The notes beneath the pieces are model-generated. The model searched no databases and was not told the DNA's origin. It saw only the letters and a list, made by a program, of their open reading frames with translations. A stretch of 64,000 nt of DNA from Apium graveolens. Taxonomy: Eukaryota; Streptophyta; Magnoliopsida; Apiales; Apiaceae. Positions 1 through 64,000 of this stretch are shown here, piece by piece; positions within the stretch are counted from its first letter, which is position 1; every line of letters begins with the position of its first letter. Where the stretch lies: the NCBI RefSeq assembly GCF_009905375.1, contig NC_133650.1, forward strand, positions 175,097,565 to 175,161,564. Reading direction: 5' to 3'. The position numbers were made by a program, and so were the translations under genes.

Positions 1-1493
1 TAAGTTGGATGAGTGTGGTCTTGAAATGATGTTCATCACATTTCTTTGAGAACGCCCATGATGGCATGCCTGATCTAGAACTAGGGCCTACTTCTCCTTT
101 ATGTCCAATGGCTCTTCTTCACTGTCTTCATCCTCACCAAAAAAGAAATCTTCTGAACCACCAGTCTCATAGTCAATATCACCTGCTGTAGAAGGCAGAG
201 CTGTGATTGAATCCTTTGCCCTTTGTATAGACTGTATGGTGTGTACCAAATTTAGCATTCTTTCTGCATTATCATTGCCATGTCCAGCAAGAAGTTGATA
301 TGCTAGAACTGGGTGAGTAAATGTCTCAGCATCTAAGGAGGTAGAATCTATAACAGCTTGACTTTGCTGAGATAGTCCCTCCCTGTTTGCATCCTGGTCA
401 GTCATTAACTCACTTGCAATGACATCCACCCTTATTTCTTCTATACCTGCATTTCTCTCATTATCTCTCTTTTCTTGCATCAAGGTCTCACCTTGGCTCC
501 CCACCCTCACACCCTCACCTTCACCATATAAGTTGGGACTCCTCTCACTCACTTTTGCTAGTACTGAAGAAATGGACTGCATTAGATCACTCTTTTCCTC
601 TCCTTTTTCCTGGGAGAAACCCAGACTCTCACTCAAATCACTAACTTCCCTCAATCCTAAAAGTGATTGTACAATTACTAAGTCATCTGCACTTGTAGCT
701 ATAGTTGAACTTTGAAGTTGTGCAGGGACTCCCGACGGATGATAAATATCCATCGGGTTAGTAATTTGACTATCCGACGGATGACTGCTGTTAGGCACAT
801 CCGTTGGGATACAATCACTACTCGACGGATGAACAACATCCATCGAGTGAGTAGAAATGAATGAGTGTGGAGTGGAGACTATTGTAGATTCTGTGTAGAT
901 TGATGAAAAGTTTGGCACAGATGTCTCAAAAGTCTCAGAAAGAAATGGCAAGTGAGCCAACAAATTATCTAGAAGATGATGCTCACTTGCATGGATTTTT
1001 GGCTTCTCCAAGAGAGTTAAAGATGGAGAATTTGGAAGTGATGTGTTTATCATGTCAACATCCAATGATGTGTGGGAGAATTTGGTGTATTAGGTGCTCC
1101 AATTATGAGAGAGTTTGGCTGTGACTCCACATTTATTGAAGCCACATCAACCTGACTTCGAGATGGTGCAGTGACTGGGTCTATAGCACTAGTTTGCACA
1201 GTGTGTGATCCCTGTGCATCTCCAAGGGTTTTTGGTTTCTTCTTTCTGGTGTAAGTTTTAGGTGAGCTTGTGTCCCTTACCCTCTTGGCATGTGCTCTTG
1301 GCTGAGAGCTTTGTTCAATAATCATATCCTTTTGGGAGGATGCAACTAGTAATGAGCTTATATCCTTATTAAGCACTGCAGTTTGTTGAAAAACTGCAGT
1401 GTGGCTAGGCTGGGAAACACTCACCTCTCTAACCTTATCCTTAGGGCTTCTTTGACTTTCACCCTGTCCCTCACCTTTCTTTCCCACCTTCAC
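1..1493 (-). pseudogene. Sirevirus-type third ORF, C-terminal part (element A)
   Basis: This is the middle to C-terminal part of the extra ORF that follows pol in copia element A. Long open pieces lie at 1050-1493 and 88-1065, offset by a small frameshift near 1060. Another frameshift near 95 lets the frame run off the left edge of the window. The protein is hydrophilic, rich in Ser, Glu and Asp, and collinear with the B copy at 58600-60100; shared short stretches include SSQKD and MDVDMI/LDVDMI. It has no catalytic motif that I recognise. The stretch 729-852 encodes HPS-type peptides because it carries the CGACGGAT motif in inverted pairs. Function is unknown. The ORF sits where env-like genes sit in other LTR elements, but I see no signal peptide or membrane segment. 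Confidence 0.75.
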
Positions 1494-2493
1494 ACTCCCC
1501 TCTTTAGGTTTGGTGGATTTTACAACTGATTTCTTTTGAAAGAAATTATAGGGGCTTTCGTAGCTTTGGATTTAGGAACTTTTGTTGGTTTGGTAGCTTG
1601 GGTAGGCAACTGTTGGGTCATTGATACAGTTGTCATAGCTACACAAGAGAGCAAAGAAATTTGTGAGGTTGGAAGAGTGGAGACAGAAAAATTACCTCAC
1701 TTACCTAAGGTCCCTCCATTACTGGAAAGTAGTATAAGGGGACCTCCTTGTGATGGTTTCCTCTGTTTAAATCTGCAATGATCCTTCTTTCTTGAACCCA
1801 ACAATTTAACTTGTTGGTTGGGTTCTCAATCACAATTTCTTCAATAAGATGGTTAGCAAGCATCATAAAGAATCTAGCATAATAGACACTTATACCTCTC
1901 TTATTGATCTCTCCTAACTTAAAGCCTAACTCAAACAAAACCAAATCACTGAAATTAAAGTACTTATCAGTAACTAGCATGTAAAGCATGTTAAGCATAT
2001 AAATGTTTATAGAGTCAAAGTTACTAATTTTACCAGAAAACACCTTAGTTACTATATCACACAACTAACTCCATTCTTTCCTAAGACCCAACCTCCTAAT
2101 TTTACTTAATTTAGAAGTAGTGAGTGCATAGCCCATGGAATTAAGCATATTAACAATGTCAGTGTCTGTGTGTGGAGCAGTTACAGTATTATCAGGAATC
2201 TAAAAGCATGCTTTGACAATATCACTATTTATACAAAATTGCTTACCTTTCAGAGTGCATGTGATGGTCTTATCTGTCGAGTTGTACACTGCAGTTGTCC
2301 ATATCTCTTCAACAACCTTACAGTAAATGGTGGGTGATTCCAGCATAGCATAGTTGAGTTTGCAGTTCTTCACAAAATCCATCATTTTGTGATAGTCACC
2401 AGACTGTTGAATGTCCTTGTTCACCAAAGCTATGAAGTTGTTTTTCTCATAGATATAACCGGTTTGAGACATGATTTTCACTACAGGTGCCAT
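1494..2493 (-). pseudogene. Sirevirus-type third ORF, N-terminal part (element A)
   Basis: This is the start of the third ORF of element A. The ATG at 2493 is chosen because the N-terminus MAPVVKIMSQT is identical to the B copy at 43954. Open pieces are 2200-2493 and 1705-2064, separated by in-frame stops, and a frameshift between 1500 and 1700 joins it to the next part. A conserved globular domain of about 250 residues is visible, with segments such as KVFSGKISNFD and YFNFSD shared with B. From memory, similar domains occur in asterid proteins annotated as fused to copia polyproteins; that is recollection, not a search result. The copy is dead, with at least three stops and one shift. Confidence 0.75.
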
Positions 2494-2930
2494 TGTTAGA
2501 GGTTTGGAATTTGCAGAGAGAGAGTTTGCTTTTGAGAAAAAAGAAATAAGAGTAATTGAATCTAGAGAATGATATAAGAAATGAATAAAAGTGAATTTGC
2601 TTTTATACTATCTCAGAAATTAACTGTCAAAAATAATAAAGTAAAATAAAGTAACCAATAAAAATTGCCCAAAATAGTCGTTTAAAAATAAATAAACTGT
2701 AAAAATTATGTCACTTATCCGTCGTGTCATGCTTACAAGCTGTAAGTATACTCGATGGATAATGTTCAAAAATTAACGGCTAGGATTGAGACAATTCGAC
2801 GGATGAGGATAAATCAGTTATCCGTCGAGTTATAAAATATTCTAGAAAAATAAATGATTTTATTGACAAATTGTATTCCGACAGATGATCAAACTCGATG
2901 GATATTGATCATCTGTCGGGATGTAAATTT
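2494..2930 (-). promoter_or_regulatory. putative promoter of the third ORF with CGACGGAT motif array (element A)
   Basis: On the minus strand the 10-mer GTATAAAAGC (2599-2608) lies about 110 bp before the third-ORF ATG at 2493. A pyrimidine-rich leader and an AACAATGGC start context follow it. Upstream, at 2717-2921, copies of CGACGGAT/ATCCGTCG and close variants occur in both orientations. One perfect 15-bp inverted repeat lies at 2877-2891 and 2904-2918. The same TATA 10-mer and layout occur in element B. Promoter activity is inferred. Confidence 0.6.
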
Positions 2931-3014
2931 TGACTTAGCCAAAATTTCATCCAAAACAAAAAAATCAATTAAATTTCTGGCTACATAACCACTTGCAAAA
3001 ATATCTGAAATGAT

Positions 3015-5315
3015 TTAAGAATAATTAAGCATACCTAACTCACTTACCAACCTTGAAAAGGTGGATTCATCAAGTGGCTTGGTAAATATATCTGCAAGTT
3101 GCTTTTCACTTGGAACAAAATACAGTTCCACAGTACCATTCATCACATGTTCCCTTATGAAGTGGTACTTGATGTCTATGTGCTTTGTTCCTGAATGTTG
3201 TACTGGATTTTCATTGATGGCAATTGCACTTGTGTTATCACAGAAAATAGGAATCCTATCCACTTGTAGACCATAGTCCAACAATTGGTTTTTCATCCAC
3301 AAAATCTGTGCACAGCAACTACCAGCAGCAATATATTCAGTTTCAGTTGTAGAAGTAGAAACTGAATTTTGCTTTTTACTGAACCAGGACACAAGCTTGT
3401 TTCCTAGAAATTGACAGGTTCCTGTTGTACTTTTTCTGTCTGTTTTACGACCTGCATAATCTGCATCTGAATAACCAGTTAGATCAAAACCAGAATCTCC
3501 AGGGTACCAAATGCCAAGTTTTGGTGTTCCCTTGAGATATCTGAAAATTCTCTTAATAGCTACTAAATGAGATTCTCTAGGATCAGCTTGAAATTTAGCA
3601 CAAAGACAAGTAGAAAAAATTATATCTGGCCTACTAGCTGTTAAGTACAGAAGTGAGCCAACCATGCCCCTATAACTTGATATATCCACAGACTTTTCAG
3701 TAGTGTTTAATTCAAGCTTAGTTGCAATGACCATGGGAGTTTTTACAGATGTGCAATCGATTAGATCAAACTTCTTTAAAAGATCATGAATGTATTTAGT
3801 TTGACTAATGAATATTCCATTACTAACTTGTTTAACTTGTAAGGCAAGAAAATAAGTTAGTTCTCCCATCATGTTCATTTCATACTTACTTTGCATTTGC
3901 ATCAATTTGGCAAACTTTTTGCAAAGTTTTTCATCTGTAGAGCCAAATATAATATCATCTACATAAATTTGAACAAGTATACTAGAGCCATTAACATTTC
4001 TAAAGAATAAATTTTTATCCACAGTACCTCTTGTGAAGTGATATTCTAAAAGGAACTTTGATAAAGTGTCATACCAGGCTCTAAGTGCTTACTTCAGTCC
4101 ATAGAGTGCTTTCAAAAGATAGTAGACATGATTTAGGAAATTAGGATCTTCAAAACCAGGAGGCTGACTGACATAGACTTCCTCCTCCAAATCTCCATTT
4201 AGAAAAGCACTGTTGACATCCATTTGATAGACCTTGAAATTGGCATGGGCAGCATAGGCTAAGAAAATTCTGATGGCTTCAAGTCTTGCAACAGGAGCAA
4301 AAGTTTCATTAAAATCTATTCCTTCTTGTTGACAATAGCCTTTATCAACCAATCTAGCTTTGTTCCTGACCACTATGCCATTTTCATCCATCCTTTTTTT
4401 GAATACCCATTTGGTGTCAATTGGATTCTTTCCTTTAGGCTTGGGTATCAGCTTCCATACTTTATTCCTTTCAAATTGGTTTAGCTCCTCCTGCATAGCT
4501 AAAATCCAATCAGGATCCAACAGAGCTTCTTCTACCTTCTTTGGTTCTTCCTTAGATATGAAGCTGCTATATAGACATTCTTATTGAGTTGCTCTCCTTG
4601 TTTGAACTCTACAAAATACATCACCAATGATGAGCTCAAAGGGGTGATTTTTTTTCCATTTTCTTTGTTCAGGTAGATTAGCTCTAGATGAAGAGGCCTC
4701 ATTGTTGTCTTGATGTGTAACTGAGTTTTGATAGTTAGAAACTCCCCCTGAGTTTATGGATCTTTGATTTGATAAAGGAGAACTTTCTGTAAGTGATCTA
4801 TTCTGACTTTCAGCTTCTTTTGATGACCCGACGGATGGTGCATTTTGAGTTCCGACGGATGAAACTGATTGTCTCCCGACAGATAAGGCAGATTGTCTCC
4901 CGACGGATGAAACATTTTGTAACTCGACAGATGTTGAATTTTGTGCTTCATTAGTAGTAGATTTTTCTGCATTATCCTTTGCTATTATTTCTTGATCACT
5001 TTCATCATCACTGTCATCACTAATCATCTCCATATTATCAAATTTGAGGCTCTCATGGTAATCTCCATCTTGCAGTCCTTCAATCTTCTTATCATCAAAC
5101 ACAACATGTATTGATTCCATAACAATGTTGGTTCTTAGATTGTAGACTCTATATATGCTTTACCAACAGCATATCCAACAAAAATTCCTTAATCTGCTTT
5201 AGCATCAAACTTTCCATTTTGATTAGTTTGATTTCTCAAGATATAACATTTGCAACCAAATACATGAAGAAAATTTAGAGTTGGCTTCTTATTCTTAAAC
5301 AATTGATAGGGTGTC
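3015..5315 (-). pseudogene. pol: Ty1-copia pol: integrase end, reverse transcriptase, RNase H (element A)
   Basis: The minus-strand frame from 5120 to 3015 is continuous apart from stops at 4578-4580 and 4086-4088. Order: integrase C-terminal tail (5121-5315, with a one-base shift near 5140); a Ser-rich linker with five 8-residue repeats built on SVG (4827-4932); RT N-terminal half (4089-4520, motifs [12 protein letters not shown] and [12 protein letters not shown]); RT C-terminal half with the catalytic YVDD in [11 protein letters not shown]; and RNase H with YSDADYAG, TETEYIAAGSCC and [14 protein letters not shown]. The SCCAQ box is typical of the Sirevirus lineage. The 5' remainder of integrase lies beyond the Athila insertion, at 14666-15407. 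Confidence 0.9.
4827..4932 (-). repeat. 24-bp tandem repeat carrying CGACGGAT inside pol (element A)
   Basis: CGACGGAT or CGACAGAT cores recur at about 4829, 4852, 4877, 4901 and 4925, a period of 24 bp. On the coding strand this is an 8-residue repeat centred on Ser-Val-Gly. The B element has the same array at the same place in pol with the core changed to CAACGGAT. Confidence 0.8.
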
Positions 5316-6741
5316 TGTTAGGAACAAAATACGCGCTAATAATTCATGCAAGTATACGCGTTCGCAAGTAATATAGAATAATTTCTAGTTCCTTCCCACA
5401 GAGACTCAGACTAATTATGTTCAATTAACACTTACTCACCAATGTATGATTACTTCTCAATGTCAAGACAATAACACGTAAATTTGATTAACTAATTATT
5501 AACTATAATTAACTACGAGAATTAAACACTTAATTGATACTTGAATTAATAATATTAAACACACATGAGATTATAACTTCATTACTACTTCCTTCAATAG
5601 TTATTATTATTACCCTTAGCATGTGACGATGATGATATTAATCGAACAACACGAAACTGATAAAAGCCAACTTTCATTGTACTAATACCATTCTACCAAA
5701 CATCCACAATTAAGATAGAAGTTGAATAGGCATCAATTATGTTGAGACCCTATATATCTACAGAATTTGACAACATAACGATTTAAGCACAAGTTATTCC
5801 TTATGATTACACAGGGCAAGTAAAACGGTTAGAGTTACCCACTAATCATGCATACACATACATGAACCTATGCTAGCATGGCAAGTTCTAAACCTCAAGA
5901 TCCACCGTCGCTTCACAAGAGATTAACACCCTATCTTATATGTTCGCGATGCACATAAGACGAATAAGTGCAACCTATACTAGATATCATACAATCATCA
6001 CACACTAAGGTATTAAACAACTAACTAAATAATTCTACAGTAAATCCGTTACGACCCCATGATCACGATTAGCCCATGATAGAACTCATCGTCACCATGG
6101 GTTCACATGAAAACATTATAATAACACACAAGATAAACTAATAAAAATACTTATTAAAACCAGAGTACGTCACAAGAGTAATAAGGTTCAAAGTAAAGAA
6201 AACTAGCATCCACTGTTACAACGAATAAAAGAATCACAAGAAAACGTATGCTTCTTCTTCTTCGTTGTACTAAAATGATCTTCTTACTTCTCTCCTTGCT
6301 CCTTAATTGATACCATGATTCATCACATATGAAACATCTCTGAAAACTACTTATATAGAAGCCCAACAAGTTCCAACTATCTCAGAAGTCAGAAGTCCAA
6401 CAGAAATAGAACTCTAAAAATCATTATTTAATTTTACGATCCTGAGCGGCCGCCCAGCTTCCTGAGCGGCCGCCCAGCCAGGCTGAGCGGGCGCCCAGCA
6501 CCTTTCTGGAAAAATGCTTATTTTGCTCCCGTTTTCTGCTGCATTCTGCTCCTAACTTCTCACTTGCAATGCCAAGCACATACCTAGGCTTATTCCTGAT
6601 GAAATCTCTCCACAAATGCAAGTAATACCCTGAAATGCACAAACACTAGAAAAATACATCAAATACATAAAATACTTGATTTCAAGACATCAATTCAAGC
6701 CATTATAAGACGTTCTAAGTGGTATAAAATGCCACTTATCA
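5316..6741 (-). repeat. Athila 3' LTR
   Basis: LTR of 1426 bp, TGTTAGGAAC to CCACTTATCA on the plus strand, matching 13333-14660 with scattered differences. On the element strand a GC-rich triple repeat (6500-6441) precedes a TATA box CTATATAA (6351-6358) by about 85 bp, which places the promoter and U3/R limit. Short open frames at 6154-6369 and 6424-6642 look incidental. Confidence 0.9.
6441..6500 (-). repeat. GC-rich 20-bp tandem repeat in Athila LTR
   Basis: Three 20-bp units built on GAGCGGCCGCCCAGC (NotI-like palindrome GCGGCCGC). They stand out sharply from the AT-rich surroundings. The other LTR has four diverged units at 14341-14419, and a further block lies inside the element at 9394-9473. 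Confidence 0.9.
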
Positions 6742-7957
6742 CACCCCCAAACTTAAATCGATGCTTGTCCTCAAGCGTCACAGACTCAAAAACAAAACAA
6801 AAACATGCATGAATGCAATCTATATGAAATGCAGCGATCCCCCTCACAATGACTAAACCAACCAATTCACGACATCTCAACAAATGCAATTAGGCGAATA
6901 AAGATCAATTAAATCATGCAAACTAACATACAACCAGAATGTGGTGAGTGCGGATGCTTAACAGATATGCTTCAAAACTAGATCAATTATTATAAATCGA
7001 CTATCCTCAAGGCAATCACATGATTATACGAAGAATAAATTCTAGACACAAAATGACTTATAACACTTCAAGATCACTGGAGCTTATTACGGAATCATGT
7101 TTTTTTATTCAACACAAGAACAAATGCTTATTTGATCGTGCAATGAGTGAGGTCCACAAAAGACTTATGCAATGGCATCCATTTAGCGAGCGTTAGGTTA
7201 GCGGATCCCAGACTATAAAAGCATTAGGTCGCTAGGCACAAAGTCCCCTAAGAACTTAATAACTCGAATACCAAAGAGCCCACTCGTGATCAATTATGCA
7301 TTAATTCTTTATTTTTTCTTTTCTTCTTTTTCTTTTTTTCTCTTTTTTTTTTCTTTTTTTCTATTTTTTTTTCTAATTTTTGAGCAAGTGTGTTTCTCTC
7401 CATCTTGCTCAACCCTAGACTACTCGCATAAAAATACGAGCCGTCTACTAGCCATTTGACGCCTAGCCACAATTAGCAATGAATTCCAATTCTTACTCCA
7501 TTTTATTTTTCTTTTCATGCCTTTTATCATAAAGAACCTATCATAAATTCTAAGCAAAATCAATAGATTAAGCTCAAAAACCATCAAACCATGACAACAA
7601 TCTAGTCCTTAAGCATACTCTAAGACTTAGTGAAATTACAAGTATTTCTAGCATGCATGTCAACCTACAAGACTCAACATCACTCTAACGCTATCACTAC
7701 TCGCATCAATATCATAAATCAATCGGTAAAGCAACGCAAAAGGGATCTTGGTATATGCATGAGCTAAATGTCATGATAAATAAAGCTATAAAATAAAAAA
7801 TAAACTATATGGAAAAAATATGTAATTATATGAACTAAACATATCATGAATATGCAACTACAAGACACACACACACAAATATTCCTTAACTACCACCCCC
7901 AAACTTAAAATCTTCACTGTCCCCAGTGAAGGTAGTAGAAAGGAACATAGGGTATAC
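6742..7957 (-). other. Athila spacer between env-like ORF and 3' LTR
   Basis: This noncoding stretch holds the PPT (minus strand GTTTGGGGGTG, ending at 6742) and an almost pure pyrimidine tract at 7304-7378. A second run of the form CACCCCCAAACTTAAA, like a second PPT, lies at 7893-7910 just after the env-like ORF stop. I see no gene. Confidence 0.6.
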
Positions 7958-8617
7958 CTACTCGGAGAAATCATCATCATCACCCTCAGAGGGTGGAGTA
8001 TCAGGAGGCGGGTAACCAGAGTCCTCACCAAAAATGGGCCACTGGATGTCAGCTCCAAGGCCTCTGAAAGCAGTCCTAAGTGGAAGGGTAAGCTCTTGAG
8101 TAAACCTACTCTGCAACTCATACATCGCATCCATCCTCCTCGACAGCCTCCTATATTGGGCATCAGCCATCCTAGCACCCTCCTGAGCTCTAGAAGAGCC
8201 TTCCTCATCATGACCCGGCCTAGCCATGGTAGCACCAACTGCTGGACGTCCTCCTGGAAGACGATAACCCAACCCATGCTCCTCGGGCTCTCCACCCGTC
8301 CACTCCTGCATCGCATTCAGAGTCGCTGAATCAATAGGAGCGGCCGGCATCTGCAACTGCTCGTGAGAAGGCCAATGAACTCCCACTGCTCGGCATAGCT
8401 TCGTGACAGTAGATGCATAAGGGATGTTCATGTGCTTCGCTCCCCTCAAAAATTTCAAAATCCCTTGGTAGATGAAATCACCAAGGTCCCCATAATACTC
8501 TTCATTCAAAATATCCCATAACAACCTTGCTCGCTCAACTGTAACCTCATGTGCATGTGAAGTAGGCAGAATATTAGCACAAATAAAGGCATTCCATGCA
8601 TGGGCATACCTATTCAT
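7958..8617 (-). pseudogene. Athila env-like (third) ORF, C-terminal part
   Basis: This is the second half of the extra ORF between pol and the 3' LTR, typical of Athila elements. About 219 residues remain: a helical region with ERARLLWDILNEEY and GDFIYQGILKFLRG, then a Gly/Pro/Arg-rich part, a helical segment, and an acidic end (GDDDDFSE). The family resembles the domain called putative plant transposon protein, from memory of Athila annotations. I see no clear transmembrane segment here, so the env name reflects position only. It is separated from its N-terminal half (8701-9129) by stops or a frameshift between 8618 and 8700. Confidence 0.75.
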
Positions 8618-8700
8618 CGTAATTGCCGGAAAAGAACGATACTCGTTAGTTCAAGTCTAGAACTTCCAAACCGTGCCCGGATGACAGAGAGTAGCACAAA

Positions 8701-9129
8701 TCAAATCCAAATCAAAGTCCCCGGGGGTCTTCTCATTCCATTCTCCTCCGCAGGCTTCTGCTGTCGCTGTCCAATCACATGATGAATTGTCGCGGCATAA
8801 TAATCAACTGTAAGCCCACGAACAACAGTAAACCCATTCTTTTCAGCCTTTGCGTTCGCATAAAACTCGCGAACCACGCTCATCGGAACCGCCTCTGGCG
8901 ACTCACAAAAAGAAATCCACCCCTTTTCAGCAATCACCGGCAGCAACTCACCATCCCTCTCCGATGGTAAGAATCCCCTCTCCTTCAGAATCGGCTTAGC
9001 CAGAAGCCTAGTATACTCCTCCTCAGCAGCCCTATCAAACAAATGAGGTCTCGCAGCAGTTCCCCTCAAAGAATCAGCAGTAGGAACGGTATTGCTGCTA
9101 TCACTAGTTCGGGATCTCTTGGGTGCCAT
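8701..9129 (-). pseudogene. Athila env-like (third) ORF, N-terminal part
   Basis: I place the start at the ATG at 9129 (MAPKRSRTSDSS), not the farther in-frame ATG at 9387, because the upstream residues derive from a low-complexity leader. About 142 residues remain, opening with a basic Ser/Thr-rich tail suited to a nuclear signal and followed by a globular region with FYANAKAEKNGFTVVRG. It ends in a frame break and the protein continues at 8617. A TATA box 97-104 bp upstream suggests its own transcript. Confidence 0.7.
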
Positions 9130-9480
9130 TGAAACTAAGAAAAAGTGTTTAAGAGTTGTGTTTTGAGTGTAGGAGAGAGTTTTAAAGTTGAAAGTATGTG
9201 GGAGTGTATATGGAGGAGTTGTATGTATATATAGGGTAGGAATTAGGGTTAAAAATTGAATAGGAGTGGGGTTGTGAGGAAAAAAAATGTGGGTTATGGG
9301 AAAAGAAATCGTGGGTTGTGGGTTGTATTTTTGTTTTTGAATTTTTCTGATTTTTTTTTTATTTTTTGAAGGCAAATTTTTTTTCAATAGTCGGGGGCTG
9401 AGCGGCCGCTCAGCAAAGTTGTGCGGGCGCCCAGCATCCTGAGCGGCCGCCCAGCAAAGCTGGGAGGGCGCCCAGAGGGT
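9130..9480 (-). promoter_or_regulatory. putative internal promoter before Athila env-like ORF
   Basis: On the minus strand, four GC-rich units like those in the LTR (9473-9394) come first. A TATATATA box (9233-9226) and a pyrimidine-rich leader to the ATG at 9129 follow. The LTR has the same order (GC-rich repeat, then CTATATAA), and the flank after the GC block (TTTCTGAAAAATAC) resembles the LTR flank (TTTCTGGAAAAATGC). Promoter activity is inferred. Confidence 0.55.
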
Positions 9481-9572
9481 TTCTGAAAAATACTTTTTTC
9501 TTGCCCAATTTTTCTGATTTTTTTGTGGTTTTGGATAGGTTACTAACTTCTAAGGGTTCCTATAGTCACAAA

Positions 9573-9597
9573 TCTTGGGTTGCCTCCCAAGAAGCGC
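9573..9597 (-). other. hairpin block between Athila pol and env-like ORF
   Basis: CTTGGG and CCCAAG arms flank TTGCCT and continue into AAGCGC. A block like this lies between pol and the third ORF in many plant Athila-type elements, from memory. It may be an RNA signal. Nothing here shows its function. Confidence 0.45.
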
Positions 9598-9634
9598 TTT
9601 TTTTACGTCATTAGCTTGACGTAGAGTACCTTGA

Positions 9635-10974
9635 TCAAGTTAACAATAAAACAGCACTAACCACTTCTCGGTTTGCCATGTCCCCATAGTAATGCTTCGA
9701 TCGATGACCATTAACCTTGAATGCTTGGCCCGGATCATTCTCAAAAATCTCCACCGCTCTATGTGGAAACACAGTTTTGACGATAAAAGGTCCAGACCAC
9801 CTTGATTTCAACTTTCCAGGAAAAAGTCGGAGATGAGAGTTGAATAAAAGAACTTGTTGCCCCGGCACAAATGACTTAGGATATAGCTTCCTGTCGTGCA
9901 ACCTTTTCACTTTTTCCTTGTACATTTTGTTGTTCTTGTACGCTTGGAGTCGAAATTCATCAAGTTCATTTAACTGAAGCATTCACTTCTTCCGAGCTGC
10001 ATCTAGATCAAGGATCAACTTCTTCAACGCCCAACAAGCCTTATGCTCAAGCTCCAACGGTAAATGACATCCCTTACCATAAACAAGTTAAAAAGGGACA
10101 TCCCAAGTGGAGTCTTGTATGTTGTTCTATAAGCCCAAACAGCTTCATCGAGCTTTAAAGATCAATCCTTCCTTGACGGACAAACAACTTTCTCTAGAAT
10201 GCGCTTGATCTCTCTATTAGACAATTCAGCTTGACCATTCGTTTGCGGATGATAGGCAGTAGCAACACGATGATTCACATTATAGCGCTGCATCATAGAA
10301 GTGAACTTACGGTTGCAGAAATGCGACCCCTCATCACTTATGATTACTCATGGCGTTCCAAACCTTGTGAAAATCTGCTTATGAAGAAAATTCAACACTA
10401 CCTTTGCATCATTTGTCGGTAGAGCCTTGACTTTTACCCATTTTGAGACATAATCAACTGCCAGCAAGATGTACTGATTATTGCAGGACGAGACAAATGG
10501 TCTCATAAAATCGATTTCCCAAACATCAAAGACCTCGAATTTAAGCATCACATTCAACGGCATCTCATTCTTCCTCGTAAGATTCCCCACTCTTTGGAAA
10601 TGATCACACCTTAAAATGAACTGATGTGCATCCTTAAACAAAGTAGGCCAAAAAAAACCTACTTACAGAATACGAGCTGCTATCTTTTCACCACCATAAT
10701 GTCCACCATAAACTGTGGAATGGCAGTCTCATAATATCCCCTCCGTCTCACAGAATGGGATATATCTCCTAATGATCTGGTCAGCTCCTTGTCTAAACAA
10801 ATACGGTTCATCCCACATGTACCACTTCACCTCATGCAGAAACTTCTTCTTTTGATTTGCATTCATATTAGGAGGCATTATATTGCTGACAAGATAGTTC
10901 ACAATATCAGCGAACCATGGTTCTTCCTCCTGAACTGCGAACAACTGCTCATCCGGAAAAGATTCGTTGATCAA
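9635..10974 (-). pseudogene. int: Athila integrase
   Basis: Order on the minus strand: integrase N-terminal region (10974-10729), zinc-binding HHCC segment and start of the core (10641-10348, with WEIDFM holding the first catalytic Asp), the second Asp in SDEGSHF just after a TGA at 10345-10347, the NGQAE glutamate box, then the C-terminal domain (9982-9635, motifs GQQVLLFNS and KLKSRWSGPF). At least three stops and a frameshift between 10340 and 9982 break it. The first two pieces are in frame with the RT piece upstream. Confidence 0.8.
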
Positions 10975-11076
10975 TTTCTTATCATAAGAAGTAAAATCGG
11001 GATTATCTAATCTAGAGAGATGGTAGGCTACTTGATTCTCAGTACCTTTTATATCCTTGATCTCTAACTCAAATTC

Positions 11077-13332
11077 CTATAGCAAGAGCACCCAACGAAT
11101 AAGTCTGGGCTTCGAATCCTTCTTTGAGACCACATAGCGAATGGCAGCATGATCAGTGAATACTGTCACCTTTGTCCCAAGCAGATAAGATCGAAATTTT
11201 TCGAAACCAAAGACTATAGCCAAGAGCTCCTTCTCAGTAGTGGTGTAGTTTATTTGAGCTCCATTTAGAGTCTTACTAGCATAGTAGACCATATGAAAAA
11301 GATTATTCTTGTGCTGCCCAAGAACTGCTCCCACCGCATAATCACTCGCATCACATATCATCTCAAAAGGCTCTGTCCAATTAGGTGTCGTAATAACTGG
11401 TGCAGTTATCAAACTCTTCTTGAGAGTCTCGAATGCCGCCAAGCATTCATCATCAAATTTGAAAGGCACATCCTTCTCGAGCAAGTTGCACAACGGCTTA
11501 GATATCTTCGAGAAGTCCTTAATGAAACGCCGGTAAAAACCCGCATGACCAAGAAAACTACGGATTCCTTTCACATAAATAGGTGGTGGGAGATTTTCAA
11601 TGACTCCCACCTTTGCTTTGTCCACCTCAAGACCCTTGCTAGAGACTTTATGCCCTAGAATAATGCCTTCACATACCATAAAGTGACATTTTTCCCAATT
11701 GAGCACCAAATTAGTTTCCACACACCTTTTGAGCACCGCACGAAGATTATTCAAACATTCATCATAAGAATGTCCAAAGACGGAGAAGTCGTCCATGAAC
11801 ACTTCGACATTGTTTCCAATCATATCAGAGAATATAGCCATCATATATCTCTGAAAAGTGGTCGGTGTACCACATAAGCCAAACGATACTCTGCGAAAAG
11901 CAAACATGCCAAATGGACAAGTGAAGGTAGTCTTTTCTTGATCCTCTGGTGCAATGCAAATCTGATTATACCCCGAATAGCCATCCAGAAGATAATAATA
12001 CTCATGACCGACCAACCTGTCAAGCATCTGATCAATAAATGGAAGAGGGAAGTGATCCTTTCTCGTGGTTTTGTTCAACTTTCTGTAATCCATGCATACC
12101 CTCCATCCTGTGACTGTTCGAGTGGGGATGAGCTCGTTCTTCTCATTTGCTACCACAGTGATACCTCCTTTTTTAGGTACACATTGCACGGGGCTCACCC
12201 AAGAACTGTCAGAAATAGGATATATGATTCCTGCATCCAGCCACTTCAGAATTTCCTTCTTCACCACTTCTTTCATGATAGGATTAAGTCGTCGCTGTTG
12301 CTCAACAGTCAGCTTACTACCTTCCTCTAGCAGAATTTTATGCATGCAGTACAAAGGGCCGATCCCTTTGATATCTGCTATAGTCCACCCGATAGCCGAT
12401 TTGAATTCTCTCAAAATCCTCAAGAGTTTGTCCTCCTCACTACCTGAAAGGTCAGATGCAATAATAACAGGTAAATTAGATGCATCACCTAAAAAAGCAT
12501 ACCTCAAGTGTTCAGGCAATGGTTTAAGCTCCAAAGTAGGTGCTTCCTCGATAGATGGTTTGAGCTTTCCTTTAGCATTCTTGAGATCAGAAGTACCCAG
12601 AGATTCAAATGGCATGTCTAGCTTTCGCCTCCAAGGAGAAACATTTAGATATTGTAGTTGCTCATTGCCATCCTCATCGTCACTGTCTAAGTCCCCCACC
12701 AAGGCTTTCTCTAGGGCATCAGACATTAGCATATGAGCAAGTTCTGAAGTGACCTTAGAATCAATCAAATCCACCTTTAAGCACTCCTCGTCTTCTGTAA
12801 GGAATTTTATCGCCTTGAATACATTGAATGTCACATCCTGATCCTGCACCCTCATAGTAAGTTCACCTTTCTTCACATCTATCAAGGTACGGCCTGTAGC
12901 CAAGAAAGGTCTTCCCAAGATTATGGGAATCTTCTTATCTTCCTCGAAATCCAAAATGACAAAGTTTGCAGGGAAGAAGAGCTTATCCACCTTAACTAAC
13001 CCGTCCTCCACTATGCCTTGTGGGTATGTAATAGAACGATCAGCCAATTGTAGAGACATGTAGGTAGACTTTGGATCAGGAAAATTCAACTTTTTAAAGA
13101 TAGACAACGACATCAGATTGATGCTTGCTCCCAAATCGCACAGGCATTTGTCAAAAGACAACTTGCCAATGGTGCAAGGAATGGTGAAGCTACCTGGATC
13201 TTTAAGCTTTGGAGGTAATTTTTGTTGCAGCATAACACTGTACTCTTCCGTTTGAGCAACGGTCTCAAGGTCATCCAGTTTCACCTTCCTTGAAAGAATA
13301 CTCTTCATGAATTTCGCATAACTAGGCATTTG
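11077..13332 (-). pseudogene. pol: Athila protease, reverse transcriptase and RNase H
   Basis: One open frame of about 750 residues. Protease (CDLGASINLM, near the start) is followed by RT with SWVSPVQCVPKKGG, WRVCMDYRKLN and catalytic FMDD in VEVFMDDFSVFG, and RNase H with ICDASDYAVGAVLG and TTTEKELLAIVFG. A stop at 11074-11076 ends the frame before the RNase H-integrase link, and the frame then goes on. The first residues of the open frame (13368-13333) are translated from LTR sequence. Gag and the true start of the polyprotein are missing, so this is a truncated relic fused to the LTR. Confidence 0.9.
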
Positions 13333-14660
13333 CTTACTCACCAATGTATGATTACTTCTCAATGTCAAGACAATTACACGTAGATTTGATTAACTAATTA
13401 TTAACTATAATTAACTACGAGAATTAAACATTTAATTGATACTTGAATTAACAATATCAAACACACATGAGATCATAACTTCATTACTACTTCCTTCAAT
13501 AGTTATTATTATTACCCTTAGCATGTAACGGTGATGATATTAATTGAACAACACGAAACTGATAAAAGCCAACTTTCGTTGTACTAATACCATTCTACCA
13601 AACATCCACAATCATGTTGAATAGGCATCAATTATGTTGAGACCCTATATGTCTACAGAATTTGACAACATAACGATTTAAGCACAAGTTATTCCTTATG
13701 ATTACACAGGGCAAGTAAAACGGTTAGAGTTACCCACTAATCATGCATACACATACATGAACCTATGCTAGCATGACAAGTTCTAAACCTCAAGATCCAC
13801 CGTCGCTTCACAAGAGATTAACACCCTATCTTATATGTTCGCGACGCACATAAGACGAATAAGCGCAACCTATACTAGATATCATACAATCATCACACAT
13901 TAAGGTATTAAACAACTAACTAAAGAATTCCATAGTAAATCCATTATGACCCCATGATCACAATTAGCCCATGATAGAACTCATCGTCACCATGGGTTCA
14001 TATGAAAACATGATAATAAGACACAATATAAACTAATAAAAATACTTATTAAAACCAGAGTACGTCACAAGAGTAATAAGGTTCAAAGTAAAGAAAACTA
14101 GCATCCACTGATACAACGAATAAAAGAATCACAAGAAAACATATGCTTCCTCTTCTTCGTTGCGATGTGCTAAAACGGTCTTCTTCCTTCTCTCCTTGCT
14201 CATTGATTGATACCACGATTCATCACATATGAAACGTCTCTGAAAACTACTTATATAGAAGCCCCATAAGACCCAGCTATCTCAGAAGTTAGAAGTCCGA
14301 CATAAATAGAACTCTAAAAATCATTATTTAATTTTACGACCCTGAGCGACCGCCCAGCAATCCTGAGCGGGCGCCCGCTTCCTAAGCGGCCGCCCAGCCA
14401 GGCTGAGCGGGCGCCAGCACCTTTCTGGAAAAATGCTTATTTTGCTCCCGTTTTCTGATGCGTTCTGCTCCAAACTTCCCACTTACAATGCCAAGCACAT
14501 ACCTAGGCTTATTCCTGATGAAATCTCTCCACAAATGCAAGTAATACCCTGACATGCACAAATACTAAAAAAACACATCAAATACATAAAATACTTGATT
14601 TCAAGGCATCAATTCAAGCCATTATAAGACGTTCTAAGTGGTATAAAATGCCACTTATCA
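13333..14660 (-). repeat. Athila 5' LTR, truncated
   Basis: This matches the 3' LTR from 5431 to 6741 but lacks the counterpart of 5316-5430, the last 115 bp of the LTR in element direction. It has a TATA box at 14251-14258 and four GC-rich units at 14341-14419. Several percent divergence from the other LTR, by eye, suggests an older insertion than C or E. Confidence 0.88.
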
Positions 14661-14665
14661 GAGTC

Positions 14666-15407
14666 ATACACTTTGCTTGATTAACCAAGGAAATATTCTG
14701 AGTGTAGCATGCAGTATTTACAGCTTCAACCCAGAAGTATGTTGGTAATTTTGATTCTTCAAGCATTGTCCTTGCAGCTTCAATAAGTGATCTATTCTTT
14801 CTTTCCACTACTCCATTTTGTGGTAGAGTTCTTGCTGCTGAAAACCCATGCATAATCCCATTCTCTTCACAGAATGCTCTCATAACAGAATTCTTGAACT
14901 CAGTTCCATTGTCACTCCTGATCTTCAAACTTTGAAATCAGGATGATTGTTGACTTGCCTTATGTGATTGATGATGATTTCACTAGCCTCATCTTTAGAC
15001 TTTAGGAAATATGTCCAAGAGAACTTTGAGAAATCATCTATAATTACTAGGAAAAATCTATTCCTTGAGATGGACAACATAATGACTGGTCCAAACAAAT
15101 CCATGTGTAGCAATTGCAGAGGTTCTTCAATTTTTGAATCAAGCTTCTTCCTGAATGATGCTTTAATTTGCTTTCCTTTCTGGAAGGCATCACACAGTCC
15201 ATCCTTAGAAAACTCCACTTGAGAAATTCCTCTAACCAGTTCTTTCTTGACAAGCTCATTCATGGTCTTAAAGTTTACATGGGATAGCTTCTTGTGCCAC
15301 AATCAACTTTCATCTTGACTTGCTTTACTGAGAAGGCAAGTAACAGATTCTGCATTTGATGAGTTGAAGTCATCTAGATACACATTTCCTCTTCTCACAG
15401 AAGTTTG
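14666..15407 (-). pseudogene. pol: Ty1-copia integrase, N-terminal and core part (element A)
   Basis: This is the continuation of element A beyond the Athila insertion. Open pieces are 14925-15302 and 14614-14928; the latter runs into Athila LTR below 14661. Visible: GAG-pre-integrase HHCC zinc site (WHKKLSHVNF, then a degraded Cys pair), first catalytic Asp in LLHMDLFGP, second in RSDNGTEFKN, and Glu in NGVVERKNRSL. A one-base shift near 14930 and a TGA near 15306 break it. Upstream sequence is replaced at about 15408 by element D. Confidence 0.85.
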
Positions 15408-18400
15408 GGGTCCACAACACATACACAATATATAAACCTGTATAAGAAATATTACTTATAATGACCCTGCTTCACAAAACCACGGATCGCAACAGGTTAA
15501 AGTATGAAAACAAGCCACAACCTTAACTTTTATTACAACGTACCAAATTCCCTTTTTATTTAACTTAGAACTGATAATAAAAGTATTCTTACAATTTGAC
15601 TATCTCTCTACCGCATGAAGCTTCTGCTAGCTCGATCCAACTCAACTGGAACCTTAGCCCGCACCTTGGACTGAGGAACTTCACTATCATCCATATCCTT
15701 TTCAACTGTAACATATATAAAAAGATTCGCAAGAGTGAGCTAACTAGCCCAACAAGTCATGATAACGATAACTGAGGTTAAATAATGATCAAATGAGATG
15801 ATTCAAAGGAATCAAGTTTCTTTTTAACTAATCATTAGAATTGGATATTCATTTTAAGTTTTAAAAACCAAGGTTAGGCTGCTGATCAGTCACACACTAA
15901 CCCCGAGCAAGCATACAGCACTGCTCTAATTACTGGATCCAAGGCACACATTGGCCTAACTTGACCATTGGTATGGTCTGACCACGAATCTGGTCCACAT
16001 GTATAGAACTATCCAATCCTAAAGCAGTTCAATAGGATAAACAATATAATTCGATAAAACAAGATCATAAGCAATGATGGTTAAACACTTGAATAAAAAC
16101 GTAAGGAAACTCATGGATATCTCAAGGGTATATCAGGGTATGTATAAGAAACGGTTTTCAGTTTGTACAAGGGTTAGGTATTAGACCAGTAATGATTTTA
16201 CAGGATATGGTTCTTTGATGTTATAAAGAATGATTGGACTATAAAAGTTTCTGTGTTTTCAAATTATTCTCTTTCAGTGTTTGGTGTTTGGTAGTTATAC
16301 TTTTGAAGAGTAGTATTATATTTGTATGGTTTGGTGTTTGAGGATCAACAAAAGGGCGGTTTGCAAAGAATAAGGCTTACGGCTCAAGATCAAGAGAGAA
16401 TCAGGGTTTAAGGGTAAATAGTTTGCAGCATATGCATTATAAAACAGGAGTTATGTTTAATAATAGCAACATGTTATAAAACAGTTCGAAAACATTGGTA
16501 ATATATCTTGAAGAAAAGTTCAGAAATACTTGCCTTACAAGGCGTTACAACTATTAATGATCAACTCTGAGTCGACTCTGCTGCTCAGGCTCTAACGTCC
16601 AATCACTAGATCCCCTTGAATTCGACTTCGACACTTAGGTCTTTCTGTAGAAACTCTACTGAGCTCGTCGACTGACCACTAGGTTATCTTTAGTCCATCG
16701 TCCACTTTCAGGTTCCCGATTATAACCTACAGGGTCGAAATGCTCTACGTTAGACGTCTAGGTATGCTTGACATATCCTCGATACTAATTCTTACCCGAC
16801 GATATTCAATCTCAACTCATAATTATTCATATTAGAATAACATAGACAACAATTAGGGTTCACATTCTCGAAATTGATTCAGTGTTTGTTTTCAGAAAAG
16901 ACGTATACTCGTCATTTTATGAAATTAGGGTTACTGTGTTTTTGGACAAAACATACAATCAGGTTTTGTATAAAACATACGTATATTTATTTACTTATAC
17001 TCGCTCGACGTCCCTATAATCCTCGGATACGCTCCCGTATTTCCGTAGTTCAATTTTCCAGAAATCGGACAGCGTCCCCTTTGTTTATCGGACTACCCGT
17101 CGAAACATCAATCGACGTCAATTCAACAACAATCCAATTTAAACCACGACAACCAGTTACAACTTGCAAATTCCAATCACCGATACAATTTAGTTATTAA
17201 TTATTATTACTCGCATGTTTATATTTTTATTTGTAGGACTCAGAAATGATTCATCATTGTCCACCGTCGGCTCGCCGAGGCTCATCGTCGACGGCGGCAA
17301 AATTTTCGGGGCACCCAATTATTCGGGTTCCAACACAAAAATTCCACCAAATAATTCAGTTAAAATCAATCGCATGAAATTATTTATATCATGAATCGTA
17401 GTCATAATTCCCTGCAATTAAAATAATTACACGGATTAATTCAGATTATTGAACCAGAATACAACCAACAGAACAGGGCTACACGCGCACAACGCGCCAC
17501 AACACAAACACCGCACAGCAACCAAGAACACAGGGACGGCCAGAATGCCCAAAGCCACATACCCAAACTTCACCCACATAGACACACACATACACGAATT
17601 GTACACATACATCAATACACATACATACAATCACGAATGTATACATATACATATAACATCATAGATGAATCGATTAACAATCGAAACAAAAAGGCTGGAA
17701 GTAGTTACCGGAACACAGGCGGCATAGGGAGTAATAAGAAGGAATGACAACAGGAAAAGAAAGGAAAGACCGAGAGAGATTGATGATAGAGAGCGGAGAG
17801 AGAGTAGAGTGAGAGAGAGAATGAGAGATGAGAGATTGAGAAACTACAGATTGATGTTTACAATATCAAATGACTCACACCTCTGTTTCGCTTAACAACA
17901 CGGCACGTGTCCCGTTTAATGGACACGTGTCGTGTCCTGACTGATTACAAGCCGATTCGCATCATTTTAATCGATTTTAATGGTAAAATCTGTGAATAAA
18001 TATTACCCAAACCGTACCAAAATAATCCTAAAATTTTCTAAAAATCCCGAAACTAATAAAATAAAATTTTTATAATTTTTAAAACATTTTTGAAATGCAA
18101 CTCGTATCTGCATTTAACAATTAATGATCCGAGCTGCACTTAAAATAATTTCAGAAAATCACGAAAACAGTCTTAAAATGTTAGAAATATCCCAAAGTTT
18201 ATAAAAACGTAATTTTCAAAGTTTTAGAGCAATTTTCAAAGTGCACTCTGTACCCGCTTTTTAACAATTTAATGAAACAACGCGCGGGTGAAATTAATCC
18301 CGAAAATTTCCAAAATAATTTTAAAATTCTCAGAATATTATAAACTTAGAAAAATATGAACTTCATAATTTTTGATGAATTCTGGAATTAAATACATATT

Positions 18401-18751
18401 TTGCAATTAAATGGAGTCAGAAAATCATACAGGGTTAAATAACTGATAAAATATTGATTTCTAAATTTTGTAAAATCCCAAAAATAATTATTGAAATTAT
18501 AAAATCATAAAACTAATTTTAGAGACAATCCAAATATTTACGGATTTAGAACTGTGATAAATTCACCTTTAAAATAAAACAGAACAATATAGCTCAACTT
18601 TTAGCTACACATTCCAATCCTTTACACCAAAAATTCATAGATAAATAGTATATATCAGCACACCGCTGCCAACACCAAGACACATATTTCAGTTAATTAA
18701 TACTTCCACAATTATATATTTAAATAATTCAAAAGTACACGAGTCGTTATA
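15408..18751 (-). repeat. LTR of chromovirus D
   Basis: In element direction it begins TATAACGACTCG just after the PPT; a TGTAACG start as in C, with one G-to-A change, would explain this. It contains a GC-rich core (17240-17320), an AC-rich stretch (17570-17660) and a GA-rich stretch (17770-17845). A short ORF lies near its end, as in elements C and E. The remaining frames at 17436-17664 are low-complexity artefacts. Confidence 0.7.
15608..15694 (-). CDS. small ORF near the LTR end, chromovirus D (28 aa)
   Basis: Starts MDDSEVPQSKVRAKVP and ends in a Ser/Arg segment. The region upstream contains TTACAGTTGAAAAGGATATG and a block starting CTTGTTGGGC. Elements C and E have an ORF of similar size at the same distance from the LTR end after a similar block. 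The protein sequences themselves are not clearly alike, so translation is unproven. Confidence 0.35.
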   Translation of the reverse strand: MDDSEVPQSKVRAKVPVELDRASRSFMR

Positions 18752-21700
18752 TCCTTCCCCCCTTAAAAAGATTTTGTCTTCAGAATCTGGTCTAGTTACA
18801 TAAGTGAGGATATTTGTCAAGCATATCTGACTCTAGTTTCCAAGTAGACTCTTTTACTCGAGGATTTCGAACGTACTTACTATAGATATACACTCATTTC
18901 CAATGACTTGCCGTTAACGATTAAGAATTTAGACCGATTATTAAGTAGAAATCAACTTGGACGAGAGTCCATTGGCTATTGATCAATCACTTGATTCAAA
19001 TTAGATACTTATCGCCCTAACCTTGACAGGCAAAACACATTATATGTGCACGCTGATGCGACTGTAACATCAACTCATGAACAACTTTATCTATTTTTAT
19101 CAACACTTCGAGAATGGTTTACTAAGTTTAGGACTTAACATGTCCCTTCGACTTAGACTTATCAAATCTCTTTCAAGACGACACTTTTACTATCACTACT
19201 GGTCCTATACTTTCTCTCAATACAATTTCGCCTTCTTTCTTTTTCTATTCTGAGCTGCTTCAATCAATATTACTATGCTCTTGGTGTGCCGATTTAACTT
19301 AGAATTTGACAACTTTCTTTCTCCCACTTTATTTTAATATAAATGGGGACCTACACTTGCGTTCACATGAAGCTTGGTAAAGTGGCATTCCAGAGCTGAC
19401 ATTGTTGATAAATGATCACTCCAGTGTTTCCTTAAAATTCAACCTCTCAACATACCTTATAGTTCCTGAATCGCTTTATCATTAGGACCCTTTGCTTAAG
19501 GAGGATAGGCGGTGCTCGTTTTTAACTTGGTTTCCAAACATTTAAACATCTCTTATTCTTTTTCATCAGTTAAGGCTGAAAAGTAATCTCATATATTCAC
19601 GTATTATCACCTTTAAATATTTGAACTTCAGATTCCACTCTTCCCAATTCGTCTATTAACTCCTTGGTGGTCTTAATTGTATCCAATCCTTTCTGTCGAC
19701 ATAAGGCATCTGTGACTATACGGCTTTGCTTAGGTAGTTATTAATGGATTAATTTAGAATCTTTTGTTATCCTTAAAATTTTATTTTTTTGAAGACTCAA
19801 CGTATAGTTGCTTTCCTTCTGATCTTTGGAGAAAAATTCTTGGACATTCCACGCAGACTTTCTTATTCCTTGAGTAGCTGAGGATGTTATCAATAAATAC
19901 AGTTTGCTTATCCAAGTACTCCTTATACACCACGTTCCTTAATTCTTTATAGCCACCTGATACACTTGTTATTTCACATATTATCACCAGAGCTTGCAAT
20001 GCTCTTAACTTACTTTAATCATAATCTCTGATATTTTCTTAGGTCGGATTTTAAGTTAATCATCGAGATATAGCACACTTCTTAAATTAGGTCTCATAGG
20101 TAATCATTCCTCATAGGGGTCATTTATTCTTATTCGTTGTTTTATTGAACTCCCGCTAATCAGTACATAATCTCATAATTGTATTCCTTTTCTCCAATAA
20201 CATCACTGAAATATTTATACGATTTGTTTCTTGTAAAATCACTTCCTGGGTCTGCCTTATCAACTAGGTCTTCCAATACTTCTTCTTAACTCTTTGATAT
20301 GTCCAACACTTCCTGATCTATCTTGAAATTTCCTTCTTATACCTGGTTATCACTATTTTTCTTTAAATTTCCATATATCTTGGCATTTTTTCAGTAAATT
20401 AAATACTTTATATTGTGAATTCCCTGTGGGATCTCATTTCTTAATCCTTCTACTTACAGCATCCAAGTGTTGGAAGAAAACCTGGGGATATCATGATCAT
20501 GCTTCTGGGTGTATAAATTTCCTCTTACTAACTACTAACATCGTGATCCATTATCTACTCTTGACATCTTCTTATCTTTCCTTTAACAACTTCGACTGAA
20601 AGGTCATACTATCCATCCTTACTCCTTTTGGATTATAAACTCTGACTTTAAATTCCAATTTCTAAAATTCCATAGATAATTCTTCTGGTGCAGTTTCTAT
20701 GTTCGTTTTCTCCTTTTTGCTTATCGCTTGCCTCCACATTTGCTTTTCCTCGTGAATACATACTTCAAACTCTTATGGTCTGTATAAATCTTACACCTTT
20801 CTCCATACATATCATGTTTCCCAATCTTTTGAAATGAATATTATTACTGTTAGCCCCAATTGTGAGTAGGATACTTCTGCTCATAAGGTTTCGGTTGTCT
20901 GGGTGCATATACAATAACTTTATGGTGATGCATCAACATACTTCCTACTTCCTTATGAGAAGCATCACTATACACTACCAAATCTCCTTAATACTTTCAA
21001 AATGATAAAGCAGGTGTTGTAACCATTCTTTCATTTATCTTCATAAAACTTTCTTGACCCTTCTCCATTTCATATAAACTTCTTGCTTTTCCTGGTTAGC
21101 TTCGCCCAAGATGTTGCAACTTTCAAGAAATCTTGCACAAATTTCTGATAGTACCCGGCCCATGATAAAACTTTTTACTTTTATTGGTGTTTCTGGTCTC
21201 TTTTCATTCATAATACCTTTAATTTCTGCTGAATCTCTTTTGATCTTCTTCATATTGACTATTTATGCTAAGAACTATATTTCATACAACTTCTTTCTTC
21301 TCCAACTTCCCAGTTATCCTTATATGCTTTGCATGATTCTCCGTTGACTTTAAGTGTTACACTACAGCTTATCCAGATATTCCTTAAAGTTTCTGTCCAT
21401 CAAGTTCAAATATTACTGGTATATTGGTTGATCCAAATGGAAGTATAAAAATTTTATAACACAATACTTAGTTCTGAAAATTATCTTTGATATATCCATA
21501 GGTTTAATCTTCAATTGGTGAAATACCAAATTTTAAATCGATCTTACAAAAGTACTTTGCTTCCTTCGTCTGATCAAACAAATCATTGGGTCAAGGTAAC
21601 AGATACTTGCTCTTGATAGTAAACTTGTTAAACTTTCGCTAGTCGACGCATAACCTCATACTTCCATCTTTCTTATTAGTAATGAATACCGGTGCACCTT

Positions 21701-22033
21701 ATGGGGTATACTAGGTCTAATCGCTCCTTCTTTTAACGTCTCTTACATTTGCTTTGCAAATTTTCTCCTTATAACTGGTGCCATTTTATGTAAGGCCTTG
21801 GTCACTGGCTCCGTCTCAGGTGCTACATCAAGCGCGAGCTTCATTTCTCTATCTGGAGGAAATTTTGATAACTTATCTGGAAACATATCTTCAAACTCTT
21901 TAATTGCTATAAAATCTTCAATTTTTGTTTGCCTCTAACTTTTATTTATCTTATAATTACCGTAATACTCACATCTTGATCATCGTAATCATCGTTAACC
22001 AATTTTTTACCTTCCTTTTTCCTTTATGCCTCA
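18752..22033 (-). pseudogene. pol: degenerate chromovirus pol (element D)
   Basis: No long frame survives, but short matches in the expected order are readable on the minus strand. These are a protease-RT approach (about 21780-21900), an RT segment with [10 protein letters not shown] (about 21650-21690), an RT tail (21041-21253, with KRPETPIKVKSF), and a chromodomain end with ESTWKLESDMLDKYP at about 18800-18870, next to the PPT. Stops and shifts occur every few dozen codons. Gag is absent before the 22034 boundary. Confidence 0.75.
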
Positions 22034-22260
22034 CACTACACCATAAATAGCCTATCGCAACATTCTTATACTGGGTATTACTTGATTATGTTACCTTAGC
22101 TTTGATACATCTAGCCTACTAGAACATTGCAATTTTGGTGTTACCTTAGACAAATACTTAGTGTTGCCTTAGACTAAAAGTGTTGAGTATCACAACATGT
22201 ATGGATAAATGTTGCCTTAGATTATTAATAGAACAATATACCTTTATTTTTTATATAATA
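22034..22260. mobile_element. CACTA-type DNA transposon terminus (partial)
   Basis: Begins CACTACACCATAAATAGCC. Several copies of GTTGCCTTAGA or GTTACCTTAGA and their reverse complements follow within about 200 bp, which is how subterminal repeats look in CACTA (En/Spm) elements. No matching inverted end (GGTGTAGTG) is visible before 23609, so extent and strand are open. Confidence 0.55.
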
Positions 22261-23530
22261 AATAAATAAATAATAATTTAGTTTTAAAATTATTTAAATA
22301 TATTAAAGTAATTATTTATTTTTGAAACAGTAAGCGGTTTGAAGATAAGTGAATAAATAGTATTAAATATTAACTAAGATTTTATTTTAATAAATTTGAA
22401 CTTTATAAATTCTGTTATGTTAAACTTGAATTTAATATTTATTTGACTTCACAAAAAAGAGTAAATTGCATAAAAGTAATTAACCTTTTTTTAAAAAAAA
22501 ATCAAAGCTTAATACATAAATAAGTTAAAATTTTCAAATACTAGTTAAAATATTTACTTACTAATTTTTAAATTATTAAAAAATATGGCTGGAGGTGAAA
22601 TGTTAGAGCGGCAAAAGAACCGCTCATTTTTTTTTGCTTTATCTTTATTTATCCGATAACCCGCTCTGCCGCTCATTATTCACTCTCTCGTTACATACCT
22701 AATTCCTATCTATTTCTCATCTCAGCGGCGGACGTACTCCTCTTTTCAACCTCACTGCACTCTCTGCTGCTTTAGTTTATGTTTAAAGGCTCAATTGATT
22801 AAGCCTTCTATCAGGGTTTTAATTTTAATTTTGAGTTCTTCAAATCAAGGCTTCAATTTTGAGTTCAAAATAGGGGCTTCTTCAATTTTGAGTTCAATTA
22901 GGGCTTTTATTTACACAAATTCAACTAATAGCTCTCTATATTTCTTTGCAGGGCTTCTTCGGGTCTTCAACTTCTGGTATTTTAACTCTATATTCATTGT
23001 TTCAATTTTAATTTGACTCTTGATTTTGTATCTTTGTTTGCATGTATACTTTGGTTTGGTTTTGACATGATTTTCAATTTTTGGTGGATTTATGCTTTGT
23101 AACATCAACTACTCTAGTGTTATTATTTGCTCTTTAGAAGATTGAATGTGTAAAGTTTGTCCAATATTTTGACCTACTTGTTAACTTGTTTGTTCTGCAT
23201 ATATATTAAAACTATGGCTTTTATTGTGTCTTGAGGTTTTACACTGTTCTGAACTGCATACATTTAGAGTTGATGTAATATATAATATACATAATGTATG
23301 TTCGAGAGAAGATGGGTGAATTTTATGAGATATAGTCATTTTGTGTTATGTTGGTGTTTACGGTTATATAACACATACTTTCACTTTTTGCATATTACTC
23401 TATTATTCTCACTTAATTTCACTATGGCTTTTTAGAAGGACTTTCACTTATTTCGAGAACAAAAACATGACTCAATTTGGACAAGTCATAGTTAGATTCA
23501 TATTTGGAAGAGAGGAATGTAGATTGAAAG
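22261..23530. other. AT-rich region and possible 5' part of a hAT-related locus
   Basis: 22261-22600 is very AT-rich with no coding signal. 22620-22790 has a mixed composition with an inverted AGCGG/CCGCT pair and a pyrimidine-rich stretch like a plant 5' leader. Frames at 22795-23016 and 23341-23550 are short and match nothing I know. The region leads into the hAT relic at 23531, so it may be part of that transposon or its introns; I cannot show this. Confidence 0.35.
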
Positions 23531-23609
23531 ATATATTTCGATGTTCTTAGTTATTGGAGAGCAAATGAAAGTAGGTACACGGTGCTATCGTCCATTGCAC
23601 GAGATATTC
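23531..23609 (+). pseudogene. hAT transposase C-terminal dimerisation region, first part
   Basis: The frame reads FDVLSYWRAN then SRYTVLSSIARDI up to the copia B insertion. This is the classic start of the hAT C-terminal dimerisation domain (YW...YP.L...A.DIL). The frame closes with a TGA just upstream. The coding sequence resumes at 63389 after the target duplication. Confidence 0.75.
23605..23609. repeat. target site duplication of copia B, left (TATTC)
   Basis: TATTC directly precedes the LTR and is repeated at 63384-63388 directly after the other LTR. Confidence 0.9.
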
Positions 23610-24664
23610 TGTTAGAAATATGTGTATTAGTTTGATGATAAGTTAAGCAAAACACTTAAGTAGAAATCTAGTGTTTGTAGCCTCAACGGATAAGACCATC
23701 TTGGCTATCCGTTGAAGGAGTAGCCTTACTTAGCAATAAGTTTGGTATTGTAGCACATTTCACTTTCTGGTTTTAAGCTGTAATTCTTAGATGTTGTTAG
23801 GAAATAATCAGTCATGTTGACTACTAATGGATGTACAAATAGGAGGGCTAATTGTAAATATTTCATGCCTTGTAATTTTGTATAAGTGAAGAAGTGTCAA
23901 CGGATATTGAAGACCTTCAACGGATAAGAAACAAAGCTTCAACGGATGTCTCTAATGCTTCAACGGATAAATATCCATCAACGGATAAGTGCTATAATGG
24001 ATAAAGCTTCAACTGCTAGAGCATCAACGGATAAAGCCATCAACGGATGAAAGCTTCAACGGATGCTCAGTCTCATAGCAGTTGATAGTGACAGTTAACA
24101 AAGCTGACAGAGGCACATGGATTGACAGAGATGTGGTAGCCTATTTCAGGAACAGCAGAAAAAGCAGCCGTTTTTAGTCTGGTTCAAAATGGAAAGTCAA
24201 CAGATAATTCCATATTACACTGGATAAGAATGGAATAGAAACAAGTGGAGAACTATTTTCTTATTGTACTTTATCTTTGTCTTTACTTATAAACTTGGTG
24301 ATATATAAACCAAGTAGTAGCTAGTAATTAGATGTGAATTTTCCCTGAGCTGTTTAGAAATATCAAGAGAGAAAATCATCTAGTTTGTACTAGGAAGCAG
24401 CTGTGATTTAATTTTGAATCACAGATTTTCTGAAATAACACATCTCTGGTGGAACAACAAATCCACCAGAAAAGTTTTTAAGTTCTTTGTGTTCATTACA
24501 TTTGTGTTTGAATATATATCTGTCTGCATCAGCTCCAAGCAATTCACACACATTTGATCACTCAAACACTTAGCCTTACAAACTGCTCAAAACTTGAAAA
24601 AGTTTTGAGATTTACATTCAACCCCCCTTCTGTAAATCTCATTGTTAGTCAACTGGGAATAACA
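23610..24664 (+). repeat. 5' LTR of copia B
   Basis: TGTTAGAAAT to GGGAATAACA. U3 carries about ten CAACGGAT or ATCCGTTG motifs (23683-23715 and 23896-24066). They lie upstream of a TATA box at about 24300-24308 (ATATATAAA), in enhancer position. No significant ORF. Confidence 0.92.
23683..24066. repeat. CAACGGAT motif array in U3 of the 5' LTR
   Basis: Direct copies of TCAACGGATA/G at about 23683, 23897, 23917, 23938, 23958, 23978, 24023, 24039 and 24056, plus an inverted TATCCGTTGA at 23706-23715. One unit near 23993 is mutated to ATAATGGATA; the 3' LTR has TTCAACGGATA there. Confidence 0.9.
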
Positions 24665-24684
24665 ATTGGTATCAGAGCAAGCTC
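24665..24684 (+). other. primer binding site of copia B
   Basis: TGGTATCAGAGC complements the 3' end of initiator tRNA-Met and lies directly after the LTR, as in Sireviruses. Confidence 0.9.
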
Positions 24685-24724
24685 TTAACATATAAAGAGT
24701 TTAAAGATCTATTCTGCTAACATC

Positions 24725-25837
24725 ATGAGTGCACAGAAGAACTCTCCTGTTACCATCATGAATAGGAAGGATATTGGTGTAAAGATTCCAGTGCTGGAAA
24801 AGGATAATTATTATCACTGGAAAGTGAAGATGCATTTACATCTTCTTTCTCAAGATGAAAGCTACATCAACTGTATTGAAAATGGTACTCACATCCCTCA
24901 CAAGGTAGCCACAGCTGCTACTGCAACAGTTGCTGTTGGACAGTCTATTCCCAAGCCAAGAGCAGAATGGACTATTGAAGACATGGAAGAAATCCGCAAG
25001 GATAAGAGAGCCATGAACATTTTATTTAATGGCTTAGATCAAGATATGTTTGACAATATCATCAATTGCCAAACTGCAAAGGAAGTTTGGGACACTGTAC
25101 AAATCATCTGTGAAGGTACTGAGCAGGTCAGAGAGAACAAAATGCAGCTTCTTATTCAACAGTATGAATATTTTCACTTTGAAGAAGGTGAATCATTAAA
25201 TGATACCTTCAACAGGTTTCAGAAACTGTTGAATGGATTGAAGCTGTATGGTAGAGTGTACCAAGTCAAGGATTCCAACTTAAAATTTCTTAGGTCTCTG
25301 CCAAAGGAATGGAAGCCCATGACTGTCTCTTTGAGAAACTCTCAAGATTATAAGAACTTCACACTTGAAAGATTATATGGAATTTTGAAGACTTATGAAC
25401 TTGAAATGGAGCAGGATGAGCTGTTGAAAAAGGGAAAGAGAAAAGGAGGAACAGTTGCTCTTGTAGCTGACTGTGAGAAGATGGAAGCCAGGAATGAGGA
25501 GAAGATAATGCCAAGTCTCAAAGTTGGCACAAGCAAATCAGAATCAAGCAAGGGTAAAGAGCAAGTTGCTGAGGATGAAGACAATTCCAGTCAGGATGAA
25601 TCTGATGATATTGAAGAACATTTGGCCTTTCTGTCCAGGAGGTTTGCAAAGATGAAGTTCAGAAAAAACACAAAGTTCACTAAGCCAAACAAAAACATGG
25701 TGGACAAATCAAAGTTCAAATGTTACAACTGTGGCATTAGTGGACACTTTGCAAATGAGTGTAGGAAGCCAAATTCTGAGAAAAAGAAATTTGAGCAAGT
25801 TGATTACAAAAAGAAGTATTTTGATTTGCTCAAATAA
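24725..25837 (+). pseudogene. gag: Ty1-copia gag (element B), N-terminal capsid and zinc knuckle
   Basis: Starts at ATG 24725, 60 bp after the LTR. Residues about 15-250 form the copia capsid region (KDNYYHWKVKMHLHL, then FNGLDQDMFDNI and WDTVQIICEGTEQVR). An acidic linker and one CCHC zinc knuckle CYNCGISGHFANEC (about residues 333-346) follow for RNA binding. The TAA at 25835-25837 falls inside a conserved stretch and the same frame continues to 26365, so it is a secondary nonsense mutation. Extended gag C-terminal regions are usual in Sireviruses. Confidence 0.88.
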
Positions 25838-27162
25838 AAGGAAAGAGCATTTCTCACTCAAGATGATTGGGCAGCAGATAGGGCAAACGAAGATGATGAT
25901 GTGGAATATGTCAACCTAGCCCTGATGGCTAATTCTGATGAAAATGAAACTAGTTCATCAAGCAACCAGGTAATTACTACTGATCTCTCTCAGCTCTCTA
26001 AACATGAATGCAATGAAGCCATAAATGATATGACCAATGAATTATATCATTTGCGTGTTTCCCTTAAATCTCTAGCAAAAGAAAACACTAGGATCAAGGA
26101 GAATAATGTGTTTTTAAGTGATAGGAATGATGTGTTAGAGGATCAGGTAATTGAGCTTGAAAAGATAAAACTTAAATGCCTGACTGTTGAGAGTGAACTA
26201 GCAGAAGCTGTTAAGAAAGTGGAAATTCTTTCTAAACAGTTAGAAAGTGAGCAAGAGGTAATCAAGGCCTGGAAAACATCTAGGGATGTTAGTGTTCAGA
26301 TTGCAAAGGTCCAGGGAATTGAATCATTCTGTGAGGATGCCTGGAAGAAAAAAAAAAGAAGTTAAAATTAATTGATGGATTGTCAACGGATGTGGAATCA
26401 ACGGATGATGAAAGTTATCCGTTGAAGGAAGAAAAGGAGCATCCGTTGAAGGCTCATCAATTAAAACAGGCAAGTTCTTTTAAAAATAAAAATCTAAATA
26501 AAAAGAATGATTCAACTCTCAAGAACTTTGTCAAAGAAGGAGCTAGCACATCCAGAGATGTTAGTAAGGTGAATATAGGGCATATGACTTTAGATCAGCT
26601 AAAAGATCGACTTAAGTTGGTTGAGGATAAGAAGGAAACTAAAAGAAAATCTAAAAGAAATGGGAAGGTAGGGATTAATAAACACAACAATTACACACCT
26701 GATAGGTATGCTCCTAGAAAAAGCTGTGTGCATTGTAAAAGTGTTAATCACATATCTGATAATTGCAAATCTGTTAAAAATGCTCCCATGCCTTCAAATC
26801 CCTCCATACCTAACATGTCTATGTCATCTCTGCATGCTATGCCTGTTATGTCTCACCAGAATCCCCATGCACATTTTGCAAACATGCCATACATTAACAA
26901 TCCTTATTTTACTGCATTTAGTATGCCTCAAATGCCATAAAGTATGCCTATATGGAATAACATGCTTGCACAACATATGCCTTATCAAATTCAATCAAAT
27001 GTGTTAAATGATTCTGTAACTAACCCTACACTTCAACCAACCACATCTGAGACCAAGGTTGACCCAAAGTTACCTGAGTCAAAAGATGCAGGAGGAATGA
27101 AGTCTAGGAAAAAGACTAACAAGGGTGGACCCAAGGAAACTTGGGTACCAAAATCAACTTAA
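25838..27162 (+). pseudogene. gag: Ty1-copia gag C-terminal extension (element B)
   Basis: This continues the gag frame: 25838-26365 is a coiled-coil-like region (ELYHLRVSLKSLAKENTRIK and similar). A run of ten A at 26348-26357 coincides with a frameshift, and 26380-27162 follows in a second frame with a TAA at 26938-26940. The later part holds a second zinc-binding-like site (CVHCKSVNHISDNC) and a Met/Pro/Asn-rich tail. CAACGGAT motifs in coding sequence lie at 26383-26449. The homopolymer shift looks like decay, not programmed frameshifting. Confidence 0.8.
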
Positions 27163-27175
27163 TTGATTTTGTTGT

Positions 27176-27843
27176 GTGCAGGGACAAAGAAGGAATCTAT
27201 GGTACTTGGACAGTGGTTGTTCAAGACACATGACAGGAGATTTCACCCTGCTCACAGAGTTTAAGGAGAGAGCTGGCCCTAGCATAACCTTTGGAGATGA
27301 CAGCAAAGGATTCACTATGGGATATGGCTTGATTTCAAGAGAAAATGTCATCATTGATGAAGTTGCATTGGTTGATGATCTCAAACACAATTTATTGAGA
27401 ATCAGTCAACTATGTGACAGAGGGAATACTGTTTCCTTCAATTCTGAAGCCTGTATTGTCACAAGTAAAAAGGACAATAAAGTGGTTCTAACTGGAGTTA
27501 GAAAAGGGAATGTGTACTTAGCTGATTTCAACTCTACAGATGCAGAATCCATTACTTGTCTTCTCAGCAAAGCAAGTCCAGTTGAAAGTTGGCTATGGCA
27601 CAAGAAGCTGTCTCATTTGAATTTCAAGACAATGAATGATCTAGTCAAAAAGGACTTAGTTAGAGGAATGCCTCTAGTGGAATTCACAAGGGATGGACTG
27701 TGTGATGCTTGTCAGAAAGGAAAGCAAAAGAAAGTATCATTCAGTAAGAAGCTTGAATCTGCAATTGATGAACCACTGCAACTTCTACACATGGATCTTT
27801 TTGGACCAGTCAATGTATTGTCAATTTCAAGGAAAAGATATTG
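27176..27843 (+). pseudogene. pol: Ty1-copia pol, protease and integrase start (element B)
   Basis: Protease begins at WYLDSGCSRHMTG (catalytic Asp in DSG). The GAG-pre-integrase zinc domain (WHKKLSHLNF, then CDACQKGKQ) and the first integrase Asp (LLHMDLFGP) follow. The frame differs from the end of gag. The coding sequence stops at 27838 where C inserted; 27839-27843 (TATTG) is the target copy. It resumes in frame at 40742. Confidence 0.9.
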
Positions 27844-30800
27844 TGTAACGACCGAGGAATTATGCTTGTACTTGGTTACAATCGATTTATGTTATTTATT
27901 TGAACAAACGATTGTTCTAAGTGTTAGTTCTTAGTTTCAAGGTTATACAATTTTATTTTAGTTCGTTTTTGATTTTGTATGAATCTGAGATTGTTTTGAT
28001 TATAGGGGTTTGATTGTAGAACTAATAAGCTTTATTTTGATATATTATTTGTAATTTTTCGTGTAAGAATATGTGAGTTTAGTATTTGGCCGGAAAATTG
28101 TTTGATTTGGCCGGAGAAATTGTTCCCGAAGTTATTAGGCGATGTTGTTGGCATGGGTGTGTTTCTCGAGTGATTTTGAATAAAAACCTGCAAAGAATCG
28201 ATTCAAATGGTTTGTGGTTGTGCCAAATCGAAGCCGTCGGAGTTCGTGACGGAGCTCGCCGGCCCATACTCTGTTCTCGGTCGGAGAAGACAACCTGTGC
28301 AACGGAGACGAAAGAGGACAACGGGGTTGTGTTGCTGTAGTCACGTGGAGTCGAACGGGACAAGAACCTTGCAGAAACGATGGCCTGGAAGCTGGGAATT
28401 GCTCGTCGGAAAACTCGTCGGAACCGATCACCATTGCCGGATTCTGGGCAGCCTGGCCGTGTTCTTGAAGACCCGGGTTCGACCCGGTTTCCAACCCGGT
28501 TTCGACCCGGGGTTTGATCCAATAAAACCAAAAATCAATTCTAGAATTATGTTTCTGGAATTTTAATTATTTATTTATATTTTATCAAAGTAAAAATTAG
28601 TTTTAGTAATTCTAAAAAGTAAATAAAAATTACATTTAAATTCTGAAAAGTATTATTAATAATTTCTGAATTATTTTATTAATTTAGAAATTTGAAATTA
28701 GTTATCTATTTAATTATTTATTAGTTATCTAATTAGTTAATAATTAGGTAATTAATTAATAATTAGGTAAATAATTAATAAATAAGGAATAAAAATAATC
28801 GAATAATATGAATAATAATTCGTTAATTAGTTAAATATTCCGAGTAACTCGTACCTATTCGAGTCGTGATTCGTTAAGTTAGAATTATTAATCGAGCGAT
28901 ATTTATTCGAAGAATATCGTACTAATTATTCGTATCGAATAATTAAATATCGATAATTAATTAACGAATTGTATAAGTTATAATAATAATAATAATAACA
29001 GTTCGATAGTTATTCGAGAATCGCGAGTAGCTCGTATTTATACGAGTAGTTGCTCGTTGAATTATGATTCGAATAATATTTATTTATTCGATAAGTATCG
29101 TATCAGTTATTTGTATCGATTAGTTATTTGTAAATAATCGATCTAATCGAGTAAGTGATAATAATGTGTAAATAATTGTAATAAATAGTAATTAATCCTA
29201 ATAATTAGGGATTAATTATTTTAAAATACAATAATTATTAGTTAATTATTTAAAATGTAATTAAGGATTATTTAATTATAATTAATTATTAATTAAATCT
29301 TGTTTAATTCATAATAATTCAACCGTTAATCCGATTTGAGCGAAACGAAGACCCCTAGACTCAGAAAAATGAAACGAATCCAATAAAAATAATTGTGAGT
29401 TATAATTTCCTCCAAAAGAGAATGGTTTGGTGATAATTAATAGTTCATAGGCCCTAATAGGGGTATAATTTAATCGAATAATCCCGAAAAATTATAATAA
29501 AGTCAGATAAGGCTAGTTAATGCAGGTATGAGTCTAGAATCAATTCTAAAAATAATTATAAGTCTAAAAATTGATTATGTGCTTTATGTGCTATGTGCTT
29601 TATGTGCTATGTGCTTTATGTGATTATGTGAACCTATGTGCCATATCAATATATGTGTATATATGCGAATCAGATAGAAACGCATGGGTAGACTGATAAG
29701 GTTACGTGATATCAATTCCAGATACACGTATATAGTAAGTTATCTAAACAACTATCTTTCCATGATTGGTTCAGTGTTAGCAAGGCAGAGTAAGCTAGGG
29801 ACAGAAGGCGGTGAGTTGAATCAGGTTAAGTACGCGCGAGGCAAGTTTTTCCCCTATTCTAAATTCAGAATAGTGAATTATATTCCATTTTACATATCAT
29901 TTACACTTTGATAATTCTTGTTCATATGCACTGATACATATCTATTGATTCTTGTTTCTATTTCATTTCGATTCTTGATTTCTCCCAATTTATTGAATCC
30001 TCTATTCATATTCCAATATTTTTACCCTTGTTACATATATTATGATATATCCTGATGTTGGGATACATCAAAAGCATTCCGATTGTTCCGGATGCTAAAC
30101 TTCGGACTGGATGGTTACGATACAGGCTGGGTTTTACTCAGACCTTTAATTAATAGGCCATAGCTGCCTGAGTACTCCTTATGTTGGTTGGATCTATACA
30201 GTTGGGTATAGATTCGCACTGTATCCTGACTGATCAGCGGGTTATAGTGCATATGTTGGTTCTTGTTTCCAGTCTTGTTCATTTGGCACTCGCCAGTATT
30301 GGCAAATTATTAGTCTATACAGACTCAGATGGTTGATCAAACCAGCAGCTTATTGGTTCACTTATTTCTCTCTCTTTATACTATCTATATTGTTGCAGGC
30401 TTGTTGAGCAATTTTGGCTCATCCTCTTTTATTGTTGTTCCTATTGTCTTACAGTTAAGGTAGAGAATGAAACCCATCAGAACCCGCGTAGTCAAGAAGC
30501 GAGTGAAGCAGCGGGACCCTCTTATACCAAGGGTGTTCATCCCTATCCCTGAAGAGAGCTTTGAGTTATCAGATCAGGTGTAACAGGATAAGTACTATTA
30601 TGGTTTAAATAAAAGTTGTGTGGTGAGCATGTAGATAGAATAAAGTTTTGTAATAAAGAGAGTTCTTGAGACGGATTGTTTTTATTTGGTCTGTAATAAA
30701 GTTAGTATATGGTTCTTGTTTTCAGATCTTAACCTTAAAAGATCCTGATAGCAGTAGTTCGGGGTAATTATTCTAATTATATTCCGCTTGTGCAAGACTA

Positions 30801-30859
30801 ATGTGTAGTTAATATTAGTAATGCCCCAAATCTATACCCCGGATTTGGAGGGTGTTACA
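27844..30859 (+). repeat. 5' LTR of chromovirus C, promoter deleted
   Basis: 3016 bp against 3873 bp for the 3' LTR. The first 27 bp match the 3' LTR, then sequence jumps to the counterpart of 37768. The missing 872 bp include the TATA box and a likely splice donor; the break lies in TGTA microhomology. A 15-bp ATGTGCTTTATGTGCT-type repeat near 29580-29625 has one more unit than in the 3' LTR. GC-rich frames at 28079-28566 and the frame at 29684-29911 recur in both LTRs and are probably not genes. Confidence 0.92.
30467..30583 (+). CDS. small ORF near the LTR end, chromovirus C (38 aa)
   Basis: Starts MKPIRTRVVKKRVKQRDP, basic at the N-terminus and acidic at the end (PEEESFELSDQV-like). The copy in the 3' LTR (40349-40465) differs by one base, a synonymous change in a Val codon. 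It lies 276 bp before the LTR end, after a splice-acceptor-like TTGTTGCAG (30391-30399). In the predicted spliced leader it would be the first ATG. Translation is a hypothesis. Confidence 0.4.
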   Translation: MKPIRTRVVKKRVKQRDPLIPRVFIPIPEESFELSDQV

Positions 30860-30880
30860 GTTGGCATCAGAGCTTAGGTT
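30860..30880 (+). other. primer binding site of chromovirus C
   Basis: TTGGCATCAGAGCTTAGG directly after the LTR. It fits initiator tRNA-Met except for one C where TGGTATC is usual. Confidence 0.85.
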
Positions 30881-31037
30881 TGACCTTTGAAAACAAGAAC
30901 GTTAGGGCTAAGATAAGATAGGAAAATGAGATAGGATGAGAGTAAGAATGTTAGGATTGTTTGTCTATGTGATTAGAAGTTATGAGTTTAGGATTGTGAT
31001 TTGATTGTTTTTGTGTTATTATTTTTATGTATATTAG

Positions 31038-31829
31038 ATGGCTTCTTTATCATCATCTACGAAGAGGACCGAGACAGATCCAGGGGATGCACCGGTAGTA
31101 GCCCCAGTGTCAGAGCAGATCTTACCTCCATTGCCACCTGAGCCAGCACCAGAGATACCACTTCCCCCAGAGGTACCAGGTTTTGTAGATTATTTTCCAT
31201 ATTTTGAGCCAGAGATACCAGATTTTCCACCACTAGAGTTCCCGAGGTTCGATATTCCTGACATGATTGATCTTCCGCAGTGGGAGGATTTAGAGCCTCA
31301 GATTCCTATGCCACCAGTCGAGATTCTAGAGCTGCCACATATGGAGCTAGAGGCAGAGCCGCCAGTGTATGCGCCGATGGAGCAGCCTGTCTTATTTCCT
31401 GCCCCATTAGCCATTTATGCACCTGTTCCAGGAGTTTATCAGTTTCCTCAGCCAGAGTTTATGGATGATATTGTGGTGGATGGACCATTACCTTCTCGAG
31501 GTTCCAGCACTGATCTTCGGGAGCATCATACCGTGACTTACCAGCGCTTTCAGGCAGAGAGGGAGGAGAGGATTAGATGGCAGAACCAGTGTAGGGAGAT
31601 CCTTGGGTTGTATGAGACACAGACGGATGGTCCTGTCAGAGTATTACGACCGGATTATATACTGAGAGAGAGGCTACATCATATTCACCGGGTTAGTTCG
31701 CAGCAGCTTACTGAGTTGAGACAGCAGGATCTTAGTGCGGAGACAGCATATCGCAGAGCATTGGGACTTACCGAGGTAGTGCTAGAGGCATTGCAGGAGG
31801 AGTTGAGCCACGTACCACCAGGATTTTGA
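31038..31829 (+). CDS. accessory proline- and acid-rich ORF upstream of gag (element C)
   Basis: Intact 263-residue ORF between PBS and gag with a good start context (TAGATGGC). Residues 1-150 are very rich in Pro, Glu and hydrophobics (PPLPPEPAPEIPLPPEVPG), like an extended disordered arm. Residues 165-263 are predicted helical, with many Arg, Glu and Gln (REERIRWQNQCREILGLYE). No known enzyme motif. Intactness next to a gag-pol with a stop suggests recent selection or youth. Element E has an acidic relic in the same place (54000-54360), so this may be a lineage trait. Function unknown. Confidence 0.7.
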   Translation: MASLSSSTKRTETDPGDAPVVAPVSEQILPPLPPEPAPEIPLPPEVPGFVDYFPYFEPEIPDFPPLEFPRFDIPDMIDLPQWEDLEPQIPMPPVEILELPHMELEAEPPVYAPMEQPVLFPAPLAIYAPVPGVYQFPQPEFMDDIVVDGPLPSRGSSTDLREHHTVTYQRFQAEREERIRWQNQCREILGLYETQTDGPVRVLRPDYILRERLHHIHRVSSQQLTELRQQDLSAETAYRRALGLTEVVLEALQEELSHVPPGF

Positions 31830-32271
31830 GACCAGCAGATCAATGAGTGTGGTATTATGTATATTTTGTAGATAGAGGCAGCATAGTATTGTATGACTAG
31901 TTTGTATGAGTGTAGTTACTGACTTTGACCGATAGTAGTAGTAGCAGTATGATTGTTATATCATAGGTTTTTGTATCAAGCACTGACACCTGTAGCTGGT
32001 GTTCTACATATATATATACGAGATGATCTTTTGCACGTTTCTTTATTTTATTTCCAGTTATTTAAGCATTTATATTTATTTCAGTACCATTGCATATTTA
32101 TAAATGTAGTTTTATTTACGATCATGTTGTATCCTTATGTAAAAAAAAAAACATCATACTGTTTTATCTATTCAGTTATTTAATAAGTTGTTTTATTTTC
32201 TCAAATCGACTGTTTTAATATATGTTTAATATACTGTTATTAAAGAAGACCATTGTTTATTTACCAGAAAG
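31830..32271 (+). other. noncoding interval between accessory ORF and gag (element C)
   Basis: AT-rich, with a short TA run near 32010 and several TTTATT tracts. I see no gene or clear signal beyond the gag start at 32272. Confidence 0.5.
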
Positions 32272-34881
32272 ATGACACCTAAAAGAAAAACACTACCCGA
32301 TTCATCGAATGGGAACACCGAGGGCCAAAACAATAATAAACAGATGGATCAGATGTTTAATCTCATGCAACAACAAATGTTGATGATGCAACAACAAATG
32401 CAGCAGCAACATCAGCAGTTCCAGCAACAGATGTTACAGCAAGCCGCTCATCCAGGACATCAAGTACCACCAACAGCGCCTACGACCACTTTCAAGCAAT
32501 TTCAGTCGGTGAAGCCACCAGAATTTATGGGTTCCACGGATCCTACAAAAGCGAGAGCTTGGCTGAAAGAGATGGAAAAGGCTTTTTCGTTGGTAAAGGT
32601 TGAGGAAGAGCAGAAGACGGATTTTTCTAGCTATTTCCTGAAAGGCGAAGCTAATTACTGGTGGGAATCGAAGAAAGCTTTGGAAGAAGAAGGTGTGGTG
32701 ACCTGGGATAGATTCACTGATCTTTTCTTGGAGAAATATTTTCCTCGTTTTATGAAAACCCAGATGGAGATCAAGTTCCTGGAGCTGAAACAAGACAACT
32801 TATTGGTTGCGGATTATGAGACCAAGTTTACTGAATTGGCAAGGTTTGTTCCAGAGCAGGTGGATACGGACGAGAAACGGGCCAAGAGATTTCAGCAAGG
32901 ACTAAAACCATGGATTCGTAGCAGGGTAGCTGTGTTTGAATTGACAACTTATACGGCTGTTGTTCAGAAGGCTATGATTATTGAAGGAGAAAGCGAAGCA
33001 GCTCAAAAAGAGAAAGGACCAGGGAATTTTCAGAATCGTTTTAACAAAAGGCCGGGATTTCAAGCTCGAGGAAAAGTAAACTTTAGGAGGCCAGAACAAA
33101 ACAACCAGAGGATGGGTAATCGACTACCTGCCCCAACTCAGCAAAGGCTTATTCGACCGCATGTACCTGATTGCAGAACGTGTGGTAGAAAGCATACGGG
33201 AATTTGCAACAAGCCAAATGTCACGTGTTTCAAGTGCAAGCAAAGGGGACACTATTCTGGAGAATGTCCGATGGGAAAAGCAGAAGTTACTTGTTTTCAA
33301 TATGGGAGAAAAGGACATATCGTCAGAGACTGCAGAGGAATTGCAATGGCCGCTAGTATTCCAAGAGTGTTAGCATTACCTCCACCTCCACTACCACAGC
33401 AACATCAGCCCAGAGCAAGGACTTTCAACATGTCAATGAAGGAAGCGGTACAGAGTCCGAATGTGGTTGCAGGTACACTTCCTGTAAATTCTGTGAATGA
33501 TTTGGTATTGATTGATTCAGGAGCTACTAGATCTTTTATTTCTGAAGCTTTTATCTCTAAAATAAATTGTGAGGTACAGTGGTTAGATGAAGTGTTAATC
33601 ATAAAATTAGCGAATAATGATCAGGTTGCAGTAGATCGAGTATGCCCGAGTTGTGATATTGAGATAAGAAGATGTCATTTTTCAGTTGATTTGATACCTT
33701 TTAGGTTAGGGGAGTTTGATGTTATTCTAGGAATGGATTGGCTATCTAGTAATAATGCTCAAATTGACTGTGCAAATAAGAGAGTGAAATTGCAAACTGA
33801 AGAAAATGAAACGGTAATATTTAAAGGTGAGAAGCAAAAGCAGAAATTCCTATCAATAATGCAGATGAGAAGATTGCTACGCCTAGGATGTCAAGCTTAT
33901 TTAGCCTATGTACGTGATGCTAATAAGGGAAATCCAAAGATTGAAGATATTCCATTAGTTTGTGAATTTCTTGATGTTTTTCCAGATGAATTACCAGGAC
34001 TTCCACCAGATCGAGAAATCGAGTTCACTATTGATTTGACGCCAGGGACCGAACCAATTTTGAAAGCTCCATATCGAATGGCACCTGTTGAAATGAGGGA
34101 ATTATCAAAGCAGTTGCAAGGACTTCTCGACAAAGGAATTATAAGGCCAAGTGTATCCCCATGGGGCGCGCCAGTATTGTTCGTGAAAAAGAAGGATGGC
34201 AGTATGCGACTGTGTATTGATTATCGTGAGCTGAACAAGTTAACTATCAAGAATAAATATCCTTTACCTCGCATCGATGATTTATTTGATCAATTAAAAG
34301 GAGCAGCATGGTTTTCGAAAATCGACTTACGATCAGGCTATCATCAGTTAAAGATCAAGGCCGAAGATATTCCAAAGACAGCATTTAGAACGAGGTACGG
34401 ACACTATGAATTTCTTGTGATGGCTTTTGGATTAACGAATGCACCTGCAGCGTTTATGGATTTGATGAATCGAATATTCAAGAAGTATTTGGATAAATTT
34501 ATCATTGTATTTATTGATGACATTTTGATCTACTCAAAGATGGGAGAAGAGCATGCAGCGCATTTAAGAACGACATTGGAGATATTACGAAAGGAGCAGC
34601 TTTATGCAAAATTTTCAAAATGTGAATTTTGGTTGAAAGAAGTGCAGTTTCTAGGGCATATCATCAGCAGAGAAGGCATTCAAGTTGATCCAGTAAAGAT
34701 TGAAGCTGTGTTGAATTGGGAAAGACCAAAGACGCCGACAGAGGTTCGAAGTTTCTTAGGTTTGGCAGGATATTATCGAAGATTTGTCAAAGATTTTGCG
34801 AAGATAGCAACACCGTTGACCAAATTAACTCGACAAAGTGAAAAGTTCGAATGGAATAGTGAATGTGAAGAAAGTTTTTAA
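32272..34881 (+). pseudogene. gag-pol: chromovirus gag, protease and reverse transcriptase (element C)
   Basis: 869 residues in one frame. A Gln/Met-rich N-terminus precedes the gag capsid domain (about 85-240, [13 protein letters not shown]). A zinc region (about 300-355) follows with [12 protein letters not shown], an intact [14 protein letters not shown], and a second knuckle whose second Cys reads Tyr ([14 protein letters not shown]). Next come protease ([11 protein letters not shown], catalytic Asp near 412) and RT with [23 protein letters not shown] and catalytic FIDD near 746. The TAA at 34879-34881 lies in a conserved RT-RNase H segment and the same frame goes on at 34882, so it is a single nonsense change. 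Confidence 0.92.
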
Positions 34882-34884
34882 GAG

Positions 34885-36828
34885 TTGAAGAATCGGTTGG
34901 TGACTGCACCAGTATTAGTACTGCCAGACGAGCAAGGAAATTTTGTTATTTATAGTGACGCTTCATATCGTGGTTTAGGATGTGTGTTGATGCAACATGG
35001 TAACGTCATTGCATATGCGTCGAGACAACTGAAACCTCATGAGCAGAAATATCCTACGCACGATCTGGAATTGGCAGCAATTGTATTTGCATTGAAGCTT
35101 TGGAGACATTATCTGTATGGTGAAAAATGCGAAATCTACACGGATCATAAAAGTCTGAAGTATATCTTCACGCAAAAGGAACTGAACATGCGACAACGTC
35201 GATGGCTGGAATTGATTAAAGATTATGATGTTATAATCAGTTATCATCCAGGAAAAGCAAATGTTGTAGTAGATGCACTAAGCAGAAAAGAAAGATTGAA
35301 TCGGTTAACTTCATGTGAAGAATTGGTTAAAGAATTCGACAAATTGGAAATTGAGATTCGTATTCCTCATGAATCTGCAGGAACTATTTACGCTATGACT
35401 TTTCAACCAGGGTTTCTAGAAAAGATTCGCCATTGTCAAGATAAAGTGATGAGTCAAGACGACAACTTAACAGGAGAAGAGATTACAACTCAGAAAGATA
35501 ATGAAGGAATTTTACGTTTTACGTCAAGAATCTGGATCCCTAACGTGGTAGAATTAAAAGAAGAAATTATGCGAGATGCGCACAATTCGAAGTATTCCAT
35601 TCATCCAGGAAGCACGAAAATGTATCGTGATTTGAATGAAAACTTTTGGTGGCCGAATATGAAGAAGGAGATAGCAGAATGGGTGAGTAAATGCTACACA
35701 TGCCAACGAGTTAAAGCAGAGCATCAACGTCCGAGTGGGTTATTGCAACCATTAGACACTCCAGAATGGAAATGGGAACATCTAGCGATGGATTTTGTAG
35801 TGGGACTTCCAAGGACGAAAGCCAATCACGATGCAATTTGGGTTATTATTGATCGATTGACGAAATCAGCACATTTTCTTCCAATTAATGAGAGATTTTC
35901 ATTGGACAAGCTAGTGCATTTATATCTTAAAGAAATTGTGATGCGTCATGGAGTACCAGTATCAATTGTATCGGATCGAGATCCTCGTTTCAATTCAAGA
36001 TTTTGGAGACAATTCCAAGAATGTCTAGGAACGAAGTTGAATATGAGTACAGCCTATCATCCGCAAACTGACGGTCAAAGTGAAAGGACAATTCAAACGA
36101 TTGAAGACATGTTACGAGTTTGTGCGATCGATTTTGAAGGTAGTTGGGATGAACATTTACCCCTAGTGGAATTTTCTTATAATAACAGCTATCACGCCAG
36201 TATTGGAATGCCACCGTATGAAGCATTATATGGAAGGAAATGCAGATCACCAGTGCATTGGGATGAAGTTGGAGAACGCAAGATTTTGGGTCCAGAATTA
36301 ATTCAGCAGACAAAAGAAAAGATTAAACTCATTCGAAAACGAATTGAGACAGCACAAAATAGGCAAAGCAGATATGCAGACCAAGCAAGGAAGGATGTGG
36401 ACTATCAGGAAAGAGAACGCGTATTGCTCAAAATATCGCCATGGAAAGGATTGGCCAGATTTGGCAATAAAGGGAAATTGAATCCACGATACGTTGGACC
36501 ATTTGAGATTTTGAAGAAAATTGGGAAGGTTGCATACGAGTTAGCTCTACCACCCCATATGCAGCACATTCACAACGTATTTCATGTATCTATGCTTAAA
36601 AAGTATAATCCTGATACAAGGCATGTAATAGAATATGAACCAGTAGAACTTCAGACAGATTTGTCATATGTAGAGCAGCCAATAAGAATTCTAGATAGGC
36701 AAGAGAGGATATTAAGAAATAAGTCTGTGTCATTAGTGAGAGTTTTATGGAGAAACCTAGTGGTTGAAGAATCAACCTGGGAGCTTGAGAGTGAAATGTT
36801 AGAAAGGTATCCTCAGTTATTTGTATAA
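34885..36828 (+). pseudogene. pol: chromovirus RNase H, integrase and chromodomain (element C)
   Basis: 647 residues in the same frame as the preceding gag-RT piece. RNase H carries [27 protein letters not shown] and [10 protein letters not shown]. The integrase zinc domain follows ([11 protein letters not shown] and [11 protein letters not shown]), then the core triad: Asp in MDFVVGLP, Asp in SDRDPRF and Glu in [12 protein letters not shown]. The GPF/Y-type C-terminal region ([12 protein letters not shown]) leads to a chromodomain (about 590-647, ending [15 protein letters not shown]). Every catalytic residue I can check is present. It ends 40 bp before the 3' LTR. Confidence 0.93.
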
Positions 36829-36854
36829 TGTGATTCTGAGGACAGAATCTTGTT

Positions 36855-36868
36855 AAAGGGGGGGAGAA
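36855..36868 (+). other. polypurine tract of chromovirus C
   Basis: AAAGGGGGGGAGAA immediately before the 3' LTR start TGTAACG. Confidence 0.9.
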
Positions 36869-37456
36869 TGTAACGACCGAGGAATTATGCTTGTATTATA
36901 TTATAATAATGATAAATTATGTGTATTATTATGTGGTTAAATGTGTTAAGTCGTTAAACCCTAACTGCTATGTGATATGTGTTGGCTGTTTTGATCCAAA
37001 CGTGTTTTGGATATTTATTGAGCATTTTATCATCAGTTATATATATATCAAAACCTGTACAGCTCAAAACTATGTTTTGAAAGCCCGTATTTCAAACAAA
37101 ATCATTGGCCCTATTTTGCCAAAAATGCCCTATCCCATATCGATATTCTGAACCCCTAAATGTTTTACAAATTTACCTTTTTCGCGAAAAACGACTTTTT
37201 CGGACCCCTTCGGGTACCAAAAGCCCCACAAAAATCACATTTTTATTTTTATATGATCATGAAATTATCATACATTATTTTTCTTTGCATTTTTGTAATA
37301 TTCACAATTTTTGGGAATTTTTGACATTTATTTTGTATTTATTGGATATTTAAAAATTCATTATTAATACCCAAAAATTGTAAAAATTGGGGCCAAATAT
37401 TTTTATTAGAGGTATAATTAGACCCTTAATTTTATTTAGGGGTATTATTTTCATTA

Positions 37457-40280
37457 GTATAAATACCTGTTTTATTATTAATTATTCATTAATTAATTGT
37501 TAAAAATCAGAAAATAAAAAAATTAGAAAGTGGGGGTGAAGAACAACCAGGGAATTAAACTGCAGATTTGAGAGTGATTCTGTTACCCGTTTTGATCATG
37601 TGAGTAACCAAAACAAAGCTCTTGATCTCTACTTTCTGTTCATACCATCAATTTCATGTTTTGATGCTTAGATTTTCAATTCATATTTTAGGGTTCATGA
37701 ACTGAAATTGGGGGTTTTTGATTCTGGGGTTCTGGGTTGATTTTGATGCTTGGTATAGTTTCCTGTACTTGGTTACAATCGATTTATGTTATTTATTTGA
37801 ACAAACGATTGTTCTAAGTGTTAGTTCTTAGTTTCAAGGTTATACAATTTTATTTTAGTTCGTTTTTGATTTTGTATGAATCTGAGATTGTTTTGATTAT
37901 AGGGGTTTGATTGTAGAACTAATAAGCTTTATTTTGATATATTATTTGTAATTTTTCGTGTAAGAATCTGTGAGTTTAGTATTTGGCCGGAAAATTGTTT
38001 GATTTGGCCGGAGAAATTGTTCCCGGAGTTATTAGGCGATGTTGTTGGCATGGGTGTGTTTCTCGAGTGATTTTGAATAAAAACCTGCAAAGAATCGATT
38101 CAAATGGTTTGTGGTTGTGCCAAATCGAAGCCGCCGGAGTTCGTGACGGAATTCGCCGGCCCATGCTCTGTTCTTGGTCGGAGAAGACAACCTGTGCAAC
38201 GGAGACGAAAGAGGACAACGGGGTTGTGTTGCTGTAGTCACGTGGAGTCGAACGGGACAAGAACCTTGCAGAAAAGATGGCCTGGAAGCTGGGAATTGCT
38301 CGTCGGAAAATTCGTCGGAACCGGTCACCATTGCCGGATTCTGGGCAGCCTGGCCGTGTTCTTGAAGACCCGGGTTCGACCCAGTTTCCAACCTGGTTTC
38401 GACCCGGGGTTTGATCCAATAAAACCAAAAATCAATTCTAGAATTATGTTTCTGGAATTTTAATTATTTATTTATATTTTATCAAAGTAAAAATTAGTTT
38501 TAGTAATTCTAAAAAGTAAATAAAAATTACATTTAAATTCTGAAAAGTATTATTAATAATTTCTGAATTATTTTATTAATTTAGAAATTTGAAATTAGTT
38601 ATCTATTTAATTAGTTATTAGTTATCTAATTAGTTAATAATTAGGTAATTAATTAATAATTAGGTAAATAATTAATAAATAAGGATTAAAAATAATGGAA
38701 TAATATGAATAATAATTCGTTAATTAGTTAAATATTCCGAGTAACTCGTACCTATTCGAGTCGTGATTCGTTAAGTTAGAATTATTAATCGAGCGATATT
38801 TATTCGAAGAATATCATACTAATTATTCGTATCGAATAATTAAATATCCATAATTAATTAACGAATTGTATAAGTTATAATAATAATAATAACAGTTCGA
38901 TAGTTATTCGAGAATCGTGAGTAGCTCGTATTTATACGAGTAGTTGCTCGTTGAATTATGATTCGAATAATATTTATTTATTCGATAAGTATCGTATCAG
39001 TTATTTGTATCGATTAGTTATTTGTAAATAATCGATCTAATCGAGTAAGTGATAATAATTTGTAAATAATTGTAATAAATAGTAATTAATCCTAATAATT
39101 AGGGATTAATTATTTTAAAATACAATAATTATTAGTTAATTATTTAAAATGTAATTAAGGATTATTTAATTATAATTAATTATTAATTAATTAAATCTTG
39201 TTTAATTCATAATAATTCAACCGTTAATCCGATTTGAGCGAAACGAAGACCCCTAAACTCAGAAAAATGAAACGAATCCAATAAAAATAATTGTGAGTTA
39301 TAATTTCCTCCAAAAGAGAATGGTTTGGTGATAATTAATAGTTCGTAGGCCCTAATAGGGGTATAATTTAATCGAATAATCCCGAAAAATTATAATAAAG
39401 TCAAATAAGGCTAGTTAATGCAGGTATGAGTCTAGAATCAATTCTAAAAATAATTATAAGTCTAAAAATTGATTATGTGCTTTATGTGCTATGTGCTTTA
39501 TGTGATTATGTGAACCTATGTGCTATATCAATATATGTGTATATATGCGAATCAGATAGAAACGCATGGGTAGACTGATAAGGTTACGTGATATCAATTC
39601 CAGATACACGTATATAGTAAGTTATCTAAACAACTATCTTTCCATGATTGGTTCAGTGTTAGCAAGGCAGAGTAAGCTAGGGACAGAAGGCGGTGAGTTG
39701 AATCAGGTTAAGTACGCGCGAGCCAAGTTTTTCCCCTATTCTAAATTCAGAATAGTGAATTATATTCCATTTTGCATATCAATTACACTTTGATAATTCT
39801 TGTTCATATGCACTGATACATATCTATTGATTCTTGTTTCTATTTCATTTCGATTCTTGATTTCTCCCAATTTATTGAATCCTCTATTCATATTCTAATA
39901 TTTTTACCCTTGTTACATATATTATGATATATCCTGATGTTGGGATACATCAAAAGCATTCCGATTGTTCCGGATGCTAAACTTCGGACTGGATGGTTAC
40001 GATACAGGCTGGGTTTTACTCAGATCTTTAATTAATAGGCCATAGCTGCCTGAGTACTCCTTATGTTGGTTGGATCTATACAGTTGGGTATAGATTCGCA
40101 CTGTATCCTGACTGATCAGCGGGTTATAGTGCATATATTGGTTCTTGTTTCCAGTCTTGTTCATTTGGCACTCGCCAGTATTGGCAAATTATTAGTCTAT
40201 ACAGACTCAGATGGTTGATCAAACCAGCAGCTTATTGGTTCACTTATTTCTCTCTCTTTATACTATCTATATTGTTGCAG
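37457..40280 (+). promoter_or_regulatory. putative LTR promoter and leader intron (chromovirus C 3' LTR)
   Basis: The TATA box at 37457 predicts a transcript start near 37490. A strong donor-like GTGAGTAAC starts at 37600. A strong acceptor (pyrimidine-rich tract, then TATTGTTGCAG with AG at 40279-40280) precedes GCTTGTTGAGC. Splicing would remove about 2.7 kb of leader and leave the ATG at 40349 as the first start codon. Inferred from sequence only. Confidence 0.4.
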
Positions 40281-40348
40281 GCTTGTTGAGCAATTTTGGC
40301 TCATCCTCTTTTATTATTATTCCTATTGTCTTACAGTTAAGGTAGAGA

Positions 40349-40465
40349 ATGAAACCCATCAGAACCCGCGTAGTCAAGAAGCGAGTCAAGCAGCGGGACC
40401 CTCTTATACCAAGGGTGTTCATCCCTATCCCTGAAGAGAGCTTTGAGTTATCAGATCAGGTGTAA
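40349..40465 (+). CDS. small ORF near the LTR end, 3' LTR copy (38 aa)
   Basis: Same protein as at 30467-30583, with a single synonymous difference. It is preceded by TTACAGTTAAGGTAGAGA. See the 5' LTR copy for reasoning. Confidence 0.4.
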   Translation: MKPIRTRVVKKRVKQRDPLIPRVFIPIPEESFELSDQV

Positions 40466-40741
40466 CAGGATAAGTACTATTATGGTTTAAATAAAAGTTG
40501 TGTGGTGAGCATGTAGATAGAATAAAGTTTTGTAATAAAGAGAGTTCTTGAGACGGATTGTTTTTATTTGGTCTGTAATAAAGTTAGTATGTGGTTCTTG
40601 TTTTCAGATCTTAACCTTAAAAGATCCTGATAGCAGTAGTTCAGGGTAATTATTCTAATTATATTCCGCTTGTGCAAGACTAATGTGTAGTTAATATTAG
40701 TAATGCCCCAAATCTATACCCCGGATTTGGAGGGTGTTACA

Positions 40742-41680
40742 TACTGCCTAGTGATTGTAGATGATTTCTCAAAGTTTTCATGGGTTTGTTTTCTTGGATC
40801 AAAGGATGAAGCTAGTGAAATCATCATCAATCATATCAAGCAAGTCAACAATCATCCTGATTTCAAAGTAAGGAATATTATGAGTGACAATGGAACTGAG
40901 TTCAAGAATTCAACCATGAAGATGTTCTGTGAAGAAAATGGGATCATGCATGAGTTCTCAGCTCCAAGAACTCCACAACAAAATGGTGTGGTGGAAAGGA
41001 AGAACAGATCACTAATTGAAGCTGCAAGGACAATGCTTGAGGAGTCAAAACTCCCAACTTATTTTTGGGCTGAGGCTGTTAACTGTGCATGTTATACTCA
41101 GAATATTTCTCTAATCAATCAAGCAAAATGCATGACTCCCTATCAATTATTCAAGAGAAGAAAACCAACTTTAAACTTTCTACATGTCTTTGGTTGCAAA
41201 TGCTACATCTTAAGGAATCAATCTGATCACAAAGGAAAGTTTGATGCAAAGGCTGATGAAGGAATATTTGTTGGTTATTCTGCTGGAAAATCATATAGGG
41301 TCTACAATCTAAGAACCAACATTGTCATGGAATCTGTACATGTTGTGTTTGATGATAAAAAGATTAATGGACTAACAGATGAGGGACATCATGAAGGACT
41401 CAAATTTGACAATATTGAGATATATTGTGATGATAGTGAAGATGAGAATGATGAAGAAGGCATCTCAAGAAGAAACCAGAGTCTGCCTTTGGATAATGCA
41501 CAGAATACTGCATCCGTTGAAAGTCATAATTCAGCTTCCGTTGAAAGAAGCAATGCAGCATCCGTTGAAAGACAAAGTGCATCATCCGTTGAAGTTCATA
41601 ACGAAGCATCCGTTGATCACAGTCTGTCAACGGATAATCAATTCACCTCATCAGTTGATAGAACTCCCAATTCCTTTTAA
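40742..41680 (+). pseudogene. pol: Ty1-copia integrase core and C-terminal part (element B)
   Basis: Pol of B resumes in the same frame after element C. Second catalytic Asp in IMSDNGTEFKN and Glu in NGVVERKNRSLIEAA; then the conserved HVFGCKCYI and VHVVFDD regions, an acidic linker, and a Ser-rich repeat of about 8 residues (41511-41635, units around ASVE) caused by the ATCCGTTG array. The TAA at 41678-41680 is in frame and the frame continues to 43423. The 39 bases before 40742 that extend the frame are LTR sequence. Confidence 0.9.
41511..41638 (+). repeat. 24-bp tandem repeat carrying ATCCGTTG inside pol (element B)
   Basis: ATCCGTTGA (one unit TTCCGTTGA) recurs at about 41512, 41536, 41560, 41584 and 41608, a 24-bp period, followed by an inverted TCAACGGATAA at 41628. 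It is collinear with the A array at 4827-4932, where the core is CGACGGAT. Confidence 0.9.
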
Positions 41681-43423
41681 AGGATCAGCAACTCAGGGGG
41701 AGTTTCAACAAATCAACATTCTATCTCACATCATGACAATACTGAGGCAACCTCATCAAGGGCTAATCTACCACCTCAAAGGAAATGGACAAAGAATCAT
41801 CCTTTTGATTTGATCATTGGTGATGCTACATCAAAAGTACAAACTAGAAGGGCTACTCAAGATGAATGTCTGTATAGTAGTTTTCTATCACAGGACGAAC
41901 CTAAGCGAGTGGAAGAAGCTCTTTTGGATCCAGATTGGATTTTAGCAATGCAAGAGGAGCTAAACCAATTTGAGAGGAACAAAGTATGGAAGCTGGTACC
42001 GAAGCCAAAGAACAAGAGTTCTATTGTCACAAAATGGGTATTCAGAAACAAGATGGATGAAAATGGCATTGTCATAAGGAATAAAGCCAGATTGGTTGCT
42101 AAAGGCTACTCTCAACAAGAGGGAATAGATTTTAATGAAACATTTGCTCCAGTTGCCAGACTTGAAGCCATCAGAATCTTTCTAGCCTATGCAGCTAATT
42201 CCAATTTCAAAGTCTATCAGATGGATGTCAAGAGTGCATTTCTAAATGGGGAATTGGAGGAAGAAGTTTATGTAAGCCAACCTCCAGGTTTTGAAGATCC
42301 AAATTTTCCAGACCATGTGTATTATTTGTTGAAAGCACTCTATGGACTAAAGCACGCACCTAGAGCCTGGTATGAGACTTTATCAAAGTTCCTTCTAGAT
42401 AATCACTTCACAAGAGGTACTGTTGACAAAACTCTCTTCTTTAAAAATGTTAATGGCTCTAAGATACTTGTACAAATTTATGTAGATGATATTATATTTG
42501 GATCTACAGATGATAAACTTTGTAAAAAGTTTGCTAAATTAATGCAAAGTAAATATGAAATGAGCATGATGGGAGAACTAACTTACTTTCTTGGTTTACA
42601 AGTTAAACAAGTTAGTGGTGGAATTTTCATTAGTCAAACTAAATATATTTATGATCTTTTAAAGAAGTTTGACTTAATGGATTGTTCACCTGCAAAAACT
42701 CCCATGCCCACTGCCACTAAGCTTGAATTAAACAAGGCTGAAAAGTCTGTGGATATTACAAGTTATAGAGGCATGGTTGACTCACTTTTATATTTAACTG
42801 CTAGTAGACCTGATATTATGTTTTCTACTTGTCTTTGTGCTAGATTTCAAGCTGACCCTAAAGAATCTCACTTAGTGGCTATTAAAAGAATTTTCAGATA
42901 TCTCAAGGGGACTCCAAATCTAGGAATTTGGTACCCTAGAGAGTCTGGTTTTGATCTAATTGGCTACTCAGATGCAGATTATGTAGGTTGCAAAATAGAC
43001 AGGAAAAGCACAACAGGCACCTGTCAATTTCTAGGGAACAAGCTTGTATCATGGTTCAGTAAGAAGCAGAATTCTGTTTCCATATCAACAACTGAAGCTG
43101 AGTACATTGCAACTGGTAGTTGCTGTGCACAAATACTATGGATGAGGAACCAGTTATTTGACTATGGTATAACTGTTGACAAAATTCCAATATTTTGTGA
43201 CAACACAAGTGCCATTGCCATTACTGAAAATCCAGTGCAGCACTCAAGAACCAAGCACATTGATATCAAGTACCACTTCATTAGGGAACATGTGATGAAA
43301 TGTACAGTGGAACTTCATTTTGTTCCAAGTGAAAAGCAGATTGCAGACATATTTACCAAGCCACTTGATGAATCAACATTCACAAGATTAGTAAGTGAGT
43401 TAGGTATGCTTAACTATTCATAA
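41681..43423 (+). pseudogene. pol: Ty1-copia reverse transcriptase and RNase H (element B)
   Basis: The frame is open from 41681 to the TAA at 43423. RT has [46 protein letters not shown] and catalytic YVDD in [12 protein letters not shown]. RNase H has [38 protein letters not shown] and [14 protein letters not shown]. The SCCAQ and KKQNSVS features match Sireviruses. The only interruption of RT-RNase H in this copy is the upstream stop at 41678. About 85% of residues agree with A, by eye. Confidence 0.93.
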
Positions 43424-43953
43424 TCTATGTCATCTATGTAATCTGTCTTGTAGCCTGAAATGAATTTGCTGCAAGAACAAAGTTGGCTTTAATCAAGACT
43501 TATCCTGTCAACGGATATTCCCTATCCGTTGAAAGCCAAAATTGTTCTTTCAACGGATATTCGTCATCCGTTAAAAGACAAATACATTTCTGGTAATTTT
43601 ATCCTTCAACGGATAAAATGGTGTTGTTCATCAACGGATAACTATTTACCTTATCCGTTGATGTGTCACGTCAGTGAGTCACAGCCGTTGATTCTTTTAC
43701 TCAACCGTTGATACAGATATACAGTGTTGTATATATTTGTATTTATGGTAGTTTTCAGAATTTCTACAGTTTTATTTATTCCTGAATGGCTGTCACTTAC
43801 TTAAAAGTATCATTTAATTATTTTATTTATGTTTTAATTCATTAAGTATAAAAGCCCAATTGAATTCTTATTTTCACTTTACGCTTTCTTGCAATTATCA
43901 TTCTCTTTCTCTCTCAATTCTCAAGTTTTTCTCTGCAATCTCTACTCACAACA
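43424..43953 (+). promoter_or_regulatory. putative promoter of the third ORF with CAACGGAT motif array (element B)
   Basis: Between the pol stop and the third ORF. Motifs TCAACGGATA and TATCCGTTGA alternate at 43508-43660, with weaker copies CCGTTGAT to 43711. GTATAAAAGC at 43846-43855 is a TATA box, followed by a CT-rich leader and CAACAATGGC at the ATG, 108 bp downstream. Layout and TATA 10-mer match element A. The array resembles the LTR U3. Confidence 0.65.
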
Positions 43954-44864
43954 ATGGCACCAGTAGTCAAAATTATGTCTCAAACAAGATTTGTTTATGA
44001 AAAGAATAATTTCATAGTCTTGGTTGAAAAGAATGAAGCCCATTCTGATTATCACAAGATGATGGACTTCATCAAGAACTGCAAACTGAGCTATGCAATG
44101 CTGGAAGCCCCAACCATCTACTGTGAAGTGATTGAGGAAATTTGGACAACTGCAGAGTTCAACTCCACATATATGACTATTGCCTTCTCTCTCAAAGGTA
44201 AGGACTATTGCATTAATTGTGATGATATACAATCTTGCTTTAAGTTGCCTGAGAATAATGCCATGACACCACATACTGATAAAGATGTCTCTGCAATGCT
44301 AGATTCCATAGGCTATGCTTTTGATTCTGCTAGTTTAGGTAGTATTAGAAGGAAAGGCCTTAGGAAAGAATGGAGTTTTCTTGGAGATGCCTTTATTAAG
44401 GTTTTCTCTGGGAAGATTAGCAATTTTGATGCTATCACTTCATCTCTTGTTAATATGCTATATATGCTAGTTTCTGATAGGTACTTTAATTTTAGCAACT
44501 GTGTTATGCTAGAATTAGGTTCCAGATTAGGCAACAAAGCTAATAGACCACATAACATCTACTTTGCTAGATTCTTTATGTTATTGGCTAACCATGTTGC
44601 TGAAGGTTTGGTTATATCCAATGAGAATAATAAACTCAAATGCTGGGCACAAGAGAAAAGGGTCCTTGCAGACCTTTTGAGAATGAACCTCAACAGCCAG
44701 GTGCCATTGGTATACTTGCCAATCATGAATGCACCACAGGTAAGTGAGGTAAATGTTTCTATAACTCCTACTATTTCCAACCCCAATGTTTCTTTGCCTT
44801 CTAGTGTGGCTATAAAACCTGTGTCTTTGTCCAAACAGGCTCGTACCAAAGCCACCAAATCTAA
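43954..44864 (+). pseudogene. Sirevirus-type third ORF, N-terminal part (element B)
   Basis: Starts at MAPVVKIMSQT in a favourable context. About 302 codons up to the E insertion; 44860-44864 (TCTAA) is the target copy. It holds a globular domain with DYHKMMDFIKNCKLSYAML, KVFSGKISNFD, YFNFSNCVMLELGSRLG and IYFARFFMLLANHV, then a Ser/Thr/Lys-rich linker. No stop occurs in this piece. No signal peptide, transmembrane helix or enzyme motif is evident. The protein continues in frame at 58515. The downstream codons at 44865-44952 belong to the E LTR. Function unknown; regulatory or nuclear roles are as plausible as an env-like one. Confidence 0.8.
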
Positions 44865-46862
44865 TGTAACACCCCCAGATCCGAGGTCGGGGATCCGGGT
44901 TGTCACGGTCTTTCTTTCCACAATATCACTTCACTTAATTAATAATAAATAACCTTATGCTGTGACCCCACACTAACAAACACCACAACCCGTTATAGTC
45001 TCAGAGATGAAATTGAAATAAGTACAAGTCTTTGAATCCACAATTTAAAAGTTATTACAACCCAAAATGATTACTTCATAAATTTACAGTTAATTGCCAT
45101 TATCTGCCACAAGTTATAATTATACATAATTGATTCTCAAAAGTAGATGGTCTGATCTACAATAGATCTACCTCTGCAGCTATAGCAGCTACAACATCAA
45201 CGGGAAGACGCGGGACGCTTCCCACGCGCTTGCGCTGGGTCTGCTGGAGTCTGGCCATCTTTCCTAACTGTTGTTGTGTGATGAAGAAATAAAGCAAGGG
45301 TGAGCAGCAAGCCCACCAAAATAATATGTATAATGATTTACAATATATGAGCCTACTCATAATACTCATGAAAGTCTTGGTCAAAAGAAATGAACCAAGT
45401 TTGATATCTTAATGCGATGAAGTCGCAAAATATTCAGTATATATACATATATACTTTTCAAAATATTGGAAGTCCTCTTCCATGCATAATATACACAAAG
45501 TCCCAGTGTATAACTGTATAAAAAATATCGTTGCAAGGTGATCTCATATATCTAACCTTGTCTCAACGTTTTTTTTCTGAAAATCTTTGTCATTCATAAG
45601 ACAATTATTAATTAGATATAAGTTTAAAAGATGAGGTTACCAAATACCCCAATATACTTATATCTTTCCCAATACTACTTGAACTACCACCGTTCAAGTT
45701 ATAACCAGTTTCAAAAGTTCATCACATAGATGAGACTACAAGACAAGATTTGAATAGATTCAATCTTTGAAATATTATTGAATGAAATAAAGTTACGAGA
45801 TACTTTATTTAGTCCCGGTATATATATATATCCACATATATATACCCCTTTAAACATTTCCTGGAACCTCTGTTATGTAAAGTATGAACAGAGTTTGAAA
45901 CATCCAATGAATTTTGGAAAGGAAAAGAATTTTGGCATAAACCCGATATCTCGCTGATCAGGCAAAGATACCAATAAGTAACCTTTTCTACGGTAGATGG
46001 ATGAATTCCTCACCGGTCATCACCCTGGCCGCATTAGGACCTCGCGCTAGACCGTACCCCGGCCCCTCACGCGTTGATGGACTGCCACCCAGCCACTTAC
46101 ACAATAATAGACCGTACCCCGGCCTGTCGCTTATGCCGACTCAATGAGATGGGCTTACTTCCCGAACGTTGGGCAAGTAATCAATTCACTTACCAAATCT
46201 GCAACCTCGTTGCGAATATAAAATACACCACAGAGCCGGATTCCCCAGGTTTTGAGCGAGTATTTAAATCCCCTTAAAAGGAAGATCTTAAATATAAAAA
46301 AAAGAGTTTTGGGATCCACTCTGACTTTTAAAAATCATTTTGAAGACTCGAAAACACTTTAAAGAGTGTTTGGAGTAAAGCTGATTTAATGAAGTAAATC
46401 AGTCCCCAGAATATTTAGAAAATGACCGAATATTATTATTTAAATAATACTCCCATAAAGAATAATCTTTATAAAAATAATTGAAGTAGAAGTATTAAAA
46501 CTTATACTTGAAACGAGTATTAAATAACCAAAGATATACTTATATGAAAGTATTATCTTTATTTGAATAATCGAAAATAAGTTTGATTATTAACACCTTA
46601 TTCTTTAATAAAATAAAGAATATATTTCAGCAAATAATCGGAGTCATAGATCCTCAAATGAATATTCAAATAATATTCATTAAATAATATAAACTGAGTC
46701 ATAAGCCCTCGAATGAATATTCAAATAATATTCAATAATAATATATAAAAGAGTCATAAGCCCTCGAATAATATTCGAAATAATATTCAAATAAATAAAT
46801 AAAGTTAAAGTTATCGAATAAACCTTATTCGATTAATAGTTTGGAAAACTATAACCATATAT

Positions 46863-46894
<32 letters not shown>

Positions 46895-48983
46895 CCATAT
46901 CCATATATACAAGATTACTCGGGATCCTCGACTCCCGGTTTTTAGAAAATATTTTCACCTTTGGGTCCCTATACTAAGGGTATATGCAAGTTACCGCTAT
47001 CCTCTAGCATAGGTATTATCAACTGAACCAACAGATATATATTTCAAGAATATGAAACAGGCATGCATATATACCATATCACATGCTACAATATATCGCA
47101 AAATTTGCTAATAACAATCATGCAATATCACAAGATAATGCATATACATATATTTACATCACAGCAACAGTATAACGGGTAGAAAACTTGCCTGAGCGAC
47201 TGGGGTTACGAATGGCTCGGGACGAGTCTGGTAACCTATAAACAACAAGTAAGTTGGAATTAAACCAAAGTCACTTGTAAATCTATACTTTAACTAACTT
47301 AGACTCTAACGCTTGTTTTGCGCTCACTGATTCGCTTAAGTCACTCGGGTACCCTCGGCTCCACCATTTTTAATAATTTAACCTTTACGAGTTTTAAAGC
47401 GATTCCTTCGCGAGTGTCTTACCAACTGCCTATTACACCTTACATAAATGTTTCATACATTAATTAACCCTTTTTGGTCTTTAACCTACATTCCAAAGTA
47501 AGGCGAGGGAAAAAGTTTCGTTCGCAAAACGCCGTTACTTGAAACGGTCGTTTCTCCTAAACCGTAAATCGGAATCGAACGAACTACATATCAAAACGAA
47601 GCTCGTAACATGGGCTATCTAAACATGGCAGTGGTCACAATCTAGCAGGGGGTTCTCGGGTCCTAATGCTATGCACAAAAACAGTCCAAAGAAAATCGGA
47701 CGTTACGACGGCTATGTTTACGCGATTTCCAAATTTTAACCCATTCACAAACAACCCAAATCAACCTCAAATCCAACATACAACCAACCTCCATCCTTAT
47801 CACATCATAACCACCCCAACCAATTCAATTTAATCTTTCATACTTATGCTTAAACTTAACTTTAATCATTCTTAAGTTCTTTTAAATCCAAACCACAATA
47901 ATTACCATTCCATTCACTACCATACCAAATCTCAAACTCTAAATCATAACAACAAGATACAATATCAACCCACTACTCAAAGTCATCCTATAATATATAG
48001 GAATCTAGGGTTAGGAGATGGTATACCTTCCTTGAAGTGGTGGGTGGAGCTAGGAAGCCTTAAGAAGCTTGGAGAAGTTTTAAGAAAGCTTGGATCTTCA
48101 AGAAAACAAGACAAACTTCAAGTTAAAAATCTTGAAAACACTATTCATTGTCTTCTTCATTGATTAAATGAAGAAGTTAGAGAAAGAATTAATGGCTTAA
48201 ACTCATGATATAGCCATAACTAAGCATGAAGATGATTAGGGAATTTTCTTACCAATTTAGGAAGCTTTGATCTTTGATTTTGAAAAATCTATGCCTTGAA
48301 AATGCTAAAAAGCCGTGAGCAAGATGAACTCATGCCTTGGTTGTTTTGATTTTTTGATGGAAATGATTTTTTACTTGGCTTGGTTGACTTGATTGGTATT
48401 TGATTTAGCAAATTACTACCTTGCCCTTGAATTTGTGTGGTTCTTATTCAACCACACCTCCTTCCTTCCCATGTCATGCTTACCTCATCCTCATGATGTC
48501 ATCCTTCCTTCCTTGTCTTCTTTCTATTGGTTGGATGACATCATTCCCATTAATCCCTTTGATTAACTTCCTAATCGTTGCCTAATGACCGCTGATCTGT
48601 TATACGGTTCGCTTAACTTTCGCTTTCATTTATCGTTTGAAGGATCATACCCGGGATCTTATTACTTAGGTTCCCTTAACCTTTCTCAATACATTGTATT
48701 CCTTTTATGATCCTCTCTTATAATCCTTTAATTTAAATCCTTTTTATCATGTTACCTTATACTCAATTCTCTCCGTATATTGTGGATTTCCGGGAAAAAT
48801 CAAAGTGTTCGGAATTGGATTCTGACGATCTTTACATACACTTATATACCACATAGAGTACTAATAATATCCCATAAGATCAATAACAGAACCCCTACAT
48901 AGCGTGGCATGAAAAGTTTTCTCATTCAGCAAAAACACTATTCATAAGGGTTTCAAAAATTTCCAAAAATTGGGGTTATTACA
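44865..48983 (-). repeat. 3' LTR of chromovirus E (left copy)
   Basis: 4119 bp, plus-strand TGTAACACCCCC to GGGGTTATTACA. It contains an AT dinucleotide run (46855-46900), ATAATATTCA-type short repeats (46430-46800) and the small minus-strand ORF at 45157-45258. Confidence 0.93.
45157..45258 (-). CDS. small ORF near the LTR end, chromovirus E (33 aa)
   Basis: MARLQQTQRKRVGSVPRLP then an Ala/Val-rich helix ending DLL. The start at 45258 is preferred over the longer frame from 45384 because it follows the ACAACAGTTAGGAAAG block shared with C and D. Starts about 390 bp before the LTR end, as in C. An identical copy lies at 54689-54790. Translation unproven. Confidence 0.4.
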   Translation of the reverse strand: MARLQQTQRKRVGSVPRLPVDVVAAIAAEVDLL

Positions 48984-49001
48984 GTCTCCCCTCCTTAAAA
49001 G
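48984..49001 (-). other. polypurine tract of chromovirus E
   Basis: Minus strand CTTTTAAGGAGGGGAGAC directly before the LTR start TGTAATAACCCC. Confidence 0.88.
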
Positions 49002-52000
49002 GATTCCGTCCCGGAATCAGATAGAAAACAAATGGGAATACTTGCTTAGCATTACACTTTCTAACTCTCGAGTCAATTTTCCCACATTGTGGTTCTACCA
49101 CCAAACTCTGCCTAGTTTGATAATCCTTCTCCTAAGCACTTGTTCCTTTTTCACTCTATAACCCTTCCTGGTTGCTCCATATAGGTTACGTCGGGTTGCA
49201 TATCTATGCGCTCATATGCCTCTATTTATCTGGCATCTGAATTACACTTCCTTAACATTGATACGTGAAACACGTTACGACCTGCTACATGTTCGGGGTT
49301 AGGGCTAGCTCATATGCTAACTTCCCAAACATCTTAATATATCCAAGGGTCCAACAAATTGTAGACTTAGCTTTCCTTTCTTTCCGAACCTCATCAATCC
49401 TTTCTAAGGGATACCTATAACATTACTAGGTCCCCTATTTCATACTCTTTATCCTTTCGTGTGAAATCAACATACCTATCATGTCCATCTTGGGCTACTA
49501 CCAGCCGTCCTCTGATTAGATCTATCATATCCTTGGTCCTTTGGACTACTGCGGGTCCGAGCATCTTGCGCTCTACAACTTCATCCTAACATAAGGGAGA
49601 TCGACATTGTCTTCCCTCAAGGATTTCATAAGGCGATATCTCAATACTGACATATGATCTATTGTCGTAAGAAAACTCAATCCGTGTTAAGTGATCATTC
49701 TAATTTCTTTCAAGTCTATTGCACAGACTCTCATTATAGCTTTTAACATTAAAGCTTTTGCTTCTCAATACCCATTCTTTTCCAGTTCGTAATCGCTATC
49801 ACCTTCCGTTCCTAATATTATACTGGTTATACTTTTGCTCGTTAGCGTTCTATAACCTTTTAATAACCACGTCAACCTTAGTATCACGAATGTGTTCCCA
49901 TTCCGCATACTACCACCACTTTATTACTCCTTTTTCAGTTGTTTCTATTTTCCGGAATTTGATCAATCAAATAGAAGTAAAGGAATTTGTTGAGAGATCA
50001 CTATGATCACGAACACTTGTCCTATTGCATAGTTAGTACAGAAGGTGGCCAGCCTTTAGTACTTGACAAGCAATTAAACAATAGTTGGTATCCTACTCGG
50101 CTTCTATCACACAGATAGATAGTCATTCGGCAATACCTCCCCTTCTGGAAGAGTTGTTCTTCTCAGATTACATGAAATGAAAAGAAGAGAAAAGAACGAA
50201 CTGAAGAGAATTGTATATATATAAAAAAAAATATACTGCCACAAAATATCTGGCTTGGAATCTACCTCTGAACTATAGAGGTTTGTCATAGGAGAACAAA
50301 ACATAAACATATTTATATCAGCATCAAGTATTATAACATCGTATTTCCCATGCCTAAATATTTCTATTCCGTTCATCATTCTATGGACCCATGCTCTTCC
50401 TCGAGCTTATACACAATCACCTTTGAAACTCCCTCGACATCGAAAATCGAATCTGGGATATCATTCTATACATCATCGTTACTAGGATTCTATGCTTGCA
50501 CCGCAACCTTCCTCGTATAATAATACGACTCTCTATTGATAAGAAAGAATAAATATTCACTAGGTAGATACTCTACTTAATTAGTCTATCAATGATAACT
50601 TATACACTACCACGACCCGATTAGTGGTACTCAATCTCAACACCCATTCCAATACAACTCTCACGGTTGTAATCAGCTCACTACTCGCAGAATCATTGCT
50701 GCCTTACTATGGTCCACCACTGACCTACTGTCATCATTCACTTTCCATAAAATCTTAATAGCTAACCATACGGAGTCCATACATGTCGTATCAAATCCTT
50801 CTAAGGAGGTAACATAATCACCATTTCTGATTCATGAAGAACACTCCTGATCTCAAAGGTTCGTTTAGTCCTTTTGAAACATGTCCAGGCTCATTCTCAA
50901 GATAGTACCTTCTAAGATAGATAGCCCGCTCATGGCGATTACACGAATTAAACCTTTACCAACTACTATTACGGCTGGGTATTACACAGTCATCAGAAGG
51001 AATGTCAATCTTCCAAACCATAATACAACATTCACAGTTTTAACCATCATCACTGTATTCTTTTGGCACAAGCGCCTATAATTATCCTCTTACCTTTAAA
51101 GTGTCGACCACCTCTTTGGCCTTTCCTGATAGTAAAATTTCCTTACAGTCAATGTCACTTTAACCATCTCCAAATAAATTTTCTACCTTATTTCAATCAC
51201 AGCTTATATGAAAATGCTTTCCTTAAAATCTGATGAGTAAAAAAAAATCACCATTTTTCCATAAGTTATTGCCTCAGTCTTTAGAGGTTAATCACTGTCA
51301 TGACTGACTCTCAATCATAATTAGAACATCTTTTATCTTAAGTCCTAATTGCCCTGAATAATTTCGACCATTACTGGTTCGATCCATACTTTCTCGTGGT
51401 TTAACACGTGCCCCACTTGGCAACATTATAACTACGTCATATTTCCTTTATCAACATTTCTATTCTTGAAAATTTTGAATATTACCTTTCTCCTTATAAA
51501 ACCTCTAAGGTTATCCTTCAATCGTTCCTCCTGTATTCCCTAGATACAGGGCATATTAAAATACCATTTACTATTACTAGAACCATTGTCTATATACTTC
51601 TGAAAAATTTCTCCACTGATTCTTAAAGGTTGTTGCTACATTAACCCTTTCCAAATCATACTGTCAAAACTCATACTATCCCTATTAAGGGTGAAATTCC
51701 AACCTTTATGCATTCCCCTAGGATTCATTTTAAGTTACCGATGTTCTATCCTTAATTCCACCTTTAAAAGGTACCTGTATCCTTCCATGGATAAATCAAG
51801 TCATATATCCCTGATAAGGGTGTCTTATTCAATCATTCCCACCTCGATAGTCTATACCTAACTTCATAATAGCATCCTTATTCAAATTGAGGTCAATCCA
51901 TATGGCCTCCAAAAGATAACAATGGTCATCCACTTTTCTTTCTTGATTTGGTAATGATAACATGGATGTTCTGGAAGATATTGGTCATGTTCAACGTGAA

Positions 52001-54378
52001 CTTCTTCTTAATAATTCCTTATTTACTTTTGTTGTTTATCTCAACAGTCATCTCAATGTTGGGATATCTTTCATATCTGGCGTCTCCCTTTCTGGGTATC
52101 ATGCCACCGGTCTTACACTTTACCTTCTTGAAGGTCACTTCCTTCACCCAATTTTCTTAATTTCTTACTTTCTTGTCTCCTCAGTCTATCCGCGTCTCAT
52201 TATTTATCCTTCGAATTATCTCAAGGTTTCCTCGAATCTTCCCAACTTACAGGGGATAAAATATATGTATCTCTTATACCTTCAACCATCAATTTAACTC
52301 ATGGTGAATCACTCTCATCCGGAGGATTACCTACTTTTCTATTTCTATTTCTACGAGTCTTTAGGGTTTCCTCATACCCAACTCCCTTATCATTCCTCAA
52401 ACTCTCTTGCCTTTATATTCCTTTCTCTTATCGTTATTTCATGAACCAACATAACATAAGCATTGATTTCAAACATCCCATCATTCTGGATTCGTGTCTT
52501 CAGAACGAATCTTGATAACTTTTACAACTTAGATTCATAATTCATCATACTCGTCTGCCTTTGTTCTGGCTCTTAAGCTTTTACACTATCTCCATAACCT
52601 TGGGAAGTACTTTCCTGAAAACAATTGACTGAACTTAAATCAGTTTATTATAATCTCTTGCTCCGTGCCTTCCTTGGTCTTTCACCAGCGGGTGGTCTCT
52701 CTCTTAGGAGGGTAAGTGACAAAACAGTCTTTTGTGGTTCGTCAATCATTTAGAATCTCAAATGATTCATCTATTTCCTTTAGCCAGGCTCTTGCCTCGA
52801 CTGGGTCAGCTTGTTCCTTGGAACTCTGAGAGCTTAACGACTTAAGGGTCATGAAAGAATTTCCCACCGCACTGACTCCTCAGGGTGGTGGTTGGGGATA
52901 ATAGTCCAAGTTCTCTTTAGACAGGTCCATGAATTGCCGTATAGGAGTACCGTCTCGGGTCTCCTTTCCTTACTCGACTTTCTGTTTCCTTAGTATGAAA
53001 TGTTTCATCCTACTCCCCATAATTGGGGTCATCTTTTAATTTAAAATCCTCATTTTTCACTCCATTATGTCATGGGTTCCTTCTATCTTGATGGCGACCT
53101 CCCTGACTATCACGTTCAGGGTTTGCTCTAAATCTTATTCCTCAAACTATGGCTCTCATCTAAGTTCTCATCCTTACGCTCTTGAACTTTTGGAACCCAA
53201 ATTCTATAGGAATACTTCATTATTCCCTTATCGTCTTTCTCGATATTAATCTTTTATCTAATTGTTGGCTCTCTGCCTTCATTCATAACTTTTTCTGGCA
53301 CAATATGATCTTTTCCAATAATTCGGGCTGTATTGCAATCTCAAACAGCTTTTCGGTACCGGCTCCGGTTACCTTCACTACTATTTCCATTTTCTCAAAA
53401 TCTCTTATAAACTCTCCAAAAGACATTATCATCTTGAGTCTCTCTTTTTTACTAAGGGCATCAGCCACCATATTGGCTTTCCCCGAATGATAAAGAATCT
53501 CCCAATCATAATTCTTGATTAGCTCTAACCGCCTCCTCTGGCGTATGTTGAGCTCTTTCTACGTAAGAATGTACTAGAGCACTTATGGCTTAGGTAATTC
53601 TCGCACTTCTCTCCATACAAGTAGTGCCTCCAATCTTTAGGGTAAAACTATTGCCACGAGCCTAAGCTCATGGGCGGGGATATCGAATTTCATATTACCT
53701 TAATTGTCTTGACGCATACGCGATTATCTTACTGTGCTAAGAAGCACCCTAATTCCTTATGCGAAGCGTCACTTACAAATCACAAAATCTCCTTTTTCCA
53801 TCCGGCAACGCCAACATAGGGGCCATCACCAACCTCTGCTTCAGTTCTTGAAAGCAGTTCTCACATTTCTCTGTCCATTCGAACATCTCAAGTCTTACGA
53901 GTAAGCCGCGTTAAAGGGGCTACTATCTTTATAACTTGAACGAACCTCCGGTAGTGACCGGCCAATCCTACCTCTGGTAGTCGACCAAACCATGGTCATC
54001 AATTCATCAGTGGTCCTTTATCCAATCCTGTCAGGATCCTCCATGGGATCCTCCTCAACAACTATCCCTTCTAGGACAACATCCTCAATATCAACATCAT
54101 CCGGTCCTGCGTTAGGACGCTCTATCGGATCCACAATCCGATCTCCAATTAGTAATAAAACATCATCGCGCTGTTGCTCCTCAACCTCAGGGTTCGGAGT
54201 CCCGCTACCATATACGATAACGAACTACGCTTCTATCGCTACATTTATAAGGGTTCCCATAAGGGTTTTAACTGTCAGTACTACGTTAGGTAGTCCGACT
54301 ATGAACTTGGCAAGAGTTCTTATTATCTTAGTGAACTTATTATCTTAACGTCCCATCATCTCTGAGGTTTATAACGCT
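49002..54378 (-). pseudogene. rearranged, decayed gag-pol interior of chromovirus E
   Basis: Readable relics on the minus strand, from the PBS inward: an acidic accessory-like segment (about 54360-54000); an RT tail, RNase H and start of integrase (about 53960-53050, with MVADALSKKERL at 53471); a gag capsid piece (about 52900-52650, DPVEARAWLKE-type match with stops); long unrecognised sequence; then integrase C-terminus and chromodomain (about 49750-49050). RNase H before gag is not a normal order, so a duplication, inversion-free shuffle or recombinant template is implied. Stops are dense throughout. RT catalytic sequence was not found. Confidence 0.65.
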
Positions 54379-54394
54379 TAGCTCTGATACCATT
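54379..54394 (-). other. primer binding site of chromovirus E
   Basis: Minus strand TGGTATCAGAGCTAA, two bases after the LTR end; complementary to initiator tRNA-Met. Confidence 0.9.
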
Positions 54395-54396
54395 TC

Positions 54397-56393
54397 TGTA
54401 ACACCCCCAGATCCGAGGTCGGGGATCCGGGTTGTCACGGTCTTTCTTTCCACAATATCACTTCACTTAATTAATAATAAATAACCTTATGCTGTGACCC
54501 CACACTAACACACACCACAACCCGTTATAGTCTCAGAGATGAAATTGAAATAAGTACAAGTCTTTGAATCCACAATTTAAAAGTTATTACAACCCAAAAT
54601 GATTACTTCATAAATTTACAGTTAATTGCCATTATCTGCCACAAGTTATAATTATACATAATTGATTCTCAAAAGTAGATGGTCTGATCTACAATAGATC
54701 TACCTCTGCAGCTATAGCAGCTACAACATCAACGGGAAGACGCGGGACGCTTCCCACGCGCTTGCGCTGGGTCTGCTGGAGTCTGGCCATCTTTCCTAAC
54801 TGTTGTTGTGTGATGAAGAAATAAAGCAAGGGTGAGCAGCAAGCCCACCAAAATAATATGTATAATGATTTACAATATATGAGCCTACTCATAATACTCA
54901 TGAAAGTCTTGGTCAAAAGAAATGAACCAAGTTTGATATCTTAATGCGATGAAGTCGCAAAATATTCAGTATATATACATATATACTTTTCAAAATATTG
55001 GAAGTCCTCTTCCATGCATAATATACACAAAGTCCCAGTGTATAACTGTATAAAAAATATCGTTGCAAGGTGATCTCATATATCTAACCTTGTCTCAACG
55101 TTTTTTTTTCTGAAAATCTTTGTCATTCATAAGACAATTATTAATTAGATATAAGTTTAAAAGATGAGGTTACCAAATACCCCAATATACTTATATCTTT
55201 CCCAATACTACTTGAACTACCACCGTTCAAGTTATAACCAGTTTCAAAAGTTCATCACATAGATGAGACTACAAGACAAGATTTGAATAGATTCAATCTT
55301 TGAAATATTATTGAATGAAATAAAGTTACGAGATACTTTATTTAGTCCCGGTATATATATATATCCACATATATATACCCCTTTAAACATTTCCTGGAAC
55401 CTCTGTTATGTAAAGTATGAACAGAGTTTGAAACATCCAATGAATTTTGGAAAGGAAAAGAATTTTGGCATAAACCCGATATCTCGCTGATCAGGCAAAG
55501 ATACCAATAAGTAACCTTTTCTACGGTAGATGGATGAATTCCTCACCGGTCATCACCCTGGCCGCATTAGGACCTCGCGCTAGACCGTACCCCGGCCCCT
55601 CACGCGTTGATGGACTGCCACCCAGCCACTTACACAATAATAGACCGTACCCCGGCCTGTCGCTTATGCCGACTCAATGAGATGGGCTTACTTCCCGAAC
55701 GTTGGGCAAGTAATCAATTCACTTACCAAATCTGCAACCTCGTTGCGAATATAAAATACACCACAGAGCCGGATTCCCCAGGTTTTGAGCGAGTATTTAA
55801 ATCCCCTTAAAAGGAAGATCTTAAATATAAAAAAAAGAGTTTTGGGATCCACTCTGACTTTTAAAAATCATTTTGAAGACTCGAAAACACTTTAAAGAGT
55901 GTTTGGAGTAAAGCTGATTTAATGAAGTAAATCAGTCCCCAGAATATTTAGAAAATGACCGAATATTATTATTTAAATAATACTCCCATAAAGAATAATC
56001 TTTATAAAAATAATTGAAGTAGAAGTATTAAAACTTATACTTGAAACGAGTATTAAATAACCAAAGATATACTTATATGAAAGTATTATCTTTATTTGAA
56101 TAATCGAAAATAAGTTTGATTATTAACACCTTATTCTTTAATAAAATAAAGAATATATTTCAGCAAATAATCGGAGTCATAGATCCTCAAATGAATATTC
56201 AAATAATATTCATTAAATAATATAAACTGAGTCATAAGCCCTCGAATGAATATTCAAATAATATTCAATAATAATATATAAAAGAGTCATAAGCCCTCGA
56301 ATAATATTCGAAATAATATTCAAATAAATAAATAAAGTTAAAGTTATCGAATAAACCTTATTCGATTAATAGTTTGGAAAACTATAACCATAT

Positions 56394-56425
<32 letters not shown>

Positions 56426-58514
56426 CCATATCCATATATACAAGATTACTCGGGATCCTCGACTCCCGGTTTTTAGAAAATATTTTCACCTTTGGGTCCC
56501 TATACTAAGGGTATATGCAAGTTACCGCTATCCTCTAGCATAGGTATTATCAACTGAACCAACAGATATATATTTCAAGAATATGAAACAGGCATGCATA
56601 TATACCATATCACATGCTACAATATATCGCAAAATTTGCTAATAACAATCATGCAATATCACAAGATAATGCATATACATATATTTACATCACAGCAACA
56701 GTATAACGGGTAGAAAACTTGCCTGAGCGACTGGGGTTACGAATGGCTCGGGACGAGTCTGGTAACCTATAAACAACAAGTAAGTTGGAATTAAACCAAA
56801 GTCACTTGTAAATCTATACTTTAACTAACTTAGACTCTAACGCTTGTTTTGCGCTCACTGATTCGCTTAAGTCACTCGGGTACCCTCGGCTCCACCATTT
56901 TTAATAATTTAACCTTTACGAGTTTTAAAGCGATTCCTTTGCGAGTGTCTTACCAACTGCCTATTACACCTTACATAAATGTTTCATACATTAATTAACC
57001 CTTTTTGGTCTTTAACCTACATTCCAAAGTAAGGCGAGGGAAAAAGTTTCGTTCGCGAAACGCCGTTACTTGAAACAGTCGTTTCTCCTAAACCGTAAAT
57101 CGGAATCGAACGAACTACATATCAAAACGAAGCTCGTAACATGGGCTATCTAAACATGGCAGTGGTCACAATCTAGCAGGGGGTTCTCGGGTCCTAATGC
57201 TATGCACAAAAACAGTCCAAAGAAAATCGGACGTTACGACGGCTATGTTTACGCGATTTCCAAATTTTAACCCATTCACAAACAACCCAAATCAACCTCA
57301 AATCCAACATACAACCAACCTCCATCCTTATCACATCATAACCACCCCAACCAATTCAATTTAATCTTTCATACTTATGCTTAAACTTAACTTTAATCAT
57401 TCTTAAGTTCTTTTAAATCCAAACCACAATAATTACCATTCCATTCACTACCATACCAAATCTCAAACTCTAAATCATAACAACAAGATACAATATCAAC
57501 CCACTACTCAAAGTCATCCTATAATATATAGGAATCTAGGGTTAGGAGATGGTATACCTTCCTTGAAGTGGTGGGTGGAGCTAGGAAGCCTTAAGAAGCT
57601 TGGAGAAGTTTTAAGAAAGCTTGGATCTTCAAGAAAACAAGACAAACTTCAAGTTAAAAATCTTGAAAACACTATTCATTGTCTTCTTCATTGATTAAAT
57701 GAAGAAGTTAGAGAAAGAATTAATGGCTTAAACTCATGATATAGCCATAACTAAGCATGAAGATGATTAGGGAATTTTCTTACAAATTTAGGAAGCTTTG
57801 ATCTTTGATTTTGAAAAATCTATGCCTTGAAAATGCTAAAAAGCCGTGAGCAAGATGAACTCATGCCTTGGTTGTTTTGATTTTTTGATGGAAATGATTT
57901 TTTACTTGGCTTGGTTGACTTGATTGGTATTTGATTTAGCAAATTACTACCTTGCCCTTGAATTTGTGTGGTTCTTATTCAACCACACCTCCTTCCTTCC
58001 CATGTCATGCTTACCTCATCCTCATGATGTCATCCTTCCTTCCTTGTCTTCTTTCTATTGGTTGGATGACATCATTCCCATTAATCCCTTTGATTAACTT
58101 CCTAATCGTTGCCTAATGACCGCTGATCTGTTATACGGTTCGCTTAACTTTCGCTTTCATTTATCGTTTGAAGGATCATACCCGGGATCTTATTACTTAG
58201 GTTCCCTTAACCTTTCTCAATACATTGTATTCCTTTTATGATCCTCTCTTATAATCCTTTAATTTAAATCCTTTTTATCATGTTACCTTATACTCAATTC
58301 TCTCCGTATATTGTGGATTTCCGGGAAAAATCAAAGTGTTCGGAATTGGATTCTGACGATCTTTACATACACTTATATACCACATAGAGTACTAATAATA
58401 TCCCATAAGATCAATAACAGAACCCCTACATAGCGTGGCATGAAAAGTTTTCTCATTCAGCAAAAACACTATTCATAAGGGTTTCAAAAATTTCCAAAAA
58501 TTGGGGTTATTACA
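54397..58514 (-). repeat. 5' LTR of chromovirus E (right copy)
   Basis: 4118 bp, nearly identical to 44865-48983. Noted differences are one extra T in a poly-T run near 55101, a 2-bp change in the AT run, and about five substitutions. Confidence 0.93.
54689..54790 (-). CDS. small ORF near the LTR end, right LTR copy of E (33 aa)
   Basis: Identical in sequence to 45157-45258, with the same reasoning. Confidence 0.4.
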   Translation of the reverse strand: MARLQQTQRKRVGSVPRLPVDVVAAIAAEVDLL

Positions 58515-61500
58515 TCTAAAGTTTCCAAAGTCAAGTCAAAGAAACCTACCTCTGTTGTTTCTCAAAAGACAACAGTTGTAACAACTACCATAAACCCTGA
58601 AGGGAGTGAACAGGGTGTGAGTGGTGAGGGGAGGGGTGAACATCAAAAAGCCCCCCAGGATAAGGTGGGAGAGGTGAGTGGTACCCAAACCAGCCAAGCC
58701 ACAGTCTCTCAAAAGACTGTGGTGGTTCAAAAGGAGTCCAGCACATCCCTAGTTGCATCCTCCCAAAAGGATGTAACTATTGAAAATAGTCCCCAACCAG
58801 GGACACAGAACAAAAGAGGGAGGGACACTGAAGCTACACATTCACCAATTAAAGCCTTTTAAAGGAAGAAGAAGGCCAAAACCCTAGTTTCCACACAAGG
58901 GACACACACAGCACAGATACATCCACCAGTATCTGTGCCTTCTCAAATTTAGCTTGATGTGATTCCAGCAAATGTGGAATCACAGCCCCATTCTCTTAAT
59001 ATAGAAACACACCATTCATCAAGCTCTCCAATACCCTCTCTGGATGTGGACATGATATTCACATCAATTCATGATTCTCCCTCATTGAAACTCAGGGAGG
59101 AGCCCCACTCAAAACCTGATGATCATCATTTTTTTGATGATTTGTTGGATTATCAGCCAATTCTTTCAGATGTAGTTGAAGATTCTGTGTTACCTCACTT
59201 AAAATCAATCCACACAGATTCAACAATTATGTCACTTTCTATCTCTACATCATTTCCCTCTTCAACGGATATCTCTCATCCGTTGACAAGTGGTTGTTCT
59301 TCAACGGATAAGCTTAACAGTAATTATCCGTTGACACCATCAGTTTCTACTTCAACGGATACTCCCTATCCGTTGATGGCCTCTACACACTTAACAGAAA
59401 CAATTCCAACTGTAGAGGACATGGCAACTGTACAATCACTTTTAGGTTTGAGAGAAGGGAGTGATTTTTTGAGTGAGAGGCTGGATTGCTCCCAGGCAAA
59501 AGGAGAGGTTGAGAGTCACCAAATGCATGCTATTTCTTCCAGCATGGCAAAAGTAAGTGAGAGGAGTGCCACCTTAGAAGGTGAAGGTGAGGGTGTGAGG
59601 GTGTGTGTGAGCCAGGGGGAGCCCCTGATGCAAGAACAGAGAGAAATTGAGAGAAAGGCAGGTACAGAAGCTATAAGGGTGGATCCAGCCATTGCTAGTG
59701 AGTTAATGAAAGTGGATGATGCAGATAAGGAAAGACAATTTCAGCAACATTACAAAGCTATCATTGATAACATTTCCTTGGATGCTGACACTTTTACTCA
59801 CCCTGTTTCAGCCTTTCAATTTTTGGCTGCTCAGGGCAATGTGGAGGCAGAACAGACACTACACATTGTACACACTTCAGAATCTCTTCTCAGAGAAAAA
59901 GTTGCTGTCAACAGGCTGCCTTCTCAAGCTGGTGAGCCATCTGAAGAATTTGGAGTAAATTCTAATGATGATGACTCTAATTCTTTGAATGAAAGCATGA
60001 ACTTAGGGGGAGTAGAAGGCCCAAGTTCTGCTCCTGCTCTTCCTGAATGGGCACTGGCCAAATCACCAACACCAGGAGAATTTGGTGTCACTTTGGTCAG
60101 ACAAGTCATGACAATTTAGAAGGCCTTTCAGGAGACTCAAGATGCTGGTACCAAGGAAATTCTTCAAGCTCATCTGGAATCTCTGCATCTCTTGCAGTTG
60201 CAGCATTACTAGCAAAATCTAAGTATGGATGAGCTCAAGCAGGATATTGCTGATCTGAAATCCTACAATGCTGAGAAATTGGATTCAGTTATACCCTATG
60301 GTACTATGCAATATTTGTTGGGGAGACTGAGGAAAGCATCTGATGCTGACAAGAGGCTGGCCAGATTGGAAGATAGGGTTCAAATCATTGAAGACTCTAT
60401 GGTCACCATTCTTCAGAATCAACAAACTCAAACAAATCTACTCATGCAGCTGGCAAAAGCACAAGGCTTGACCACTACCCTTGATGATAACAAAAAGGGG
60501 GAGAATAAAGGGGAAGGGGAAGGAGAGCCATCTACAACAGTTCAGATTTCTCAAGTGCTAGTTCCTGTCATCACAACTTCTCCACCAATTCAAGTCAAAG
60601 GAAAGCTAGATGGAATTGATCTAATCTAGATAGCAGTAGCTGAATTGCAAGTCAAAGAGCAAAGGAAGAAGATTGATGAAAAGATGCAACTAATATTTGG
60701 TTCTACAACTTCTCAATCACAATCTGTGAAGCATAGCACAAAAGTGGAATCAATTATTATGGAACTCAAGCCAGTAGGGAGGCATAAGGATGGAGAAACT
60801 TCTTCCAAAGATCTGCAACCTATGGTTCTCAAGCCCAACAATAGCTTCAACAAGGACTCTACAAAGAACCCTCTAAGCCTTGCTCAAATGAAAGGAGTGG
60901 ATTTTCCTCTTCCAAAGCCTGATGAAGACAAGCTTATGGGTAGAAATATCATAAAGCTCAAAGAGAACATAGATGAGGCTGTAAGGAGGAACATGGCTGT
61001 TATCTTTAGAGAGGGAAAGAGCATCTATGTGATGCAAGGACATCCCAAATTCTCAATAGCCAAGAGGGAAGAAACCAAGAGGTTGAAGGAAGAAGCCAAA
61101 CAGCTAAAGGCTAACAAAAGAGCACTAGCAAAGCTTGAAAAATAGCTAAAGTTAAGTCAGGCTGAAGAATAGAAAGAAATTGAAGACAAAGGTGAAGATA
61201 GAGCTATGGGGGACATGGTTGGTACTGAGATGGAGGAAAGAAGTAAGGAAGAATGGCAGAAAGGGAATAGAAAGAAAGTCAATGCAAAGAGAAAGATGGT
61301 AGATGAGACTGAAGAAAACCAATCAATATCCAAACCACTACCCTCTATTCCTGAACCCATTGTGCCTGACCCCGTCATAAACATTCATGGTGAACCAATC
61401 ACTCCTAAGGAGGAACCAATTGATTGGGACACCATCAAATTGCCCACCTTCCTAACCTCTTTTACACCATCAAAGAAGCAGAAAAGAAGAATCAAATAAA

Positions 61501-62138
61501 CACCCTCTAAAGCCTCAATCAAATTCACACAGAAGCCTAAGCCTAAACCTCAAACCTCTAAAGATGATTATGTTCACATCTGTGACATAAAAGAATTTTC
61601 AGACATTGAACTCTATCTGGATGAGTTGGAGGATGTAAGGGGAATAGCTGCCTACAGACAGCTACCAGAAAGACTAGTGTTCAAATACAAAGGAGCTGGG
61701 GAAAGAACATGGCCTCTTCACAGAATTCTGAATGAAGGCTACTCTACCTTGATTAGAGTCTACTCAGCCATACAAAAGGATTCTGGCTTTACCAGGACTG
61801 CCAGGACTGAGATTCTCAACAAGATTGCCAACATAAGGAAAACTTGGAGGGAGCCCAATGCCTTGCCTAGAACTTTACTCATTCAAGAGAGAGGTATTAC
61901 AATTCACAAACCACCTCATTGGTTGATGGAGTTCAGAGACAACAAAGGAGTCAGAAGATTTTTCAGAATTGATGATCAGCTAAAGATTGCCAGTAATGAA
62001 ACTCTCAAGGATATGCAGTCTAAGTTAGATATCAATGAAGAAGATGAAGCTAAATTCTACAGACAACTTCAACTTCAAATAGAGGAGAATGACAGGAGGC
62101 TAGGAAAGAAAACTAGGGATCAAAGGAAAAGAAAGTAA
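58515..62138 (+). pseudogene. Sirevirus-type third ORF, central and C-terminal part (element B)
   Basis: 1208 codons in a single frame that is exactly in phase with 43954-44859. Eight in-frame stops start at 58860, 58950, 60117, 60210, 60627, 61143, 61170 and 61497, with no frameshift. Regions: Ser/Thr/Lys linker; acidic disordered segment with CAACGGAT motifs (59262-59377); a coiled-coil-like helix (about 60230-60470, RLARLEDRVQIIEDSMV); Lys/Glu-rich helices; and a conserved basic C-terminal domain (61620-62138, RGIAAYRQLPERLVFKY, ending RDQRKRK). No env, protease or nuclease motif is seen. The basic ends suggest nucleic-acid binding or nuclear location, which is inference. Confidence 0.8.
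59262..59377 (+). repeat. CAACGGAT/ATCCGTTG inverted pairs inside the third ORF (element B)
   Basis: Motifs at about 59262, 59278, 59301, 59325, 59352 and 59368 alternate in orientation. They form pairs such as CAACGGATATCTCTCATCCG (19-20 nt). They read STD and HPL/YPL in the protein, a different phase from the pol array. Confidence 0.88.
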
Positions 62139-62326
62139 TTTGCTCAGGCTAAAGGAGCACCCTTGGAAACAATGTATTTCTTCAATTTCATCTCAGCATA
62201 TACACTTTTGTAGCACTTTTGAATTTCTGCTTTGTTACAATTTATATATTTGTTAAGTGTTTTGTTATCATCAAGCTAAACCCAAATTTATGCCTACAGT
62301 TCTAGTAGACATAAATAGGGGGAGAT
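62139..62326 (+). other. 3' untranslated region and polypurine tract of copia B
   Basis: Noncoding after the third ORF. The PPT AGGGGGAGAT (62318-62326 region) precedes the 3' LTR start TGTTAGG. Confidence 0.85.
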
Positions 62327-63383
62327 TGTTAGGAATATGTGTATTAGTTTGATGATAAGTTAAGCAAAACACTTAAGTAGAAATCTAGTGTTTGTAGCCT
62401 CAACGGATAAGACCATCTTGGCTATCCGTTGAAGGAGTAGCCTTACTTAGCAATAAGTTTGGTATTGTAGCACATTTCACTTTCTGGTTTCAAGCTGTAA
62501 TTCTTAGATGTTGTTAGGAAATAATCAGTCATGTTGACTACTAATGGATGTACAAATAGGAGGGCTAATTGTAAATATTTCATGCCTTGTAATTTTGTAT
62601 AAGTGAAGAAGTGTCAATGGATATTGAAGACCTTCAACGGATAAGAAACAAAGCTTCAACGGATGTCTCTAATACTTCAACGGATAAATATCCATCAACG
62701 GATAAGTGCTTCAACGGATAAAGCTTTAACTGCTAGAGCATCAACGGATAAAGCCATCAACGGATGAAAGCTTCAACGGATGCTCAGTCTCATAGCAGTT
62801 GATAGTGACAGTTAACAAAGCTGACAGAGGCACATGGATTGACAGAGATGTGGTAGCCTATTTCAGGAACAGCAGAAAAAGCAGCCGTTTTTAGTCTGGT
62901 TCAAAATGGAAAGTCAACAGATAATTCCATATTACACTGGATAAAAATGGAATAGAAACAAGTGGAGAACTATTTTCTTATTGTACTTTATCTTTGTCTT
63001 CACTTGTAAACTTGGTGATATATAAACCAAGTAGTAGCTAGTAATTAGATGTGAATTTTCCCTGAGCTGTTTAGAAATATCAAGAGAGAAAATCATCTAG
63101 TTTGTACTAGGAAGCAGCTGTGATTTAATTTTGAATCACAGATTTTCTGAAATAACACATCTCTGGTGGAACAACAAATCCACCAGAAAAGTTTTTAAGT
63201 TCTTTGTGTTCATTACATTTGTGTTTGAATATATATATTTGTCTGCATCAGCTCCAAGCAATTCACACACATTTGATCACTCAAACACTTAGCCTTACAA
63301 ACTGCTCAAAACTTGAAAAAGTTTTGAGATTTACATTCAACCCCCCTTCTGTAAATCTCATTGTTAGTCCACTGGGAATAACA
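62327..63383 (+). repeat. 3' LTR of copia B
   Basis: 1057 bp, TGTTAGGAAT to GGGAATAACA, with the same CAACGGAT arrays (62400-62432, 62630-62785). The U3 motif that is mutated in the 5' LTR is intact here. The TATA box is at about 63017-63026. Confidence 0.92.
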
Positions 63384-63540
63384 TATTCTAACCATTCTAA
63401 TTATAGCTGCTGCACCATAAACAACTTTTGGCTCTGGAGAACAGACTATTAACAAGTACCACAGCTTGATTACTCCAGAGAATGTGGAGGAGATAGAAGC
63501 CCTGCTATGCTCACAAAGTTGGTTGTATCCATCTGAAGGT
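63384..63540 (+). pseudogene. hAT transposase C-terminal dimerisation region, second part
   Basis: After the TATTC copy the interrupted frame goes on: ILTILIIAAAP, a TAA at 63418-63420, then TFGSGEQTINKYHSLITPE and VEEIEALLCSQSWLYPSE. This matches the hAT dimerisation pattern (A.E..FS..G..., then L.P..VEAL.C...WL), with the usual FS replaced by FG. GGTAAACC at 63538 could be a splice donor or a chance match. The locus is interrupted, so it is a relic. Confidence 0.75.
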
Positions 63541-64000
63541 AAACCAATTGATATTTGCATACCTGCAATGTTCTCTTTCTTTCATTTTGAATCACTTTTA
63601 GGATATATGTAAATAAGTTAACAAAGATATCAAATGAGAAGCAGTATCATAGCACTGTATCATAGCACTATCGTTGCTTATGTTATATCACAAGGTCAAT
63701 GGGTAGTTGTATGTATATATTTCATTATTTAAGAGTCCCAAATATTTTAGGTGTCAACACAACACATACATGTATATGATCTACATATACAGCTGGATTT
63801 GTTCATGTTTTCCTTTAAAATATTTTTCTTGTTATTGTTATATAGCTAGATTTGTACAGCTTTGGTGTCTGGATTAGTGTTTGACTTGTTTTTTCTGTCA
63901 TTCTGTGTTTTACTCAAGACATTTTTGGGTGTATGTTGTGAGTTATTTCTCAAGATATTTTTGACTTGTTTTTTCTGTCATTCCTGATTTCCAAAATGGT
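63541..64000. other. AT-rich flank with an 80-bp direct repeat
   Basis: No coding signal is seen. TTGACTTGTTTTTTCTGTCA occurs at 63881 and again at 63961, and CTCAAGAYATTTTTG also recurs, which suggests a local 80-bp duplication. Could be intron or downstream flank of the hAT locus. Confidence 0.4.

Follow-up and report, generated by a model that had tools for sequence, protein, structure and literature searches.

A short DNA motif repeated through the LTRs and genes of a Sirevirus-type copia element of Apium graveolens switches in concert between families and may be read by an element-encoded protein

Organisation of the locus

We analysed a 64,000-nucleotide stretch of Apium graveolens DNA (the window), in which a Sirevirus-type copia element, element A, occupies positions 23610-63383 on the plus strand. 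Its 5' LTR (23610..24664, TG...CA ends) is 98.5% identical to the 3' LTR (62327..63383), and a target-site duplication, TATTC, lies at 23605-23609. The LTR/PBS junction, CA-ATTGG-TATCAGAGC (24663..24678), and the PPT/attachment site, AGGGGGAG-AT-TG (62317..62328), both match the Sirevirus genus exactly, as far as its consensus is given in the available text of Bousios et al. (2010; PMC2829016), and the PPT octamer AGGGGGAG recurs, as in that genus, at 41695 (pol) and at 59614, 60005 and 60496 (ORF3). The coding part follows the copia order, with IN before RT, and carries the optional env-like ORF of the genus after pol. The first of three ORFs in the window copy is gag (24725..26940), with PF14223 and a zinc knuckle; pol (27176..43423; gag-pre-integrase, IN and RT) is interrupted by a nested element at 27867-40741. 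The third ORF (ORF3) consists of an N domain (43954..44864) and a remainder that is broken in the window copy (58518..62138) and lies beyond a second nested element (44865-58517); in another copy, L010, ORF3 is a single open frame of 1535 codons. The window also holds, on the minus strand, a copia element of a sister family, element B, represented by its 3' part (88..5315) and, past a nested LTR element, by its integrase and pre-integrase part (14661..15398).

Number and placement of the motif

The sequence-only reading of this DNA had proposed that one octamer, CAACGGAT, is clustered over both LTRs, gag, pol, the pol-ORF3 linker and ORF3, and that it should be counted against shuffled sequence. 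An exact scan of both strands of the window returned 42 occurrences, compared with a mean of 1.07 and a maximum of 4 in 100 dinucleotide shuffles. Element A holds 41 of them in six clusters, as had been claimed; the positions originally assigned to the clusters pointed to the right places but were each one base low. The clusters comprise 10 motifs in U3 of the 5' LTR (23684..24064, upstream of TATAAA at 24288), 4 in gag (26384..26448, ++--), 5 in the IN-RT spacer (41512..41635, ----+, with steps mostly of 24 bp), 6 in the linker (43509..43660, with one-mismatch copies at 43566, 43683 and 43703), 6 in ORF3 (59263..59375, +-+-+-) and 10 in the 3' LTR (62401-62781). The exact scan found none in the two elements nested inside element A (26.5 kb) and none in the remaining gag, PR, IN, RT and ORF3 stretches of the window copy. 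The 42nd occurrence (799-806, minus strand) lies within element B.

The motif unit has a CGG core and is not palindromic; some neighbouring copies form inverted pairs. Such pairs had been described as frequent, which holds inside the element (10 sense and 11 antisense motifs between the LTRs) but not for the LTR arrays, which are almost wholly direct (9 sense and 1 antisense in each). Part of the LTR and IN-RT arrays is organised in tandem, in units of 16 and 24 bp. Identity between clusters is restricted to about 10 bases, and their flanks differ. With its flanks, and with the families of elements A and B pooled, the motif reads YCRACGGATR, and the +1 position is a purine in 331 of 331 sites.

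Clustering is family-wide and motif density in other copies is far above what composition predicts; the sequence-only reading had named the opposite of either as grounds for rejecting it. All six places are occupied in copies L012/L013, L014/L015 and L016/L017 (L012-13 and L014-15, identical in their RT rows, may be duplicates), five of six in L010/L011, where the linker cluster is absent, and all four of those within the 10 kb of L018. We counted 39 copies of CAACGGAT in L010 and L011 together (0.1 expected) and 42 in L012 and L013 (0.07 expected), one of which probably belongs to a neighbouring LTR. Genome-wide, spaced motif pairs number 86,577 and 86,302 (about 173,000), against 40 and 31 (71) for the backwards control.

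Constraint on the nucleic acid

As the earlier reading had stated, the motif is translated in different phases: in L010 and L018 the peptides are (A/V/S)SV(E/D) in pol but STD and HPL/YPL at the gag and ORF3 clusters. The gag cluster reads STD, STD, YPL and HPL, the IN-RT spacer cluster SVE/SVD and the ORF3 cluster, in L010, STD/HPL/STD/YPL/STD/HPL. In the reading frames of these same two copies, ACG or CCG codons are used at 10 of 10 motif positions and at 2 of 320 elsewhere, and when the motif changes, the amino acids at its sites change along with it. The proposal that the motif is kept up at the nucleic-acid and not the protein level is therefore strongly supported. This constraint on the nucleic acid is so strong that it sets amino acids in three genes.

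Concerted switching between families

In the sister family that includes element B, the motif word is CGACGGAT. Within element B it occurs in ORF3 (733, 775 and 823), the linker (2717, 2797 and 2820) and the IN-RT spacer (4829, 4853 and 4901), beside the single CAACGGAT at 799. Family B has CGACGG in place of the A-type CAACGG (105 versus 3 in the fetched set). Since 15 aligned sites carry the motif in both families in the same orientation, the motif has changed in concert, and this points to a trans-acting reader that would have coevolved with it. A more distant family uses AAGTTCTGAT. The family E motif (GTTCTGAT, GTTCTG) has neither a MYB core nor a CpG; exact TTCTGATA copies of family E are in sense in 11 of 13 cases in L051 and 7 of 11 in L052. 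Carrot peptides, the sole source for that species, imply the word CAACTGAT, with a CAACTG core.

The N domain of ORF3 as a candidate reader

We modelled the N domain of ORF3 with AF2, and the rank-1 PDB match of the model was VANC21 on its target DNA (9lnj), although the match is weak. The domain is distantly related to Transposase_32 (PF20167) proteins: this family is present in 6 of 120 listed relatives, five of them named Tanacetum. Membership in PF20167 was rejected, as the window domain is below the gathering score and its Pfam scan returned 0 families; the best of 20 alignment members reached an E-value of 0.013, and a relative listed with the family, P0151, scored 25 bits on rescanning against a Pfam cut-off of 45 bits. 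Neither DUF1985 nor DUF287 was among the Pfam families listed for ORF3. From sequence and model we infer that the candidate reader of the motif is the protein of the third, "env-like" ORF. That the motif is a putative binding site of an element-coded factor is supported indirectly, because sister families have switched it in concert and the N domain has its weak fold match to VANC21.

Comparison with known systems

Repeated motifs in the LTRs and linker of Sireviruses are already known. In the available text of PMC2829016 they are palindromes, found in two elements also at the start of ENV. Element A resembles them in its high copy number, its CGG core, its LTR array (10 per LTR) and linker cluster (6) before the env-like ORF, and in having its own word per family. 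It differs from that description in that its unit is no palindromic CGG-CCG word, in the additional clusters within gag, in the IN-RT spacer and in mid-ORF3, and in the concerted substitution at the same sites between sister families. With VANC and VANDAL, as far as covered in PMC5735166 and PMC10398659, it shares many copies of a short motif specific to the family, spread along the element, words that differ between related families, tandem arrays that change together and a fast-evolving element-coded protein; the model of the N domain adds the weak match to VANC21 noted above. However, VANDAL is a DNA transposon and element A an LTR retrotransposon; the VANC21 motif is described from non-coding regions, whereas that of element A is also in coding sequence; and ORF3, whose anti-silencing role is a proposed one, has no DUF1985 or DUF287 among its listed families. 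ORF3 lies in sense between pol and the 3' LTR, like the additional env-like ORFs of plants, for which the accessible part of PMC7264820 gives env-like, plasmodesmatal or chaperone roles as proposals and treats the role as an open question; unlike these, the protein considered here would bind DNA and read the motif of the element that encodes it. In the papers searched we found no report of a motif spread through gag, pol and ORF3, of concerted switching or of a VANC-like reader.

Interpretation and alternatives

Our main reading, to which we assign a probability of about 0.5, is that the motif is a putative recognition site for a DNA-binding protein acting in trans, with the element's own ORF3 product as the candidate. 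The family would keep many copies in the LTR promoter region, in the linker before ORF3 and in limited parts of gag, pol and ORF3, and the ORF3 protein would bind through its N domain along the whole element, so as to relieve silencing of its family or activate its transcription, in the manner of VANC in VANDAL. A shift in ORF3 specificity would then be followed by all motif sites, and matched shifts of word and reader would make sister families independent of each other.

An unlikely alternative is that the arrays are sites of host transcription factors, with MYB-type cores recruited as enhancers and no element-coded reader. The MYB core is YAACNG, while MYB3R proteins read the MSA core AACGG. 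A resemblance to MYB/MSA sites had been pointed out earlier; CAACGG and the inferred carrot CAACTG fit the MYB core, and the U3 array sits upstream of TATAAA, but the CGACGG of family B destroys the AAC core at the 15 aligned sites and the GTTCTG of family E has none, so that AACNG is not kept across related families; promoter enhancer sites would also be unusual within gag, pol and ORF3. Sirevirus motifs do have PLACE matches to stress-factor sites, according to the available text of PMC2829016.

We consider it quite unlikely that the motif is an RNA signal, with inverted copies pairing into hairpins or contacting each other over long distances in the genomic RNA, as in dimerisation, packaging or circularisation, or else supplying small-RNA pathways. 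Base pairing would force all copies to change jointly, and the aligned sites suggest that the A-to-B changes at inverted pairs preserve pairing. Folding z-scores are low for the gag (-7.2), linker (-6.9), ORF3 (-7.7) and IN-RT (-3.0) clusters, yet these are no independent evidence because inverted pairs fold trivially; no folding is seen for the direct LTR array (z 0.17), the IN-RT cluster consists of four copies in direct orientation and a fifth opposed to them, and the TTCTGATA copies of family E favour one orientation.

Recognition by sequence-specific host silencing machinery, with the motif persisting by hitch-hiking, would fit the CpG in the A and B words and the overlap of VANC targets with RdDM targets noted in the part of PMC10398659 available; it is very unlikely, as selection should remove such a site and not keep it at about 40 copies and rebuild it in a new form, and the family E motif lacks the CpG. 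Highly improbable is the spread of a functionless word by slippage, gene conversion or template switching: the partly tandem arrays agree with it, but the roughly 10-base limit of identity with differing flanks, the conserved orientation at aligned sites, the invariant +1 purine and the motif-free conserved domains of the window copy do not. A selected protein repeat in Gag, Pol and ORF3 can practically be dismissed, for although frames stay open through the coding clusters in the copies read, the phases yield different peptides, the word also occurs outside coding sequence, in LTR and linker, and all ten tested STD/HPL-type sites use rare codons.

Implications

These findings suggest that every family labels its DNA so that a matching DNA-binding protein, possibly a product of the family itself, can recognise it. 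A tentative extension is that the Sirevirus "envelope" ORF is a VANC-type DNA-binding anti-silencing factor and that families arise by joint switching of word and reader. Families A and B, with a one-base switch at homologous sites, lend themselves to a clean swap of specificity as a test. Should ORF3 be the reader of the motif, private words would serve anti-silencing not in VANDAL alone but also in abundant plant retrotransposons, which would help to account for family diversification and for escape from silencing at limited harm to the host. Retrotransposons would then have evolved, or would share with DNA transposons, a form of self-recognition in which a private word marks promoter and coding sequence alike.

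Motif clusters in element A and its family

In element A (23610-63383; TSD TATTC; LTRs 98.5% identical), the PBS junction and the PPT/attachment site are exact matches to those of Sireviruses, and the element encodes gag (PF14223, zinc knuckle), an integrase, and a reverse transcriptase (RT) of the RVT_2 type. Its third, "env-like" ORF (ORF3), of a kind whose function a review calls controversial (PMC7264820; other additional ORFs are modelled in PMC11728184), stays open over 1535 codons as a single frame in another copy. We counted 42 CAACGGAT in the window, against a mean of 1.07 in shuffles; 41 lie in element A, in six clusters: 10 in each LTR, 4 in gag, 5 in the integrase-RT spacer (IN-RT), 6 in the linker between pol and ORF3 and 6 in ORF3. 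None was found in gag, pol and ORF3 outside the clusters, nor in the nested elements at 27867-40741 and 44865-58517. The motif coordinates and reading phases given by the sequence-only reading hold to within one base. The second nested element (LTRs of 4.1 kb, 99.8% identical; no ORF of at least 150 aa with ATG, GTG or TTG starts) is a recent and apparently non-autonomous insertion into ORF3.

All six cluster places were filled in three other copies (L012/L013, L014/L015, L016/L017), the first two of which have identical RT rows and may be duplicates. Five of six were filled in L010/L011, whose short linker has none, and L018 had all 4 that its 10 kb hold. Using a first-order Markov model, we found 39 CAACGGAT in L010+L011 (0.1 expected), 42 in L012+L013 (0.07 expected; one probably in an adjoining LTR) and 26 in L018 (0.05 expected), with CAACGGAT the top enriched 8-mer in each. 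The clusters are shared across the family, and the 8-mer density in other copies lies far above that given by composition. Protein matches point to Apium graveolens or a near relative as the host. Across the 3.33 Gb genome, spaced CAACGGAT pairs numbered 86,577 + 86,302, compared with 40 + 31 for the control. In family A, the motif was preceded by T in 223/226 cases and followed by a purine in 226/226.

Codon use and RNA folding

Fourteen coding sites were tested, in ORF3 of L010 and in the gag and pol genes of L018; two reading phases occur among them, and the motif encodes STD, HPL/YPL or SVE/SVD. In these frames ACG made up 5/5 threonine codons inside the motif and 1/185 outside, and CCG 5/5 proline codons inside and 1/135 outside; given the peptides, the joint probability of the motif codons is ~10^-38 if sites are independent. 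This codon use bears out the earlier claim of upkeep at the nucleic-acid level. Internal sites of element A are 10 sense and 11 antisense, and the inverted clusters fold strongly (z -6.9 to -7.7), the IN-RT cluster more weakly (z -3.0). The LTR arrays are direct and gave no folding signal (z 0.17). Action at the RNA level is possible but leaves such direct arrays unexplained.

A concerted switch between families A and B

The second copia of the window, a minus-strand element of the sister family B, has pol DNA ~82-85% identical to that of element A and carries CGACGGAT in place of CAACGGAT in its IN-RT spacer, its linker and its ORF3, apart from a single CAACGGAT; other family B copies (L022/L023, L027/L028) also carry CGACGGAT in LTRs and gag. 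Genome-wide, CGACGGAT pairs numbered 49,277 + 48,966 (control, 2 + 8). Clusters were aligned singly, using rows where a cluster was known, yielding 15 sites filled in both families in equal orientation (gag 3, IN-RT 5, ORF3 5, linker 2), not each filled in every copy; two A-type cells occurred in B rows and no B-type cells in A rows. The pooled fetched sets held 227 CAACGGAT and 7 CGACGGAT for A, six of the latter apparently belonging to an adjacent element's LTR, and 105 CGACGGAT and 3 CAACGGAT for B, where CGACGGAT was preceded by a pyrimidine in 101/105 cases and followed by a purine in 105/105.

An RT tree built from 35 rows nested B (0.885) among A-type copies (L038+B, 0.961) and joined the outgroup to one A group (0.785). 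From this nesting, the motif probably changed from A to G at many sites, making a CpG. When CAACGGAT and the forms one mismatch away from it were counted in the family A set, CAACTGAT ranked third (20 copies); these copies are possibly remnants of an older motif.

Motif peptides in other species

Other species were compared by the peptides at matching gag and ORF3 spots, with motif DNA words deduced from protein. Family A has STD/HPL/YPL there, and other Apium proteins (P0033, P0034, P0036, P0003) have YPS/HPS. Carrot gags P0053 and P0083 and carrot ORF3 P0017 have STD/HQL, which implies CAACTGAT as the carrot word; P0067 has HPL/YPL, and the peptides of P0066, P0069 and P0093 are degenerate or a mixture. 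In Heracleum, gags P0043, P0045 and P0047 have STD/HPL and the other gags do not, and ORF3 is without the motif peptides. P0049, a gag labelled Rhizophagus irregularis, a fungus cultured on carrot roots, has carrot-type STD/HQL and is probably host DNA from such a culture in the fungal assembly. P0127, a fragment on a 1-kb contig labelled Klebsiella pneumoniae and 60% identical to the ORF3 N domain, probably entered the bacterial assembly as contaminating plant DNA.

Other Sirevirus-like families in the genome

We took 20 RT places of roughly 100 listed, picked for RT-signature diversity rather than at random, and added L030. Of these 21, four had A-type and two B-type motifs; a CTGAT core was enriched at four (0/200 shuffles) and borderline at three more, TCGA words were enriched at four (p <=0.03) as well as at the B-type locus L039, and four showed no motif enrichment of these kinds. 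Two 10-kb pieces of the more distant family E hold AAGTTCTGAT-type words, with 16 and 12 copies of AAGTTCTG (~0.9 expected); their gag region, IN-RT spacer, linker and ORF3 contain related words, either TTCTGATA or CTGATA. Genome-wide, AAGTTCTGAT pairs numbered 30,302 + 29,746 (control, 3 + 1). Typed pairs were sought from -1.3 to +4.5 kb around 36 RT places: a single kind turned up at 16 (11 E, 3 A, 2 B), none at 20 and two kinds at 0. Of the 20, two show B pairs ~3.15 kb upstream.

Family C (L031, L032, L042, L053) carries the palindromic word GACTTCTCGA in its linker. Across these Sirevirus-like relatives and L043 the palindromic linker word is GACTTCTCGA or GACTTATCGA, a further one-base motif difference. 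Separately, the nested LTR element at 5431-14660, gypsy-like by eye, has its own palindromic CGG-CCG word, CTGAGCGGCCGCCCAGC, arrayed at 6441-6500, 9397-9475 and 14341-14419, in each LTR and immediately 5' of a Transposase_32 ORF (minus strand; against a cut-off of 45 bits, 7958-8617 passes with 54 and 8701-9387 falls short with 41). This placing repeats the layout of the Sirevirus motifs in seemingly another superfamily.

Among the papers listed by the literature searches, judged by titles and opening abstract lines, none reports the motif arrangement of element A. The closest known systems are the Sirevirus repeated motifs (PMC2829016) and the short motifs bound by VANC, the anti-silencing protein of VANDAL DNA transposons (PMC5735166, PMC10398659).
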